NCBI GenBank assembly: GCA_033977485.1
Contig: CM066988.1
Span: 31,058,001 to 31,122,000, forward strand
Direction of reading: 5' to 3'
Length of the DNA: 64,000 nucleotides
Source of the DNA: Hydrangea macrophylla
Taxonomy: Eukaryota > Streptophyta > Magnoliopsida > Cornales > Hydrangeaceae
Numbering within the stretch: position 1 is the first letter of the stretch; the number at the start of each line of letters is the position of its first letter. The notes beneath the pieces were generated by a model. It saw only the letters and a list, made by a program, of their open reading frames with translations. It was not told the origin of the DNA and did no database searches. Positions 1-64,000 of the stretch are shown here, piece after piece. The position numbers and the translations under genes are program-made.

Positions 1-132
1 AGATTTTGAAAACACACTTGTCTCTAATAGTCTTACGCACAGACGAAATATCAAATAACTCCCAGACCTTATTCGGGTCCATAGAGCTCATCTCATCCAG
101 TATAGCAACTATCCACTCAGCTTCAGCAGACG
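1..132 (-). pseudogene. copia reverse transcriptase, N-terminal start (partial)
   Basis: Translating the - strand from about 132 to 1 gives an open stretch with the spacing typical of the start of copia RT: AEWIVAILDEMSSM, then DPNKVWELFD, then VRKTIRDKCVFK. In intact copia pol this is the 'W..A...E..SL..N.TWELV..P....I..KWVFK' block, which opens the RVT_2 domain. The invariant W of KWVFK is C here. The rest of RT and RNase H lie beyond the left edge. A + strand open frame over the same bases is a shadow. Confidence 0.8.
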
Positions 133-285
133 AAGAAAAATGCTTCAACAAAAGAAGCAGGCTCATCCTCATCCACTTGTGCACACATTTGCACACATAT
201 GAAAATATCTTCCTCAATTTCAAAACAGCGATAGGGAACCTTTTTCCTCATCACCATACATTGTACTACCTGAGAATCTTGAGTG

Positions 286-350
286 CCTAGTGGTACACTC
301 CCACTATCTGGTACACTCCCACTAGCATCTAGTGGTGTACTCCCACTCGA
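286..350. repeat. short tandem repeat, core GGTACACTCCCACT
   Basis: Three imperfect copies of a roughly 20-25 bp unit, each containing 'GTACACTCCCACT' (the last 'GTACTCCCACT'), lie side by side in the decayed pol of copia C1. They look like local slippage and show no coding sense. Confidence 0.7.
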
Positions 351-716
351 GTAGAGACTAGTACCATTTTACAGTGATTACTGGATGTGGATTCTCAATC
401 TCCCTACCCTCGATTAAAAATGGCATGTTGTCTTCAACATCCTCCAACTCATAGAGGTCAAGATATCTCTTAGTATTACCAACCTGGGGAAGTCATTCTT
501 AATATCATGTGGCACAATTTCTGTCATTCCTATACCCGTTTATTCATTATACGTAACATTTCCTGTCGAGCTATTAGAATACCTTATAAAGGTATACTTT
601 CTAGCTCTCGAGTGTAGTTTCTCGCACTTATGCGAGGTATAGTGAACATAACCTCCTGAGCTCCACTGGCACAAATGCTCTAAAATAAGCCTTTCGCCTT
701 TCCATAACTCATAAGT

Positions 717-730
717 GGGGGGGGGGGGGG
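717..730 (+). repeat. poly-G tract (14 nt)
   Basis: Uninterrupted run of 14 guanines. Prone to length error in assembly and a possible G-quadruplex former only together with neighbouring G runs, which are absent. Confidence 0.9.
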
Positions 731-839
731 TAGAAGAAACTGAATGTGAAAAAACACTTTAGTATGTAGGCAGCAATCAAGAGTACATTCCCCTAAAATA
801 ATATTGAGAGGTTGACTTGCGCCGTCATAGTCCTAGCCA

Positions 840-1174
840 TATCTAGAAGTATCATATTCCTTCTCTCTACAACATCATATTGTTACGGAGTTTTCAGAAT
901 AGGAAGTTATCTATGTTTTCCCTTTTTCCTCATATAGTTCCCTGAACTAATTAGATAAGTACTCGCGATCCTTATATCGCGTGAAATCATCTATAAAAGT
1001 GAGAAAATAAGAGGTGTCATGACGTGCCTTTACAACCATAGGTCCACAGATATCTGAGTGAACTAGCTCTAATGCTTGAGTAGTTCTAATAGCCTTTCTA
1101 AAAGGCTTTCGGCATTCTTTGCCAACTAAGCAAGACTCACACATAGGTAGGTCAACCTTAGCGAGTTGTCCCAA
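840..1174 (-). pseudogene. copia integrase fragment with internal deletion
   Basis: The - strand frame 1174-947 encodes GQLAKVDLPMCESCLVGK (CxxC half of the HHCC zinc site), then LELVHSDICGP with the first catalytic Asp, then SYFLTFIDDFTRY. Directly after TRY the reading jumps to KDREYLSN, which belongs to the block around the second catalytic Asp, so about 40-50 residues of the core are missing. After a stop the sequence continues with frameshifts to about 840: FRELYEEKGK, then a degraded version of the block that carries the third acidic residue region. An inactive GAG-pre-integrase/integrase remnant of element C1. Confidence 0.82.
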
Positions 1175-1249
1175 AAGGGCTTCTCGAGCTAATCAAGTTA
1201 TCTTATCACATCCTATGTGTTCAAGTCTGGCATGCCATGTCTCAGAATA

Positions 1250-1900
1250 AATGAATTAACAGAGGAAACTAGAATTTATTAAAACAATTCTTAAGAAGTT
1301 ATCCCTAGATAACCATGTCCTAGTAACACTACCACCCAAAAACATCCATCCTATTACCTCCAAATTGATAAAATGCCTTCGACTGCGCTCTTCTACCTTG
1401 TTAGCCTTGGGCACAAATTTGCTACCCCCACCCTGCCTTTTGGCGAGTGTACTCTTACCATTACGTTGAGGCCCACTAGCCTTGCACTCATTTCCACTTA
1501 TAGAAGTTGTGGTCAAGAGTGTAGCTATACAATTTGTCTTACCTTTTGGCACTCCACATTTAGCTTAACATGTCGGGGAGTGTCAAAAACCAAAAATTTA
1601 ACATTTCCATTATCGATCATTATTTGTTTTCTGTAGACCCGCGAATCAGACAAAGAACTAATCATATCCTGAAATTGTAGTTTGCCAGTAAAGGTGTTCC
1701 TAGTAATCTGAAATCACGAATCATACCTAACATCGACCTTAGATGTTTAGTCATTGTGTACTTGGAATGTTTCCTTTAATTTCCCGAAATTCATAACTAG
1801 ATGCTTAATCTAGTAGTGAATGTGCCATCGAAAACAAATTCAACCTGATCTCACAATACTTTGGCTATTGGGTAGTACATATACTTCCCAACAAGATCAT
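1250..1900 (-). pseudogene. copia gag remnant (C1)
   Basis: On the - strand around 1760-1640 the peptide KYTMTKHLRSMLGMIRD is readable; this 'MT.H...M..M...L' pattern fits the UBN2-type gag of copia elements. A separate open frame 1552-1256 encodes a basic stretch followed by a tail that leads towards the integrase start. Stops separate the pieces. The identification of 1256-1552 itself is weak: it lies where the gag end/protease would be, but I see no zinc knuckle and no protease D-S/T-G motif. Confidence 0.55.
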
Positions 1901-4621
1901 GGTGCATACTGCTTATCACAAAGTGTGTTCTATGATCCTTCTCGAGCCAAGTGTCATAGGCTTTCAAGGTTATAACAATGGGTTGGACTATAGAATAAGT
2001 CTAAAGCCCATAAGCTCTTACTTACTCTGTAGGTATGTTACTTTGCAGCGCCATATTATAAAAATTAGTCCCTTTAAAATTGTTATCTTTTGTAAAGATC
2101 AATAAAGTGTGATTTGAAACATTTGAGAACATGCGCAAGGAATTGACATTCTTATTTGCACATTTCATAAATTTTGTTTTAAAAATTCAAATACAAATGA
2201 ATTTTTCCCTTTTTATAATTTAAAACCAAAAAATTTGCTATTGCTCATTAATCAAATCTCAATTTTGTAAATCAAGAAAAACATTTTATAGTTGATTTTT
2301 CTAAACAAACATCAATTAGATGGTACAATTACCTATCTAAGATCATCCACAATGATATAAAGTGCGCCATACAACAAAAGTGCGAATGGACCCTCACGTG
2401 GGCCCGAATTGACAACTTAGAGCTCATGCTAAGGTAATTCAAGTGTATGATGTATGAACAAAGAAAACCATCCCTTTACAAGTAAGCTTTTCCAATACAA
2501 GAAATATAACACTCGTCCTCACTTTACATTTATAGCCGACAAAAAATAGGGATGCTTTGTTCGTAAACATATAAAAGAACAACCTTAAACATACATCGTG
2601 AGGACACAAGCTCCACAAATTCTCAATTAATCATCCATTCAATTAATCTAGATTAATGCATTAATCACTTACACCAAGCACTCATGTGGCCTATTTAAAA
2701 TAAATGGACTAATCCATCATTCCATTTAAGGAGGAGGATTAGAGGTCTCGGGTCATCCAATCACAAACAACAATAATTAAATATGACCAACTATGCAATG
2801 AGCCTCTAAGAAACAATAAAATTTGCCATAAAATAATTATTGTGCAACCCGGATAGCTCCCATAAGCTAAGTAAAAGCAATGAAAAATGCTTGGTTTTTC
2901 ACTAATTTATAAACAATTTTTAGGTTTTAAAACTTATTTTAAAACCAATTAGTCAAGGGCTTTTAAATTAACAAATTAATTTAAAATCTCATGGGAAAAA
3001 AATATATAAATAACTGAAAAACTGATTTTTCATTATAAATAAAAAATTTCCAGAACTTTATCAAAGCTCAATGAAATTTTTGAATCAATTTAACAAATAA
3101 ATTGATCTAGTTAAACAAAATTAACTATGAGCAACTCAATTTCCAAAAATACAAAAATTTTGAGGAATTTGTTCTCCAAGTATTTTCAGTGGTCTAATAT
3201 GGTGTTCCAAACACCCCATACTAATTTCAAAAACTAATAGTCTATTTTGGCTATTTTAAGCAATCCAAAAAATGCCCATAAGCATAAATTTATATGCTCT
3301 AAAATACCGAAACAAAAATGAGATAATTCATTAAACGTTTCTCAAGTCTCCAAACAGTGTACAAAAATACCATTTATTAGTTTCAAGAATTAACAACTTT
3401 ATTTGTTATATTTTAAGCAATTAATATCGCATACTCAACACAATGTATACTCTAAAATATATCACAAAGAGCGAGAAAATTCACAAAAAAATTTCTTCAA
3501 GCTACCACCAGTATGTTAAACACATTGTATTAATTCCCCTGAACTAATAATCAATAAAAATATTTTAAGCAATTTAATACGTGTCCAAAAACACATAATT
3601 ATATGCTCTAAAATATTAATATGATTCAGATCATTTACCAAAAATTATCTGTGGGTCCCACAAAATTTTATATGGTCTCAATAATAACGTATTTGGCTAC
3701 TTTAAGCAATTAAATAAATGCGCAAAAGCATAAATTACATGCTTTAAAATACCAAAAATACATGATAATTTACCAAAAAATTATCCTAGAGTCCCTCGCA
3801 GTGTACATAACACTAAATTTTTATAATATTTCAAAAAAAAAATTCTGTATTTTACAGCTTATTTAAAACTTTGCTTTTACAAAACATTGGTCTTTTTAAA
3901 TAAACAAAAAATAATAAAGGCCTGTTTCGTAAACACAAAAAATACAAAAAAAATACGAATCCAGGGCCCACGAAATAACCCTACGCTCTGGAGGCCAAAT
4001 CCATATGGCCAAACGTGACCTTAGTGATCTGACCCGACATGCCACAACGCCCTCATAGGTGCATAAACATGATTATCATGCTCATTCACACACTGAGCAT
4101 TTGGGGGCCCACATAAAAAATCTGTGGTTGGTTTGGTTACAAACAAAATATTGAACCAATCCCATCTCACCTTTTGTTATGGCCAAACAAGCCCTTATGT
4201 TTGGTCATTCAACTAATGATGATTCAAGATCCATCAATTCCACAAGGATGTGGCCACTATTAATCGGTTTTTTATTTATATTTATATTTATTATTTTATT
4301 ATTTCATTTTATTTTTTATTTTATACTACAAGAACAAGTAACAACCGATGTTGTGCGAAAGCAACTTGCCGAGGCTATGGCGGCCATGTTATAGATCCAA
4401 AACTTAGGGTTTTGATTTTCTCCCTCTTCGGATATAATCATCCTATGAGAGTTTATGGGGGGAACTCTAGGGATTATAAGGAACACAACTATATAAAAAA
4501 TTCGAACCTCTATTGGAGTTTTGTATTAGACCCACTTGAAAATCAAAATTTCAAAGTTTAACACCTTGAAATCCATCAATGGTGGATTTGTTTTTGGGCA
4601 TATACGGGCGAATCAACAACC
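1901..4621 (-). other. long AT-rich leader of copia C1
   Basis: About 2.7 kb between the primer site and recognisable gag of element C1. No open frame on either strand looks like a protein. The stretch is AT-rich with many poly-A/T runs, includes the tandem array at 3180-3840 and an AT-only patch near 4260-4325. An additional decayed insertion inside it cannot be excluded. Confidence 0.45.
3180..3840. repeat. diverged tandem repeat, about 150 bp unit, four copies
   Basis: The phrase 'TTTTAAGCAAT' recurs at about 3254, 3411, 3563 and 3700, each time followed by a 'TGC..AAAGCATAAATTA.ATGCTCTAAAATA' like block and then 'AATTTACCAAAAA' and 'AGTGTAC' like blocks. Spacing is 157, 152 and 137 bp. 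The copies are strongly diverged, so the array is old. It sits in the leader of copia C1. Confidence 0.75.
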
Positions 4622-4638
4622 TATTGGTTCTGATACCA
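4622..4638 (-). other. primer-binding site, initiator tRNA-Met type
   Basis: On the - strand it reads TGGTATCAGAACCAATA, starting two bases inside the LTR edge. TGGTATCAGAGC is the usual site complementary to the 3' end of plant initiator tRNA-Met in copia elements; one base differs here. It fixes the direction of element C1. Confidence 0.85.
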
Positions 4639-4639
4639 A

Positions 4640-5081
4640 TGTAGAAAAATCATGCACACAAGCATGGAGTCAGGTTTAAGGCATGCCTTGAGCGGAATAC
4701 CCGATTCAGATCGTCTACGGTGTTGTTACGAGCCCGACAACTTCACCCATAAACAACTGCGATCTCCAAGCCTTAGTGTACTCTCTTATGCTCGACATAG
4801 GTCGTAGAGGACACTACTAGAGCGATCCCTATGATAGTCACAAGCTAAATCCCATAGCTCCATGGTGATTACTTAGAGAGAGAATCCATGAGAGAGAGAG
4901 AGAGAGAGGAGATATAGAGAGAGGCTGGCTGTATCATTGTATGTTAGGATCCTCATATGTGTGTTTATATCATATATATATACACACATATTCACCTAAC
5001 CTTAGGACTCCAAGAGCCAAGGCCGATTGGACCCGGTCCAATGATATGTGGGTGCCCGTATGGCCCACAATATTTCTTACA
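4640..5081 (-). repeat. 5' LTR of copia C1 (442 bp)
   Basis: Starts TGTAGAAA and ends TTTCTTACA on the + strand, an inverted terminal repeat of TGTARGAAA. The primer site abuts its inner end. It contains a GA microsatellite (about 4888-4908) and a TATA-rich patch (about 4970-4985) suited to a - strand promoter. The partner LTR is outside the window. Confidence 0.85.
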
Positions 5082-5393
5082 TAAGGAAATTAAATCAATT
5101 TTATCCACCTGTGCATGCTTCTAAGTGATCTAGGAGAGCGATAAATAAGGAAGGTATAAGGACATACCCGGGATAGCGTAGCATTCCTTATAGCAGCTTC
5201 GTAATTAATTAGGGTTAGGATAATAGCAGCATAACAACCAAACATGGACACTACATCAATGTGTGCATGTGTAACCCTTAATCGAGTTATCTTACTATTC
5301 TATGTGTGGATAGTGTGTATGTGTATGCATGGATGCATGGATAAGCATGAATAAGATTAAACTAGATTAGACTAGGAATAAGCAATGGTAGAA
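5082..5393 (-). mobile_element. fragment of a TatA-family LTR
   Basis: Clearly homologous to 47022-47290 inside the TatA 5' LTR, same orientation, beginning TAAGGAAAT and ending at AGAAT(A). It is bounded on the left by the copia C1 LTR and on the right by the TatB LTR, so both inserted into it. It corresponds to the stretch starting about 710 bp into the LTR. I infer that it is the 3' LTR of the same TatA element whose coding region lies at 32813-37468, because the orientation and nesting order fit. Confidence 0.75.
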
Positions 5394-8300
5394 TATAGAC
5401 ACCCCATTTTGTCGGCTATCAGATTTAGGAGACCCATAGCTTGGTGATTCACAATAACCGAAAAAGACTCAAAAGGACTCCTGGAAGTTAGTTCTATCTC
5501 TCAAAATGCTCAGAATGACCAAAATGCCCCTAAAAGCCCGTAAACTCCCAGATTTGGACCGAAAAGTTCTGGAAACATGCTATGTCGTAAGAAAAGTAAG
5601 AAAATGAGTTTTTTTAATGAAATTTAGATGAAATCGTCAGCTCCCAGAGACCCCCGAAAGTCCTGGAAGTTCCCAGAAAGTCCTCGTTGATCGGTTTGAC
5701 CAGGTTTGACGAAGGTTTGACCAAGTTTGACAAAAATCGTCCAAATTCGTCAGAATCATTCTAGATCATATGGAAAGTATTAAAATGAGTTTTAAAAGAA
5801 GATCGCACGAAAACGTCAACTCCTGGGAGCTCCCAGAGGTTCCTAGAACTTCCCGGGAATCCTAGGTTTGACCAGTTTGACCAAAATTTGACTTTGAAAC
5901 TGGAGCACCGTAGTAATTTTCAAACATTTTCATGGATACTAGAGGTCAATAGCTTTTCAACGGTATATCACGCATAATTTTCGGATTTAAAACGAGTTTA
6001 TTAGGAATTTCCGAAGGCGAAAAAGGCGATCAAATCGGCTTTTATCGCAAATACCGCAAAACTTTTGAAAGTGACCTATCTCCGAACTACTTTTTTTTTT
6101 ATGTAAAATAGACTCCATTACCTTTCTGATGGTATATCACAACCTCAATTTGGAGTTCGTATACATTTTTTGTGAATTTCGGACGAAATAAGGCCTTTTC
6201 GCGAATACCGGAACCTCTGGGGGCCTAAACAGCATTATCTGGACGAAGGAGGAGCAATGCCGCCGCGGCACTGGCCCATTGCCGCCGCGACACAGGCCCA
6301 GTGCTGCCGTGACACTCTCCTCCAGAATGGTGTTTTTTTGTAATTTCTTTTGGGGGTTCATTTTGATTAATTGAAAACCAAAACGACGTAGTTCTATGTT
6401 CACAGATGTTTGGGACCAATGGGAGTACTTCTAAAATCCCAAAACCACCCCAAATTAGCCTATATAAACCCCCCATTGCTTTTCATTTTTGAGGAGGGCA
6501 AGTGCAAAGTCTATAGAAGTTGTAGAGAGAAAGAGAGATAGAGATAGGTTTAGAAGAAGGAAAGGGAGCTTCTCCCATTAATTTTCTATAAGAAAGTGAG
6601 TCTTAATCTTGTTTTCTTTCATTACCTCTCTTATACTTCACATTCCAAACACCCCCAATCACCATTCTTGAGTATTCTTGAGTTAGAAAGCTACTTCTAT
6701 GTCCAAATGTCAATATCTATGAGTGAAGCACCAAGCTACAAGTCCAATATCACATTGATTATCATCTATTGATTGCTATCTACTTGCTTGTTTATATAAA
6801 TGTTCATCTCTTCTTACCTCATTTCTTTTTATTTTTCTTTATTTACTTACTTGTTCTTCATCATCTAAATGATGACATGAAGTTTGAGGTGAGTGAATCC
6901 TTATGGATAGTAGCTCTTGACCTCAAAAACATGTTTAATAGATGATGATTATAACTTCAATACCTCCAAGGTATTCTTGAAGTTATATTCAAAATAAAAA
7001 TGAATCTCTCCAATAACATTGGGGGTTCTTGATGATGAGGTTGATATTGATATTCCAAGAGGTCATAATTTCTATTTGATGTTGAAAATATACTTTCAAA
7101 ACCTCTATTTTAAAACCCCTCTTTAACCCCCCTCATTTTGATCTCAAGAAAAAAAAACTCTAGTTTTTCCCAAAATCTTCAAAACAGTGAGTGATATGAG
7201 TTCAAAGATTTCTCTAGAACTCAATACTCAATGTATGGATGCAAGACCACTTGGAAAGTCTTCCTAACTCATTAGAGAACACCCATGATTTTTGGTTTGA
7301 CTTAGAAATACTTGAAAATGGTCCATTTGGACCCAAACATTCTCTCCAGATATTCTGTTTTTTCTGTCACAGCAGCTTGGTCTACTTTCAACTTGTTTTT
7401 CAGAAAACTTTTCCAAAAGGGGTGGTCCTAACTTATTTTTCCCTTGAACTTCATTGGCTTAGGAAACTTTCTGTTTAATATGGGCCTCTAGATGTTTTGT
7501 TTTCATTTTCTAAGATATTTTGACATTTCAGTCGATAGTACCAACTATGTTTCTGAGTAACCTCCATTGTTCACATGATTTCTCTCAATCTATAATAGTT
7601 ATTAAAGATTGGCTTTTTGGGTTGTGTTCTAGACACAATAAGGAAGATCTCCATAAAAAAATCATGCACTAAAAACATTCCTAACCCCTCGTTTCCATTT
7701 TCACAAGATCATGTTACTATTCTGTCCACTATTCACAGCAAGCACACTTTTACTTTCCCCCTTTGATTTAATGCGTATATGCACTCCAAATTAGCTCATG
7801 TCTTAGGAAGTAGTTCATACTACATTTGTACATATCCCATGATGATTTTCTTCACGCATTCATGCATATTTTAGACTTCTAAGTCATTCTAGGAATCCAT
7901 GAACACAAAGCACACTACAACCTTAGCACATTCTAGATACATACATTGCATCCATGCAAAGATTTGGGGCTTTTGTGACTCCTAATCTAAGAAGATTATA
8001 AGGAATGAACTTGATCATACGTTCATGTTTCCCTCGATCTAGTCTTCCTTTCTCATCCGTCCCGGAGATTGAGAAATCTTTTTTCCTCAAAGATTAACAT
8101 GCATCATACTAGCTTGTTAAGCATATTTTGATTTCTTTGATTATTTATTTCGAGAACAATTCATGTCCCCTTAGACTAGGAAAACTTGATTACTTGATAT
8201 GTGATTAGATGATTTTTCCTAGGTTTGTTTGGGTGATCTTTCACTTTGCATTGAGTGATATTTGGCTTAGATCTTATGAATGATATCTTATCTTTAGATC

Positions 8301-8660
8301 TTCCATTTCAAATTTTCTTATGTGATGTAATATACCATCATAGTATTAATTGTTGAACCATACATAGTATAAGATGATTATTTGGGTGCTAATTGAGGCC
8401 CGTCGAAAGACGGGGCTAGTTGAGGGTGTTTTAGTCGCGACAAAGGCTCCTTCCTCTCTCGTACCAAAACCCCGAGCCAAGTTCTTTGGTTATGAAGGGC
8501 CGGTGCCCTTTATCCATTTGGGTGAGTCAAAGTTAGGTTTCTTGGTTCCTTAAAGACCAAGTGGCGACTCTGTATCTGTTTTCAACAGACCATTTTCTTT
8601 CTTTGATCCAAATCAAATTTCAAACAAAAGCAGCAAGAGGTGCATTTCCGCGTGTCCACA
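5394..8660 (+). repeat. 5' LTR of TatB (about 3.27 kb)
   Basis: The left end reads TATAGACACCCCATTTTG, a decayed form of the TGTAGACACCCCATTTTG seen at the two other copies; the right end is CGTGTCCACA. It matches 21600-29083 and the reverse complement of 24644-27955 along its length. Recognisable blocks: a 'GGCGCAGTG.CGCCGCGGCACTGGCCC' like GC-rich patch near 6240-6320, a TATA box at 6461, GA-rich start region, and a conserved tail near 8400-8560. Open frames inside it, including one with 'PRRHC' like peptides, are repeat shadows. Confidence 0.9.
6461..6468 (+). promoter_or_regulatory. TATA box of the TatB LTR
   Basis: TATATAAA followed about 60-80 bp later by a purine-rich GAGAGAAAGAGAGA stretch. 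The same position in the other two LTR copies has TATAAAA (22682) and TATATAA (26862-26872, - strand). Inferred U3/R promoter; no transcript evidence. Confidence 0.6.
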
Positions 8661-8663
8661 ATC

Positions 8664-8681
8664 TGGCGGCTCTGCTGGTGA
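8664..8681 (+). other. primer-binding site of TatB
   Basis: TGGCGGCTCTGCTGGTGA starts three bases after the LTR end. TGGCGACTCTGCTGG-type sites follow Tat/Ogre LTRs in plants and are generally assigned to tRNA-Arg; the match to a specific tRNA was not checked here. Confidence 0.75.
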
Positions 8682-9676
8682 TATTTATTTTCAAAACAAA
8701 ATAATACAGAGGTTTGTCTCATAAGAAGCATCCTTAAAATCATCTTTTTACTGTGTCTGGTTCACCGCATTGCACTCTTGCATTTTCCCCCTCTGACTGT
8801 GTCTGAAATGCGGCGCTGACATTGTTCAGGTCTTGCTGTGCCAGGGCACAAGTCACCGTTGATACTGTACCTTCCAAGGTATATCAAAAAGAGTAAACAC
8901 TTCCGTACTGTCTCTCTGACGGTATATTGGAACTCTCGTCAATGGACCCTCTTTGACTAAACCCGGCCTTTGCATATAGATTCTTGAAGAACCTTTCATA
9001 GGGCTGTTGATTTATCTCCCAGATTTCCCAGAAAAAAAATATTTCTCCCAGAAACTCTGTCCAAATCTCCCAGATCACCCAGAAACTCTGATTTCCTAGC
9101 TTCTCACAGAAACTCTGTCCAAATATACCTGTTTTCCCCAGAAACTCTGCCAAAGTTCCCTAAGACTTTCCAGAAATCCCTATTTCCCAAAAACTTAATT
9201 CCCTAGAAACTCTGTCCAAATCTCCCAGATTTCCCATATATAAACCAGTTTTTCCCAGAAACTCTGCCCATATTTCCCCAAAATATCCCAGAATCCCTGT
9301 TATCCCTTGGTGATCATACTGGAACGTAAAGTTAGCACACTCTGTATGGTTAGGACCTTATTTGTTTAACTGCTATCTGCTAGAAATAGGAGCATCATAT
9401 AGGTTAGGGCTTACATCCGCGTGCTTGTCTCACATGCATGCACCATTCCTATCGGTCTACACGCACTATCTCAGTCCATCTTACACAAGTTAGTCCACGT
9501 CTGTTAACATCACTGTCATTGTCTATCTAAAGTCGTCACTATCAGAATCTGATACACCCCTCCTTTTGAATCTGTAGGTCAGTATAGATTCCCGAAGTCA
9601 GCAACTGGGATCCTCATCCTGAGTCAGAAGTTCGAACAGTCATTTGGTCAAAATTATCCCGCTAATTCATTCCAAC
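8682..9676 (+). other. TatB leader
   Basis: Non-coding leader between primer site and gag. It shares a block ending in 'CGGCCTTTGCATAT' and 'GAACCTTTCA' (about 8960-9000) with the leader of the other Tat element at 53345-53380, and contains the minisatellite 9010-9300. No convincing protein. Confidence 0.6.
9010..9300 (+). repeat. minisatellite, core CCCAGAAACTCTG
   Basis: About ten imperfect copies of CCCAGAAACTCTGyCmAAATyTCCCAGAT-like units (spacing near 30-45 bp) in the TatB leader. Variants include TTCCCAGAAA and TTCCCTAGAAACTCTG. Confidence 0.75.
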
Positions 9677-10055
9677 ATGAATCAGGAAGAATTAGAAAAC
9701 AAGGTCACTGAGTTGGGAGCAACCATAAGCCAATAATCTGATCGCATGGCCCAAGTTTTGAGTTTCATAGAAGAACTGAAACAGCAGCAGCCACAGTACC
9801 CACATGGGTTCCTACCACCACCAGTAGGGTTCATGCCACCACCACCTCCCAGGTTTGTACCACCTCTCGCCTTTGTACATAAGAATAATGGGGAAGAAGA
9901 ATGGTTTCATGGGGTACCGCCACCTGTATGTGAGAAAAAGTTTCAAGAAAAGATGGATAGAGTAGACAAGCTGGAAAGTGTACTAAGAAAGAGCAAGGAG
10001 GTTAACGACTACATGATAGATCTAGAAGGCATGTTCGAACCCGTCAAAGTGAAAC
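9677..10055 (+). pseudogene. TatB gag, N-terminal part, interrupted
   Basis: ATG at 9677 opens a frame MNQEELENKVTELGATISQ with a TAA stop at 9734-9736, then continues in frame. It holds a Pro-rich segment (PPPVGFMPPPPPRFVPP), the block GEEEWFHGVPP, and a short helical stretch DKLESVLRKSKEVNDY followed by DLEGMFEP. The same order (Pro-rich, EEEWF, DKLDRLESVVRKS, DLEG) occurs in the TatA gag at 37468-37133 on the other strand, which supports gag of the Tat lineage. The Athila LTR begins at 10056 in mid-frame; the last residues of the open frame (to 10093) come from that LTR. The remaining gag is lost. Confidence 0.8.
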
Positions 10056-10245
10056 TGATAAGCGGGGGTATTTGTAAAATACAACCGCGCTAAAAGAAGA
10101 AAATGTACTAATTTAGTTTACAATTCCCTTGTTTATCTGCAGTTTGAATTACAATGCCAGTTTTCACACATTATGATTAACCTGTGATAAGTTGTGTGTT
10201 TTAGCTGTAATTTATGCAGATTACCGTTACTGTGTGGAGAATTAG

Positions 10246-12858
10246 AAGATAACGATAAAAGGAAGTGCTGGGTTTCAAAGAAGACATTTCAAAATTGAAG
10301 CACAGAGTTCGAGCGATCGAAGAAGGCTCGAGCGATCGAGAGTTCGATCGATCGAGAGAAGTTCAAGCGATCGAAGATCCCAGAAGTTCAATCGATCGAG
10401 CGATTTTCAATCAATCGAACATGGCTTTTATCAGATCATACGCGCACGCTGCGGGAACATGGGTTAAAACCCTAGTTGTAGGTTTGTCTATTTATCTCAG
10501 TTGTATTCACGAAAAGGACGACGCCACTTTACTTTTCATCAGTTTTAGAGAGAGAGATAGAGTTTTTCCATGTTTTGTAGGTCTTGGAGCTTGGATATTG
10601 CTTTTGGATTGCTATTCTCATAGTTTAATATAAGTTTTTCCTTTCCAGATTACTCTTTTATTGTTTATTTGTATTCTACACGTATTTTAGAGTAGTGTAA
10701 TCAGTTATCACATAGTTTTGCATGCTAGATAAACTTACACCATTAGTTCTTATAATTTTCAAGATTAAAATGAAACCAAACACATCCATAACGAATATTT
10801 ATGTTAAAAACGACACTGTTATACTCCAGACTATGTCTAAGTAGTCCCCAGGTTGGGAGATCACAATGAAACCGTGATCTCAAGCCTCTGCCATGCAGCA
10901 GAATAATTCCTGTGTTTGATCGATCGAAGATAGTTCGATCGATCGGAACAGAGACATTGTCAATCGATCGAAGTTAGTTCGATCGATCGAGGGAAGAAGA
11001 TATTCGATCGATCGAAAGCGCGTCGATCGATCAAACTCTCTGATTCTTGAGAATATTCTATGCAGTATTCCTGGACTTTCTGCTTTACTGATTTGTTATC
11101 AAATTGTCCCCAAACGCTCAGTTTGTCAAAACAGTCTGTAAACTTAAAGCCTTGATGCATTTTTCTTCAATACATTTTGTTTTAAAATACACGAAATCGG
11201 TTTAAAACAATAGTCAAGATTCGCACCTACAATGGTGTTAGCATTGAGGGTGGTTTGCAAAATGTATTGAAGAAAAATGCATCAAGGCTTTAAGTTTACA
11301 GGCTGTTTTGACAAACTGAGCATTTGGGGACAATTTAATAACAAATCAGTGAAGTAGAAAGTCTAGGAATACTGCATAGAATATTCTCAAGAATCAGAGA
11401 GTTTGATCGATCGACGCGCTTTCGATCGATCGAATATCTTCTTCCCTCGATCGATCGAACTAACTTCGATCGATTGACAATGTCTCTGTTACGATCGATC
11501 GAACTATCTTCGATCGATCAAACACAAGAATTATTCTGCTGCATGGCAGAGGCTTGAGATCACAGTTTCATTGTGATCTCCCAACCTGGGGACTACTTAG
11601 ACATAGTCTGGATTATAACAGTGTCGTTTTTAACGTAAATATTCGTTAAGGATGTGTTTGGTTTAATTTTAATCTTGAAAATTATAAGAACTAATGGTGT
11701 AAGTTTATCTAGCATGCAAAACTATGTGATAACTGATTACACTACTCTAAAATACGTGTAGAATACAAATAAACAATAAAAGAGTAATCTGGAAAGGAAA
11801 AACTTATATTAAACTATGAGAATAGCAATCCAAAAGCAATATCCAAGCTCCAAGACCTACAAAACATGGAAAAACTCTATCTCTCTCTCTCTAAAACTGA
11901 TGAAAAGTAAAGTGGCATCGTCCTTTTTGTGAATACAACTGAGATAAATAGACAAACCTACAGCTAGGGTTTTAACTCATGTTCCCGCAGCGTGCGCGTA
12001 TGATCTGATAAAAGCCATGTTCGATCGATCGAAAATCGCTCGATCGATTGAACTTCTGGGATCTTCGATCGCTTGAACTTCTCTCGATCGATCGAACTCT
12101 TGATCGCTCGAGCCTTCTTCAATCACTCGAACTCTGTGCTTCAATTTTGAAATGTCTTCTTTGAAACCCAGCACTTCCTTTTATCGTTATCTTGGATATT
12201 GATTTTGGATTGCTATTCTCATAGTTTAATATAAGTTCTTCCTTTCCAGATTACTCTTTTATTGTTTATTTGTATTCTACACGTATTTTAGAGTAGTATA
12301 ATCAGTTATCACATAGTTTTGCATGCTAGATAAACTTACACCATTAGTTCTTATAATTTTCAAGATTAAAATGCAACCAAACACATCCTTAACGAATATT
12401 TACGTTAAAAACGACACTGTTATACTCCAGACTATGTCTGAGCAGTCCCCAGGTTGGGAGATCGCAATGAAACCGTGATCTCAAGCCTCTGCCATGCAGC
12501 AGAATAATTTCTGTGTTTGATCGATCGAAGATAGTTCGATCGATCGGAACAGAGACATTGTCAATCGATCAAAGTTAGTTCGATCAATCGAGGGAAGAAG
12601 ATATTCGATCGATCGAAAGCGCGTCTATCGATCAAACTCTCTGATTCTTGAGAATATTCTATGCAGTATTCCTAGAATTTCTACTTTACTGATTTGTTAT
12701 CAAATTGACCCCAAACGCTCAGTTTGTCAAAACAGTTTGTAAACTTAAAGCCTTGATGCATTTTTCTTCAATACATTTTGCAAACCACCCTCAATTGTAA
12801 AACCATTGTAGGTGCGAATCTTGACTATTGTTTTAAACCGATTTCGTGTATTTCAAAC
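10246..12858. repeat. duplication - inverted triplication - duplication in the Athila 5' LTR
   Basis: Arm 1 is 10246-11179; the reverse complement of it is 11258-12193; a direct third copy of its second part is 12191-12780. The 78 bp between the arms (11180-11257) is the reverse complement of 12781-12858, i.e. of the LTR sequence that normally follows arm 1. So the order is A B, then inverted (C B A), then B C. Junction 2 shares CTT and junction 1 shares TTT(G) between the joined sequences. The arms agree at well over 90 percent by eye. Confidence 0.92.
10313..10420. repeat. GATC-palindrome cluster (Athila LTR, first)
   Basis: Repeated GAGCGATCGA, TTCGATCGATCGA and TCAATCGATCGA words. Inverted copy at 12018-12135; homologous cluster in the 3' LTR at 32383-32495. 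Further clusters of the same LTR at 10915-11030, 11403-11515 and 12517-12625. Confidence 0.85.
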
Positions 12859-13300
12859 TTAATTGTGATGACATAGTCCCGGTCATGAAAGGACTATGGA
12901 TTCTTTATCCTAAGAAAAATACGGAATACTGTAGAGAGTGTGCTCCATTGAGCTTCAACGTAACTGCATGGTAGATGGCTTGGTCGCGGTGGATTCGTGT
13001 GATCCCTACATTCCCTTTTATTAAGAGAAACATTTTAAATCATCGCTTTAAATTGTTAGTCGTTAGATTAATTTAGTTTAATTGTCTTGTCTTTAATAGT
13101 TGATAAACCGTGGAACTTCGTGTTCTACATTTCTTTAAAATTTTGATTTTGATTTTTTTTTTAGAGATTAATCTAGGTTTTTAGTTTAACACCTTCCCTG
13201 TGGGATCGACCTAGACTTCCAGTACTATATTACTTGCACGATTAACTACACTTAGGTACAGCACACAAGCGCACACAGAAAAATTCTCGTGTCAAGTTTT

Positions 13301-13318
13301 TGGCGCCGTTGCCGGGGA
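13301..13318 (+). other. Athila primer-binding site
   Basis: TGGCGCCGTTGCCGGGGA, six bases after the LTR end. This is the characteristic site of Athila and related plant gypsy elements, usually assigned to tRNA-Asp. It fixes the LTR edge and the + strand orientation. Confidence 0.93.
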
Positions 13319-13423
13319 AGGCGACAAGCTAACGCTTAGATTGCCTCAATCTATCCTTATCTCTTTCTGTTTTTCTTTTTCTTTCATTCTTTAGATTAAA
13401 AACTACTTAGGGTCTTTCCCTTT

Positions 13424-15190
13424 ATGTCTGATAATTCCATCGAAGGAATTTACGAAAACCCATTCTATTCATCCGATTCATCTAATTCTATTAATCCCAT
13501 AGTTACACCTATAGATTCAATGGCTGATAATCAAAGTGAAAACGGTGATAATGTGGTTGTACCAATCGACGATTCATTTCATCCTTTGTGCGATCTCATG
13601 ATACCTGAACACGCGCCTACACCTTCTTGTATTCTTATTCCACCTCATGCAGGCGAATTTCAATTTCGCAATGGAATGATTCAACTCCTTCCTACCTTTC
13701 ATGGAATGGAGAGCGAGAAGGCGTATCTACATGTCAAGGACTTTGAGGATGTTTGTAAAACTTTCTCACAAAATTGTCCTGTAGACATGACACGTCTAAT
13801 GCTATTTCCTTTCACTCTGAAGGATAAAGCAAAAGCGTGGTTACTCACCTTAAAGCCAAACTCAATCTACACCTGGCATGCGATGAACACCGCTTTCCTG
13901 AAGAAATTCTTTCCACCTCACATGACCACTGAGCTTTAACGACTAATAAATTCTTACAAACAAAAGAGCAATGAAACTTTTACCCAAACTTTGGAGCGTT
14001 TAAGGGATTTGCTACTCTCATGCCCACATCACGGGTATGAGAAATGGTGAACCATAAGCTACTTTTATGAAGGGTTAAATGGTGAAACTAAAAAATTGGT
14101 CGAGACCATCAGTTTAGGGCCATTTCTTCGCAAAAACACGGAAGAAGCTGAAGCTCACTTCGAGTGGTTAGCTAAACACGCCCATGAGTGGTCGAATTTA
14201 GACGATGTCCCACCCTCACAGATATCCTGTGTGGAAGAGAAAAGTTTATACCAACTAAAAAGTGAGGATCATCTGATGAATAAGTACGAAGAACTAGTGA
14301 AGAAAGTAGAAGAGTTGGGAATGAAAGGAGAGAGTTCTAGGCAGGTTTTGCCTGAAGAACCATGCGGCACATGCAACATGCTGGGACACACTAATCAATA
14401 CTGTCCTAATGTGCTGTATTTTCAAGAACATCCCCCCATGGAAATGAATGCCATGCAAGGGTATAGGGGGGGGGGGGTGGGGAATTCCTACAACAATTAT
14501 AATTCACAAAATAATAACAATAGATGGAATCACCCCGGGTTTGATTGGAAAAACAATGTTGGGACCCAAAACCAATATCAACAACAACATCCCTATAATA
14601 ACAATAATCAATATCAAGGGCAATACAACAGGCAGTCCCAGCCATTCCATCAAAATAGAACAAATAACTACAACAACGCTCAACCCTCTAATGATCAACA
14701 TCCAAATGTTTATGTGTCACCTCACAAAAAGGTACAAGAGGAAGATCCACTCTCTAACGCGAATTTAATACAACAGTTAATTCAAATGATGAGCAAGATG
14801 TCTACGACATTAGAGAGGATGGATGCACGACAAGAGGGTTCGAGTGGTACGTTTCCTGCTCAACCATTTCCAAACCCTAAGGGATTCAACAATGGTCCCA
14901 ATAACCAGGAATATGGCAAAGCCGTAACAATTCTGAGGAGCGGCAAGGTCATAGGGAAAAACACGCCTCTCTCTACCCCTGAAGAGTATGAAGAGGATGA
15001 AGTGGTGGATAAAAGTAAACCAACTACTCAAAAGGAGGAGCTGTCCACTAATAATAAAGCATTTGAATCGAATGAGGACACTCCTAAAGAAGTACAAGAA
15101 GTTGAGAGAAGGCCTGGGAAGGAGCCTATCAATGATGAATTACTTAAATGCCCTTTCCCCGTGCCTTACCCTTAAAGGCTCAAGAAACCC
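13424..15190 (+). pseudogene. Athila gag (nucleocapsid region included)
   Basis: One frame runs from ATG 13424 with TAA at 13937, TGA at 14048 and TAA at 15173. The order of motifs fits Athila gag: GMIQLLPTFHGMESEKAYLH, CPVDMTRLMLFPFTLKDKAKAWL, NTAFLKKFFPP, then ETFTQTLERLRDLLLSCPHH and YFYEGL. A zinc knuckle CGTCNMLGHTNQYCPN lies at about 14363-14410, followed by a Asn/Gln-rich, low-complexity segment with a G13 run in the DNA (about 14465) and an acidic linker. Near 15190, in an A-rich run, the frame shifts by one into the protease frame. Structural capsid protein of the element, not functional here. Confidence 0.9.
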
Positions 15191-15918
15191 AAAACGAGGC
15201 AAAGAATCAGGAATTCTTGGAGTTGTTTAAACAAGTTAAAATTAATCTCCCGCTTCTTGATGCAATCAAACAAGTGCCAGCCTACGCTAAGTATCTAAAA
15301 GATTTATGCACGGTCAAGAGGAGGCAAAGTGTGAAGAAACACACGTATGTCGCTTGCCAAGCAAGTGCAATCATCCAAAATGAATTACCTCCAAAGCTTA
15401 AAGACCCTGGCACCCCAACTGTCTCGTATCGAATTGGGAATCAAAGGATAGACAACGCATTCCTTGATCTAGGAGCTAGCGTAAACTTGCTGTCATATTC
15501 AGTTTATAAACAACTAGGTTTGGGTGAACTCAAACCTACCCGAGTTGCATTGTAATTGGCAGATAGGTCAGTCAAATATCCTAGAGGAATACTGGAGGAC
15601 GTTCTGGTACAGGTAGATACATTTGTCTTTCGGGTCGATTTTGTGATTCTGGACACCGAACTTGTGTCTAATCCATGTTCACAAATCCTGGTGATTTTTG
15701 GACATCCATTCCTCAACACCATAGATGCCACAATCAAAATAAGAAGTGGTATCATGACCATCGTATTCGAGAACATGACTTTAAATGTCAAGATTTTTTT
15801 AAATCCTCGACCTGAAGAATACGAGGATGAAGAAGAAGTTAACTTCATCGAAACGATCATCGAAGACAAAGCTGATCTTGTTGACTATAAAGATCATTTG
15901 GGGGTGGTAGTGTCATAA
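15190..15918 (+). pseudogene. Athila protease region
   Basis: Frame 15148-15918 with a TAA at 15553. LLDAIKQVPAYAKYLKDLCT is the block that precedes the protease in Athila. The active-site block is IDNAFLDLGASVNLLSYSVY (DLGAS in place of the retroviral DTGA/DSGA), followed by GLGELKPTRV, the ADRSVKYPRGILEDVLV strand and VDFVILDTE, then IFGHPFLNTIDATI, which corresponds to the second flap/ILGRPFL motif. An aspartic protease that would cut the gag-pol polyprotein; here broken by the stop between the two halves. Confidence 0.88.
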
Positions 15919-17640
15919 TTTGACGCAGTCTATAAACCTAATGATTCTACCCTATTGGACGCTGCTCTAAATCATGACTGCCTCATGATGGAAACTAAAG
16001 AGGAAGATAGAGCTGAATGCATGTGGGTCACCCCATATGAACCCTTGCCTCCAAAAAGGAAGTTAACCATGCCTTCAAACTTTTAGTTTCCTGATTTAGA
16101 ATTACAGGAGCTTCCAAAAGAGCTCAAATACGCTTTTTTAGGGACTGAAAAGACTTATCCTATGATAATCTCATCCACGTTGAACTCTGAACAAGAGGAT
16201 AAGTTAATTCAAATGCTCAAACAGCACAAGGGAGCATTGGGGTGGACTATTGCCGACCTAAAAGGCATCAGCCCATCTATTTGCACCCATAAGATATATC
16301 TGGAGGAAGACGCCAAACCTTCGTGACAAAAACAGAGGCGTCTGAATCCTAATATGCAAGAAGTCATGAAAAAGGAAGTCCTAAAACTTCTAGACATTGG
16401 GATTATATATCCTATCTCTGACAGCTCTTGGGTTAGTCCAACCCAGGTGGTGCCCAAAAAGACTGGTATAATAGTTATCCCAAACAAAGACGGCGAGTTA
16501 GTATCGACACGCGTCCCCACCAGATGGCGGATGTGTATTGATTATCGAAAGTTAAATACTGTGACCCGGAAAGACCACTTTCTATTGCCATTCATGGATC
16601 AAATGCTAGAAAGAGTGGCGGGTCATAATTTTATTGCTTCTTGGACGGATATAGTGGGTATAACCAAATCAAAATTGCCCCTGAAGATTAGGAGAAGACG
16701 ACTTTCACATGTCCGTTTGGTACATTCGCCTACCGTCGTATGCCCTTCGGCTTATGCAATGCACCGGCCACCTTTCAGCGGTGCATGTTGAGCATATTCA
16801 GCGATATGGTCGAACAGACACTTGAGGTCTTTATAGACGACTTCTCAGTGTTTGGCCATAGTTTTGATAACTGCCTGGAAAACCTTGAGAATGTGTTAGC
16901 AAGATGCGAGGACAGACACTTAGTACTAAATAGGGAAAAGTGTCACTTCATGGTGACCAAGGGAATTGTCCTCGGTCACATTATTTCTGATAAGAGTATC
17001 CAAGTCGATAAAGTAAAAATCAATATAATTTTAAATCTACCTGTCCCTCGTACAGTCTGAGACATCTGATCCTTTCTCGGACATGCAGGATTCTATCGTC
17101 GCTTTATCCAAAATTTTAGTGCAATCTCCTGACCACTGGGTCAACTGTTGGCTAAAGACATGCCATTTGAATGGTCAAAAAACTGTCAAACATCTTTTGA
17201 TGCACTAAAAGAACACCTTACCTCTACACCGATAATACAGGCACCCGACTGGAGTTTGCCTTTTAAGTTAATGTGCGATGTTAGCGATTATGCCATTGGC
17301 GCAGTTCTAGGATAGAGGAAGGATAATAAGCCTTATGTAATCTACTATGCTAGTCGAACACTTAACGAAGCTCAAATGAATTGTACGACTACCGAGAAAG
17401 AGCTACTGGCAATAGTCTTCGCTCTAGACAAATTCAGGTCTTATTTAATAGGGTCCCCAATAGTCTGTTTTACAGACCACTCGACCCTCAAGTACCTACT
17501 ATCTAAGAAGGACGAGAAACAGAGGCTCATCCACTGGATACTCCTACTTCAGGAATTTGATATCACAATCAAGGATAAAAAAGGAGTAAAAAATGTGGTC
17601 GCCGATCATTTATCTCGGTTGACATTTACTGACAACACTG
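15919..17640 (+). pseudogene. Athila reverse transcriptase and RNase H
   Basis: Continues from the protease frame with stops at 15916, 16084 and 16324, loses one base near 16628-16634, then follows another frame with stops at 17058, 17067, 17130 and 17313. RT motifs: SSWVSPTQVVPKKTG, WRMCIDYRKLNT, MPFGLCNAPATFQRCM (16740) and the catalytic box EVFIDDFSVFGHS (16830), with FIDD in place of YVDD. The connection/RNase H part shows [35 protein letters not shown] and [20 protein letters not shown], then DHLSRL. Copies RNA into DNA and degrades the RNA strand in intact members. Confidence 0.9.
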
Positions 17641-18998
17641 AGCCCGTACCAATGAAAGATGAATTCCCAGACGAGCAACTGATGGCTGTCTCTAGCTTAC
17701 CTTGGTACGCGGATATAATAAATTACCTTGTTACAGGAGAGACCCCAAGGCATTGGTCAAATCAGGACAAGAAAAGGTTCCTTTCGTTCGCACGTCATTT
17801 CTTTTTTGATGACCCTTACTTATTTAAGTATTGTGCTGATCAGGTCATCAGACGTTGCGTCCCGAATGAGGACATAACTGTAATTTTGGCCTCCTATCAT
17901 TCTGAAGCCCGTGGTGGCCATTTTGCCTCTGAAAAGACCGCGCATAAAGTATTGCACAGCGGTTTCTATTGGCCCACCGTGTTCAAAGATGCCTATGCTT
18001 TTTGTAAATCGTGCCAATGATGTCAAAAGCTTGGTACAGTTTTGAAAAGGAATTTGATGCCCTTAACTCCAATCATCACAATTGAAATATTCGATTGTTG
18101 GGGAATAGACTTTATGGGCCCATTTCCTAAATCTAACAATTGTGAATATATACTCCTGGCTGTGGAATATATATCAAAATGGGTAGAAGCGATACCGACG
18201 AGACGCAATGACCATAAAACAGTAATGTCCTTCCTTAAGGAAAAAATCCTATCGCATTTCAGGACCCCAAAAGCACTAATAAGTGACCAAGGCAAACACT
18301 TTTGCAATAGGCCTTTGGAATCACTGCTCAAGAAATACGGGGTGAATCACAAGATTGCTCTAGCCTACCACCCACAAACAAATGGGCAGGCAGAGTTGGC
18401 TAACCGTGAAATCAAGCATATATTAGAAAAGATGGTGAGTGTCAACAGAAAAAACTGGGCTTATAAACTGACTAATGCTCTTTTGGCATACCGTACTGCC
18501 TACAAGACAAATCTGGGAATGTCCCCATATAGGTTAATGTACGGAAAGGCATGTCACCTTCCCGTCAAAATTGAGCACAAAGCATATTGGGCGACACGCT
18601 CATTAAACTTCGACATTAAAGAGGGACGTCATCTCCGGAAACTCCAGTTGGCGAAACTGGAAGAAATCCGTCGAGATGCATACGACAATGCTAAACGTCA
18701 CAAGGAAAGGTTGAAGGCTCACCATGATAGAATGATTTTTCAAAAATCTTTTGAGCCGGGACAGAAAGTTTTATTATACGATTCACGCCTTCATCTAATC
18801 CCAGGAAAACTCCGATGTCGGTGGATAGGACCCTTCATAGTCAAATCTGTCTTTCCATATGGGGCCGTCGAGTTATTTAATCCTAAGAACGATGAAAGTT
18901 TCAAGGTCAATGACCAAAGGGTAAAATCGTTCTTAGAGGATTTCCAACCCGAGGTCGAGCACATCCAACTGGATGAGCCCGATTATGCCTCAACCTAG
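17641..18998 (+). pseudogene. Athila integrase
   Basis: Frame with a single stop at 18018. N-terminal HHCC zinc site: [20 protein letters not shown], then CKSCQ, stop, CQKLG. Core: IFDCWGIDFMGPFP (first Asp), PKALISDQGKHFCNRPLES (second Asp), and GQAELANREIKHILEKMVS (Glu). The C-terminal part (about 18590-18960) is rich in Lys/Arg and shows LHLIPGKLRCRWIGPFIV, the GPF/Y-like module. All three acidic residues survive, so this is the best preserved domain of the element. No chromodomain follows, as expected for Athila. Confidence 0.92.
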
Positions 18999-19146
18999 AA
19001 TGCTCAAGTGCGTTTTTACAATGTTGTTGTACTATTTCTTTTACTGCTTTTTATTCTGTTTTCGTTATTTTGCTTATCTATTTTGGGTGCGACCTTGATC
19101 GTAATCTGCTACTCCATTCTTATCTATCTCCTACAGGCTGTTCAAC

Positions 19147-20049
19147 ATGAGAGATGATGATGTTCATTCAATTGGATTATGGGCTGATTCAGAATATCAT
19201 AATCCCCCGTGGACTACTGATGAAATAGCATTCTGCTTATCTCCATACCAAGGGCCAGGGGCAGAAGACGTTGTTGACTTAACCCAAGGATATATCCCAT
19301 ATAAACCTGCTCTCCTCCAGATTAATCCTTTTGAGCACATGGAATTTCATGAAGAGGAGGGAGAACCAGAGGGGTATGCTATTTGGGAAGTCGATGATGC
19401 TCTGATGGAACAGTAGGAGAATGATTCAATGTGGGAACCGTGGGAAGAAGAGGACTTATAGGATATGGTGCCAGAACGCCATAATGCTGTATTCACATAT
19501 ATTGACGACTTCCTTGTCATCCAAGTGGTTCCCTGTATTTATGTGCACTTGAGTTATTTGATGTTCCGGCTTCAATGCTCTCTACCTGCTAGTGCACCTG
19601 GGGATATCAGGCCAATAGTGAGGTTATTTCTTGATCACATTTCCTGTTTTATTCATTCCTTTAGTTCTGTTGTTTGATTATTTAATTTCTTTCTTTCTTT
19701 TTGTTCTCTTTTGTTTTTCTTTGTCAGGGGTGTCACTATGAATCATATGTTACCGCCAATGTTCCTTCCACATCAGTTGTTCCATGGGATTGGACCATAC
19801 ATATTGCCCCCGGGTACTCCGCCGCAAGAGGAGAGTCCGTTGCGAACTTACACGCCGTTATCGCTTTCTCCATCCGGATCACCTCCTGCACGTGCGATCA
19901 ATTCCTTGGACAGTTCAGCCTTACTCAATGATGCCCTGGATGCCTTCCGGCTATTATGGAAAAGGGAATCAGCAAATTTGGACCCCATATTCGAAGTTTT
20001 GGTAGAGACAGACGTTGTGGAAGAAGATATCTTCATGCTTGAAGAGTAG
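19147..20049 (+). pseudogene. Athila ORF downstream of pol (env position), fragmented
   Basis: An acidic frame 19147-19460 (MRDDDVHSIGLWADSE..., two stops near its end) is followed at 19465-19677 by a frame with a hydrophobic stretch, and at 19711-20049 by MNHMLPPMFLPHQLF...DVVEEDIFMLEE. The end of a pyrimidine-rich run plus TTTGTCAG (19720-19728) looks like a 3' splice site joining the pieces. I cannot assign the protein. Athila elements often carry a spliced env-like ORF here; no transmembrane topology is convincing. Confidence 0.45.
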
Positions 20050-20590
20050 TGCTCCACTTCAATTGTATTCCGTCATTTCATCTTTCTTTCATCAATTAAA
20101 GTGTATTCCTAGACAAAGTTTTATTCCTTTCAGTTTCTTTTAGTTTTTCTTTATCAATAAGGTTTTAAATACCATGTTGGGGGCAATACGGCTGCAAATG
20201 GATGCTAGTACTTTGTTCTATCTATAAAATATTTGCAATTCTCTATTTTGATGATGACTTTTTGGCTTACATGTCCTATCAATGAACTATTTTTATCACT
20301 TTTATGTATGTCCAGAACAATATTGGTTAGCTAGGGGTGTATAGTCTTTCATTTCAATACTAGTGTAGGATTTCTAGGTTCGATCGATCGAGCTATCGTC
20401 GATCGATCGAACTCATCCACTCTTCAAGCACTTCAGCAGGTCCTAATCGATCGAAGGTTCGATCGATCGATCGAACTTTCTCGATCAAACTTTCTCGATC
20501 GATCGAGACCTGTATTTAAACGAGGCATCGTCCATACACTTCATCAGTTTCTCTCCCTCTTTCCTTCATTCGAGCGATTGAACACAGAGT
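20050..20590 (+). other. Athila non-coding spacer
   Basis: Spacer between the two downstream ORFs. 20385-20500 holds a cluster of the TTCGATCGATCGA palindrome in tandem, including the run CGATCGATCGATCGA near 20461-20475. An imperfect TATA-like GTATTTAAACGAGG at 20511 and an ATG at 20597 follow, which could be a sub-promoter. Confidence 0.5.
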
Positions 20591-20596
20591 AACACC

Positions 20597-21058
20597 ATGG
20601 GCGATTTTCAATTCCTCAAGCACACACCCATTGGTCGGTGCTCTGATCATTCCTCTGTTCACCATCATCATCCCTCTCATCCACTCTCCATTTTTTTTAC
20701 CCGAGGTAAAGTCCACAAACTCCCCCTCTTAATCATTTCATTGGAATTGTCATGGGGGTGCCCCCCGTTGGTTGTTAAACCATTTATTGTTCATTTTTCT
20801 TTGTATTTTGTGTGTGTGGATCCTCTCTATTCTCGTTTGTTGTCGCTGCGAAATCGCTGTGCTCGATCGATCGAACAAACTTCGATCGATCGAACCCAGC
20901 AATTCGTCGATCGATCAAATAAACTGCGATCGATCGAACCCGATGATTCTTCGATCGATCAAACCAACTGCGATCGATCGAACCTTAATAGTGGACGTTT
21001 TCATTTTTTCCCTTCCTATTTCATTTGTTTTGTTTCTTTTCAATTTCAGGTCGCCCAC
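20597..21058 (+). other. possible first exon and intron of the third Athila ORF
   Basis: ATG 20597 opens MGDFQFLKHTPIGRCSD, ending near CCCGAG|GTAAAG (20703-20708), a good plant 5' splice site. A T-rich tract ends in TTTCAATTTCAG|G at about 21050, a good 3' splice site, and the ATG of the next ORF is at 21059. A GATC-palindrome cluster (20860-20985) lies inside the would-be intron. The spliced frame is not clean, so the use of this exon is uncertain. Confidence 0.4.
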
Positions 21059-23279
21059 TATGAATCCCACGATGGGCTATTTTCAGGAGAAATCCTTCGA
21101 CCTCGCTGTAACAAATCCGGTACTTGACCATGGGTTCCGCCATATCGTTGACCAGTCCAATTACACGAGATTCTTTAGTCACCGTAGGGTGATGATTGAA
21201 AGACCTCTTGAGATGACCTGACTTTCTGCTCCTTGGTTCTTAGCCAGAATCAAGGCTATACCACGATGGTACGAGATGTTGACCCAGCCCAAACAGGTCA
21301 ATGTTTCGTGGGTACGAGAGGTCTGTGCAACGATGATTAAGGACCCGGCTGCACCATACACTTACCGATCTTACTTCCATGGTCGGGAGATCATCATCAG
21401 TCCTGCCACCTTATCTGCTGCCATAAGGGTCCTTGAGGAGCTGGAGTGTGACTGTCCTCACCGTGTGGGTACTCCCGAGATCGCTTACGCCATAATTGTC
21501 AGAGAGATTACAAGTGGTGCCGTTCAGTTCTGGAACGGCTCCTCTCATATAGAGGATCAGTTCCTGACTGATAGGTACCACATGCTCCATCTTGTCCTCT
21601 GTAGACACCCCATTTTGTCGGCTCTCAGATTTAGGAGACCCATAGCTTGGTGGTTCACAATGATCGTAAAAGACTCAAAAGGACTCTCGGAAGTCACCTC
21701 TATCTTTCTGAATGCTCAGAATGACCAAAATGCCCCTAAAAGCCCGAAAACTCCCAGATTTGGTCCCAAAGTTCTAAAAACATGCTACGTCATAAGAAAA
21801 GTGATAAAATGAGTTTTTAAGAAAAATCGGATAAAATCGTCAGCTCCCAGAGACCCACGGAAGTCCCGGAAGTTCCCGAAAAGTCCCCGTTGACCGGTTT
21901 GACCAAGGTTTGACCAGGTTTGACCAAGTTTGACCAAGTTTGACCGAAGTCGTCCAAATTCACCAGAATCATTCTAAATCATGAGAAAAGTATTAAAACA
22001 AGTTCCAAAAGAAAATCGAGCGAAAACGTCAGCTCCCGGGAACTCCCGGAGGTTTCCAGAACTTCCCGGGAATCCCAGGTTTGACCAGTTTGACTAAAAT
22101 TTGACTTTGGAACCAGGGCGCCGAAACAATTTTCAAACATTTTTCATGGATACTAGAGGTCAATAGCTTTCCAACGGTATATCACACATAATTTCTGGAT
22201 TTAAAACGAATTTATTATGAATTTCCAAAGGCGAAAAAGGCGATCAAATCGGCTTTTATCGCGAATACCGCAAAAATTTTCAAAGTGACCTATCCCTGAA
22301 CTATTATTTATGTAAAATAGACTCCATTACCTTTCCAACGGTATATCACAACCTCAGTTTGGAGTTCATACGCATTTTCTGTGAATTTCGGACGAAATAG
22401 GGCCTTTTCGCGAATACCGGAACCTCAAGGGGCCTAAACATCATTATCTGGACGAAGGAGGCGCAGTGTCGCCGCGGTACTGGCCCACTGCCGCCGTGGC
22501 ACTGGCCCAGTGCCGTCGCGGCACTCCCCTCCAGAACAGTGTATTTTTGTAATTTATTTTGGGGGTCCAATTTGATATATTAGAAATCAAAACGACGTAG
22601 TTTTGGTTCCCAGCTTATTTTGGACCAATGGGAGACCATTTTAAACTTTTTAAAACTCCATTTACCACCCCCTCCTTTGCCTATAAAAGAAGCCATTTAC
22701 TTCCATTTAAAGGAGAGACATGGAAGCTTAGAGAGAGCTTAGGAAGAAACTCTAGGGAAATATAGAGAGAGAAAGAGAAGAAGTAGTCTTCTTCTTCCAT
22801 TTTTTCCAATCAAAGTGAGTTCTAATCTTGTTTTCCTCCACCATTCTTCTATATACTTCATCATCAATATACCGAAACACCATTTCTCTAAGCATTTTTG
22901 AGTTAGGAAGCTACTTCCATGTCCAAATGTCTATATCTATGAGTGAAACACCAAGCTACAAGTCTAATATCACATTGATTATCATCTATTGATTTGTTCA
23001 TTTGCTTGCTTATATACAATGATCATCTCTTCTTACCTCATTTCTTTTTGATTTTCTTTATTTACTTACTAGTTCATCATCATCTAGATGATGACATGAA
23101 GTTTGAGGTGAGTGAATCCTTATGGATAGTAGCTCTTGACCTCAAAACCATGTTTAATAGATGATGATTATAACTTCAATACCTCCAAGGTATCTTTGAA
23201 GTTATGTTCAAAATAAAAATGAATCTCTCCAATAATATTGGGAGTTCTTTGATGATTCAAGGTTGGATGAGATTCTAAG

Positions 23280-24600
23280 TGGTCACATGGTCATCTCAAG
23301 AGTTTAAGTTCATGCTTTGAACATCTATTTCAAAACCCCCAATCAAGAACTCAAACTCTATTTCAAACCCAAATCCATTTTCTTCAAGAATGATCCAAAA
23401 TAGTGAGCTGTTCAGATTCAAAGATTTGTTTTGAATTAAATACTTGAGTTATGATGATGAAACCACTTGGAAAATCTTCCTAAGACATCATAGTTTGTCT
23501 CCAATTTTTCCCATCAATTATAGAGATGTGAAATATTTGTTTTGGATGTGAGAAGTTAATATTCATAATCTGCCTTTGTTCTCACAGAATGTTCACCTTA
23601 CTTCTTGCACTTATTCTGGATATTTTCATCACTGTACATATATCTTTTCTATTTTTTTATGCAACTTGGGTGTCTTAGGAAACATTTGGTATATAATGGG
23701 TCATCATAAACCCTTTCTTTGATTTATGAAAAATCATACAAAATCAGTCAACAGTGCAGCTTTTGTTTCTGAGTCATGTGTACATTCTGATTTATTTCTT
23801 TTAATCTGTGATAGCTATTGAGGTTTGGCTTTATGATTTTTCCCACATTTTCCTAGGCACGTTTGACTTCCCATTATAATGTTATAAAGTAATGCATACA
23901 GTCTGTCCACTATTCATAGCATTTCACTTTTTGACTTTCACACTTTGATGCAACACTCTCTTCTATCTAGATGAGCCCATATCCCATGAACATATTCTTT
24001 ACCACTTTGAGCATGCTACATCATATCATGTATCACCTATCCTCTCATGTATCATACTCCCATAGATTCTTGAGTTTGGTTTCCAAATAAAACTATGTTT
24101 TGCAAATACTTGGGAAGTTCATGAAATGAGTTAGGAATTGATATTCCAAGTGGTTAGAATATTCATCCAAGTTCTGGAAGTATACTTTCAAAACCCCCAT
24201 TTCAAAACCCCCCTCCTAAACCCCTCATTTTGATTTCAAGAAATAAACCTTGTTTTTCCCAAAATCTTCAAAACAGTGAGTCAAAACAGTGAGTGATCTG
24301 AGTTCAAAGATTTCTATAGAACTCAATACTCAATGTATGGATGCAAGACCACTTGAAAAATCTTCCTAACTCATTATAGAACATCCATGATTTTTGGCTT
24401 GACTTGGAAGCACTTGAAAATGGTCCATTCTTGCCCAAACATTCTCTCCAGATATTCTGTTTTTGCTGTCACAGCAGCTTGGTCTACTTTCAACTTGTTT
24501 TACAGAAAACTTTTCCAAAAAGAGTGGTCCTAACTTATTTTTACCTTCAACGTCAATGTCTTAGGGAACTTTCTGTATAAAATGGGCCTCTAGATCATTA
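23280..24600 (+). repeat. diverged internal tandem duplication in the outer solo LTR
   Basis: Two successive blocks match the same part of the reference LTR (about 7060-7930): the first 23280-24110, the second from about 24130 to 24640 and on from 27956. Paired landmarks: 'ACCACTTGGAAAATCTTCCTAA' like at 23471 and 24348; 'CAGTC.ACAGT' at about 23754 and 24631; 'CTGTCCACTATTCA' at about 23909 and 28140. The first block is clearly more diverged from the reference than the second. Confidence 0.75.
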
Positions 24601-24643
24601 GTTTTCATTTTCTAAGATTTTTCAACATTTCAGTCGACAGTAC

Positions 24644-27600
24644 TGTGGACACCGGCATTTTGGGAGGGGGCCCGCCTTTTAGGTTTGAAATTGTTTGATT
24701 TGAAAGGAGAGAGAAAATGGTAGGTCTGTTGAAAATAGATACAGAGTCGCCGCTTGGTCTTTAAGGAACCAAGAAACCTAATTTGACTCACCCAAGCGGA
24801 TAAGGGCATCAGCCCTTCATAACCAAAGAACTTGGTTCGGGGTTTTGGTACGAGAGAGGAAGGAGCCTTTGTCGCGACTAAAACACCCTCAACTCGCCCC
24901 GTCTTTCGACGGGCCTCAATTAGCATCCAAATAATCATCTTATACTATGTATGGTCCGGCAATTAATACTATGATAATATATTACATTACATAAGAAACT
25001 TTGAAAATGGAAGATCTAAAGGTAAGATATCATTCATAAGATCTAAGCCAAATATCATAGAATGTAAAGTGAAAGATCACACAAACAAACCTAGGAAAAA
25101 TCGTCTAATCATGTATCAAATAATCAAGATTTCCTAATCTAGAGGGGGACATGAATTGTTATTGAAACAAATAAACCAAGGAATTAAAATATGCTTAGCA
25201 AGCTAGTATGATGCATGTTAATTTTGAGAAAAGAAGATTTCTCAATCTCCGGGACCAATGAGAAAGGACGATTAGATCGAGAGGAAGCATGAACGTGTGA
25301 TCAAGATCATTCCTTATAATCTTCTTAGATTAGGAGTTGCAAAAACCCCAAATCTTGCATGAATGCAATGCATGTATCTAAAATGTGCCAAGGTTGTAGT
25401 GTGCTTTGTGTTCATGGATTCCTAGAATGACTTAGAAGTCTAAAATGTGTATGAATGGATGAATGAAATCAACATGGGATATGTACAAATGTATTATGAA
25501 CTACTTCCTAAGATATGAACTAATGTGGAATGCATATGAGCATCAAATCAAAGAATGAAAGTTGAAATATGCTTGCTGTGAATAGTGGACAGAACAGTAG
25601 CATGATCTTTTGGAATTTGAAAAGAGGGGTTAGGAATGTTTTCAATGCATGATTTTTTATGGAGATGTTCCTTATTGTGTCTAGAACACAACCCAAAAGG
25701 CCAATCTTGAATATCTATCACAGATTGAGAGAAATCATATAAACAATGAAGGTCACTCAGAAACAGAGTCCGTACCGTCGACTGAAATGTTGAAAAATCT
25801 TAGAAAATGAAAACTAATGATCTAGAGGCCTATTTTATACAGAACGTGTCCTAAGACATTGAAGTTTAAGGGAAAAATAAGTTAGGACCACCCTTTTTGG
25901 AAAAGGTTTCTGAAAAAGAGGTTGGAAGTGGACCTAGCTGCTGTGACAGCAAAAACAGAATGTCTGGAAGGAATGTTTGGGTCCAAATGGACCATTTCCA
26001 TGTACTTTCAAGTCAAACCAAAAATCGTGGGTGTTCTCCAATGGGTTAGGAAGACTTTCCAAGTGGCCTTGCATCCATATGTTGAGTATTGAGTTCTAGA
26101 GAAATCTTTGAACTCAACTCACTCACTGTTTTGACTCATTATTTTGAAGATTTTGGGGAAAACAAGGTTTTGTTTCTTGAAACCAAAATGAGAAGGATTG
26201 AGTGGGGTTTTGAAATAGATGTTTTGAAAACATATTTTTAATACTCAATGAGGATTATAGCCACTTAAAATGTCAACATCAAACTCATCATCAAGAACCT
26301 CCAAGATTGTTGGAGAGATTTATTTTTATTTTTGAACATAACTTCAATACATTTCAAGAATACCTTGGAAGTATTGAGGTTATGATCATCATCTATCAAA
26401 CATGTTTTTGAGGTCAAGAGCTACTATCCATAAGGATTCACTCACCCCAAACTTCATATCATCACTTAGATGATGATGAACTAATAAGTAAATAAAGAAA
26501 ATAAAAAAGAAATGAGATAAGAAGAGATGAACAATAAATAAACAAGCAAGTAGATGATGATCAATATATGATATTCATGAAGCATGAGACTTGTAGATTG
26601 GTGTTTCACTCATATGTAATGACACTAGACATGGAAGAAGCTTCCACTCTCTTGAATGCTCACTAAAATGGTGGTTGGGAGCATTGAATGTTGAAGTAAA
26701 TGGGAGTAATGAAGTAAAAACAAAGTTTAGAACTCACTTTTGTTTTGAAAAATCAAAGAAGGAAGCTTCTTTCTCTCTATTCTAACCTTATCTCTACAAC
26801 TTTCTCTCCCAAACTTTTCCTAAACTTTTATTTCACCCCCCTAAAATGAAGAGCAATGGGGTGTTTATATAGGCCAACTTGGGGGTGGTTTTGGGATTTA
26901 GAAAGTATTCCCATTGGCTCCAAATATCTGAAATCATAAAGCTATGTCGTTTTGGCTTTTAATTAATCAAAATGGGACCACAAAACTATTTACAAAAATA
27001 TACTGCTCTGGAGGGGAGTGTCGCGGCGGCACTGGGCCAGTACCGCGGCAGCAGTGGGCCAGTGCCGCGGCGGCAGTGCTCCTCCTTCGTCCAGATAATG
27101 TTGTTTAGGCCCCCTGAAGTTTCGGTATTCGCAAAAAGGCCCTATTTCGTCCGAAATTCACAGAAAATGCATACGAACTTCAAATTGAGGTTGTGATATA
27201 CCGTTGGAAAGGTAATGGAGTCTACTTTACATAAAAAATAGTTCGAGGATAGGTCACTTTGAAAAGTTTTGCGGTATTCGCGATAAAAGCCAATTTGATC
27301 GCCTTTTTCGCCTTTGGAAATTCATAATAAATTCGTTTTAAATCCAGAAATTATGTGTGATATATCGTTGGAAAGCTATTGACCTCTAGTATCCATGAAA
27401 AATGTTTGAAAATTGTTTCGGCACCCCGGTTCCAAAGTCAAATTTTGGTCAAACTGGTCAAACTTGGGATTCCCGGGAAGTTCTGGAAACCTCCGGGAGT
27501 TCCCGGGAGTTGATGTTTTCGCTCAATTTTCTTTTGGAACTTGTTTTAACACTTTTCTCATGATTTAAAAATGATTCTGGCAAATTCGGACGATTTTGGT

Positions 27601-27955
27601 CAAACTTGGTCAAACCTGGTCAAACCTTGGTCAAACCTAGTCAAACCTTGGTCAAACCGATCAACGGGGACTTTCTGGGAGCTTCCGGGACTTCCGGGGG
27701 TCTCTGGGAGCTGACGATTTCACCCGATTTCTCCTACAAACTCATTTTATCACTTTTCTTATGACATAGCATGTTTTCAGAACTTTGGGACCAAATCTGG
27801 GAGTTTTCGGGCCTTCAAGGGCATTTTGGTCATTCTGAGCATTCTGAGAGATAGAACTGACTTCCGAGAATCCTTTTGAGTCTTTTTACGATCATTGTGA
27901 ACCACCAAGCTATGGGTCTCCTAAATCTGATAGCCGACAAAATGGGGTGTCTACA
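24644..27955 (-). mobile_element. TatB-family solo LTR (inner), reverse orientation
   Basis: On the + strand it begins TGTGGACACCGGCATTTTG and ends AAATGGGGTGTCTACA, flanked by AGTAC at 24639-24643 and 27956-27960. It is 3312 bp, the same size as the 5394-8660 LTR. It reads as its reverse complement from end to end with no internal region, so it is a solo LTR. TATA box on the - strand near 26862-26872. Confidence 0.95.
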
Positions 27956-30033
27956 AGTACGGACTCTGTTTCTGAGTGACCTTCATTGTTTATATGATTT
28001 CTCTCAATCTGTGATAGCTATTCAAGATTGGCCTTTTGGGTAGTGTTCTAGACACAATAATGAAGATCTCCATGAAAAATCATGCATTGAAACCATCCCT
28101 AACCCCTCCTTTCAATTTCCAAAAGATCATGTTACTATTCTGTCCACTATTCACAGCAAGCACATTTTAACTTTCATTCTTTGATTTGATGCTTATATGC
28201 ATTCAAAATTAGTTCATGTCTTAGGAAGTAGTTCATACTACATTTGTACATATCCTATGATGATTTCATTCATACATTCATACATATTCTAGACTTCTAA
28301 GCCATTCTAGGAATCCATGAACACAAGGCACACTACAACCTTAGCACATTCTAGATACATACATTGCATCCATGCAAAGATTTGGGGCTTTTGTGACTCC
28401 TAATATAAGAAGATTATAAGGAATGATCATGATCACACGTTCATGCTTCCCCTCGATATAATCCATCCCGGGGATTGAGAGATCTTCTTTTTCTCAAAGA
28501 ATAACATGCATCATACTAGCTTGCTAAGCATATTTTGATTTCTTTGTTTATTTGTTTCAATAACAATTCATGTCCCCCTTTAGATTAGGAAGTCTTGATT
28601 ATTTGATACATGATAAGACGATTTTTCCTAGGTTTATTTGTGTGATCTTTCACTTTGCATTGTGTGATATTTGGCTTAGATCTTATGAATGATATCTTAT
28701 CTTTAGATCTTCCATTTCAAATTTTCTTATGTGATGTAATATACTATCATAGTATTATTTGTCGAACCATACATAGTATAAGATGATTATTTGGATGCTA
28801 ATTGAGGCCCGTCGAAAGACGGGGCGAGTTGAGGGTATTTTAGTCGCGACAAAGGCTCCTTCCTCTCTCGTACCAAAACCCCGAACCAAGTTCTTTGGTG
28901 ATGAAGGGCCGGTGCCCTTATCCGCTTGGGTGAGTCAAAATTAGGTTTCTTGGTTCCTTAAAGACCAAGTGGCGACTCTGTATCTGTTTTCAACAAACCA
29001 TTCCTTTTCTTTGATCCAAATCAAATTCCAAAATCAAACAAGTTTCAAAAACCCAACAAAGGGGCGGAAGCCTGGTGTCCACATCCTCTGTAACTGTATT
29101 TTTCCGACTTCCTATCACAAGAAGCTGGCGAGTTGGTATGTGCGAGCACTATTTTGTGTGGGGACAGGGAGACGAGTATGCCTCCTGTGATTATATATTG
29201 AGTTCATGGTGCAGCACACACGCTATATCTCGGCCAAGAAGCACCTGAAAGGAGCGTGGGACATCCATCGCATTGTGACCTAGAGCGGCCTACTCCCTAT
29301 TGCTACTGGTGTCTATCAGTCCCCCAAGAGCCGCTTTGGTGTGACCGCCGCTCGTTGCTCTGACGCCCAGAAGAGAAAAAGGAAAGGGAAGGGCAAGGCT
29401 AAAGTTGGAGTAAAGAGGAGGCGAGGAGGGACAAATACTGAGGATGTAGCTTCTGGGACTCCGACCGAGGCTGAGGAGCATGATTCAGAGGAAGAGGGTG
29501 ATCCTGTCGAGGAGGTCGAGAGATTTGAGTTGAGACAGCAGCCTCAGGCTCCAGCCCAGGGAGAGTCTTCTTCTGCGCCTCTCCCGACTCTTCACGAGTT
29601 ACTACTGGAGGAGAGAGAGGCTCGGATTAGACTCGAGGGCAAGGTAGACCAGATGACGACTTTGCTAGAGGCAATCTTGATCTAGATCGGCGTCGATCAG
29701 TCGGTTCATGCGGCTTCTGCGCTACCCCCCAGCGATCCATCTACACCTGCTCCACCGTCCCCCGTCCCACTTACCACTTTTGTTATTCCATCCTCCACCG
29801 CTGGCCCATCTGTCCCTGTTTCTGATCCTTCTGTTCCTTCCACATCGGTGACACCGTCTGCTTTTGAGACACCACTTCCACCACCTCCAGTCGTGACGGA
29901 TCCATTATTAGCTACATCTGCTGTTCCGACTGAGAGTGACCTGGCGATGGTTACTGCTATTGCTGAGGGTGGAGATAGGGATGCTCCGGATTTGGCTATT
30001 GAGATATTATCGGATGTTGCTGATAATGTATAG

Positions 30034-32112
30034 AGTATGATGGATCAGTGTTTTTGGTTATTTTGGTGGGTTATGATGTATTTTGTTTTCTCTCTTCTCT
30101 CTCTTATTTGTTTGGTGGGTTAGGTTAGTTGGACATGTTGGTTATTTTTGTTATATGGATTTTGTAATCACTGTTCTGTTATTCCATTGCATTATTATAC
30201 CAGTGATTAGTTCTGCTTATGTATGGATCTTATGCTTTATGTTTTTAATTACTATATTTGATCCTGCCTGTATGGAGTTGTATGCATTCTTTCCAGGTTG
30301 TTACACGTGCAGTTATTACTATGATTTTACAGGTGATATCTCTCTATCTATATTTGAAAATTAACTTCTGAGGACATTGTTATTTTCAGTTGGGGGTGAG
30401 ATGTAGATAGATAATCACCTGTGTCACTTTATTGCACATGTCATACAATTTCGAGTTTGAATTCTTGACAAAAAAAAGTGTGTTAAAAAATTAAAAATTT
30501 CAACAAGGCTTGAATTACATTGGTAGAATAACTCCGAATATGCACTTCTATTTAGCTGATATCAAGCAAGGACACAACCATTTTATTCTCATCCTTTTAT
30601 GAATTAAGTTCACGCGTTTTTCTAGCTTCTCTAGGATGAATGCATATGTTGACCATTTTTGTATCCAAATCATTTGCACATGTTAATAGCTATGCAGAAA
30701 ACTTAAAATAAGAGTTAATACGACTTTCGTACTTTAAGGAATGAAGTAGTGGAAACTAGTACCCTTCGTGAGCTATTGAATCCATCTTCAATCTTGAATC
30801 TTGAGGGAATTTTCACATCAAATTCGAATTGTTCTTATTGAATAAGCGTGTTAAATTTGTTGAATAGTCTCTGATTCTTCATTTTGGCTTCTTAGTAGAG
30901 GAGAACGTTCAGGAATTACCAACCAAACTCAATGAACATTTAAGTGTTATAAATTAGGAAGTTGAGAAAATGATTTAAGCCATCGTTATTTGCTCCTTGC
31001 TTTCTCTATTTACCTATATCGAGATTTCAGAATATGCATTGTTCTTAACCCCACACCTAGTAAATAATGCCAAATCTATTATGAAATCTTAAATTTCTAA
31101 TCTTGTACCTTGACCTCAATACACCCCATTGCACACCCAATGTGATTAAATTGTTGAAGTATGAGGAGGGAGTAGTAGTGGGAAGGGCTGCATAAAAGGA
31201 AAAAAAGGAAGGAGAAAGTCTAGGTTAAAAAATATATATATATATGGAGAGGATGGTTGGAAGGAAGTGAAGAAGAAATTACTGAACACAGTCACATGTT
31301 GAAAATGTGCAATTTCTTCCCCCTCTAATTTCTACCCTACTAAATAAAAACCGTCAAGTCAAAGCCTTAATGATTTTCAACAACTTAGTTTAAACACAAA
31401 CGTGTAATTTGAGTTATCCACGGTATTTTGCTCCTCTAGCAAGTAGTATTCCGTTCATGAGACTATACACTCTAAATGTTCATCTTTTATTGAGTCGGGT
31501 ATGAAAGCATTAGTATTCGAAAAATCACTCCTATCAAAGCTTTCATACCATGTGCGATCATTATTAACCAAGTCTCTGTGGGATGTTCATTTTTGAGTGT
31601 AGTAACCATGTGAGAATTGAGTTGAAACTACAAGTTCTGAGAGTATGATAGTTTAAAAAACTCTAAATAAATTTTGATGTATAGCTGTTAATCTCACACA
31701 CACACGGATACATGGATGTGATGCATATGTTATTTTTTTTCTTGGTGACATGAGGAACATGTGTATTTCTTTCATGGTTTGAATGAGGATGATATGTTTT
31801 GTAGAGCTAAATTAATAGTTGAATAAAAGGAAGTGTTCACAAGTTATTCTATATCTTTTTGATCTTAAAATCAGAGAATTTTGTGGGTATATTCACTGCA
31901 AACCCTCACGAGACAACACTCGTCCACTAGGGGGAACCTAAGGGTTTAACGGCTTGTTGCACTTGCTAAATGCAACTGCGATTCCTACGAAAGTGAGTTA
32001 GGTAGTTTCTTTCTTGTTACTTTAGTTGACTTGAGTTCAATTTATTCTAGTTTAGTCGTTATAGTCGTAGTTAGTTTGTTTTATTTTCGCTCTTTAGCTA
32101 GGGACTAGCAAA
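30034..32112 (+). other. Athila 3' non-coding region
   Basis: About 2.1 kb between the third ORF and the 3' LTR. No convincing protein. Contains T-rich tracts, a (TA)n at about 31225, and a conserved block about 31400-32000 whose reverse complement recurs at about 41320-41800 next to the 3' LTR of element B ('ACGGCTTGTTGCA.TTGCTAAATGCAA.T.CGATTCCT'). Confidence 0.6.
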
Positions 32113-32129
32113 TCGCTAGTTGGGGGTTG
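32113..32129 (+). other. polypurine tract region before Athila 3' LTR
   Basis: AATCGCTAGTTGGGGGTTG directly before the LTR start. The parallel position in element B reads, on its own strand, GAGCTAGTTGGGAGTG before TGATTAGAG. The G5 core is the likely plus-strand primer; T residues within it make it a poor tract. Confidence 0.6.
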
Positions 32130-32812
32130 TGACAAGCGAGGGTATTTGTAAAATACAACCGCGCTAAAAGAAGAAAATGTACTAATTTAGTTTACAATTC
32201 CCTTGTTTAGCTACAGTTTGAATTATAATTCCAATTTTCACACATTGTGATTAACCTGTGATAAGTTGTGTGTTTTAGCTGCAATTTATGCAGATTACCG
32301 TTGCTGTGTGGAGAATTGGAAGATAACGATAAAAGGAAGTGCTGGGTTTCAAAGAAGACATTTCAAAACTGAAGCACAGAGTTCGAGCGATCGAAGAAGG
32401 CTCGAGCGATCGAGAGTTTGATCGATCGAGAGAAGTTCAAGCGATCGAAGATCCCAGAAGTTCAATCGATCGAGCGATTTTCGATTGATCGAACATGGCT
32501 TTTATCAGATCATACGCGCATGCTGCGGGAACATGGTTAAAACCCTAGCTTTAGGTTTGTCTATTTATATCAGTTGTATTCACGAAAAGGACGATGCCCA
32601 CTTTACTTTTCATCAATTTTAGAGAGAGAGATAGAGTTTTTCCATGTTTTATAGGTCTTGGAGCTTGGATATTGCTTTTGGATTGCTATTCTCATAGTTT
32701 AATATAAGTTTTTCCTTTCCAGGTTACTCTTTTATTGTTTATTTGTATTCTGCACGTATTTTAGAGTAGTGTAATTAGTTATCACATAGTTTTGTATGCT
32801 AGATAAACTTAT
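32130..32812 (+). repeat. 3' LTR of Athila, truncated
   Basis: Begins TGACAAGCGAGGGTATTTG and is collinear with 10056-10738 of the 5' LTR, including the GATC-palindrome cluster at 32383-32495. It has no inverted block, but it ends at GCTAGATAAACTTA before the position where the inverted copy would begin, so it cannot show whether the rearrangement was in both LTRs. The next base belongs to TatA. Confidence 0.92.
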
Positions 32813-34170
32813 TGCTCTCCCTTTGATAGACTTCCTCATGACATACTTCAAGTCAAATTCATTGAGCATCAAGGTCCACCAAGCCATTCTTCCTATCAAC
32901 ACGGGTTTCTCAAACAAGTATTTTAGGGGATCCATTCGAGCTATGATAAACATCAAAAAAGATAGCATGTGGTGCCTAAGTCGACGTGAAGCCCAAACCA
33001 AGGCCAAATAGGTTTTTCTAGCGATGTGTATCTGAGTTCATATCTGACCATCATCATCCTCCTGAGCTAGCATACATCCCATGGCATCTTTGGTCACTGA
33101 CAAGTATAAGAGCAAAGGTTTGCCCTCGACAAGTGGGGATAGGATAGGCAGGATCTGTAAGTAGGTTTGGATCTTTTCAAAGGCTTTTTGGCTAGGTTAA
33201 CTCCACTCAAATTTTTCCTCCTTCTTTAGCAACTTGAACAATGGCTCACATATAGTGGTTATCTTTGAAATAAAGTAGCTTATGAATTGGATCTTCTCCA
33301 AGAAGCTCCTTACCTCCTTCTTCGAATTAGGTGGCTTCATCTCCAAAATAGCTTTGATGTTAGCCGGGTCTACTTATATACCTCTCTTGGTGATTAGGAA
33401 TCCTAACAGCTTCACTGCAGTTACCCCGAATATGCACTTCTTTGTATTCAACCTCATCCTATACTCCCTTAATCTCTCGAAGAATTTCCTTAAGACTTCT
33501 AGGTGATTTTTGCTTTTACTACCATGTCATTCACATAAACCTCCACCTCCTTATGGATCATATCATGCAATAGCGTGGTTGTAGCTCTTTGATATGTAGC
33601 CCCGACATTTTTGGGCCCGAATGGCACTATTCCATAGCAAAACATACCCCAGTGTGTGACAAAGGTGGACTTTTCCTATCCTCTAGTGCCATGAGTATCT
33701 GTGTGTACCCCAATAACCTATCCATTAAGATGTCTAGTAGTATTATGAACTAAGATGTCTATATGCAGGAAAGGGAAGTTATCCTTGGGACTATCCTTAT
33801 TTAGTTCTCGCACATGAACTATACTGGCTACCCACTCTGGATACTCAGTCACTATTAGGAAACCTCCTTGCAACTGTTTCTCAACCTCTTCTTTAATTTT
33901 GAGAACTAACTTTAGAAATGTAGATTTGGTCTCATTTGCCTCAACTTTAGTTTTATGAGTTTGGATTCAAGAAGAAGCGGGATTTTGTGTTGGACAATTT
34001 TAGGGTCGATTTCAGGCATGTCTTCATAGGACCAACTAAAACGTCTTTAAATTCTTTAAGTAACGCAGTCAATTCTTGGATTTCACATTGATTAAGTGTT
34101 AAACCGATTTGGACCATTTGGGGATCCTCCTTAGTACCCAAATTTATTGACAAAGTATCTTCCACCACTT
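32813..34170 (-). pseudogene. TatA reverse transcriptase and RNase H, truncated
   Basis: On the - strand: the pre-RT block ELTALLKEFKDVLVGPMK (about 34080), RT core with EWVASIVHV and GIVPFGPKNVGATYQRA, then the catalytic box EVYVNDMVVKAKNH (about 33535), where YVDD has become YVND. Then LREYRMRLNTKKCIFGVTA, GFLITKRGI and ISKITTICEPLFKLLKK. RNase H region: MLAQEDDDG, DPLKYLFEKPVLIGRMAWW and KSIKGRAIS (32840-32800). Several stops and frameshifts. The end at 32813 abuts the Athila LTR, so the tail of RNase H and all of integrase are absent. Open + strand frames here are shadows. Confidence 0.85.
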
Positions 34171-35110
34171 TTTGAGCTAGTTCAATTTCATCCTTTTCAA
34201 TTAAGCATTTAAATTATTGGGAATTCATCATTTTCATTAGGATCTATGCATTCAAATTTAGACACATTGGAGTAAGCGGAATCAAAGTTCAATTTATTAA
34301 TAACTGGGAGATTTTTAATAGACACGATAGCATACTTAACACTAGACTTAGTAGACTTCTTACCCCTAGTAACAGACTCAAAAATAGAATGAAAGACAAC
34401 CCCTGGTCCACTAACATGTGTGCATCCGGTTACCAACTCAAAAAATTTAAAAAAGTTCCCTTTTGGGTGTAGTGCATCTTCATACTTCCAATTCTTGAGC
34501 TCTTCCTCGACTTTCTCGATGAATTTGGAGACATCCACCTTCTCGCTTTGCAATGCCATCACTTCTTGGTCCTCTGCACTAGGTCCATCCCCTAACAACA
34601 ACTTTATAAGTGCACGATTCATGTCCTTAGCCCAGTCTTCTTGAGCAGTCTTCTTAGTTTATCCCTCTTACATAGCTTGGCACCATTATTCCTCTCCAAA
34701 CGGCTCACAATCAAAGAAAATTTCAAAATCGGGGATCCTCTTCTTTGTATCATAGTCATATCAGGGCTCCTGGAAGCCACAATAGTAAAAATCTTCCCCT
34801 TCTTTGACGAAAGAGCCATTGAGAGTCCTCCTAAAAGATTTGGTGCTCTTGGACTTGCTTGTTCCCCCTTTCTTCAGTGTATACCCCAGACCATTCTTGT
34901 TCTTTTGTCTAGCAGAATTCAGAAATTTGTGTATCCCTTGCTGCCTTCGACCTAGACCTATGCCTGGGAATAACTTCATCTTATTTATAATCAGAGCTAC
35001 CATGGGATTTGCATAATCATCAAGATATGGTGCTACATTCCCTAATAGCTCTTTCATTCCCAAAGCATTGATCCTATCAAGCTCAAACCCACCAATAGCA
35101 AGATCTTGCT
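34171..35110 (-). pseudogene. TatA linker with G-patch-like motif
   Basis: The - strand shows GFELDRINALGMKELLG, then ANPMVALIINKMKLFPGIGLGRRQ followed by QGI (about 34985-34920), a glycine-rich pattern like the G-patch found between protease and RT in Tat/Ogre pol. Then a Lys/Ser-rich linker, and the open frame 34622-34209 (MNRALIKLLLGDGPSAEDQ...) with acidic content. No enzymatic motif. In intact elements this region joins protease to RT. Confidence 0.7.
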
Positions 35111-35830
35111 TGGGCAATTATATCTCCAATGCAACTCCATCTTGGGTAGTACGGATCCCAGAATCTCTAAACAGAACAACTATATGATCTTCTACAACCA
35201 TTTTGATCTTTTGGTGAAGGGTCGAGGGCACAGCCCACATATCATACAATTAGGGCCTCCCTAATAGTAGGTTGAAAGAGGCAACTATGTCGATCACTTG
35301 GAATTCTACATTCCCACTAGTAGGCCCAATAGCAACTTGTAGATTCATCACCTCAATTACCTTTCTTTGAGTATTATCATAGGCACGGCCAGACTGACTC
35401 AAGATTTGCATCTTGTTCATCAAAATACCCAATGCTTATAAGGTTTACAATGGACAGGCATTAAGTGCAAAACCTTTATCAACCAAGACCACCAGAACTC
35501 TCATCTCTAAAGTTTGTATAGTGATGTGGAGTGGCCTATTATGATAAGGTCCTTCAGGTGGAAGGTCCTCATCAGTGAAGAATATGATTGGGGTCTCCAC
35601 CATAGGCTTGATTAGAGCTACCAATTGCTCAGGAGTGGTATCGATAAGCATGTCACAATGGTTCAAAGATTCAAGAACTGCCTGCCTATGGTTTATGGAA
35701 GCCATGAGCATGCTCTAAATGGATATATTAGTCTGAGTCTTCTTGGGCTGCTTGAGCACCTCATCTTCTTCTTGTTGTACACTCACTACCTTTTCTTTTC
35801 CCTTATCTATCTCCCTCCTCGGGTGATCTT
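35111..35830 (-). pseudogene. TatA protease region
   Basis: The - strand reads TDEDLPPEGPYHNRPLHITI, then VLVDKGFALNACPL around 35470, the position and shape of the Tat protease active site (VLVDxGSALNVCPL in relatives; the residue after Asp is Lys and the Ser is Phe here). Further on come EVMNLQVAIGPTSGNVEFQV, then ASFNLLLGRP (about 35255) and AVPSTLHQKIK, the second protease motif. Stops separate the active site from the next segment. Inactive. Confidence 0.8.
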
Positions 35831-37468
35831 CTTCTAATTATGGTGGCTTGAAATGTCTACCTGCCCTAGTCAAGTGTTGTACATCTCTTTCTTTTTATAT
35901 ATACTATAGAACTCCCTCATTGATTTTAATGCCATCCCAAATGAAGTCATCAGACGGCTATCCATCCCACCATTTCACTTCTCCAAGGCCAAGGTCTAAC
36001 TCCTCCAAGTAGAATAGGTCATCAATCTCAGAGTCTTCATCCACCTAAAATGCTTCATCATCATCTAAAAGGTAAATCTCAAATTCCTTAGGGAGGATAA
36101 CCAAGGGTTCGTGTTTAATCAAGGTGGTGATATATATTGTTGGGTTATAGGAGGGTGGGGAGAGGCTAAGGAGGTTGATATTTTATGGTAGAGGAATGGT
36201 ATAGTGATTAGGCGGCAGGTTATAGGTGACACTTGGCGGAGGTAGGGGTAGAATGATCCCACTATCAAGTAGGTCTTGGATCTCATGGCAGAGCCAGATG
36301 TAACGGTTAGTGACGTGACCATGTGTTTAGTGGAAGGCACAGTACTTGGAGGGGTTGTGGTTAGGCGGGAGAGGGTTAGGTAGAGGTCTCGAGTCTTAGG
36401 GCCAGGTTGGCTTTTTAAGTGAGGCGAGTCAGTATAGAGGATAATGGCAGGCTAAGGGTTGTGAATTTTCTTGGTTCAGAGCAATGGTTATTTCTTGGGT
36501 AGGATGGGCCAGTATTTTGGTTATCACTCAGGACATTGACATCGGGTATGGTGTGGTTATTTGAGTAGTTTCCTCCCGTGGTTATCCTCCTTGGATTATT
36601 CTCCTCCTTTTTGACCTTCACATCCCTTAAGGCATTGTCTATCTTGTTTCCTACATGGAATAGCTGTTCAAAGGTAGTGATTGGCATGAAGCACATGTAC
36701 TCATTGTAGGTGGGTCGCAAATTCTTAATGATCATATGGATCTGCTCCTTCTCAGTTAGCCTATTTACCATCTTAGCAGCCTTCTTCCTCCAACGGGTCA
36801 AGTATGTGGCAAAGGATTCCTGATTGTCTTGCCTAGTGGTCTCAAGATCCCAAATAGTAACATCAAGTTCGGTGTTCTAGGCATATTGCTTCACAAATTC
36901 AATCACAATATCCTCCCACAAATGGGTCTTGGAGGATTCAAGGGCTAGGAACCATTGCAGGGCTCCCCGGACAAGTAACGTGAAAATAATTGGGCCAAAT
37001 GCTCATTTCCTAATCCCATAGTCGTGAGGGCGGTGACATACATTTTTAGATGGCTCTTGGGATTCTCAGTCCCATCAAACTTCTCTAGCCCGGGCATCTT
37101 AAACTTATCAGGCATTTTTGAGCTTAGAAGGCTCAAAGAAAACCCTCAAGGTCTAGCAAGTAAAAGTAATCATCAACACAATGCGACTTCCTCACTACAC
37201 TTTCTAGGCGGTCTAACTTATCCTTCATCCTTTTTTCAGAATCCCCACACACAGCGTCATCGAACCATTCCTCCTCTTTGATAGGATTTGGATCAACGGG
37301 GTTCTTAGGTGCAACAGGCAGAGGAGGTGGTATGGGTGGATCAACAACAGGTACTCCTTGCGGATCAACGGTGGTCTGCCCCAAATGGTCTATGATAAGC
37401 TATAATTATTGCCCGTGATGGGCTAAAATTTCCTCTAATTGTTCCATTCTCTCTTGTTCGTCAGCCAT
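35831..37468 (-). pseudogene. TatA gag
   Basis: ATG at 37468-37466 opens MADEQERMEQLEEILAHHGQ, with two stops, then a Pro-rich stretch, EEWFDDAV, DKLDRLESVVRKS and DLEG. After a break: MPDKFKMPGLEKFDGTENPK and SHLKMYVTALTTMG (about 37110-37040), the classic Tat capsid start, then TRWRKKAAKMVNRLTEKEQI (36795), NEYMCFMPITTFEQLF and IDNALRDVK. Further down, in another frame, YCAFH.THGH and WLCHEIQDLLDSGI correspond to the C-terminal zinc-finger-like segment before protease, and RAGRHFKPP ends it (about 35860). Multiple stops and frameshifts. Confidence 0.85.
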
Positions 37469-38155
37469 AGGTATCCCAGTACTTATAGCTCGGACTAATC
37501 TTCCTGAACTAGGGGGAAAAGGTGTGCTTACGGTCTTCTTTGGAGCTATCTCTAGACAGTCTGCATACTCATACGTGCCCAATTTAGGAAAACCATTTTT
37601 ATCTTTTCATTATCGTTTATTTTTCAGGTTTTCTCAGTGCTATGCATGCTAATGAGAAAGGAACTAGACTATACAACCACCTATTTACATATAGCCATAT
37701 AAGTTTTAGTCGCATCATCGAGTACTCCTTTTCATTCTATGGCCACCATAATCAATGCCACATTTTCTATGCTTCTTATCTGACAAGGTTCATGGTAGCA
37801 TAAGTTTTAATCAGGGTAAGCTCTAGTAAATAGGACACAAACAAGGTTATGATTAGTTGTTCCACAGACTCGCGATACATAATCCTATTATAATGCCTAA
37901 GCACACCATCCTCATGTCATTTGGTGAGCATTTCATTTGGGCAGAGTGCTTTTAGTGTTAGACAAGGCTATGTATCACGTGTCTCATAGGCTTCCTTATC
38001 ATCTCACATAATCCCAGCGGGCAAATAAAGCGTGTGTGCACACATTTTCATAATAGGTCAAGCCATAAATGATTGGGATCTATGGCTACTATATCCATCA
38101 TGGTGGATAGAGTCCAAGGGTCCCCCAGCGAGATGTCCTATATACCCCCCATTAC
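37469..38155 (-). other. TatA leader, part 1
   Basis: Non-coding leader upstream of the TatA gag. No convincing ORF on either strand. The last five bases (ATTAC, 38151-38155) are the target duplicated by the solo LTR next to it. Confidence 0.6.
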
Positions 38156-39630
38156 TGTTGGTAAAATTAGGTTTAAAAAACTTAATTATATGCGCAGCGG
38201 AAAGACAAAGTTTAAAACTTTTTGGTATGCCCAAAACTACCACTTATCAATTCCGTAGATGCATAAAACAAGAGGGAGAAGAGTTTATACCTAACGGTCT
38301 TGAACCTAATTCTGATTCTCTTCTTCCTAGATGTTGCAATAGACTCCACTAGATAGTCTTCACTCCTATGTCTCCTTTGAACACTTCCAGAGAGGCTAGA
38401 GATGGTGGCATCTCTAATAGGGAGAATAGAAAAGGTTTGAGAAACCCTTAAACAGTTTCTGTAGTTGGAATAAAGAAACATCAATTAAAATAATTCTGCA
38501 TGCACCTGCCCTATTTATAGATTCCCAAATATACTTTTACATTCAATCAATCGAAATTGTTTCGATCAATCAAAGCTTTTCGATCAATCGAAGCTTTTCG
38601 ATCGATCGATCAAACCTGCCTTGACTTTAATCGATCGAAACTCTTTCAATCGATCGAACCTATCTTGACAAGATCTTCATGTGCCTTTCCAAGCATCCTG
38701 GTGGAGCTAAGAGTGGGACCTCCTAGGTTCTCTATTGTTGGCTCAAACTAGTTGTTAATTACCATGACCAAACTCTTTGATCAGCAAATTAACCAACTGA
38801 TCAGTTAACATTTACTCCACTATAAAACGATAACTAAACTCCAACGCAAAACAACAAATTCAATGCGATGTCTAGACTTGTATGGTGTACTAATGTCCCT
38901 TTACATTCAACATTCATAATCATATTCAAGTAGTCGGATAAACTATTACTATCAATTTGAATAATGATTACACCTTCCACTCCTTGAGCCCCATTCACCC
39001 CTCATGATTACCAAATATGTTGATAACTCTTATCAACAATACTGTAGTTCTCAGTAATCAACTTGGTGACATTCTCAAGGGAATGCTTACTCTTGATTAG
39101 AGGATAGATTCTATATTGACAATACATGGTCACAACCTTATGAACATGACATACCCAAGATACCCAGGTGTTGAACTTTTACAGACCTCACTGATTGGTA
39201 AATCAAAGCAGCCACATCCACAGCTTGTGTCCATAATTGTCTCAAGATTAAGAACATGTACCTTATACAAGTTATGAGTTCCTATCGACTGTTGACAGTC
39301 TTAAGTGTCAATAGGAGAACTCAGGACTGTCAATGCACTATAAGCACTAGCATATTAACTAAGAGTTATACTCCAGTGATTGAGATTCATCACTCTATCC
39401 AATGGTAGTTAATCATGTTATAATGTACACAGATATCTCATCATCGACTATGAAAAATTTATCTCACTTGTATATATCTCATATACACACGAATTACTTA
39501 CTATGATACTTAAGGATCAACAATCATCTTATGAAAGAAATATACATAATGAAATGTAAAGCTGATATCCATATATTAAAATGCCAATGTCTCATACATA
39601 AAGTAATGGTTTGAGGGTACAAGCCCAATA
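38156..39630 (-). mobile_element. copia-type solo LTR (1475 bp)
   Basis: + strand start TGTTGGTAAAATTAGG, + strand end AAGCCCAATA, a decayed TGTTGG/CCAACA inverted repeat. Flanked by ATTAC at 38151-38155 and 39631-39635. In the reverse reading the start 'TATTGGGCTTGTACCCTCAA' and the end '..CCGCTGCGCATATAATTAAG..ACCAACA' resemble LTRs of plant copia elements. No internal coding region, so solo. It carries a GATC-palindrome cluster (38545-38660). Family call is by pattern only. Confidence 0.85.
38545..38660. repeat. GATC-palindrome cluster in the copia-type solo LTR
   Basis: Words such as TTTCGATCAATC, TTTTCGATCGATCGATC, TTAATCGATCGAAAC and TTCAATCGATCGAACC, five or six within 115 bp. Same core as in the Athila and Tekay LTRs. 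Confidence 0.85.
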
Positions 39631-39635
39631 ATTAC

Positions 39636-39753
39636 AGGGTTTGGTATGGTACATGGACATGCTTTTTGTACCCGCAGGTACGTTCTATGGAATGGAAGTC
39701 CTCTACAAGGGTGGTCTGGTAATGTTGCAGGCTTTGGCTTTCGTCCGCCCAAG
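39636..39753 (-). other. TatA leader, part 2
   Basis: 118 bp of TatA leader between the solo LTR and element B. Its last five bases, CCAAG (39749-39753), are duplicated at 46204-46208 on the far side of element B. Confidence 0.7.
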
Positions 39754-41202
39754 TGACCTGAATAAAATACTGTGCGCTCTTGTGTGCAACACCCACATGT
39801 AGGTGATCGTGCAAGTAATGTAGTACTAGAAATCCAGTTTGATCCCACGAGGAAGGAATAGATTATTAAGATGTTTGCATCCAAATTACTTCCTAAAAAA
39901 ATGAAAGGAAAAGATGATTTAAAGTAGAGGGAAGTTATTACCCAGATACAGCCTAATTAGATTAACTAATTTAATCTGAAGCATAATTAAAGCAATTCAA
40001 ACTAACAAGTTACGAAAGTGTTAGGGTTACGTGAATCCACATTAATTCCATCCACAACTATGCTTGAGAAAAGATATGGCATCCTAAACAATCCAAAACA
40101 AGTCTCCTTAAGTGTAAGTTTCATTAAAGTTGTAAAACATCCTATAGTCGACATAAAGATGTGAAAGGACTTCAATTAGTCCTTTTTGTCAAGTCCGAGC
40201 AGAATTTTTATGAGTACAAATTATCGATTTTATCCAACAAAACATTTAAAGAAACTGACAGATGAGGTGTTGATTATATCTATGAGAGGTATTCACAAAA
40301 CCTTAATTGAAATCTAAGTTAAAATCTCCAATATCAAGTTAAATAATATTATTCATATTAGAAAACTTGAGACCAGTAAATCTCGACTTGGATCACAAAT
40401 AAAACTTTGAATTATAATGTTGCCCAATTAAGAATATACATGGAAGTTGATTTTATTAATGCTTTATTATATAATCCTAACTAAATATCTACTCTAACAT
40501 ACTAATATTAAAATCAAAGCAATATAATAAAGTAAACATATTAATTAAACTAAAAACATTTAAATAAAGAGAAGGAATAATAGAACCTGAATTAAATCGT
40601 AGCTTAGAATTGAAATTGCGATAAAAAAGTTGATGTTTACTTCATTACATTCATAAATCCTAGCTATGGTGTATAAAAGAGAAAGAGAGGGAGGAAACTA
40701 ATCTAATCTACTCTATCCCTACTCCTACTCCTAAACTATCCTAACCGTAAAATATAATAAAAGTTATTAATTTTCATTCATAAACATGCATATAGAAGTA
40801 GTAGATAGGGTAGGCTTTTTATTTTTGTGCTAGACTTTTCACTACTTTTGACAGCTTTGCGCACTAATGGGAAAATTGGAATATCTCTCTGCTCGGACCT
40901 CAGATTGATGCATGGTTTTTGGCCAAATTCAAAATTCCATGTTCTTTAATGTCAAAAACACCCTTTTTCCAGCTGCTGTTGTTATTCACCTACTAATTTC
41001 TTAGTTTTCTAGCATTATTTCAACTCCATTTTGTCCAAGCAAAATGTAGCCTGAAAAAACACATAAATACACACATTTCAATGAATTCTTAACAAATTCA
41101 CATTAATAATAAAATATGTGTAAAACTAAGGAATTGGGGATTAAAGTATGCATAAATAACCATAAAAACGTGCTATGAATATGCAATATTTAGCTCTAAT
41201 CA
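39754..41202 (-). repeat. 3' LTR of element B (1449 bp)
   Basis: + strand start TGACCTGAATAAAATACTG, + strand end TTTAGCTCTAATCA. From about 39867 it is collinear with 44836-46203. The first about 115 bp resemble the end of the Athila LTR ('TGTGCGC..TTGTGTGC', 'ATCGTGCAAGTA', 'GATCCCAC.AGGAAGG') in a shortened form. Confidence 0.9.
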
Positions 41203-42058
41203 CACTCCCAACTAGCTCATTGCTAGTCCAAATATTGAAGTAAACTAATGCAAGGAAACTCTATAAAATTTAAAAAAAAAGTAAAAATATACATGAAAGC
41301 AATAAAAATCCTAAATCACTTTCGCAGGAATCGTGATTGCATTTAGCACATGCAACAAGCCGTTAAACCCCTAAGTTCCCTCTAGTGGACAAGTGTTGTC
41401 TCGTGAGGGTTTACAGTAAATCTACCAACAAAATTCATGTTTATGGTTCGCATTTAAATATTTTCAAGAATTTTTTTTCTCTGTCATTTAGCAATGTAGT
41501 TAAGCTCAACAATATAATGAAACTCTCGTATGCCATAGCCATGCAACACACACATTATAGTTAATCTACTATCAAAATTATTAGAATGTTCCATACCCAT
41601 TAATCTTCAAGTATGTGTGTAAATGGATAACCAAAATACAAAACTTTAATTTCAAAGCTCGCAGAACCTAAGACTCTATCAAGACGTTCATTTTGACTCA
41701 ACTCTCATTGGGATTACACTCAAAAGATGAGAAATCACTCCGAATAAGGTGCATTTATTATCCCGCATGATATGGAAGCTATAGAGAGTAAATTCAATTG
41801 AACCAATGCTTCACATATCTAAATTAAAAAACAAACAATTTTTGGTGCATAAGTCTCATGAATGGATACCTCACACTAAAAGAGCGAAATACCGTGGAGA
41901 ACTGTCTCATTACTTTAATTTCAATTCCAATTTACCTAGAATCATTCGGACTTTGAAAAAGAGGTGTTCGATTAAGAAGAAAGAGATTTGTGACTTTAAT
42001 TGGGTCAAAGGATGTGATTGGAATGTCTAAAACAGCTTTTCAAACTTCCCCACATCTC

Positions 42059-42101
<43 letters not shown>

Positions 42102-43239
42102 TTTCTTTTTTTTTTCCTCTTCTTTTTTTTAGTATTTTTTTCCTTTTGTAACAACTATTGGCATATTTGTTTTCTTTTTTTCTCTTTTTTTTTTCTTTCC
42201 TTTTCTTGCCAACTTTCCCTTATTTACACTAATACTTTTATTATCAACGCAACACATCCCAGTCATTCCTAGGTAAAGAAAAGAAGCTCAAACTCATAAT
42301 TTGGTGTTAGATAGAGATTTTAGGATTGTAATGATGAGGCAATTATGATAAGCTCAAGAGGTAAAATAAAGGAATATCATAGAGGTAGGCTATGTCAAAA
42401 GATGGCCTGAATCATATTCTAAGTTCATTGGATTATTCATTTCAGTAAATTGAGAGCTCTAAATTTTGGTAAATCCCGAACGTTCTGTTCTACTGATCAG
42501 TCAAAATGAAGAAGAAAAATGAGACTTTCAATGAGATCAAATGCTTTTCAAAAGTAAGAATTTATATGTAAACCCTCTAAACAAAAAGATAGGCTCAAAA
42601 ACTTACTTGGGTTTTTTAGTCTCCACTAACATCTATCAACATGTCTAAGTTATGCTTACTTATCCATTTTAGTCAAGTATAGGTTGTCACAGGTGCTCAC
42701 GGTGTTTGAAGATTAAAAATCATAAAACATACTATAACTAAGTAAACAAACAGCAATTATGTGCATCACAAACTAATGACATACAGAAAATGACATAAAT
42801 GCATCATAACTAACTATATTAACTGAAAGAGATACAAGAACCATGTTATTTTATTCAAAATTTTTAATTTTTTGCAATTTTAGTTTAGTTTGCTTTATTT
42901 TACTGAGTTCATGTTGCTAAGCATAGGTATATGACATTAAAGCACAAAAAGAAATAAACGAGGCATCCAATGTCTCACTCCCTCCAACTAAACATTAAGC
43001 ACATGGATATATAAAGTAAAGCGATAAAATGAAGGATATTACCTCGAGGTGTTAATATCCAAAAAAAAATTTTAGTTACTTGCAAAATTGTTACTAGGAA
43101 CAAGGAAAAATAGAGAATATGAGACAACTACTTAGGAAATAAATTCTGTTAATCAAGATATTTTTCATAAAGTAATAATCAAAACTTTTGACAATCCTCC
43201 CAATGAAATAATTTTTTAGTGACAAGAATGTGGGGATCC
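41203..43239 (-). other. element B internal region, non-coding part
   Basis: Next to the LTR lies a purine tract (on the - strand GAGCTAGTTGGGAGTG). 41320-41800 is the reverse complement of sequence just upstream of the Athila 3' LTR. 42061-42215 is a pyrimidine microsatellite. No protein motif is seen in the rest. Confidence 0.65.
42061..42215 (+). repeat. CT microsatellite and pyrimidine tract
   Basis: About 20 CT repeats (42062-42098) followed by a T/C-rich tract to about 42215. Slippage product; an open + strand frame over it, with a run of Ser-Leu pairs, is not a gene. Confidence 0.9.
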
Positions 43240-44290
43240 TCATAAAAATCCAACTGCCCCCCAACTAATGTCAGGCTCAAGGTTACAGGAGATGGTGTAA
43301 AATCCATGGCCTCCAAATTTGTTGGGGACAGTTATAAGAGGTATACCACACTTTGTAGAAATTATACACAAGAAAGGATCTTTGGTGTTGGCATTTCCTA
43401 TTACGGCCTCTATTTTGACACTAAAAACAAGCGGAGGCCATGGATCAATAAGGGAGGAAATGTCTAAGTGATGTTCTAATGAAGCTTCATTAGCCTCCTC
43501 TTGTACTAGAACAAATTCTATTGAAAATATTATCATAAGAATTAGATTTCTATTCGATGTACATAGTTTTGGACGGAACTTAGATAAAGCTTTGGGTCTC
43601 TATGTTGCCTCCACTCAAGATGGTCAAGCAGTTTAGAAAATTACTAGCTTCTTGTTGAAGTTTAAGATCATTTAATGTGGGCCCAACTTGGTCTAAGTCA
43701 TCTCTCAAAGATTTTTCAACTTCACGAAGTGATGGAATGCATATGCTAATATTTTTCAAAATCATCTTTCATAACACTCTCTAATTCACTTAATTGCTTA
43801 ATTGGAATGGGGGACACAGGCGATTCTAGTTCGAGATGAGATATTTGGTTGAAAGTAGAAGAAGGTGACGTGTGAAAGTGTAACATGACCTCTTCGCTGG
43901 GAAGAGGCAATGGCTCATGAATATTAGAAGAATCCACGTCGGATGTAGACTCTTTAATTAAATCCTTGTTATGATCACTATCTAAAATAGGGTGAGAGAC
44001 TCCTCCATTTTCAAATATGTGCAATCACCTAAGCTTTCATTATTTTTTAAATCTTTGCTCTTATCCTCGTAATTCTCCTTACTATATGCATCATCAATTG
44101 GGGTGCTTTTAGTAAAGTTATCATGCAATTTCAACCAGTGAATGAGTGAGTTGATTTCTGGGGGATTGTATTTGGGAGATGATGGTTCAACAACTGTAAA
44201 CGTAGTGTCTAGACATTCGGGTTGTAGAGTTGAGGGATTGGGGTAGTCTTCTAAGGGTTGGATAGTGATTTCTAGTTTGGAAATAGTTTC
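43240..44290 (-). pseudogene. unrecognised ORF remnant of element B
   Basis: The - strand shows a chain of open segments linked by frameshifts: about 44280-43995 (KLEITIQPLEDYPNPSTLQP...), 44024-43746 (MHIFENGGVSHPIL...), 43765-43580 and 43536-43240 (IIFSIEFVLVQEE...). The composition is acidic, rich in Ser/Leu/Pro, with no zinc knuckle and no catalytic motif. I do not recognise the protein. Its place after the 5' LTR would suit a gag-like or lineage-specific protein of a non-autonomous element. Confidence 0.45.
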
Positions 44291-44401
44291 TTCAAATTTA
44301 TTAATTTAGTCAACTCATTCATTTCATTTAACATTTCAAACATTCATTGTTGCCTACCATTATCCTCAACTTCACAAGTCTCATCATTATAACTATATGC
44401 C

Positions 44402-46203
44402 TGACACGAAAATTCTTCTGTGCGCTTGTGTGCTATACCCAAGTGTAAGTAATCGTGCAAGTAGTAGTCTGGTTAAGTCCAGGTCGATCCCACAGGGAAG
44501 GTGTTAAACTAATTACTCAGATTAGTCTCAAACAAGAAAATAAAAATCAAGATTCTAAAAGAGTGTAGAACACAAAGTTCCATAATTTATCAACTACTAA
44601 AGATTTAAACTAAATTAAACTAATTACTAACTAATTAATTAAAGCAATGATTTAAAACGTGTCTTTCTTACTAAAAAGGAATGTTGGGATTACACGAATC
44701 CACCGCGACCTAGCCATCTGCCATGCAGTTGCATTGAAGCTCAATGGAGCACACTCTCCACAGTATTCCGTATTTCTCTTAGGATAAAAAATCTATAGTC
44801 CTTTCATAACTGGGACCATATCATCACAATTAAGATGTTTTTATCTAAATTACTTCCTAAAAAAATGAAAGGAAAATATGATTTAAAGTAGAGGGAAGTT
44901 ATTACCTAAATGTAGCCTAATTAAATTAACAAAATTAATCCAAAGCATAATTAAAGCAATTTTAACAAGTTACTAAAGAATTAGGATTATGTGAACCCAC
45001 ATTAATTTCATCCACAACCATGCTTGAGAAAAGATATGGCATCCTAAACAATCTAAAACAAGCCTCCTTAAGTGTAAGTTTCATTAAAGTTGTATAACAC
45101 CCTATAGTCAACATAAAGATGTGAAACAACTTCAATTAGTTCCTTTTATCAAGTCCGGGCAGAATGCTTATAAGTACAAATCATCGATTTTATCCAACAA
45201 AACATTTATAGAAATCGATAGATGAGGTGTCGATTATATCTATGAGAGGTATTCACAAAACCTTACTTGAAATCCAAGTTAAAATCTCCAATATCAAGCT
45301 AAATAACATTATTCGTATCAGAAAACTTGAGACTAGTAAATCTTGGCTTAGATCATAAAATAGCTTTGAATTATAAGGTTTTCCAATTAAGAACATACAT
45401 GGAAGTTGATTATATTAGTGCTTCATTACATAATCCTAACTAAAATTCTACTCTAACATACTAATATTGAAATCGAAACAATGTAATAAAGCAAACATAT
45501 TAATTAAACTAAAAACATATAAATAAAGAGAAGGAACAATAGAACCCGAATTAAATCGTAGCTTGGAATTGAAATTGAGAAGAAAAATTGATGTTTACTT
45601 CAATACATTCATAAATCCTAACTATGGTGTATAAAAGAGAAAGAGGGGAAGGAAACTAATCTAATCTACCCTACTCCTACTCCTAAACTATCCTAACCTC
45701 TAAATATAATAAAAGTTGCTAATTTTTGTTCATAAATATATATATATATATATACATATATAAATAGTAGATGGGTTGGGCTTTTTATTTTCACGATGGG
45801 CTTTTCGTTGCTTTTGACAGTTTTGCGCACCAATGGGAGATTTGGCATATCTCTCTGTTCGGACCTCGGATCGCCGCACAGTTTGCAGCCATGCGTCTAA
45901 AACACATCGAGCTACAACTTCTATCTCTGGACCAAATTCAAAATTTCAAGTTCTTCAGTGTCAAAATCACCCTTTTTCCAGCTGTTGCTGTTATTCGCCT
46001 ACTTAGTTCTTAGCTTTCGTGCATTATTTCAACTCCATTTTTGCTATAGCCTGTAAAAAACACATAAATACACACATTTCAATGGCTTCTTAAGAAATTC
46101 ACATTAATAATGAAAAATGTGTAAAACTATGGAATTTGGGATTAAAGTACGCAAAAATAGGCAATGAAACGTGCTATGAATGTGTAATATTTAGCTTTAA
46201 TCT
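44402..46203 (-). repeat. 5' LTR of element B, chimeric (1802 bp)
   Basis: 44402-44835 matches the reverse complement of the Athila LTR end (12845-13294) closely, starting TGACACGAAAATTC. From about 44836 it matches the element B 3' LTR (39867-41202). The change occurs at the shared word ATTAAGATG (44829-44837 and about 39864-39872). The 3' LTR lacks about 300 bp of the Athila-like part. The outer end reads TTTAATCT followed by CCAAG. Confidence 0.82.
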
Positions 46204-46208
46204 CCAAG

Positions 46209-46298
46209 CTTCCTAAAACTAATGCACATGCGATCCTTATAATATAGAATCAAAGAACCTTGAAAGTTTTGGAGTCTAACTCTCTTAGTCTTTCCATA
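46209..46298 (-). other. TatA leader, part 3
   Basis: About 90 bp between element B and the TatA primer site. It completes the leader once element B is removed. Confidence 0.7.
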
Positions 46299-46310
46299 GC
46301 AGAGTAGCCA
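46299..46310 (-). other. TatA primer-binding site
   Basis: On the - strand it reads TGGCTACTCTGC, two bases from the LTR end; one change from TGGCGACTCTGC. Same type as at 8664 and 53052. Confidence 0.75.
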
Positions 46311-46312
46311 AT

Positions 46313-48536
46313 TGTCGGTACCTCGACCAAGTTTAGGGACTAGAAGGATTAAGCCCACTTGATTGATCCCATTACATTCCTCATGTCAACAACCACGAGT
46401 GAGGTTCACCACCCTTCATTAGCCTTTATCCGATCCGACCGATTTGGATTACTCTTATTTTGGATTCCATGTGGCTTTATATCCGACCCGTTAACAATCG
46501 ATTCCCATAATCCATATCCAAGGCTACACGAGTGAGTAATCCATATATGTATATCCTATAAGGCTAAATCTATAGAGATCCTCACTAATCGAATCACCTC
46601 TTAGTTTGATAAAGGAAACCAAGAAAACTAAATCTATCAAGTCCAATGGTTAGAGAGCACCACCATATTGTCACCAAAGAACTCAGTTCGAGGGTTAAGG
46701 TACGAGAGAGGAAGGAGCTAGAACATGCTAAAACACCCCCTCTTTCTACTCAACTTTCAAGGCGTTTGACTAAATATTATGTGAACTATTTCAATTATTT
46801 CTTATGTAATCCTAAATCAAGTTATAAACAGCTAAAGAAAAAAAAATCATGCAAGAGACTATACATATATCACACAATACATATGCTAAAGCAGTAATTC
46901 AGGGACTAAACGTATTACTACGCTCCCCTATGCATACGAAAGGAAATAAAAAAATGAATAGTAAACGTGCAAACCAGACTCAACCCTAAAAAAAATATGA
47001 ATTCTAAGCACAAGTATAATGTAAGGAAATTGAACCAGTTTTATCCACCTATGCATGCTTCTAGGTGATCTAGGAAAGCGATAAATAAGGAAGGTATCAG
47101 GACTTACTCGGGATAGCGCATCATTCATTATAGCAGCTTCCTAATTAATCAGGGTTAGGATAATTGCAGCATAACAACCAAACATGGACACTAGGATATC
47201 CTACTATCCTATGAGTGGATAGTGTGTAGAATAAACATGAATAAGATTAAAGTAGATTAGACTAGGAAAAACCAATACTAGAATATGATAATTGGGGTTT
47301 CATGGTCCCTAGTGATATTGGGATAACTATGGCTTGGTTACCAATCCCTCTAGTAGTGGCTACTCCATAGTTGAAGTAGGGACCACTAGGGATAGCCTAT
47401 CCAGAAATAGGATAGTAGGCTAACCTAGAAGCCTAGAAGATCTAAACTACTAAGAAAGGAAGAATAAAAGAGAATAAACAAGAAAATAGATCTAAACTAA
47501 GAATTATGAAGATCTAAACTAAGGAAAACAATAGAAACAAAGAGAAGAAAGCTTACCTCAAGAAATTCCCTCAAAATCTTCTACGCTATCACCGCAATCT
47601 CTAAGATTAGAACCCTAAAACTAAAAGATTAAACTATTCCCAAGAACTTTGATGAGTGCTTTCAAAATCCTCCTATGGGGGTTTCCTTAAGCTCTCAAGT
47701 TCTCTGGATTTTTTGGTGCCTTGGATGGAGAGGGGAAGGCCCCTATTTATAATTTCAATTATGGCTATGTTTTCTATGTTTAAGCGATGTGGGATGGAAG
47801 TACAAGCTTTAAAGGTGTGTACCTAGGCTATTTGAGGTGTACCTAAGAGGTTTTGGTCGTACTTGCATCTGATTAGTCGAATTTGTGCTAGTTTACCCAG
47901 ATTGGGACCTAACAGATGGGTCAAATTGAGTTCTGGGCTGAGTGCCATAGTGGAACGGAAGAGAAGGGATGCATCCCTCTCGAGAGCTACTCGACTCTCA
48001 GCCTCGAAAGTTGTGTTTTTACCTTGAACTTCCCAAACTTTTTTCTCTCACCTCGATTATCATTTTTGGCATTGTGATATACCGTTGAAAAGGTATAGAA
48101 GTATCATTTAAGATGATTCTAGTCTCATTCAAAATTATTGTAGATTTGAGTTATGATGAAAAGGGTGAAGCTGACTCCAGAAAGGAGCTAACCGGAGATG
48201 CGTAGAGGGCTACTTTGGCACAAAAATTCTGCTAAGCGATTTTTACCAACGTGAAGGCTTGGGGCATCATTTTAGGAATATTTTATAAAGGGACTCTCAG
48301 GATCCCACCCCAAGGTCCAGAATTTGCTTGGTAAAGGTGGTTTTCGTCATTTCATGTTAAAAGGCTATCCTAATGTACCTAAGTCATCCTAAAGGTTATT
48401 CTAACATGTCTAAGAAACCATGGTGCTTCATGGAGTTCTACTTTATACAATCAATAAATCCTGATTCTAGTCATCGGGTATTTCTTAAGGTGGGGTTTCT
48501 TATATCTAGCGGACGAACCAAAATAAGGTGTCTACC
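46313..48536 (-). repeat. 5' LTR of TatA (about 2.22 kb)
   Basis: + strand start TGTCGGTACC beside the primer site, + strand end AATAAGGTGTCTACC (expected ..CTACA). Contains the Tat LTR landmark GGTACGAGAGAGGAAGGAGC followed by TAAAACACCCCCTC (about 46700-46745). The stretch 47022-47290 matches 5082-5393. No ORF of note. Confidence 0.85.
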
Positions 48537-48900
48537 CTCGAGCATGTAGGAAAGGTAGCCTACAGACTCGCGTTACCTCCAAAGATGTCAGGAGTACACA
48601 ACGTCTTTCACGTTAGTATGTTGAGAAACATTGCTCACAATCTGAGTCATGAGATCAACTTTGAAGACATCGAGGATAATGATACTGTGACATTCTATTA
48701 AGGACCAGTATGAATTTTGGATTGAGTTGTCATTAAGTTGAGAAATAAGGAAATTCCATTGGTAGAATCTAGTAGAAGTTTGACGACGAATGATAGGCTT
48801 CTTGGGAGTTAGAGTCATAGATGCGTGAGAAGTGTCCAGATTTATTTAGCAATGCTTAGTTTGAATTTCAAGGATGAAATCTTTATTTAGAGGGGAATGA
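48537..48900 (+). pseudogene. Tekay-like integrase C-terminus with chromodomain remnant (element TekA)
   Basis: The frame from 48537 reads LEHVGKVAYRLALPPKMSG, then VHNVFHVSMLRN, then VIKLRNKEIPLVE, which is the GPY/F-downstream part of chromovirus integrase. After a frameshift WELES, stop, MREKCPDLFSNA (about 48805-48845) is the end of the chromodomain. In intact members the chromodomain guides integration into heterochromatin. A purine tract AGAGGGGAATGA precedes the LTR. The upstream part of pol is missing because TatA inserted at 48537. Confidence 0.85.
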
Positions 48901-49019
48901 TGTAATACTTGCTATTTTTATTATATGTTTGTACTTTTGTAGTCTCGAGATATATAAATAAGATCCAGTGTGGTTATAGTTATCTTCCTGTATTTTCCCT
49001 TTCAATTTATTGAACTTTT

Positions 49020-49740
49020 CTCAAGCGATCGAACTTGTGCTTCTTTAATCGATCAAACCTTCCTCAATCGATCGAAAAGTTGCTAACCTGAATTCATATG
49101 TGGCCCCATTTCAATCGATCGAACTCACTTTTGATTGATCGAACATGACTGAGCTTGGTTTCCAAGTTTATTTTGTGTGGTTGAGCCTTTCCCTCTTCCT
49201 CTATATATATCATATATACATACCCATGGGTTTGGTTTTGGCTTTGGAGAGAGTCTAGAGAGAGAGATATCTACAATCGATATATATATATACATATACA
49301 AAAACACTCCCTCACACACTCTCGGCCAATACAAAGAAGAAGACAAGAGGAAAGAGGAGAGAAAGAGAAGATAAGAGAAAGGAAAGAGAAGAGAGAGACC
49401 ACCCTTAGAGGATCCACGACCACCCCGAGCTCGTCAGCATCGTTGAACTTTACAGTGAGTGCCTATACTCACTTAGCAGCATAGATATATTTGTATATAT
49501 GTGTTTCGGCAAGAAATAATGAATCCTAAACATGCGAGGAAGGTCCAATGTAGTCTGAGAAGAAAACCACTTCTTAATCAATCAAACTGGTTTTGATCGA
49601 TTGAACATAGACCGATTTCAATTGATCGAACGTTCTTTAATTGATTGAACTTTATTTTTGTGAATCGATCAAACTCTACTTCAATCGATCGAACTTAACC
49701 TTACCTCAATCTATTAAAATGACTTCAATCGATTGAACAT
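49020..49740. repeat. GATC-palindrome clusters in the TekA LTR
   Basis: Words such as AAGCGATCGAACTT, TCAATCGATCGAAAAG, TTCAATCGATCGAACTC, TTTGATTGATCGAAC and TTCAATCGATCGAACTTAA, in two groups (49020-49145, 49575-49740). Many have a TGA or TTG change of the core. Confidence 0.82.
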
Positions 49741-50107
49741 GACAGAATATGAAATTTTTAGTCTGTTTTTACCTGATGAACTGTTGAGCTATTGTTATCA
49801 TGCAACTGTTATTAGTAGCTGTACTGGGATAGTACACACGTGGAATAATGGACTTAATGCAGTAAATAGTAGAACCATGGAATAATGATTATATAATATT
49901 GTGGATTAGTTTGTAAAGCCAACATGCATATAGTGGGTCTATTGACTTCAGAGGTTGAAACTCTTAATATGGGTAAGTGCGGACGCGATCACGAAGATCG
50001 TATAATGTCGGGTGTGGGATATTATCATGCTAGGATAGGACTGAGGCTGTATGTTAGGCTTATGTATTATAGGGTTGGACTGCGTGTCAGAATTGGAGAG
50101 GTTGTAT

Positions 50108-50370
50108 GTTATGGGACAGGTTGGCCAGAATGTATTAAGGGACAGGTTGGCCAGAATGTATCAAAGGGGTATAAGGGACAGAATATATCAAAGGGCGTGT
50201 TGGCTGGAATGAATCAGGGTGTGTTGGTCGGAATGAATTAAGGCGTGTTGGATGGAATGAATCAGGGCATGTTGGCCATAATGTATCAGGCGTGTTGGCC
50301 ATAACGTATCGGGCATATTGGCCAAGCATGTTGGTCGAAATGTATAGGGCGTGTTGGCCAGAAGGTGTCA
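50108..50370 (+). repeat. minisatellite, core GTGTTGGCCAGAATGTATCAGGGC
   Basis: About ten imperfect copies of a 26-28 bp unit, e.g. GGGACAGGTTGGCCAGAATG, GGGCGTGTTGGCTGGAATGA, GGCATGTTGGCCATAATGTA. It lies inside the TekA LTR. Open frames on both strands over it are repeat artefacts. Confidence 0.85.
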
Positions 50371-50980
50371 AAGCGACTTTGGCCAGGAAGTTGGAAATTC
50401 GTGTCAGGTTCCATAGGCTACGTGCCAAGTTATTAAGGTATGGTTTGAGATGTGAGTTGAGAAATTATGGGAGGTAGAGCTACGTGCAGAATATGGACCC
50501 ATGAGTCCATGTTATGGTTGGAATTGGTTAGGATAATGTCAATTAATGGTTATAGTGGGTTGGTGCATACATGTATAGGAACGATGAGATGATCCTTTAA
50601 ATAATGTTGTGTATGTATACTACATATCTATAGATACTCTATTAGTATTTGCATTCACTTAGCTTTCGTAGCTGACGGCGTTTTATACCACTAGATATTC
50701 TACGTCCAGCTGGCCAAGGTTATGAGTATGTAGGAGCGGAGTACATGGCTAGGAGCTATGAGGATGAAGTCTAATATGATGGAGGCTATGCCAGAGATGA
50801 CTACTACACGAGCTGAAGACCTGGAGCTTCGATGTAGATAGCTTATGTTTATGTTTTTGGAGACTCTGTATTAAGTTAAGTTTATAATCAGCGCATGTTG
50901 TTGTAAGACATAAATTACATTTCTACAGACACTTAAGGTTTGTAATAGTTTAGTATTAAACTCTAATTTTGTATGTCAAA

Positions 50981-53048
50981 CTTAGAATTCTAATGCATGG
51001 TTTGAATCATTGCTCTAATGAATAAATTTCATTCGTGGACAATGTGGAGACTTTCAACTGTCATGGCCTACGGGTCCAAAAAAGAAATTTATTTTCTCTA
51101 TTTTGCTACAGCGGAGATTAACATTAAAGCGAACTTGACTTTTGTCCATCGATTTAGAATTCATTATGTTTGGCTTCAAAATTCATGGATGAATAAAGAT
51201 GAAATCACCTTTATCCGGTTTGCCTCGATGAATCTCACTTACTAATTTCTAAAGATTATCGAAAAGATGGTTGATATACTTGAACATGATTTATTTATGG
51301 TTGAAATTTGGAAAATGGCTAGAAAATGTGATTGAAACGCTTCTTGGAAGTAATTCTAAGCTTGATAAGATTACATTGGCACAAGGTCAAGATGATCAAA
51401 CTAAGGCTATCTACCGAGAGAGTGAAGAAAGTAAGACTATGCTAGAATTTCCTACATCTCTATTGTAAATGAACCATGCATCCAAGACGATCATACTTTG
51501 TTTTCTCGATAAGGAAAACAAACATATGGCTTAGAAATAATTTTAAGATAATTGGAGGAAAGATCAAAAGCTTGAAAGAGCATGTTTGAGTGATTTTGCA
51601 TGTCCTTTTTTTGCATATTTTTCATTTGTCACATGATATCAAATTTCAGAATAACAAAGTCTGATTCAACTCGGTTTTCAGAGACCTTAAGTTCAATCTG
51701 GGCTTATGGAAGTATTTTTCCCATACATTTAAATGAAATTGATTTCTTTTGACATAAGATAGACCTTCATAGGTTATTTGTGAATTAATGTATGATTTTT
51801 TTAAGATCAGTCGACGAGTCTGGGCAGAAATCATTTATATTAATGTTCCAGAATAGTGAAGTCTGTTTCAAATCCATTTTTAGATAACTTAAGATGAATC
51901 TGTGTTTATGAGCTTATTTTTCCCATGAACCTCAATGAAATACCTTTCCTTTGACATAAGATATGCCATTATATGTATTTTGTGAATTTAGCTATGATTT
52001 TTGAAATATCAGTTGACGAGTCTAGACAAAGACTTTAAAACGAATAGAACTCACATTTCACTTATGCAAATGAGGTCTCACTTTTTGGAAAATCTTCCTA
52101 ACTCATTGAACTTATGATCTAGAAAAGGAATTGAATTGATTCATTGTTTATACCTACTTTTGGAGTGGTTTTTGTAAGGTCTTCAAATCTGGAATTTTGA
52201 TTGGTGAATATTTCCCTCATATTTCTTGCATTACACTTGTATGCTTGGACTTTCTTTTGTTCATTTGCAATGCTTGGTTTTTTTGTGTGGCATTTTGATG
52301 CAGTGATCCAAAAGACTCAGATTCAACTCCTTGGATTGATCTTGCCTCCTTCTCATGTGACTTAGTGTCCATGTGTCATGTACATTCTTCTATCATTCTC
52401 TTTAGAGATTTTGCTAGGTTTACAACTTTTGCATCAATGACACAAATCCTTTAGGATAGTCTCCATTATATGCCTATTTCTTAGAGACAAACTATCTAGG
52501 ATTTTTGTATGTTGCATAGCATGTTTACCTTTAATTGTCATTGCGACTCTGCATATGCACGTTTCCTTTCTTTGCATTTGATCCCGAGCAGGATTGGCCC
52601 ACTGTGAGTATTTCTATCTTCTCTAGCATCACATATACATCGGCTTGCTACTTGAACTTAATCTCTTGATTGATTTTGCCTAGATGTTCTTTATGCCATG
52701 TATATATTATGTAGTATGATTGAGGAAAGAACACCAGTTATGAATTAAGAACAAAGAAATTGGCAAGATTTACCGTAAGGTAGGGCGAGGAGGGGGTGCT
52801 TTAGCCTAAGCTTATGGCTCCTTCCCCTTTCGTTCCAAGACCCCCGAGCCCATTTTCTGGCAATAAAGGGTGAGTACCCTTCCATTTTGAGCAAGTCATT
52901 TCATAGTTCCTAATACCATAAAAATTAGGTAGCGACTCTAGTCAAGTGGATTGAAGTAGTAAGGCCTAGGCCTCTATATACAATCTTGGATTCATCCCGG
53001 GACATTATTAAGAACGATAGGACCTTATTACGCGATCCCATATCCACA
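50981..53048 (+). repeat. Tat-lineage LTR, right part (element TatC)
   Basis: The right end is clear: CATATCCACA (to 53048) followed by a Tat primer site. Landmarks of Tat LTRs are present: 'TTGGAAAATCTTCCTAACTCATTGAAC' like at 52083 and the tail 'GGGCGAGGAGGGGGTGCTTTAGCC', 'TTTCGTTCCAAGACCCCCGAGCC' near 52780-52850. The left boundary with the TekA LTR is not resolved. A local tandem duplication lies at 51650-52030. Short open frames near 51018-51470 look non-coding. Confidence 0.65.
51650..52030 (+). repeat. local tandem duplication, about 190 bp, two copies
   Basis: 'TTGACATAAGATA.GCC.T.ATA.GT.' at about 51749 and 51950, 'CAGT.GACGAGTCT.G.CA' at about 51810 and 52009, and 'CCAGAATA.TGAAGTCTG' like at about 51848 and 51643. 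Two diverged copies inside the TatC LTR. Confidence 0.65.
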
Positions 53049-53051
53049 GTA

Positions 53052-53068
53052 TGGCGACTCTGCTAGGA
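53052..53068 (+). other. primer-binding site of TatC
   Basis: TGGCGACTCTGCTAGGA, three bases after the LTR end CCACA. Marks the start of the internal region of a + strand Tat-lineage element. Confidence 0.82.
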
Positions 53069-53559
53069 TTTGGAACTCAAAACTATGGTTTCTTGTTTTG
53101 TGTGGGTTTGACTTGCCCTATATCTTTGTTATTAATTCGATAAACATGTTCTTTTCGACTGCATTTTTACTAGCATGGTTACAGGCGTGACTGCTTGAGA
53201 TTTTTGCCTTGGAGGTTTTGGGGTAGGAAACTCCCCACCTGCCGAGTGACTCTGATAGCATATGGTTACCATTAGCCTCGTATCGTAGATGGTATATAAA
53301 GCTCTTGAGCTTGCTAATGGACCCTTCTTGAGACTAAAACTCGGCCTTTGCATATATCTTCTATAGAACCTTTCAATTAGGATCTTTGATTTTCATCTTT
53401 GATTAGGAATGTAATGAATTACTTGCAATTACCCATAAGGGATTATGTGGATGATAAGGGCGCTTAGGTGAAATCATAATCAAACCTTGTATGGATAGAT
53501 TCCTCTAGAGTAGTATGATGCTCACCCAAACATTTGATCATTGTCCAAGGATCATTTTG

Positions 53560-53960
53560 AAAATTTTTTGAGAGCGCTTTTGAAATCTTGAAAAACTGTT
53601 GAAAACTCCTTTTTGAAAATTTTGAAAACCTTCTTTTGGAATCATCCCTTTGGGAAATATTGAAATTTTTTGAAAACCTTTCATTTAGAAAACCCCAAGC
53701 TTTTTGAAAACTTTGAAATCATCACTTTTGAAAAACACATTTTGCTAAATTGAGCAAGGTATTGATTACCGTTTTGAAATTTTACCTTGAACTTTGGAGA
53801 GATCTAAATCTTCCCATTTTATCTTTTGAAAACTGCGAGCTTGCATTCTAAATTATTGATGGCTCAGAATATCTTTTTGAAAATTTGTTAAGTCACCCTC
53901 CATATTTGATATTTTTTCCAAAATACCCTTCTTTGAAAATCTGAGCTATCATATGATGAT
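53560..53960 (+). repeat. TTTTGAAAA-rich simple sequence
   Basis: At least fifteen TTTTGAAAA or close variants in 400 bp, spaced irregularly (often 15-30 bp), in the TatC leader. The word is nearly its own reverse complement (TTTTCAAAA). Confidence 0.75.
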
Positions 53961-54467
53961 TTCAAAACACCACGTCCTTGGACAAATGATTAAATTAGTA
54001 GGATGAATAAGCAGACTCAAGGGATCTTACTTACTTATGTGCTGATATGCTAAGCTACGTTAGGGTTACATTTCATTCTAGATTAAGATGCATTCACATA
54101 CATTGTATACACGAGCATTATCATAATTATTACATCCTAATAAATTCTTGAGAAGAAGGACATTTTCTTGAAAATTCTTTAAATGAACGTTTTTGCTCTT
54201 TGCTTTACAAAAGGTCTTTGAAAATTGAAAGGCAAACATCTTGGAACAAATGTTGAACACAAGCAGTAAAGTAATGGCATTTGGAACTGCTGCTTCTTGA
54301 AATCAATGCAGATGCTCTTTAAAAGAAAGAAAAGATAGACAATAAGCGAGTCACAGTGACACTCCATTTAAGATCGAGTTGAGTTAACTCCGTTCTATGT
54401 TTTGAGTATTTTGAGTTTAGTCTTGTGGTCAAGTCTGTCTGTCGTTGAGTTGTTTTGAGTTTGTGTC

Positions 54468-55160
54468 TAAGGATTGCAACAGGGTGGGTATGGGATGGGG
54501 TACCCTTTTCCCGACCCCGCCCCACCTAAAAATGTAGTCACCCTGCCCACCCATAAAATTGTAGAAAAAACCCAAATTAATAGATGTTTGCATATCTAAA
54601 TATAGCATAGAGTGCATACCATATTGGTAACCGAAATCGAAAAATAAAACTACAAATTTTTTTTATCTCTCAAACACTTCGGAGCTTTAGGTGGCAGAGT
54701 TACTAAAGGCTTAAAGTGGCAACACCGTAGGCGGCAGTGGAAGCTCTTTCTCCATCGTAACTATCCATAGTGGCCTTTCTTCTGCTGGTATCTTAATTTG
54801 AATAGAAGAGTGAGACCGAGAGGCAAAGGAGTCAAGAATATTGAGAGGTAGAGTTAGGATTTCGTGAATGGGGATGGAGAGATGAGGGAGATCGAGAAAC
54901 AGCTGGTAGAGAGAGAAAGTTTAGGAAGAGTGAAACGATTAAAAGGCTTCTAAACCTAAATACAATAATACATATATATATATAAATATTGGGGCTGGGC
55001 GGGTTTATACAACCTAATACCGAACCCAACCCAAACCCGACTCAGGTTTTAAAACTCTTTCCCATACTCGCCCCTAACCCTATTACCTACTCCCCAAATC
55101 CATCTCAATAGGGGCGGGGTGGGTGGGGCCCCAAGTTAAACGAGTAGATTGCCATCCTTA
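54468..55160. mobile_element. non-autonomous hAT-type element (693 bp)
   Basis: Left end TAAGGATTGCAACAGGGTGG, right end (reverse complement) TAAGGATGGCAATCTACTCG, a terminal inverted repeat of about 12 bp with two mismatches. Eight-base target duplication with one mismatch: TTTGTGTC (54460-54467) and TTTATGTC (55161-55168). Sub-terminal GC-rich blocks (GGGTGGGTATGGGATGGGG / GGGGCGGGGTGGGTGGGG) are typical of a widespread plant hAT group. No transposase. The interior (about 54680-54960) has unrelated composition and could be captured sequence. Confidence 0.82.
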
Positions 55161-57299
55161 TTTATGTCAAATATTTTAATTCTTCTCTTGCTGTTAATGG
55201 AATGCAATATTGATTTGCTTAATCCAATGCACTTTGTCATGAATGAATGAATCTCTGAGCTAAAAATGTCGCTTCTCTGATTATTGCAGAAATTACTCTT
55301 TTATAAATTTTTGCATTGAAAAGAATCTCGAACGAATCAACGTTGATTTTGCGCTAAAATTGAAGAAAGCTAATAATTGATTAGTTTTACTCTAAGAATT
55401 TGAAGATGTTTTTGCTCAAATCTGGAAAAGATATGCTTGATAGTTGCTTGGGACTTGTCTAACCCCCTTTTCTCCCCATTTCCAAAACTCCGTGCCTAAG
55501 AGAATGAGCCAATCCAATCGAAAACCATGCAAAATCAGTCCTTGATGGTAGTCAAGCATTTCAAGTGAACTTCTTCTCTAAAAAAAAGAAAAGAAAAAAA
55601 TGAAAAGCTCGCTAGGATGAAAACCCAAAAGGGCACCTACGCAAAAGTTAGAGCATAAAAAATGTTTAAAAAATGTGCTGATTTCGAGAACCCAATCCTA
55701 GCCAGCCTAGATCTCAAGAAATTAAGAGATGATTGAGAATTTGGGAACACGAATTGTCCCAAGGTTCTGAGTTGTAATTGAAAAAGAAAAGAAATTGAAG
55801 AAATGAGGTATCTTTGAGTGAGTCAAAGTCAAAAATTTGAAGGGCTAATATTGGTTTATATGTGAGAGTATGGTTGAAAGATGATATATTATGAGAAAGG
55901 TAAGGAAGGCTGGCTAGTGAAAAGGTGCAAAGAATTAGCCCTCAAACAACAAAAGAAGAAAAGAAAGTAAAAGAAGAGAATGTAGTTCATCAGCTACCAC
56001 AAGTGACCTGCTCTATGAAATCTGCCTATAGAAAAGCATGTCTTGAATTCAAATGGCAATGTGGCTCGAAAAAGCCACTAGTTCTTGAAGCCTTTTTCTT
56101 TCAAAACCTCTAGAGTAGCTGAACTACGTTTGACTTGATTCCCAGTTGGGATACGAAGGCAACCTACCCAGCTCGGTCACTACCCTTGTTTTAGGCACCA
56201 TCCTTTGCGCCTCTGGTTCCCTTCCTTTAGACTAGGGGAAAATTTACGTTTGCCCGGAGTCACATATGTGTCGATAAACTAGGGGCAAACTTTGTTAGCC
56301 TAGTTGCATTGGCACATTCCACTTCATCTTGCATTGTTCATGAAGATTCGAGGCAAATGTACTTCTGATATCTCTATGCCACCACCTTTTCAAGAACTTA
56401 TTAAAATAAGCCTGTCTGCTCCCTTTCGCATAGCAAATTTCAATTACCTAAAGCCTCATTTATCCTAGAAGCAAGCCTCCAAACTAAGGGCAAAACTTTG
56501 TTTGCCAAGTCCCCTTTTACATTAAGCGTAAGTCCTGAATTGTTGAGTATATTTTGGAAGAGACTTGAAATAAATCTTCTTTTATTCTATAAGCTAAGGC
56601 TCTAATTTGAAGCACACTTTGGAAAAGGCAACGAATTGATGAGATTAATAGGGAGAAATTTCTTTATTAGCCAAGTATTACTCTGCTAAAATGAGAAGTA
56701 AATATGAGATATGAAAAGATACATCAAACAAAAGCAAAAACGCATTAAGTTATGGCAAATTGAGTTCTTTCTATAAAACTCCTATTTTAGGGTCAAGAGT
56801 ATTGCCCTCCTGTGTTGATGTCTATTAGTTGTCAAGTCTGTCAGGATCTCGAAAGTGTAGGTTCAGAGTTATTAATAATGAGTTTTGAAAATTATTGTAA
56901 AATCTTTGAGAGCATCCAAAGAGGTATACGAGCAGAAGTTCCGAACACTATTATTGTATTATTCAAAGATGCAAAGTGAAGCATCAAGGGAACTAGCAAA
57001 AATGTTTGAGAGTGATTTTAAGCCTTGCTAAGATAAGTTAAGTTAGCAAAAGAATAGATCGAATCAATAGAATTGTTCAAGAAATTGGTTATGAACCCAA
57101 ATAGCAAAACATAAACTAGGATTGAACTTCCAGAATGAATTGCTCACAAAATTGAGTATGAGTCTATTGAGCTAGCAAAAGCCTCACTATTAATTAGCAA
57201 AGTTGCATAAGGAATTGATTTAAATCGTGATGAGTCGAGAACCAGGCAGTTAAATCAGTAAAATCTTGAAAAGATAATTTTGCCCTTTTATAGTAGCCC

Positions 57300-58090
57300 A
57301 TCTGCATTAGTCCTCAATGGCATCATCTTTGCATTCGTGTTAGTCCTCAATGGCAACAACTTTTCATTACGTTAGTCCTCAATGGCAACATCTTTTCATC
57401 ACATTAGTCCTCAATGGTAGCATCATTACATTCGCATTAGTCCTCAAAGTGAGCATCTTTGCATTCGCATTAGTTCTCAGTGGTAGCATCCGTGCATTCG
57501 CATTAGTCCTCAATGGCAGCTGCATTCGCATTAGCCCTCAATGGTAGAATCTTTGCATTCGCATTAGTCCTCAATGGCAGCGTCGTTGCATTCACATTAG
57601 TCCTCAGTGATGACCTATTTACATTGCATTAGTCCTCAATGGTAACATCTCAACATTCGCATTTCTCCTCAATGGCGGCATCCTTCATCGTGTTAGTCCT
57701 CAATGGCAGCATCTCTGCATTTGTGTTAGTCCTCAATGGTGGCATCCTTCATCGCATTAGTCCTCAATGGCAGCCTCTCTATATTCACATTAGTACTCAA
57801 TGGCGGCATTCTTCATCGCATTAGTCCTCAATGGCAGCATCTCTGCATTGGCTTCAGTCCTCAATGGTGGCATCCATTGTGTTAGTCATCAATGGCAGAT
57901 CTCTGCATTCACATTAGTCCTCAATGGTAGTATCTTTGCATTTGCGTTAGTCCTCAACGACATTTTCTTTGCATCTGAGTTAGTCGTCAATCTACATCCT
58001 CCTTGTACTGTGCTAATCCTCAATAGCAACCTATTTATACTGCATTAGTCCTCAATGGAAACCTTTTATTCCGTAAATTCTCAATGGCAC
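57300..58090 (+). repeat. 33-bp minisatellite, core GCATTAGTCCTCAATGGCAG
   Basis: About 22-24 units of 32-33 bp, core TTAGTCCTCAATGGCAGCAT followed by CTTTGCATTCGCA. Because most units are 33 bp the frame stays open in stretches (57350-57547, 57639-57824, 57800-58048) and gives an 11-residue repeat LVLNGSIFAFA or ISPQWQ in the next frame. No stop-free reading crosses the whole array, so coding is unlikely. Part of the TatC leader. Confidence 0.9.
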
Positions 58091-58254
58091 CTACTCTCAG
58101 CATTCAGTTTCTAGTTATGGATTCACTCAATTCTCAGGATCAGTCTTGGCCTCTGCTTATCATCAAAGAAAATCCCTCAGCTTTTGCTTATCGTCATAGA
58201 TGATTCTTCAGTCTCAACCTCTGCTTATTGTCAAAGATGATCTCTTAGCCTCGG

Positions 58255-58620
58255 TCTCTGCAAATTGTCTCAACCTCTACATATCATCTCTGCCTCTGTA
58301 AATTGCCTCTGCAAATTATCTCAGCCTCTGCAAATTATCTTTGTCTCCACAAATTGTCTTCACTTTTGTAAATTCTCTCTGGCTATGAAAATTCTCCATG
58401 TCTCTATAAATTGTCTCTGCCTCCATAAATTATCCTTGCTTATACAATTCTCCATGTCTCTGCAAATTATCTGTGTCTATAAAAATCATCTCTGCAAATT
58501 GTCTCTGTTTTCTTTAAATTAGCCTTTGCAAGTATCTCTACGCTTTACAAATCCTTTAGGCTCTCTGCAAATTGTCTCCACAAATTGTCTTCATTCCCCC
58601 GTAAATTGTCTCAAAGAACA
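58255..58620 (+). repeat. short-unit array, core TCTCTGCAAATTGTC
   Basis: About eighteen imperfect copies of an 18-20 bp unit (CTCTGCAAATTATCT, TCCACAAATTGTCT, TCTATAAATTGTC). It follows the 33-bp array after about 165 bp that hold a further 'TCAGCCTCTGCTTATCGTCA' repeat (58140-58260). Confidence 0.82.
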
Positions 58621-59349
58621 TAGACACCCTCTACTTCCGTAGATCACCTAAAGATAAAGAAGTTATGATAAAAATGCATTGAAAACATCGTAAGTGAAAG
58701 AGTGACGTCACATTTTCATCCTAATCACCAGAGGGTCTCTGAAGAGATTCTTCATTCACTTTTGCATCCTTGCATTTGCATTTGCATTGACTAGATTTCA
58801 GGTCTTTGCATCCTTACGATTATCTGCATAATTTCCTATGTTCAAACTATGCACTAGTCCCGAAAAGGATATGTAGGCAGTTCCCCTGTGAACGTGGCCA
58901 GTACTGGCCTTAGCTTTACTCTTTGCAAACTTATTGATTTTATCTTATTTTCTCTTCTTTTTGGGGCATTTTTTATTTTTCTAAAACCTTTGAGCGTGGT
59001 CATAGCTTTGGCACTCACTTGCAGTATGCTTTGCTCCGCAATGAAAGTTTGGACTTCAAAAAGTGTTCTTGTACTATGCTTTGCTCCACAACGAAGTTCA
59101 AACTCACTTATAGTACGCTTTTTGAGCCTATATTCGTGTTTTTCTCAAAATTAATTTTCAAAATGTGCATTTGATATAGGGAAAATGTTTATTAAGGTTT
59201 CAGGCCTGAAATTTTAGGGGAATACTTGAAACACACAAGTAATAATAATAATGAATAATACATAAAATAAAAATAAAAGTTCAAGTAGTGGACCCCACAA
59301 GCAGGTGGCGGCTCCCATGAGGGCCACCACCCTCTAACGAAGGCCACCA
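58621..59349 (+). other. TatC leader end and unassigned sequence
   Basis: Contains GGATATGTAGGCAGTTC (58868), a phrase typical of Tat leaders, and two versions of ACTATGCTTTGCTCC.CAA (about 59025, 59073). The frame 58888-59154 has a hydrophobic stretch but no known domain. From about 59165 no family can be named. Confidence 0.4.
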
Positions 59350-59575
59350 CTTGATATTTTCCACTATATATGTATATACACATATGTTTTAAAAGTGAGC
59401 TTCCTAAGTTTTACAACTTGATATTTTCTCCTATATATGTATGTAAACATGTGTGGTAAAAGTGAACTTCCTAGATATTTTCTACACCCCATCTAATTAC
59501 AATTCTACCCACTTGAAATTTTATCCTATATATGTATACAAGCATGTGTGTTAAAAGTGAGCTTCCTATATGTTT
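59350..59575 (+). repeat. three copies of a 60-bp unit
   Basis: 'CTTGATATTTTC.CCTATATATGTATRT', then 'CATGTGTGDTAAAAGTGARCTTCCTA', at about 59350, 59416 and 59511. The spacing is 66 and 95 bp. It may be promoter-proximal repeats of an LTR. Confidence 0.75.
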
Positions 59576-59639
59576 CCTATGCCCCCTCTAATACCATTTT
59601 ACCCTTTTAAAAGCTTGAAAATCCATCAATATCCTTCAA

Positions 59640-59830
59640 TCTTTGCCTATAAATTAGACCCTTGGGTTCACTCTTTGAAGGGACTTGAAAGCACACTAAG
59701 TATACTTGAGAGATATACTAGCATACTTGAGATTTGAGATTATGGTTAATCATGCTGGTAGTGCCTCTACATCGAAGAACCTCTTAGGTAAAGACTTTTA
59801 TGCCTCAGGAGGAGACACAAATTTGTAACC
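59640..59830 (+). promoter_or_regulatory. possible promoter and leader of copia C2
   Basis: CTATAAATTA at 59648 resembles a TATA box; an ATG at 59741 opens MVNHAGSASTSKNLLGK, a short gag-like start, before the frame runs into RT sequence. This suggests a deletion that joins the element's 5' part to RT. Weak: no LTR edge or primer site was found. Confidence 0.35.
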
Positions 59831-59839
59831 TTGATGAGG

Positions 59840-60970
59840 ATGTCTACATGTCTTTACTACCTACTTTCGGCAAAAAGGAAGAGACACGAGTTTGCAAACT
59901 CCACAAATCATTGTACGGTCTCAAATAAGCTTCCCGTCAATTTTTATCAATCTTTCATCATCTGTCAAACAAGATAGATACCAACAATCCAAAGTAGATT
60001 ATTCACTGTTCGTCCAATCCCAAGATGATAAATTCACGGCTCTTCTCGTTTATGTAGACGATGTTATTTTGGCAAGAAATGACCTACAAAACATTGAAAA
60101 CACCAAGTTATTTAAATTAAAAGATCTTGGACAAATAAAATACTTCCTAGGTATAGAAGTTGTTCAGTGTAATAAGGATATTATACTCTTCCAACGGAAA
60201 TATGCCCTTGAAATCCTTAAAGATGCTGCTATCTTGGTGCAAAGCTGGTATCTTTTCCTATTCTATCTCTCAGCAAATCTAATGGTCATTACATTAGTGA
60301 CCCCTCTTTGTATCGAAGGCTTGTTGGATGACTAATTTACTTAATCATCACACGGTCTGACTTGGTATATGTTGTTCATACTATAAGCTAATTCATAGAC
60401 AAGCCACAAGGTCCACACTTAGAAGCAGCTCATCGTGTCTTACAGTATGTTAAGCACACACTGGGTCAAGGAATTTTCCTTTCTGGAAGTATTCCGATCC
60501 AATTAAATGCCTTCTACGATGCAAATTGGGCTCGATGTCGTGACACTCGATGATCCATTATTGGATATTGATTATTTCTTGGCAAATTGCTAGTTTCCTG
60601 GAAAACCAAGAAGCAAACTACAATGTCACAATCCAGTGCCAAAGATGAATATCAATCTATGGCTATAACATCTTATGAGATTACTTAGTTGAAATACATT
60701 TTGCATGCTTTGGGCATCAAAACACCCTATAAAGTTGTATTGTGATAATCAAGCGGCTCTCCACAATGCTTCAAATCCAGTTTTCCACGAGTGAACTAAG
60801 CACATAGAGATCAATTATCACCTTATAAGAGAAAAGATTCAAGAAAGAATCATCAAAATAGCTCACAAATCCACATCACATCAACTAGCCGATATCTACA
60901 CTAAATCATTGAGCTCCTCATAGTTCACGACTTTACTTGGAAAGTTAGGGGTTATTAACATACATTCCAA
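59840..60970 (+). pseudogene. copia reverse transcriptase end and RNase H (element C2)
   Basis: Frame pieces in order: NLDEDVYMSLLPTFG, then KLHKSLYGLK, stop; after a frameshift VDYSLFVQSQDDKFTALLVY and VDDVILARNDLQNI with the intact YVDD box (about 60050); LKDLGQIKYFLGIEV; RSDLVYVVHTI; EAAHRVLQYVKHTLGQGIFL; LNAFYDANWARCRDTR (RNase H Asp); SAKDEYQSMAI; LHALGI; then HIEINYHLIREKIQ, KSTSHQLADIYTKSLSS. All is typical copia. At least ten stops or shifts. Everything before RT is missing. Confidence 0.9.
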
Positions 60971-61006
60971 CTTGAGGGGGAGTATTAAGGAAAGTAAAGT
61001 CAATTA
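60971..61006 (+). repeat. polypurine tract and start of C2 3' LTR
   Basis: CTTGAGGGGGAG (60971-60982) is the standard copia polypurine tract; TATTAAGGAAAG (from 60983, expected TG start) begins the LTR, which is cut after 24 bp by the Tekay-like LTR at 61007. Confidence 0.82.
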
Positions 61007-61438
61007 TGTCATGCCCCAGAGTAGTAAAAATAGAGAAAAATAAATTTCCTTTTTATGTCCATAGGGAATGATCGGTGAATGTCACTAATTGTCTACACCA
61101 TATAGTACTAGTCCAACTAAAAGCAACAAGAATAGTAAACAAACTGAATATAATAACAATTCTATCCATTATAATATCAAAGTGGTCCTCATTTAACATC
61201 CAAATACTTGTAAAACATTAAACTAATGCTACCAAGTGAGTTTAGAATTCACCAAAAGACCGTAAGGGCGTGTTTGGCAAGGTTTGAAGCTCCAAACTTC
61301 TCCAATGGCCTCTTTTCCCTTCTCCTCTGTCTCTGCCTTCTCTTTCTCTACCTCTATCTCCTTCTTCTTCTTCTTCTTCACTTTCTCATCTGTCTGTCTC
61401 TCTCACACTGTATATATATAGATATGTGTGTATGTATC

Positions 61439-61469
<31 letters not shown>

Positions 61470-61882
61470 ATATATATGACCACAGTTCTCTCTCTCTCCA
61501 ACTCCCAAGGCTATCAACAACCTCCCACAATTGATATGGGTTTGTACATATAGGGGAGAGGAGTGGGTAGGTGGCAATGTTTCCGTGATCTGAGATAAAA
61601 TATTCAGACGAGTTCGGTCGATTGAAGGTTCTTCAATTGCTTAAGAGCAGATCGGTCAGGTTCGATCGATTGAGATCAATTTGATCAATTAAAATGGGGT
61701 TCATGTCATAAATTCATGTCGGCAGGGTTTCGATAGATTGAATAGGGTTCGATTGCTTGAACTTAGAAATTCTCGATCACTTAAAAGGACTTCAATCGAT
61801 TGAAAGTTAAAATTACGTATGGTCAAGGGAAGTATATAGAATCTCTTCGTGTTAGTAAAATACTAAAAATGCAGGCATTACA
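61007..61882 (-). repeat. 3' LTR of Tekay-like element TekB (876 bp)
   Basis: + strand start TGTCATGCCCC, + strand end GCAGGCATTACA. On its own strand it begins TGTAATGCCTGC, like TekA. Left flank AATTA (61002-61006) is the candidate target duplication. It holds a (TA)n tract (about 61438-61480), CT-rich sequence and a GATC-palindrome group (61610-61805, e.g. GTTCGATCGATTGAG, TTCAATCGATTGAAAG). Confidence 0.85.
61610..61805. repeat. GATC-palindrome cluster in the TekB LTR
   Basis: About eight words around TTCGATCGATTGA, many decayed to TTGATCAATTAAA or TTCGATTGCTTGAAC. Weaker than in Athila but in the same spacing style. Confidence 0.7.
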
Positions 61883-62194
61883 TTATCCACCACTCATTAA
61901 GTATTCCATCCTCAAAATCGGAAACAACTAAGGTCTAAAACAAAAACAGAAACTTCTCTCGCATCTCTGACTCTAGCTCCCACGAGGTTTCTCCCTCATT
62001 ATGATGCTTCTACTGAGTCATCACTAACGAAATCTCCTTGTTCCTGAGCTTCTTGATTCCATGGCCTAGAATCCGCATTGGTCCTTCATTAAACATAACA
62101 TTGTCATTGACTTCAATATCCTTAAAGTTAATCTTGTGTGCTAGGTTATGAGCACATTTTCATAGCATACTGATGTGGAACACATTGTGCACTC
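61883..62194 (-). pseudogene. TekB integrase C-terminus and chromodomain
   Basis: The - strand reads RVHNVFHISML, stop, KCAHNLAHKINFKDIEVNDN, then EGPMRILGHGIKKLRNKEIS, then after one stop EGETSWELESEMREKFLFLF. It aligns with TekA (VHNVFHVSML, AHNLSHEINFEDIEDND, LRNKEIPL, WELES.MREKCPDLF). The frame is better kept than in TekA. The upstream part is cut at 62195 by a Tat-lineage LTR. Confidence 0.87.
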
Positions 62195-64000
62195 TGTGGA
62201 TACCAGCATTTTGGGCCCACTGTTAATTTTAGAACATTTTTCAAATTTTAAATTCAAAGACGAGTTGCCACTTAAATTTTAAAAGGAAAATTAAGAAACT
62301 ATTTTGAAAGCAAACTGATCTTTTGCGAAACAAAGATAATCTGGGTCCGGGGATTATAGAATGAAAGGGGAAGGAGCCCGGTGGACTAAAACACCCCCTC
62401 TCATCTTATCTCGCGATAGGCCTTTACTCATTATCCTATTTAATCGAATTATTTGATCTAAGCGTGCCCTCAACTATTACATATATATATATATATATAT
62501 ATAAATATTACATTACATAAGCATGTTGAAAAATGGTGCAAAATTGCTAACGACAAAATATCATTCATAAGCCACGTAATTCAAATAGCAAGCAATATGA
62601 TGTGCAAATAGGGAACTAGAAACCATACCCAGGATCTGACCGCGAAATAGAAACGTGCAATGCATACATATAAAATAAAATCTAAGAAAAGGTCTCTAAC
62701 GCATATAAACACATAAAGCAAGACCTAGTCTAAGGTGTCGCACATGGAGTCGAAAATCAATTAAAATCAAAGAAGTAAATTAAACTAGAGAAGAAGTTGA
62801 GAAATTGTACCTCAAATGCGCTACAAAACAAAGATTAGTACACATGCCTTGATCAAAGATATCAAATAATCAACCCTAAGCTTCTAGCTTAAATCTACCA
62901 AGCATGGAAGGAATTGACCTATTTATGGATTCCTTATAATTAATTGAAAATATATCACCTCTATAGATATGCAAGTCTCAACTAGGAGCCAATGCAATGT
63001 CCATATAGAGGTAGTATAATCCCGACATGATCATAAGGAATTCACAACTAGGTTCAATTAGGGACAAAACAACCTAGAGCTAGATCCTAACTACAAGTAT
63101 AAATATACATGGATGAATGCATGGATATGTATAAGGACAAACTATGAGTTATTCACTAACTTGGATCACATAGCCTCTGGATTTAAGCTAAATTATAAAT
63201 ATTCAAAACATGATCTGGGTCCCAAGGCATTAGGAAACCATTTAAGTTAAAACCAATAAGATTAGACAAAAATAGTGACAACTTCTCATGATTTACAGAG
63301 AGCAGACCAGACTTTGAAAGATAGAAAACCATACTTTCAACGGTTGGATCTTAGTGATTTTTTGATATGATGTACCTCTATGAGTCTAGTTTCTAACCCA
63401 AAAAGAAAATCAAAGATTGAACGGTTAGATCTCTGGGAATAAGGAAAAAACTAGACAGCACTCAGCAATCTGCAATTCTCTGTCCAGAGTTTTTGTATGA
63501 TTTTCTAAAAATAGTAAACAAATGAGAAACACTTTGTTCTTTTTAGGGTGTCTTCCTAACACATTGAACTACTTAGAAAATTTTATTTGAGGCCAAGAAA
63601 GTTCGATTAAGGTTCTGATTTGTTATTTTTAAAATGGATTTATTATTCTGAAATTTTGGACAGAGAGTAGCTTGCTTTGAAACCATAAGGCCAAACCATT
63701 TTAAACATGGAATTTCCTCAAGACAAAGATCACAGAGGTACTCAAGTGAGTTATGAACATCCTCCAATTGGTCTCATCCTATTCCAATGGACCATGATTT
63801 AATGAAAAATATTTGATCGCAGTAAGTTTAAGGATTCACTGCACCATTGTTAGATTAGTGTTCATATTTTGAATCAAACTTGATCCATGATTCTAGAGAG
63901 AACTAGGATCAAGTATGATTATGATTATTGGAGTAAGTGATGAAATATAAAGAGATCCATAGATTTAACCTCAATGAACCTCTATCATAGATCTCACATT
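62195..64000 (-). repeat. Tat-lineage LTR (element TatD), runs off the window
   Basis: + strand start TGTGGATACCAGCATTTTGGG, close to the TGTGGACACCGGCATTTTGGG of the TatB LTR in reverse. Landmarks 'GAGTTGCCACTTAAA', 'GGGGAAGGAGCCCGGTGGAC' and TAAAACACCCCCTCTC (62365-62400) are Tat LTR tail features; 'TCTTCCTAAC.CATTGAAC' recurs at 63548. The left flank is CACTC (62190-62194). At least 1.8 kb; no ORF of note. A (TA)n tract lies at about 62480-62505. Confidence 0.75.

What the first reader, a model, noticed from the sequence alone, without database searches (positions are those of the whole stretch)
10313..61805. The palindromic motif TTCGATCGATCGAA is shared by LTRs of unrelated retrotransposon families
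Clusters occur in the Athila LTRs (10313-10420, 10915-11030, 11403-11515, 12018-12135, 12517-12625, 32383-32495), in Athila internal DNA (20385-20500, 20860-20985), in a copia-type solo LTR (38545-38660) and in two Tekay-like LTRs (49020-49145, 49575-49740, 61610-61805). They do not appear in the TatA, TatB or copia C1 LTRs. The flanking sequences are unrelated, so common descent of the LTRs does not explain it. Options: a spreading simple repeat, a binding site acquired by several families (enhancer or silencer hijacking), or gene conversion. Decayed copies still keep the TTCnATCGATCGAAC frame.
Basis: partly seen in the sequence, partly recalled or inferred. Interest (0 to 1): 0.78.

Follow-up and report, generated by a model that had tools for sequence, protein, structure and literature searches.

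The report
Shared paired-palindrome arrays in plant retrotransposon promoters
Different families of plant jumping genes in this stretch carry the same short palindromic DNA box, set in pairs at a fixed distance near their likely promoters, which suggests that they tap one common DNA-binding protein; the layout resembles boxes already described in another retrotransposon group.

Summary
The 14-bp palindrome has 60 matches (<=2 mismatches) against 0.12 expected; 59 of 60 lie in the reported clusters, one between two of them. Corrections: the six Athila LTR clusters are copies of two arrays, because the 5' LTR holds an inverted duplication, so eight arrays are distinct. Exact copies occur only in Athila; the shared consensus is TTYRATCGATYRAA.

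Boxes come in pairs exactly 19 bp apart: 18 of 40 adjacent spacings against 2.3 expected, with at least one pair in each of eight arrays, while the 5-bp gaps are unrelated between arrays (27% identical). And five of the eight arrays end 6-137 bp before a TATA-like sequence on the sense strand, one of them inside Athila before a 3' ORF; the other three lie 350-430 bp after it.

Best reading: arrays of sites for one DNA-binding factor, gained or kept by several lineages. Sirevirus 'RM boxes' (PMC2829016) already show palindromic CpG boxes upstream of TATA and of ENV, so this is a new variant of a known kind. Function is inferred; the host genome could not be searched.

The parts
10308..10419 (+). 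Array A1, Athila 5' LTR, upstream of TATTTAT at 10489; six sites spaced 19,16,19,25,19
10915..11035 (+). Array A2, Athila LTR, about 430 bp downstream of the TATA-like sequence; six sites spaced 19,25,19,25,19
11402..11522 (-). Copy of A2 in the inverted duplication of the 5' LTR
12020..12131 (-). Copy of A1 in the inverted duplication of the 5' LTR
12516..12636 (+). Third copy of A2, right part of the 5' LTR
32382..32493 (+). A1 in the Athila 3' LTR (matches the 5' LTR over 32130-32811), TATTTATA at 32562
20379..20507 (+). Array B1 inside Athila, downstream of the integrase, ending 6 bp before TATTTAA at 20513; one further site at 20569-20582
20513..20520 (+). TATA-like sequence of a proposed internal promoter for the Athila 3' ORFs (ATG at 20597 or 21060)
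   Evidence: function inferred
20862..20982 (+). Array B2, about 350 bp downstream of that TATA-like sequence; six sites spaced 19,25,19,25,19; lies inside the open frame 20597-21127, so it may be coding
38542..38658 (-). Array C in an LTR-like segment (about 38159-39641 by eye, TG...CA ends); TATAAAT at 38519-38513 on the minus strand, 23 bp after the array on the sense strand
49001..49143 (+). Array T1 in a Tekay-type 3' LTR that starts near 48903 (by eye), TATATAT at 49202
49573..49737 (+). Array T2, same LTR, downstream of the TATA-like sequence; spacings 19,25,19,24,20,44
61613..61804 (-). Array U in a second, divergent Tekay-like LTR on the minus strand; TA repeat beginning 137 bp after the array on the sense strand

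Best explanation
The clusters are cis-regulatory arrays. The unit is a pair of 14-bp palindromes (consensus TTYRATCGATYRAA, each suited to a symmetric protein dimer) with a 5-bp gap, 19 bp start to start, repeated mostly every 44 bp in A2, B2 and T2. Arrays sit upstream of TATA-like sequences in LTRs and before a proposed internal Athila promoter, with a second array 350-430 bp downstream in three promoters. I propose that one host DNA-binding factor binds the pairs cooperatively and activates, or keeps open, these promoters, and that Athila, Tekay and probably a third lineage gained or kept the sites independently. Shown: sites, pairing, spacing, position, CpG content, decay pattern. Inferred: protein binding, cooperativity, activation, internal promoter, independent gain.
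For: 60 matches vs 0.12 expected. 18 of 40 adjacent spacings are exactly 19 bp vs mean 2.3, max 10 in 20,000 random placements; 8 of 8 arrays have such a pair vs 2.1 expected, and no placement reached 8. The 5-bp gaps are 27% identical between arrays (140 comparisons) and 42% within (13 comparisons). Five of eight arrays end 6, 23, 59, 70 and 137 bp before a TATA-like sequence on the sense strand; of random positions 8-9% have one within 70 bp and 15-17% within 140 bp. CpG observed/expected is 1.5-3.2 in the 12 clusters vs 0.52 in the rest of the window. At CpG positions 61 of 288 letters changed, 58 of them C>T or G>A; at the other positions 31 of 384, and at the four inner ones 6 of 192 (48 sites). 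Six other repeat segments have no site with <=3 mismatches.
Against: No binding, expression or methylation data. One or a few copies per family in one 64-kb window; no family consensus LTRs. Tandem duplication copies spacings, so the 40 are not independent (the array-level count is safer). The TATA-like pattern was chosen after seeing the sequences; U's is only a TA repeat. B1 has one 19-bp pair. B2 lies inside an open frame of 176 aa and may be coding. Local CpG o/e beside the Athila arrays is also raised (0.6-1.1), though those flanks partly include neighbouring arrays. No known factor was matched to the motif.
Confidence: 0.55

Rival explanations
1. TE-encoded anti-silencing target: the arrays are bound by a protein encoded by one of the elements (for example an Athila 3' ORF), which removes silencing in the manner of VANC on VANDAL elements, and other families ride along.
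For: Arrays of short motifs in non-coding regions that grow by tandem duplication are what VANC targets look like (PMC5735166, passages). B1 and B2 flank the start of the 3' ORF region. The decay pattern suggests that the sites get methylated.
Against: No VANC-like protein was seen among the 23 pieces scanned against Pfam; one 3' ORF piece gives only a sub-threshold PF20167 hit (34.8 bits, cut-off 45). In that paper the VANC21 motif was rare outside its own family, whereas here the motif is shared.
Confidence: 0.12
2. Neutral minisatellite: a 44-bp repeat containing two ATCG-rich segments spread among LTRs by recombination, without function.
For: TRF finds 44-bp units in A2 and B2; sites resemble short (ATCG)n runs; units within an array resemble each other in the gaps (42%).
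Against: Gaps are unrelated between arrays though the spacing is kept; position near TATA-like sequences; no excess of sites elsewhere in the window; C and U lack a 44-bp period but keep 19-bp pairs.
Confidence: 0.18
3. Hairpin element: each 19-bp pair forms a 14-bp stem with a 5-nt loop in RNA, or a cruciform in DNA, and the structure is what matters.
For: Any two adjacent copies of a palindrome can pair (direct reading of the pairs).
Against: No compensation: pairing (G-U allowed) within the 18 real pairs averages 11.78 of 14, in swapped pairs 11.84.
Confidence: 0.05
4. Heat-shock-type elements (GAA/TTC units), as in ONSEN and other COPIA families.
For: Sites begin with TTC and end with GAA; COPIA families gained heat elements in a species-specific way (PMC5059998, passages).
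Against: Start-to-start distances are 11 bp inside a site and 8 bp across the 5-bp gap, not multiples of 5 (direct reading; the 5-bp phase rule is recalled). Weak gap or step types are not excluded.
Confidence: 0.04

Closest known systems
Sirevirus repeated motif (RM) boxes (Bousios et al. 2010, PMC2829016; section 9 and passages seen)
   Same: Palindromic boxes in many copies, forming CpG islands, upstream of TATA in the LTR, with extra copies upstream of the ENV gene. Tnd-1's box ACAATCGATTGT shares the 10-bp core CAATCGATTG with the consensus here.
   Different: Described there as Sirevirus-specific (Ty1/copia) with, Tnd-1 apart, a CGG-CCG core. Here the boxes are in Athila-type and Tekay-like Ty3/gypsy elements and a third LTR-like segment, one motif is common to unrelated families, boxes are paired at 19 bp, and further arrays lie downstream of the TATA-like sequence.
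VANC target motif arrays of VANDAL elements (PMC5735166, passages seen)
   Same: Short motif arrays in non-coding TE regions that evolve by tandem duplication.
   Different: DNA transposons; the VANC21 motif YAGTATTAY is not palindromic and is rare outside its family; bound by a TE-encoded protein, none shown here.
Heat-responsive elements of ONSEN and other Brassicaceae COPIA families (PMC5059998, passages seen)
   Same: Gain of one factor's sites in LTRs of several families, in ONSEN by duplication.
   Different: Motif and phase differ; only COPIA families in that study.
Del (Tekay) LTR CpG islands (PMC4029996, passages seen)
   Same: CpG-rich variable stretch in the 5' half of many Del LTRs.
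   Different: None in the eudicot group of that study, and no motif named in the passages I saw.

Membership tests
Sirevirus RM boxes | Palindromic motif in many copies in the LTR | tested here: met
Sirevirus RM boxes | Clusters upstream of the TATA box | tested here: met
   5 of 8 distinct arrays, with a TATA-like pattern chosen afterwards; the other three lie downstream
Sirevirus RM boxes | Extra copies upstream of an ENV-like ORF | tested here: inconclusive
   B1 precedes the Athila 3' ORFs, whose identity is weak
Sirevirus RM boxes | CGG-CCG core | tested here: not met
   consensus TTYRATCGATYRAA; Tnd-1 is the exception in the paper too
Sirevirus RM boxes | Host element is a Sirevirus | tested here: not met
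   gag, RNase H and integrase domains of Ty3/gypsy type in the Athila element; PF24626 beside the T LTR; C not determined
VANC-type anti-silencing target | TE-encoded binding protein | not testable with these tools
   no VANC-like family among 23 pieces scanned; binding needs an experiment
Heat-shock element | Adjacent nGAAn units in 5-bp phase (3P/4P types) | tested here: not met
   start distances 8 and 11 bp, direct reading of the pairs; rule recalled
Athila element (10056-32811) | Ty3/gypsy gag and pol domains in order | tested here: met
   (gag, RNase H, integrase; protease and RT core not hit in the pieces scanned); the 120 best-listed integrase relatives of 7742 are 42-67% identical, from plants where an organism is named
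Athila element (10056-32811) | Athila-type primer binding site after the 5' LTR | tested here: inconclusive
   TGGCGCCGTTGCCGGGGA at 13301 agrees with the Athila type as I recall it
Tekay/Del chromovirus LTR (T, U) | 3' end of a chromovirus pol just upstream of the LTR | tested here: inconclusive
   T: PF24626, E 2.2e-12; U: similar residues by eye, no Pfam hit in two pieces; the lineage name rests on recall

The most novel reading that the evidence does not exclude
A shared regulatory code: one factor recognises palindrome pairs 19 bp apart, and unrelated LTR lineages (Athila, Tekay, probably a third) converged on it, Athila using it twice, for the LTR and for an internal promoter of its 3' ORFs; if an Athila ORF itself encodes the factor, the other families are parasites of its anti-silencing activity.
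Probability: 0.1. Interest if true: 0.85.

Novelty: new variant of a known kind. Interest (0 to 1): 0.5.

Why it matters
If the pairs are binding sites, one factor could coordinate several retrotransposon families in a plant genome, and the sequence gives a ready bait to find it. It would extend the Sirevirus box idea to Ty3/gypsy elements, give a concrete candidate for an internal promoter of an Athila 3' ORF (an internal promoter was only hypothesised for the Sirevirus ENV in PMC2829016), and offer a case of convergent promoter evolution with a measurable signature: 19-bp pairing with unrelated gaps.

Tried and rejected
Hairpin or cruciform reading: pairing inside real pairs compared with swapped pairs; no difference. 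Leader-intron reading for the downstream arrays: in B three acceptor-like sequences (21050 the best) but no donor scoring >=7 of 9; in T one donor of 7 of 9 and no acceptor; in A neither; background 1.5 donors and 2.2 acceptors per kb; dropped. Heat-shock element: phase not met. Homology of flanks between lineages: none beyond short weak hits. RNA families: 0 matches in the window at gathering score.

Relatives elsewhere: a degenerate pair pattern in viral contigs gave 6 loci, L001-L006. L001 is one continuous ATCG run, L006 a shorter run with one more site close by, L002 has three isolated sites, L004 and L005 one site each with an ATCG-type match nearby, L003 none at <=2 mismatches; none has an array like those here. 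A stricter pattern in genome contigs (bacteria and archaea) gave 0. Neither collection is expected to hold plant genomes.

Literature: exact strings gave 3, 2 and 17 papers (some repeated). I looked at passages of two of them: PMC3553004, where a primer for a banana satellite holds AATCGATCGAACC, and PMC10211496, an artificial example; the others I saw as listings only. In the listings I noticed no title or abstract start reporting this motif as shared between LTR families; most of those papers were not opened and most subscription papers are not in the library. I also saw passages of PMC7264820, which did not bear on the motif.

Rows set aside: the site at 20569 is in the counts (49 sites, 41 spacings) but left out (48 sites, 40 spacings). 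23 sites in duplicate Athila arrays and 7 scattered sites were left out of both.
Full report
What is there. The window is plant DNA packed with LTR retrotransposon sequence. The palindrome TTCGATCGATCGAA has 60 matches with at most two mismatches; 100 shuffles give 0.12 on average and never more than 2. A looser CpG-aware scan gives 79 sites, 72 in or beside arrays and 7 scattered; a Markov control gives 10.4 for the whole window.

How many independent cases. The 5' LTR of the Athila-type element carries an inverted duplication: 10246-12193 matches itself in reverse at 95%, and 10590-11179 returns at 12191-12780. The six LTR clusters are therefore three copies each of two arrays, A1 and A2. 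With B1 and B2 (inside Athila), C (minus strand, LTR-like), T1 and T2 (one Tekay-type LTR) and U (a second one, minus strand) there are eight distinct arrays in five promoter regions, from two lineages with coding support and a third (C) without. Of the 60 matches 41 belong to these eight. The perfect 14-mer occurs five times, all in Athila; elsewhere the form is TTYRATCGATYRAA.

Identity of the hosts. The 10-32 kb element has gag, RNase H and integrase domains of Ty3/gypsy type in the pieces scanned. Its integrase piece is 42-67% identical to the best 120 of 7742 relatives, of plant origin where an organism is named. The primer site at 13301 agrees with Athila as I recall it. Upstream of the T LTR lies a chromovirus-type SH3 domain (PF24626, E 2.2e-12); U has similar residues by eye but no Pfam hit. 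C has TG...CA ends, but its copia assignment was not confirmed.

Pairing. Adjacent spacings are A1 19,16,19,25,19; A2 19,25,19,25,19; B1 19,44,16,36,75; B2 19,25,19,25,19; C 19,18,18,29,19; T1 19,24,19,47,20; T2 19,25,19,24,20,44; U 48,19,49,19,43. Leaving out the isolated site at 20569, 18 of 40 are exactly 19 bp against a mean of 2.3 and a maximum of 10 in 20,000 random placements; all eight arrays have at least one, against 2.1 expected. Duplication within arrays makes the spacings non-independent, so the array-level count is the safer one. The 5-bp gaps are 27% identical between arrays and 42% within, so each array seems to have grown locally while the spacing rule is common.

Position. 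On the sense strand a TATA-like sequence starts 70 bp (A1), 6 bp (B1), 23 bp (C), 59 bp (T1) and 137 bp (U) after the array. Random positions have one within 70 bp in 8-9% and within 140 bp in 15-17% of cases. The pattern was chosen after I had seen the sequences, and U's is a TA repeat. A2, B2 and T2 lie about 350-430 bp downstream of it. B1 stands before open frames starting with ATG at 20597 and at 21060; a piece further on (21222-21809) weakly resembles PF20167, below its cut-off. I read this as an internal promoter for the Athila 3' ORFs; that is inference. Against a purely regulatory role of B2, the 176-aa frame from 20597 runs through it.

Composition and decay. CpG observed/expected is 1.5-3.2 in the clusters and 0.52 in the rest of the window; beside the Athila arrays it is 0.6-1.1, in part because those flanks contain other arrays. 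Over 48 sites, 61 of 288 letters at CpG positions changed, 58 of them C>T or G>A, as expected from methylated CpG; at the other positions 31 of 384 changed, and at the four inner ones (A5, T6, A9, T10) 6 of 192. The central CpG is kept best (6 and 7 changes against 8-20 at the outer positions).

What was tested against it. Hairpin pairing shows no compensation (11.78 vs 11.84 of 14). Flanks share nothing convincing between lineages. Two LTRs of a second Athila-like group and four Tat-type segments have no site with up to 3 mismatches, although two CpG-free weak matches lie in Tat-type DNA. A common leader intron around the downstream arrays was not supported.

Comparison with known systems. 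Sirevirus RM boxes (PMC2829016, section 9 and passages) are palindromic boxes that form CpG islands, clustered upstream of TATA and upstream of ENV. Their function is also untested in that paper. The Tnd-1 box ACAATCGATTGT shares CAATCGATTG with the consensus here. The paper calls the boxes Sirevirus-specific; here a like system sits in Ty3/gypsy elements, and one motif is common to unrelated families. VANC targets (PMC5735166, passages) and heat elements gained in COPIA LTRs (PMC5059998, passages) show two ways in which such arrays can arise and work.

Verdict. A real, strongly non-random, shared array system near likely promoters, most probably binding sites for one factor (0.55). Kind known, variant new. 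The main limit is that one window with one or few copies per family was all that could be examined: the host genome search did not complete.

Noticed in passing
10246-12193: Inverted duplication (95%) within the Athila 5' LTR, with a third, direct copy to the right; possibly a reverse-transcription template-switch product.
   Followed up: partly
5692-5731, 21890-21945, 27596-27658: Tat-type segments carry their own short tandem boxes, GGTTTGACC (partly palindromic), with CGGTTTGACC once in each array; they recall the CGGTCTGACCG box of Sirevirus Osr10.
   Followed up: partly
39765-41201 and 44402-46202: A second Athila-like LTR pair; the end of one copy (44402-44834) matches 12858-13294 of the first Athila at 84%, but the pair lacks the arrays: U3 turnover within Athila. 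The 39765 limit is by eye.
   Followed up: partly
57304-57957: Tandem array of about 33-bp units (GCATTAGTCCTCAATGG...), about 20 copies.
   Followed up: no
50109-50324: Tandem 24-26 bp repeats (GTTGGCCAGAATG...) to the right of array T2.
   Followed up: no
4487-4583: A tRNA-Gln-like prediction on the minus strand, 97 bases long.
   Followed up: no
PMC3553004: A primer for the banana satellite CL33 contains AATCGATCGAACC, a fragment of the motif.
   Followed up: partly
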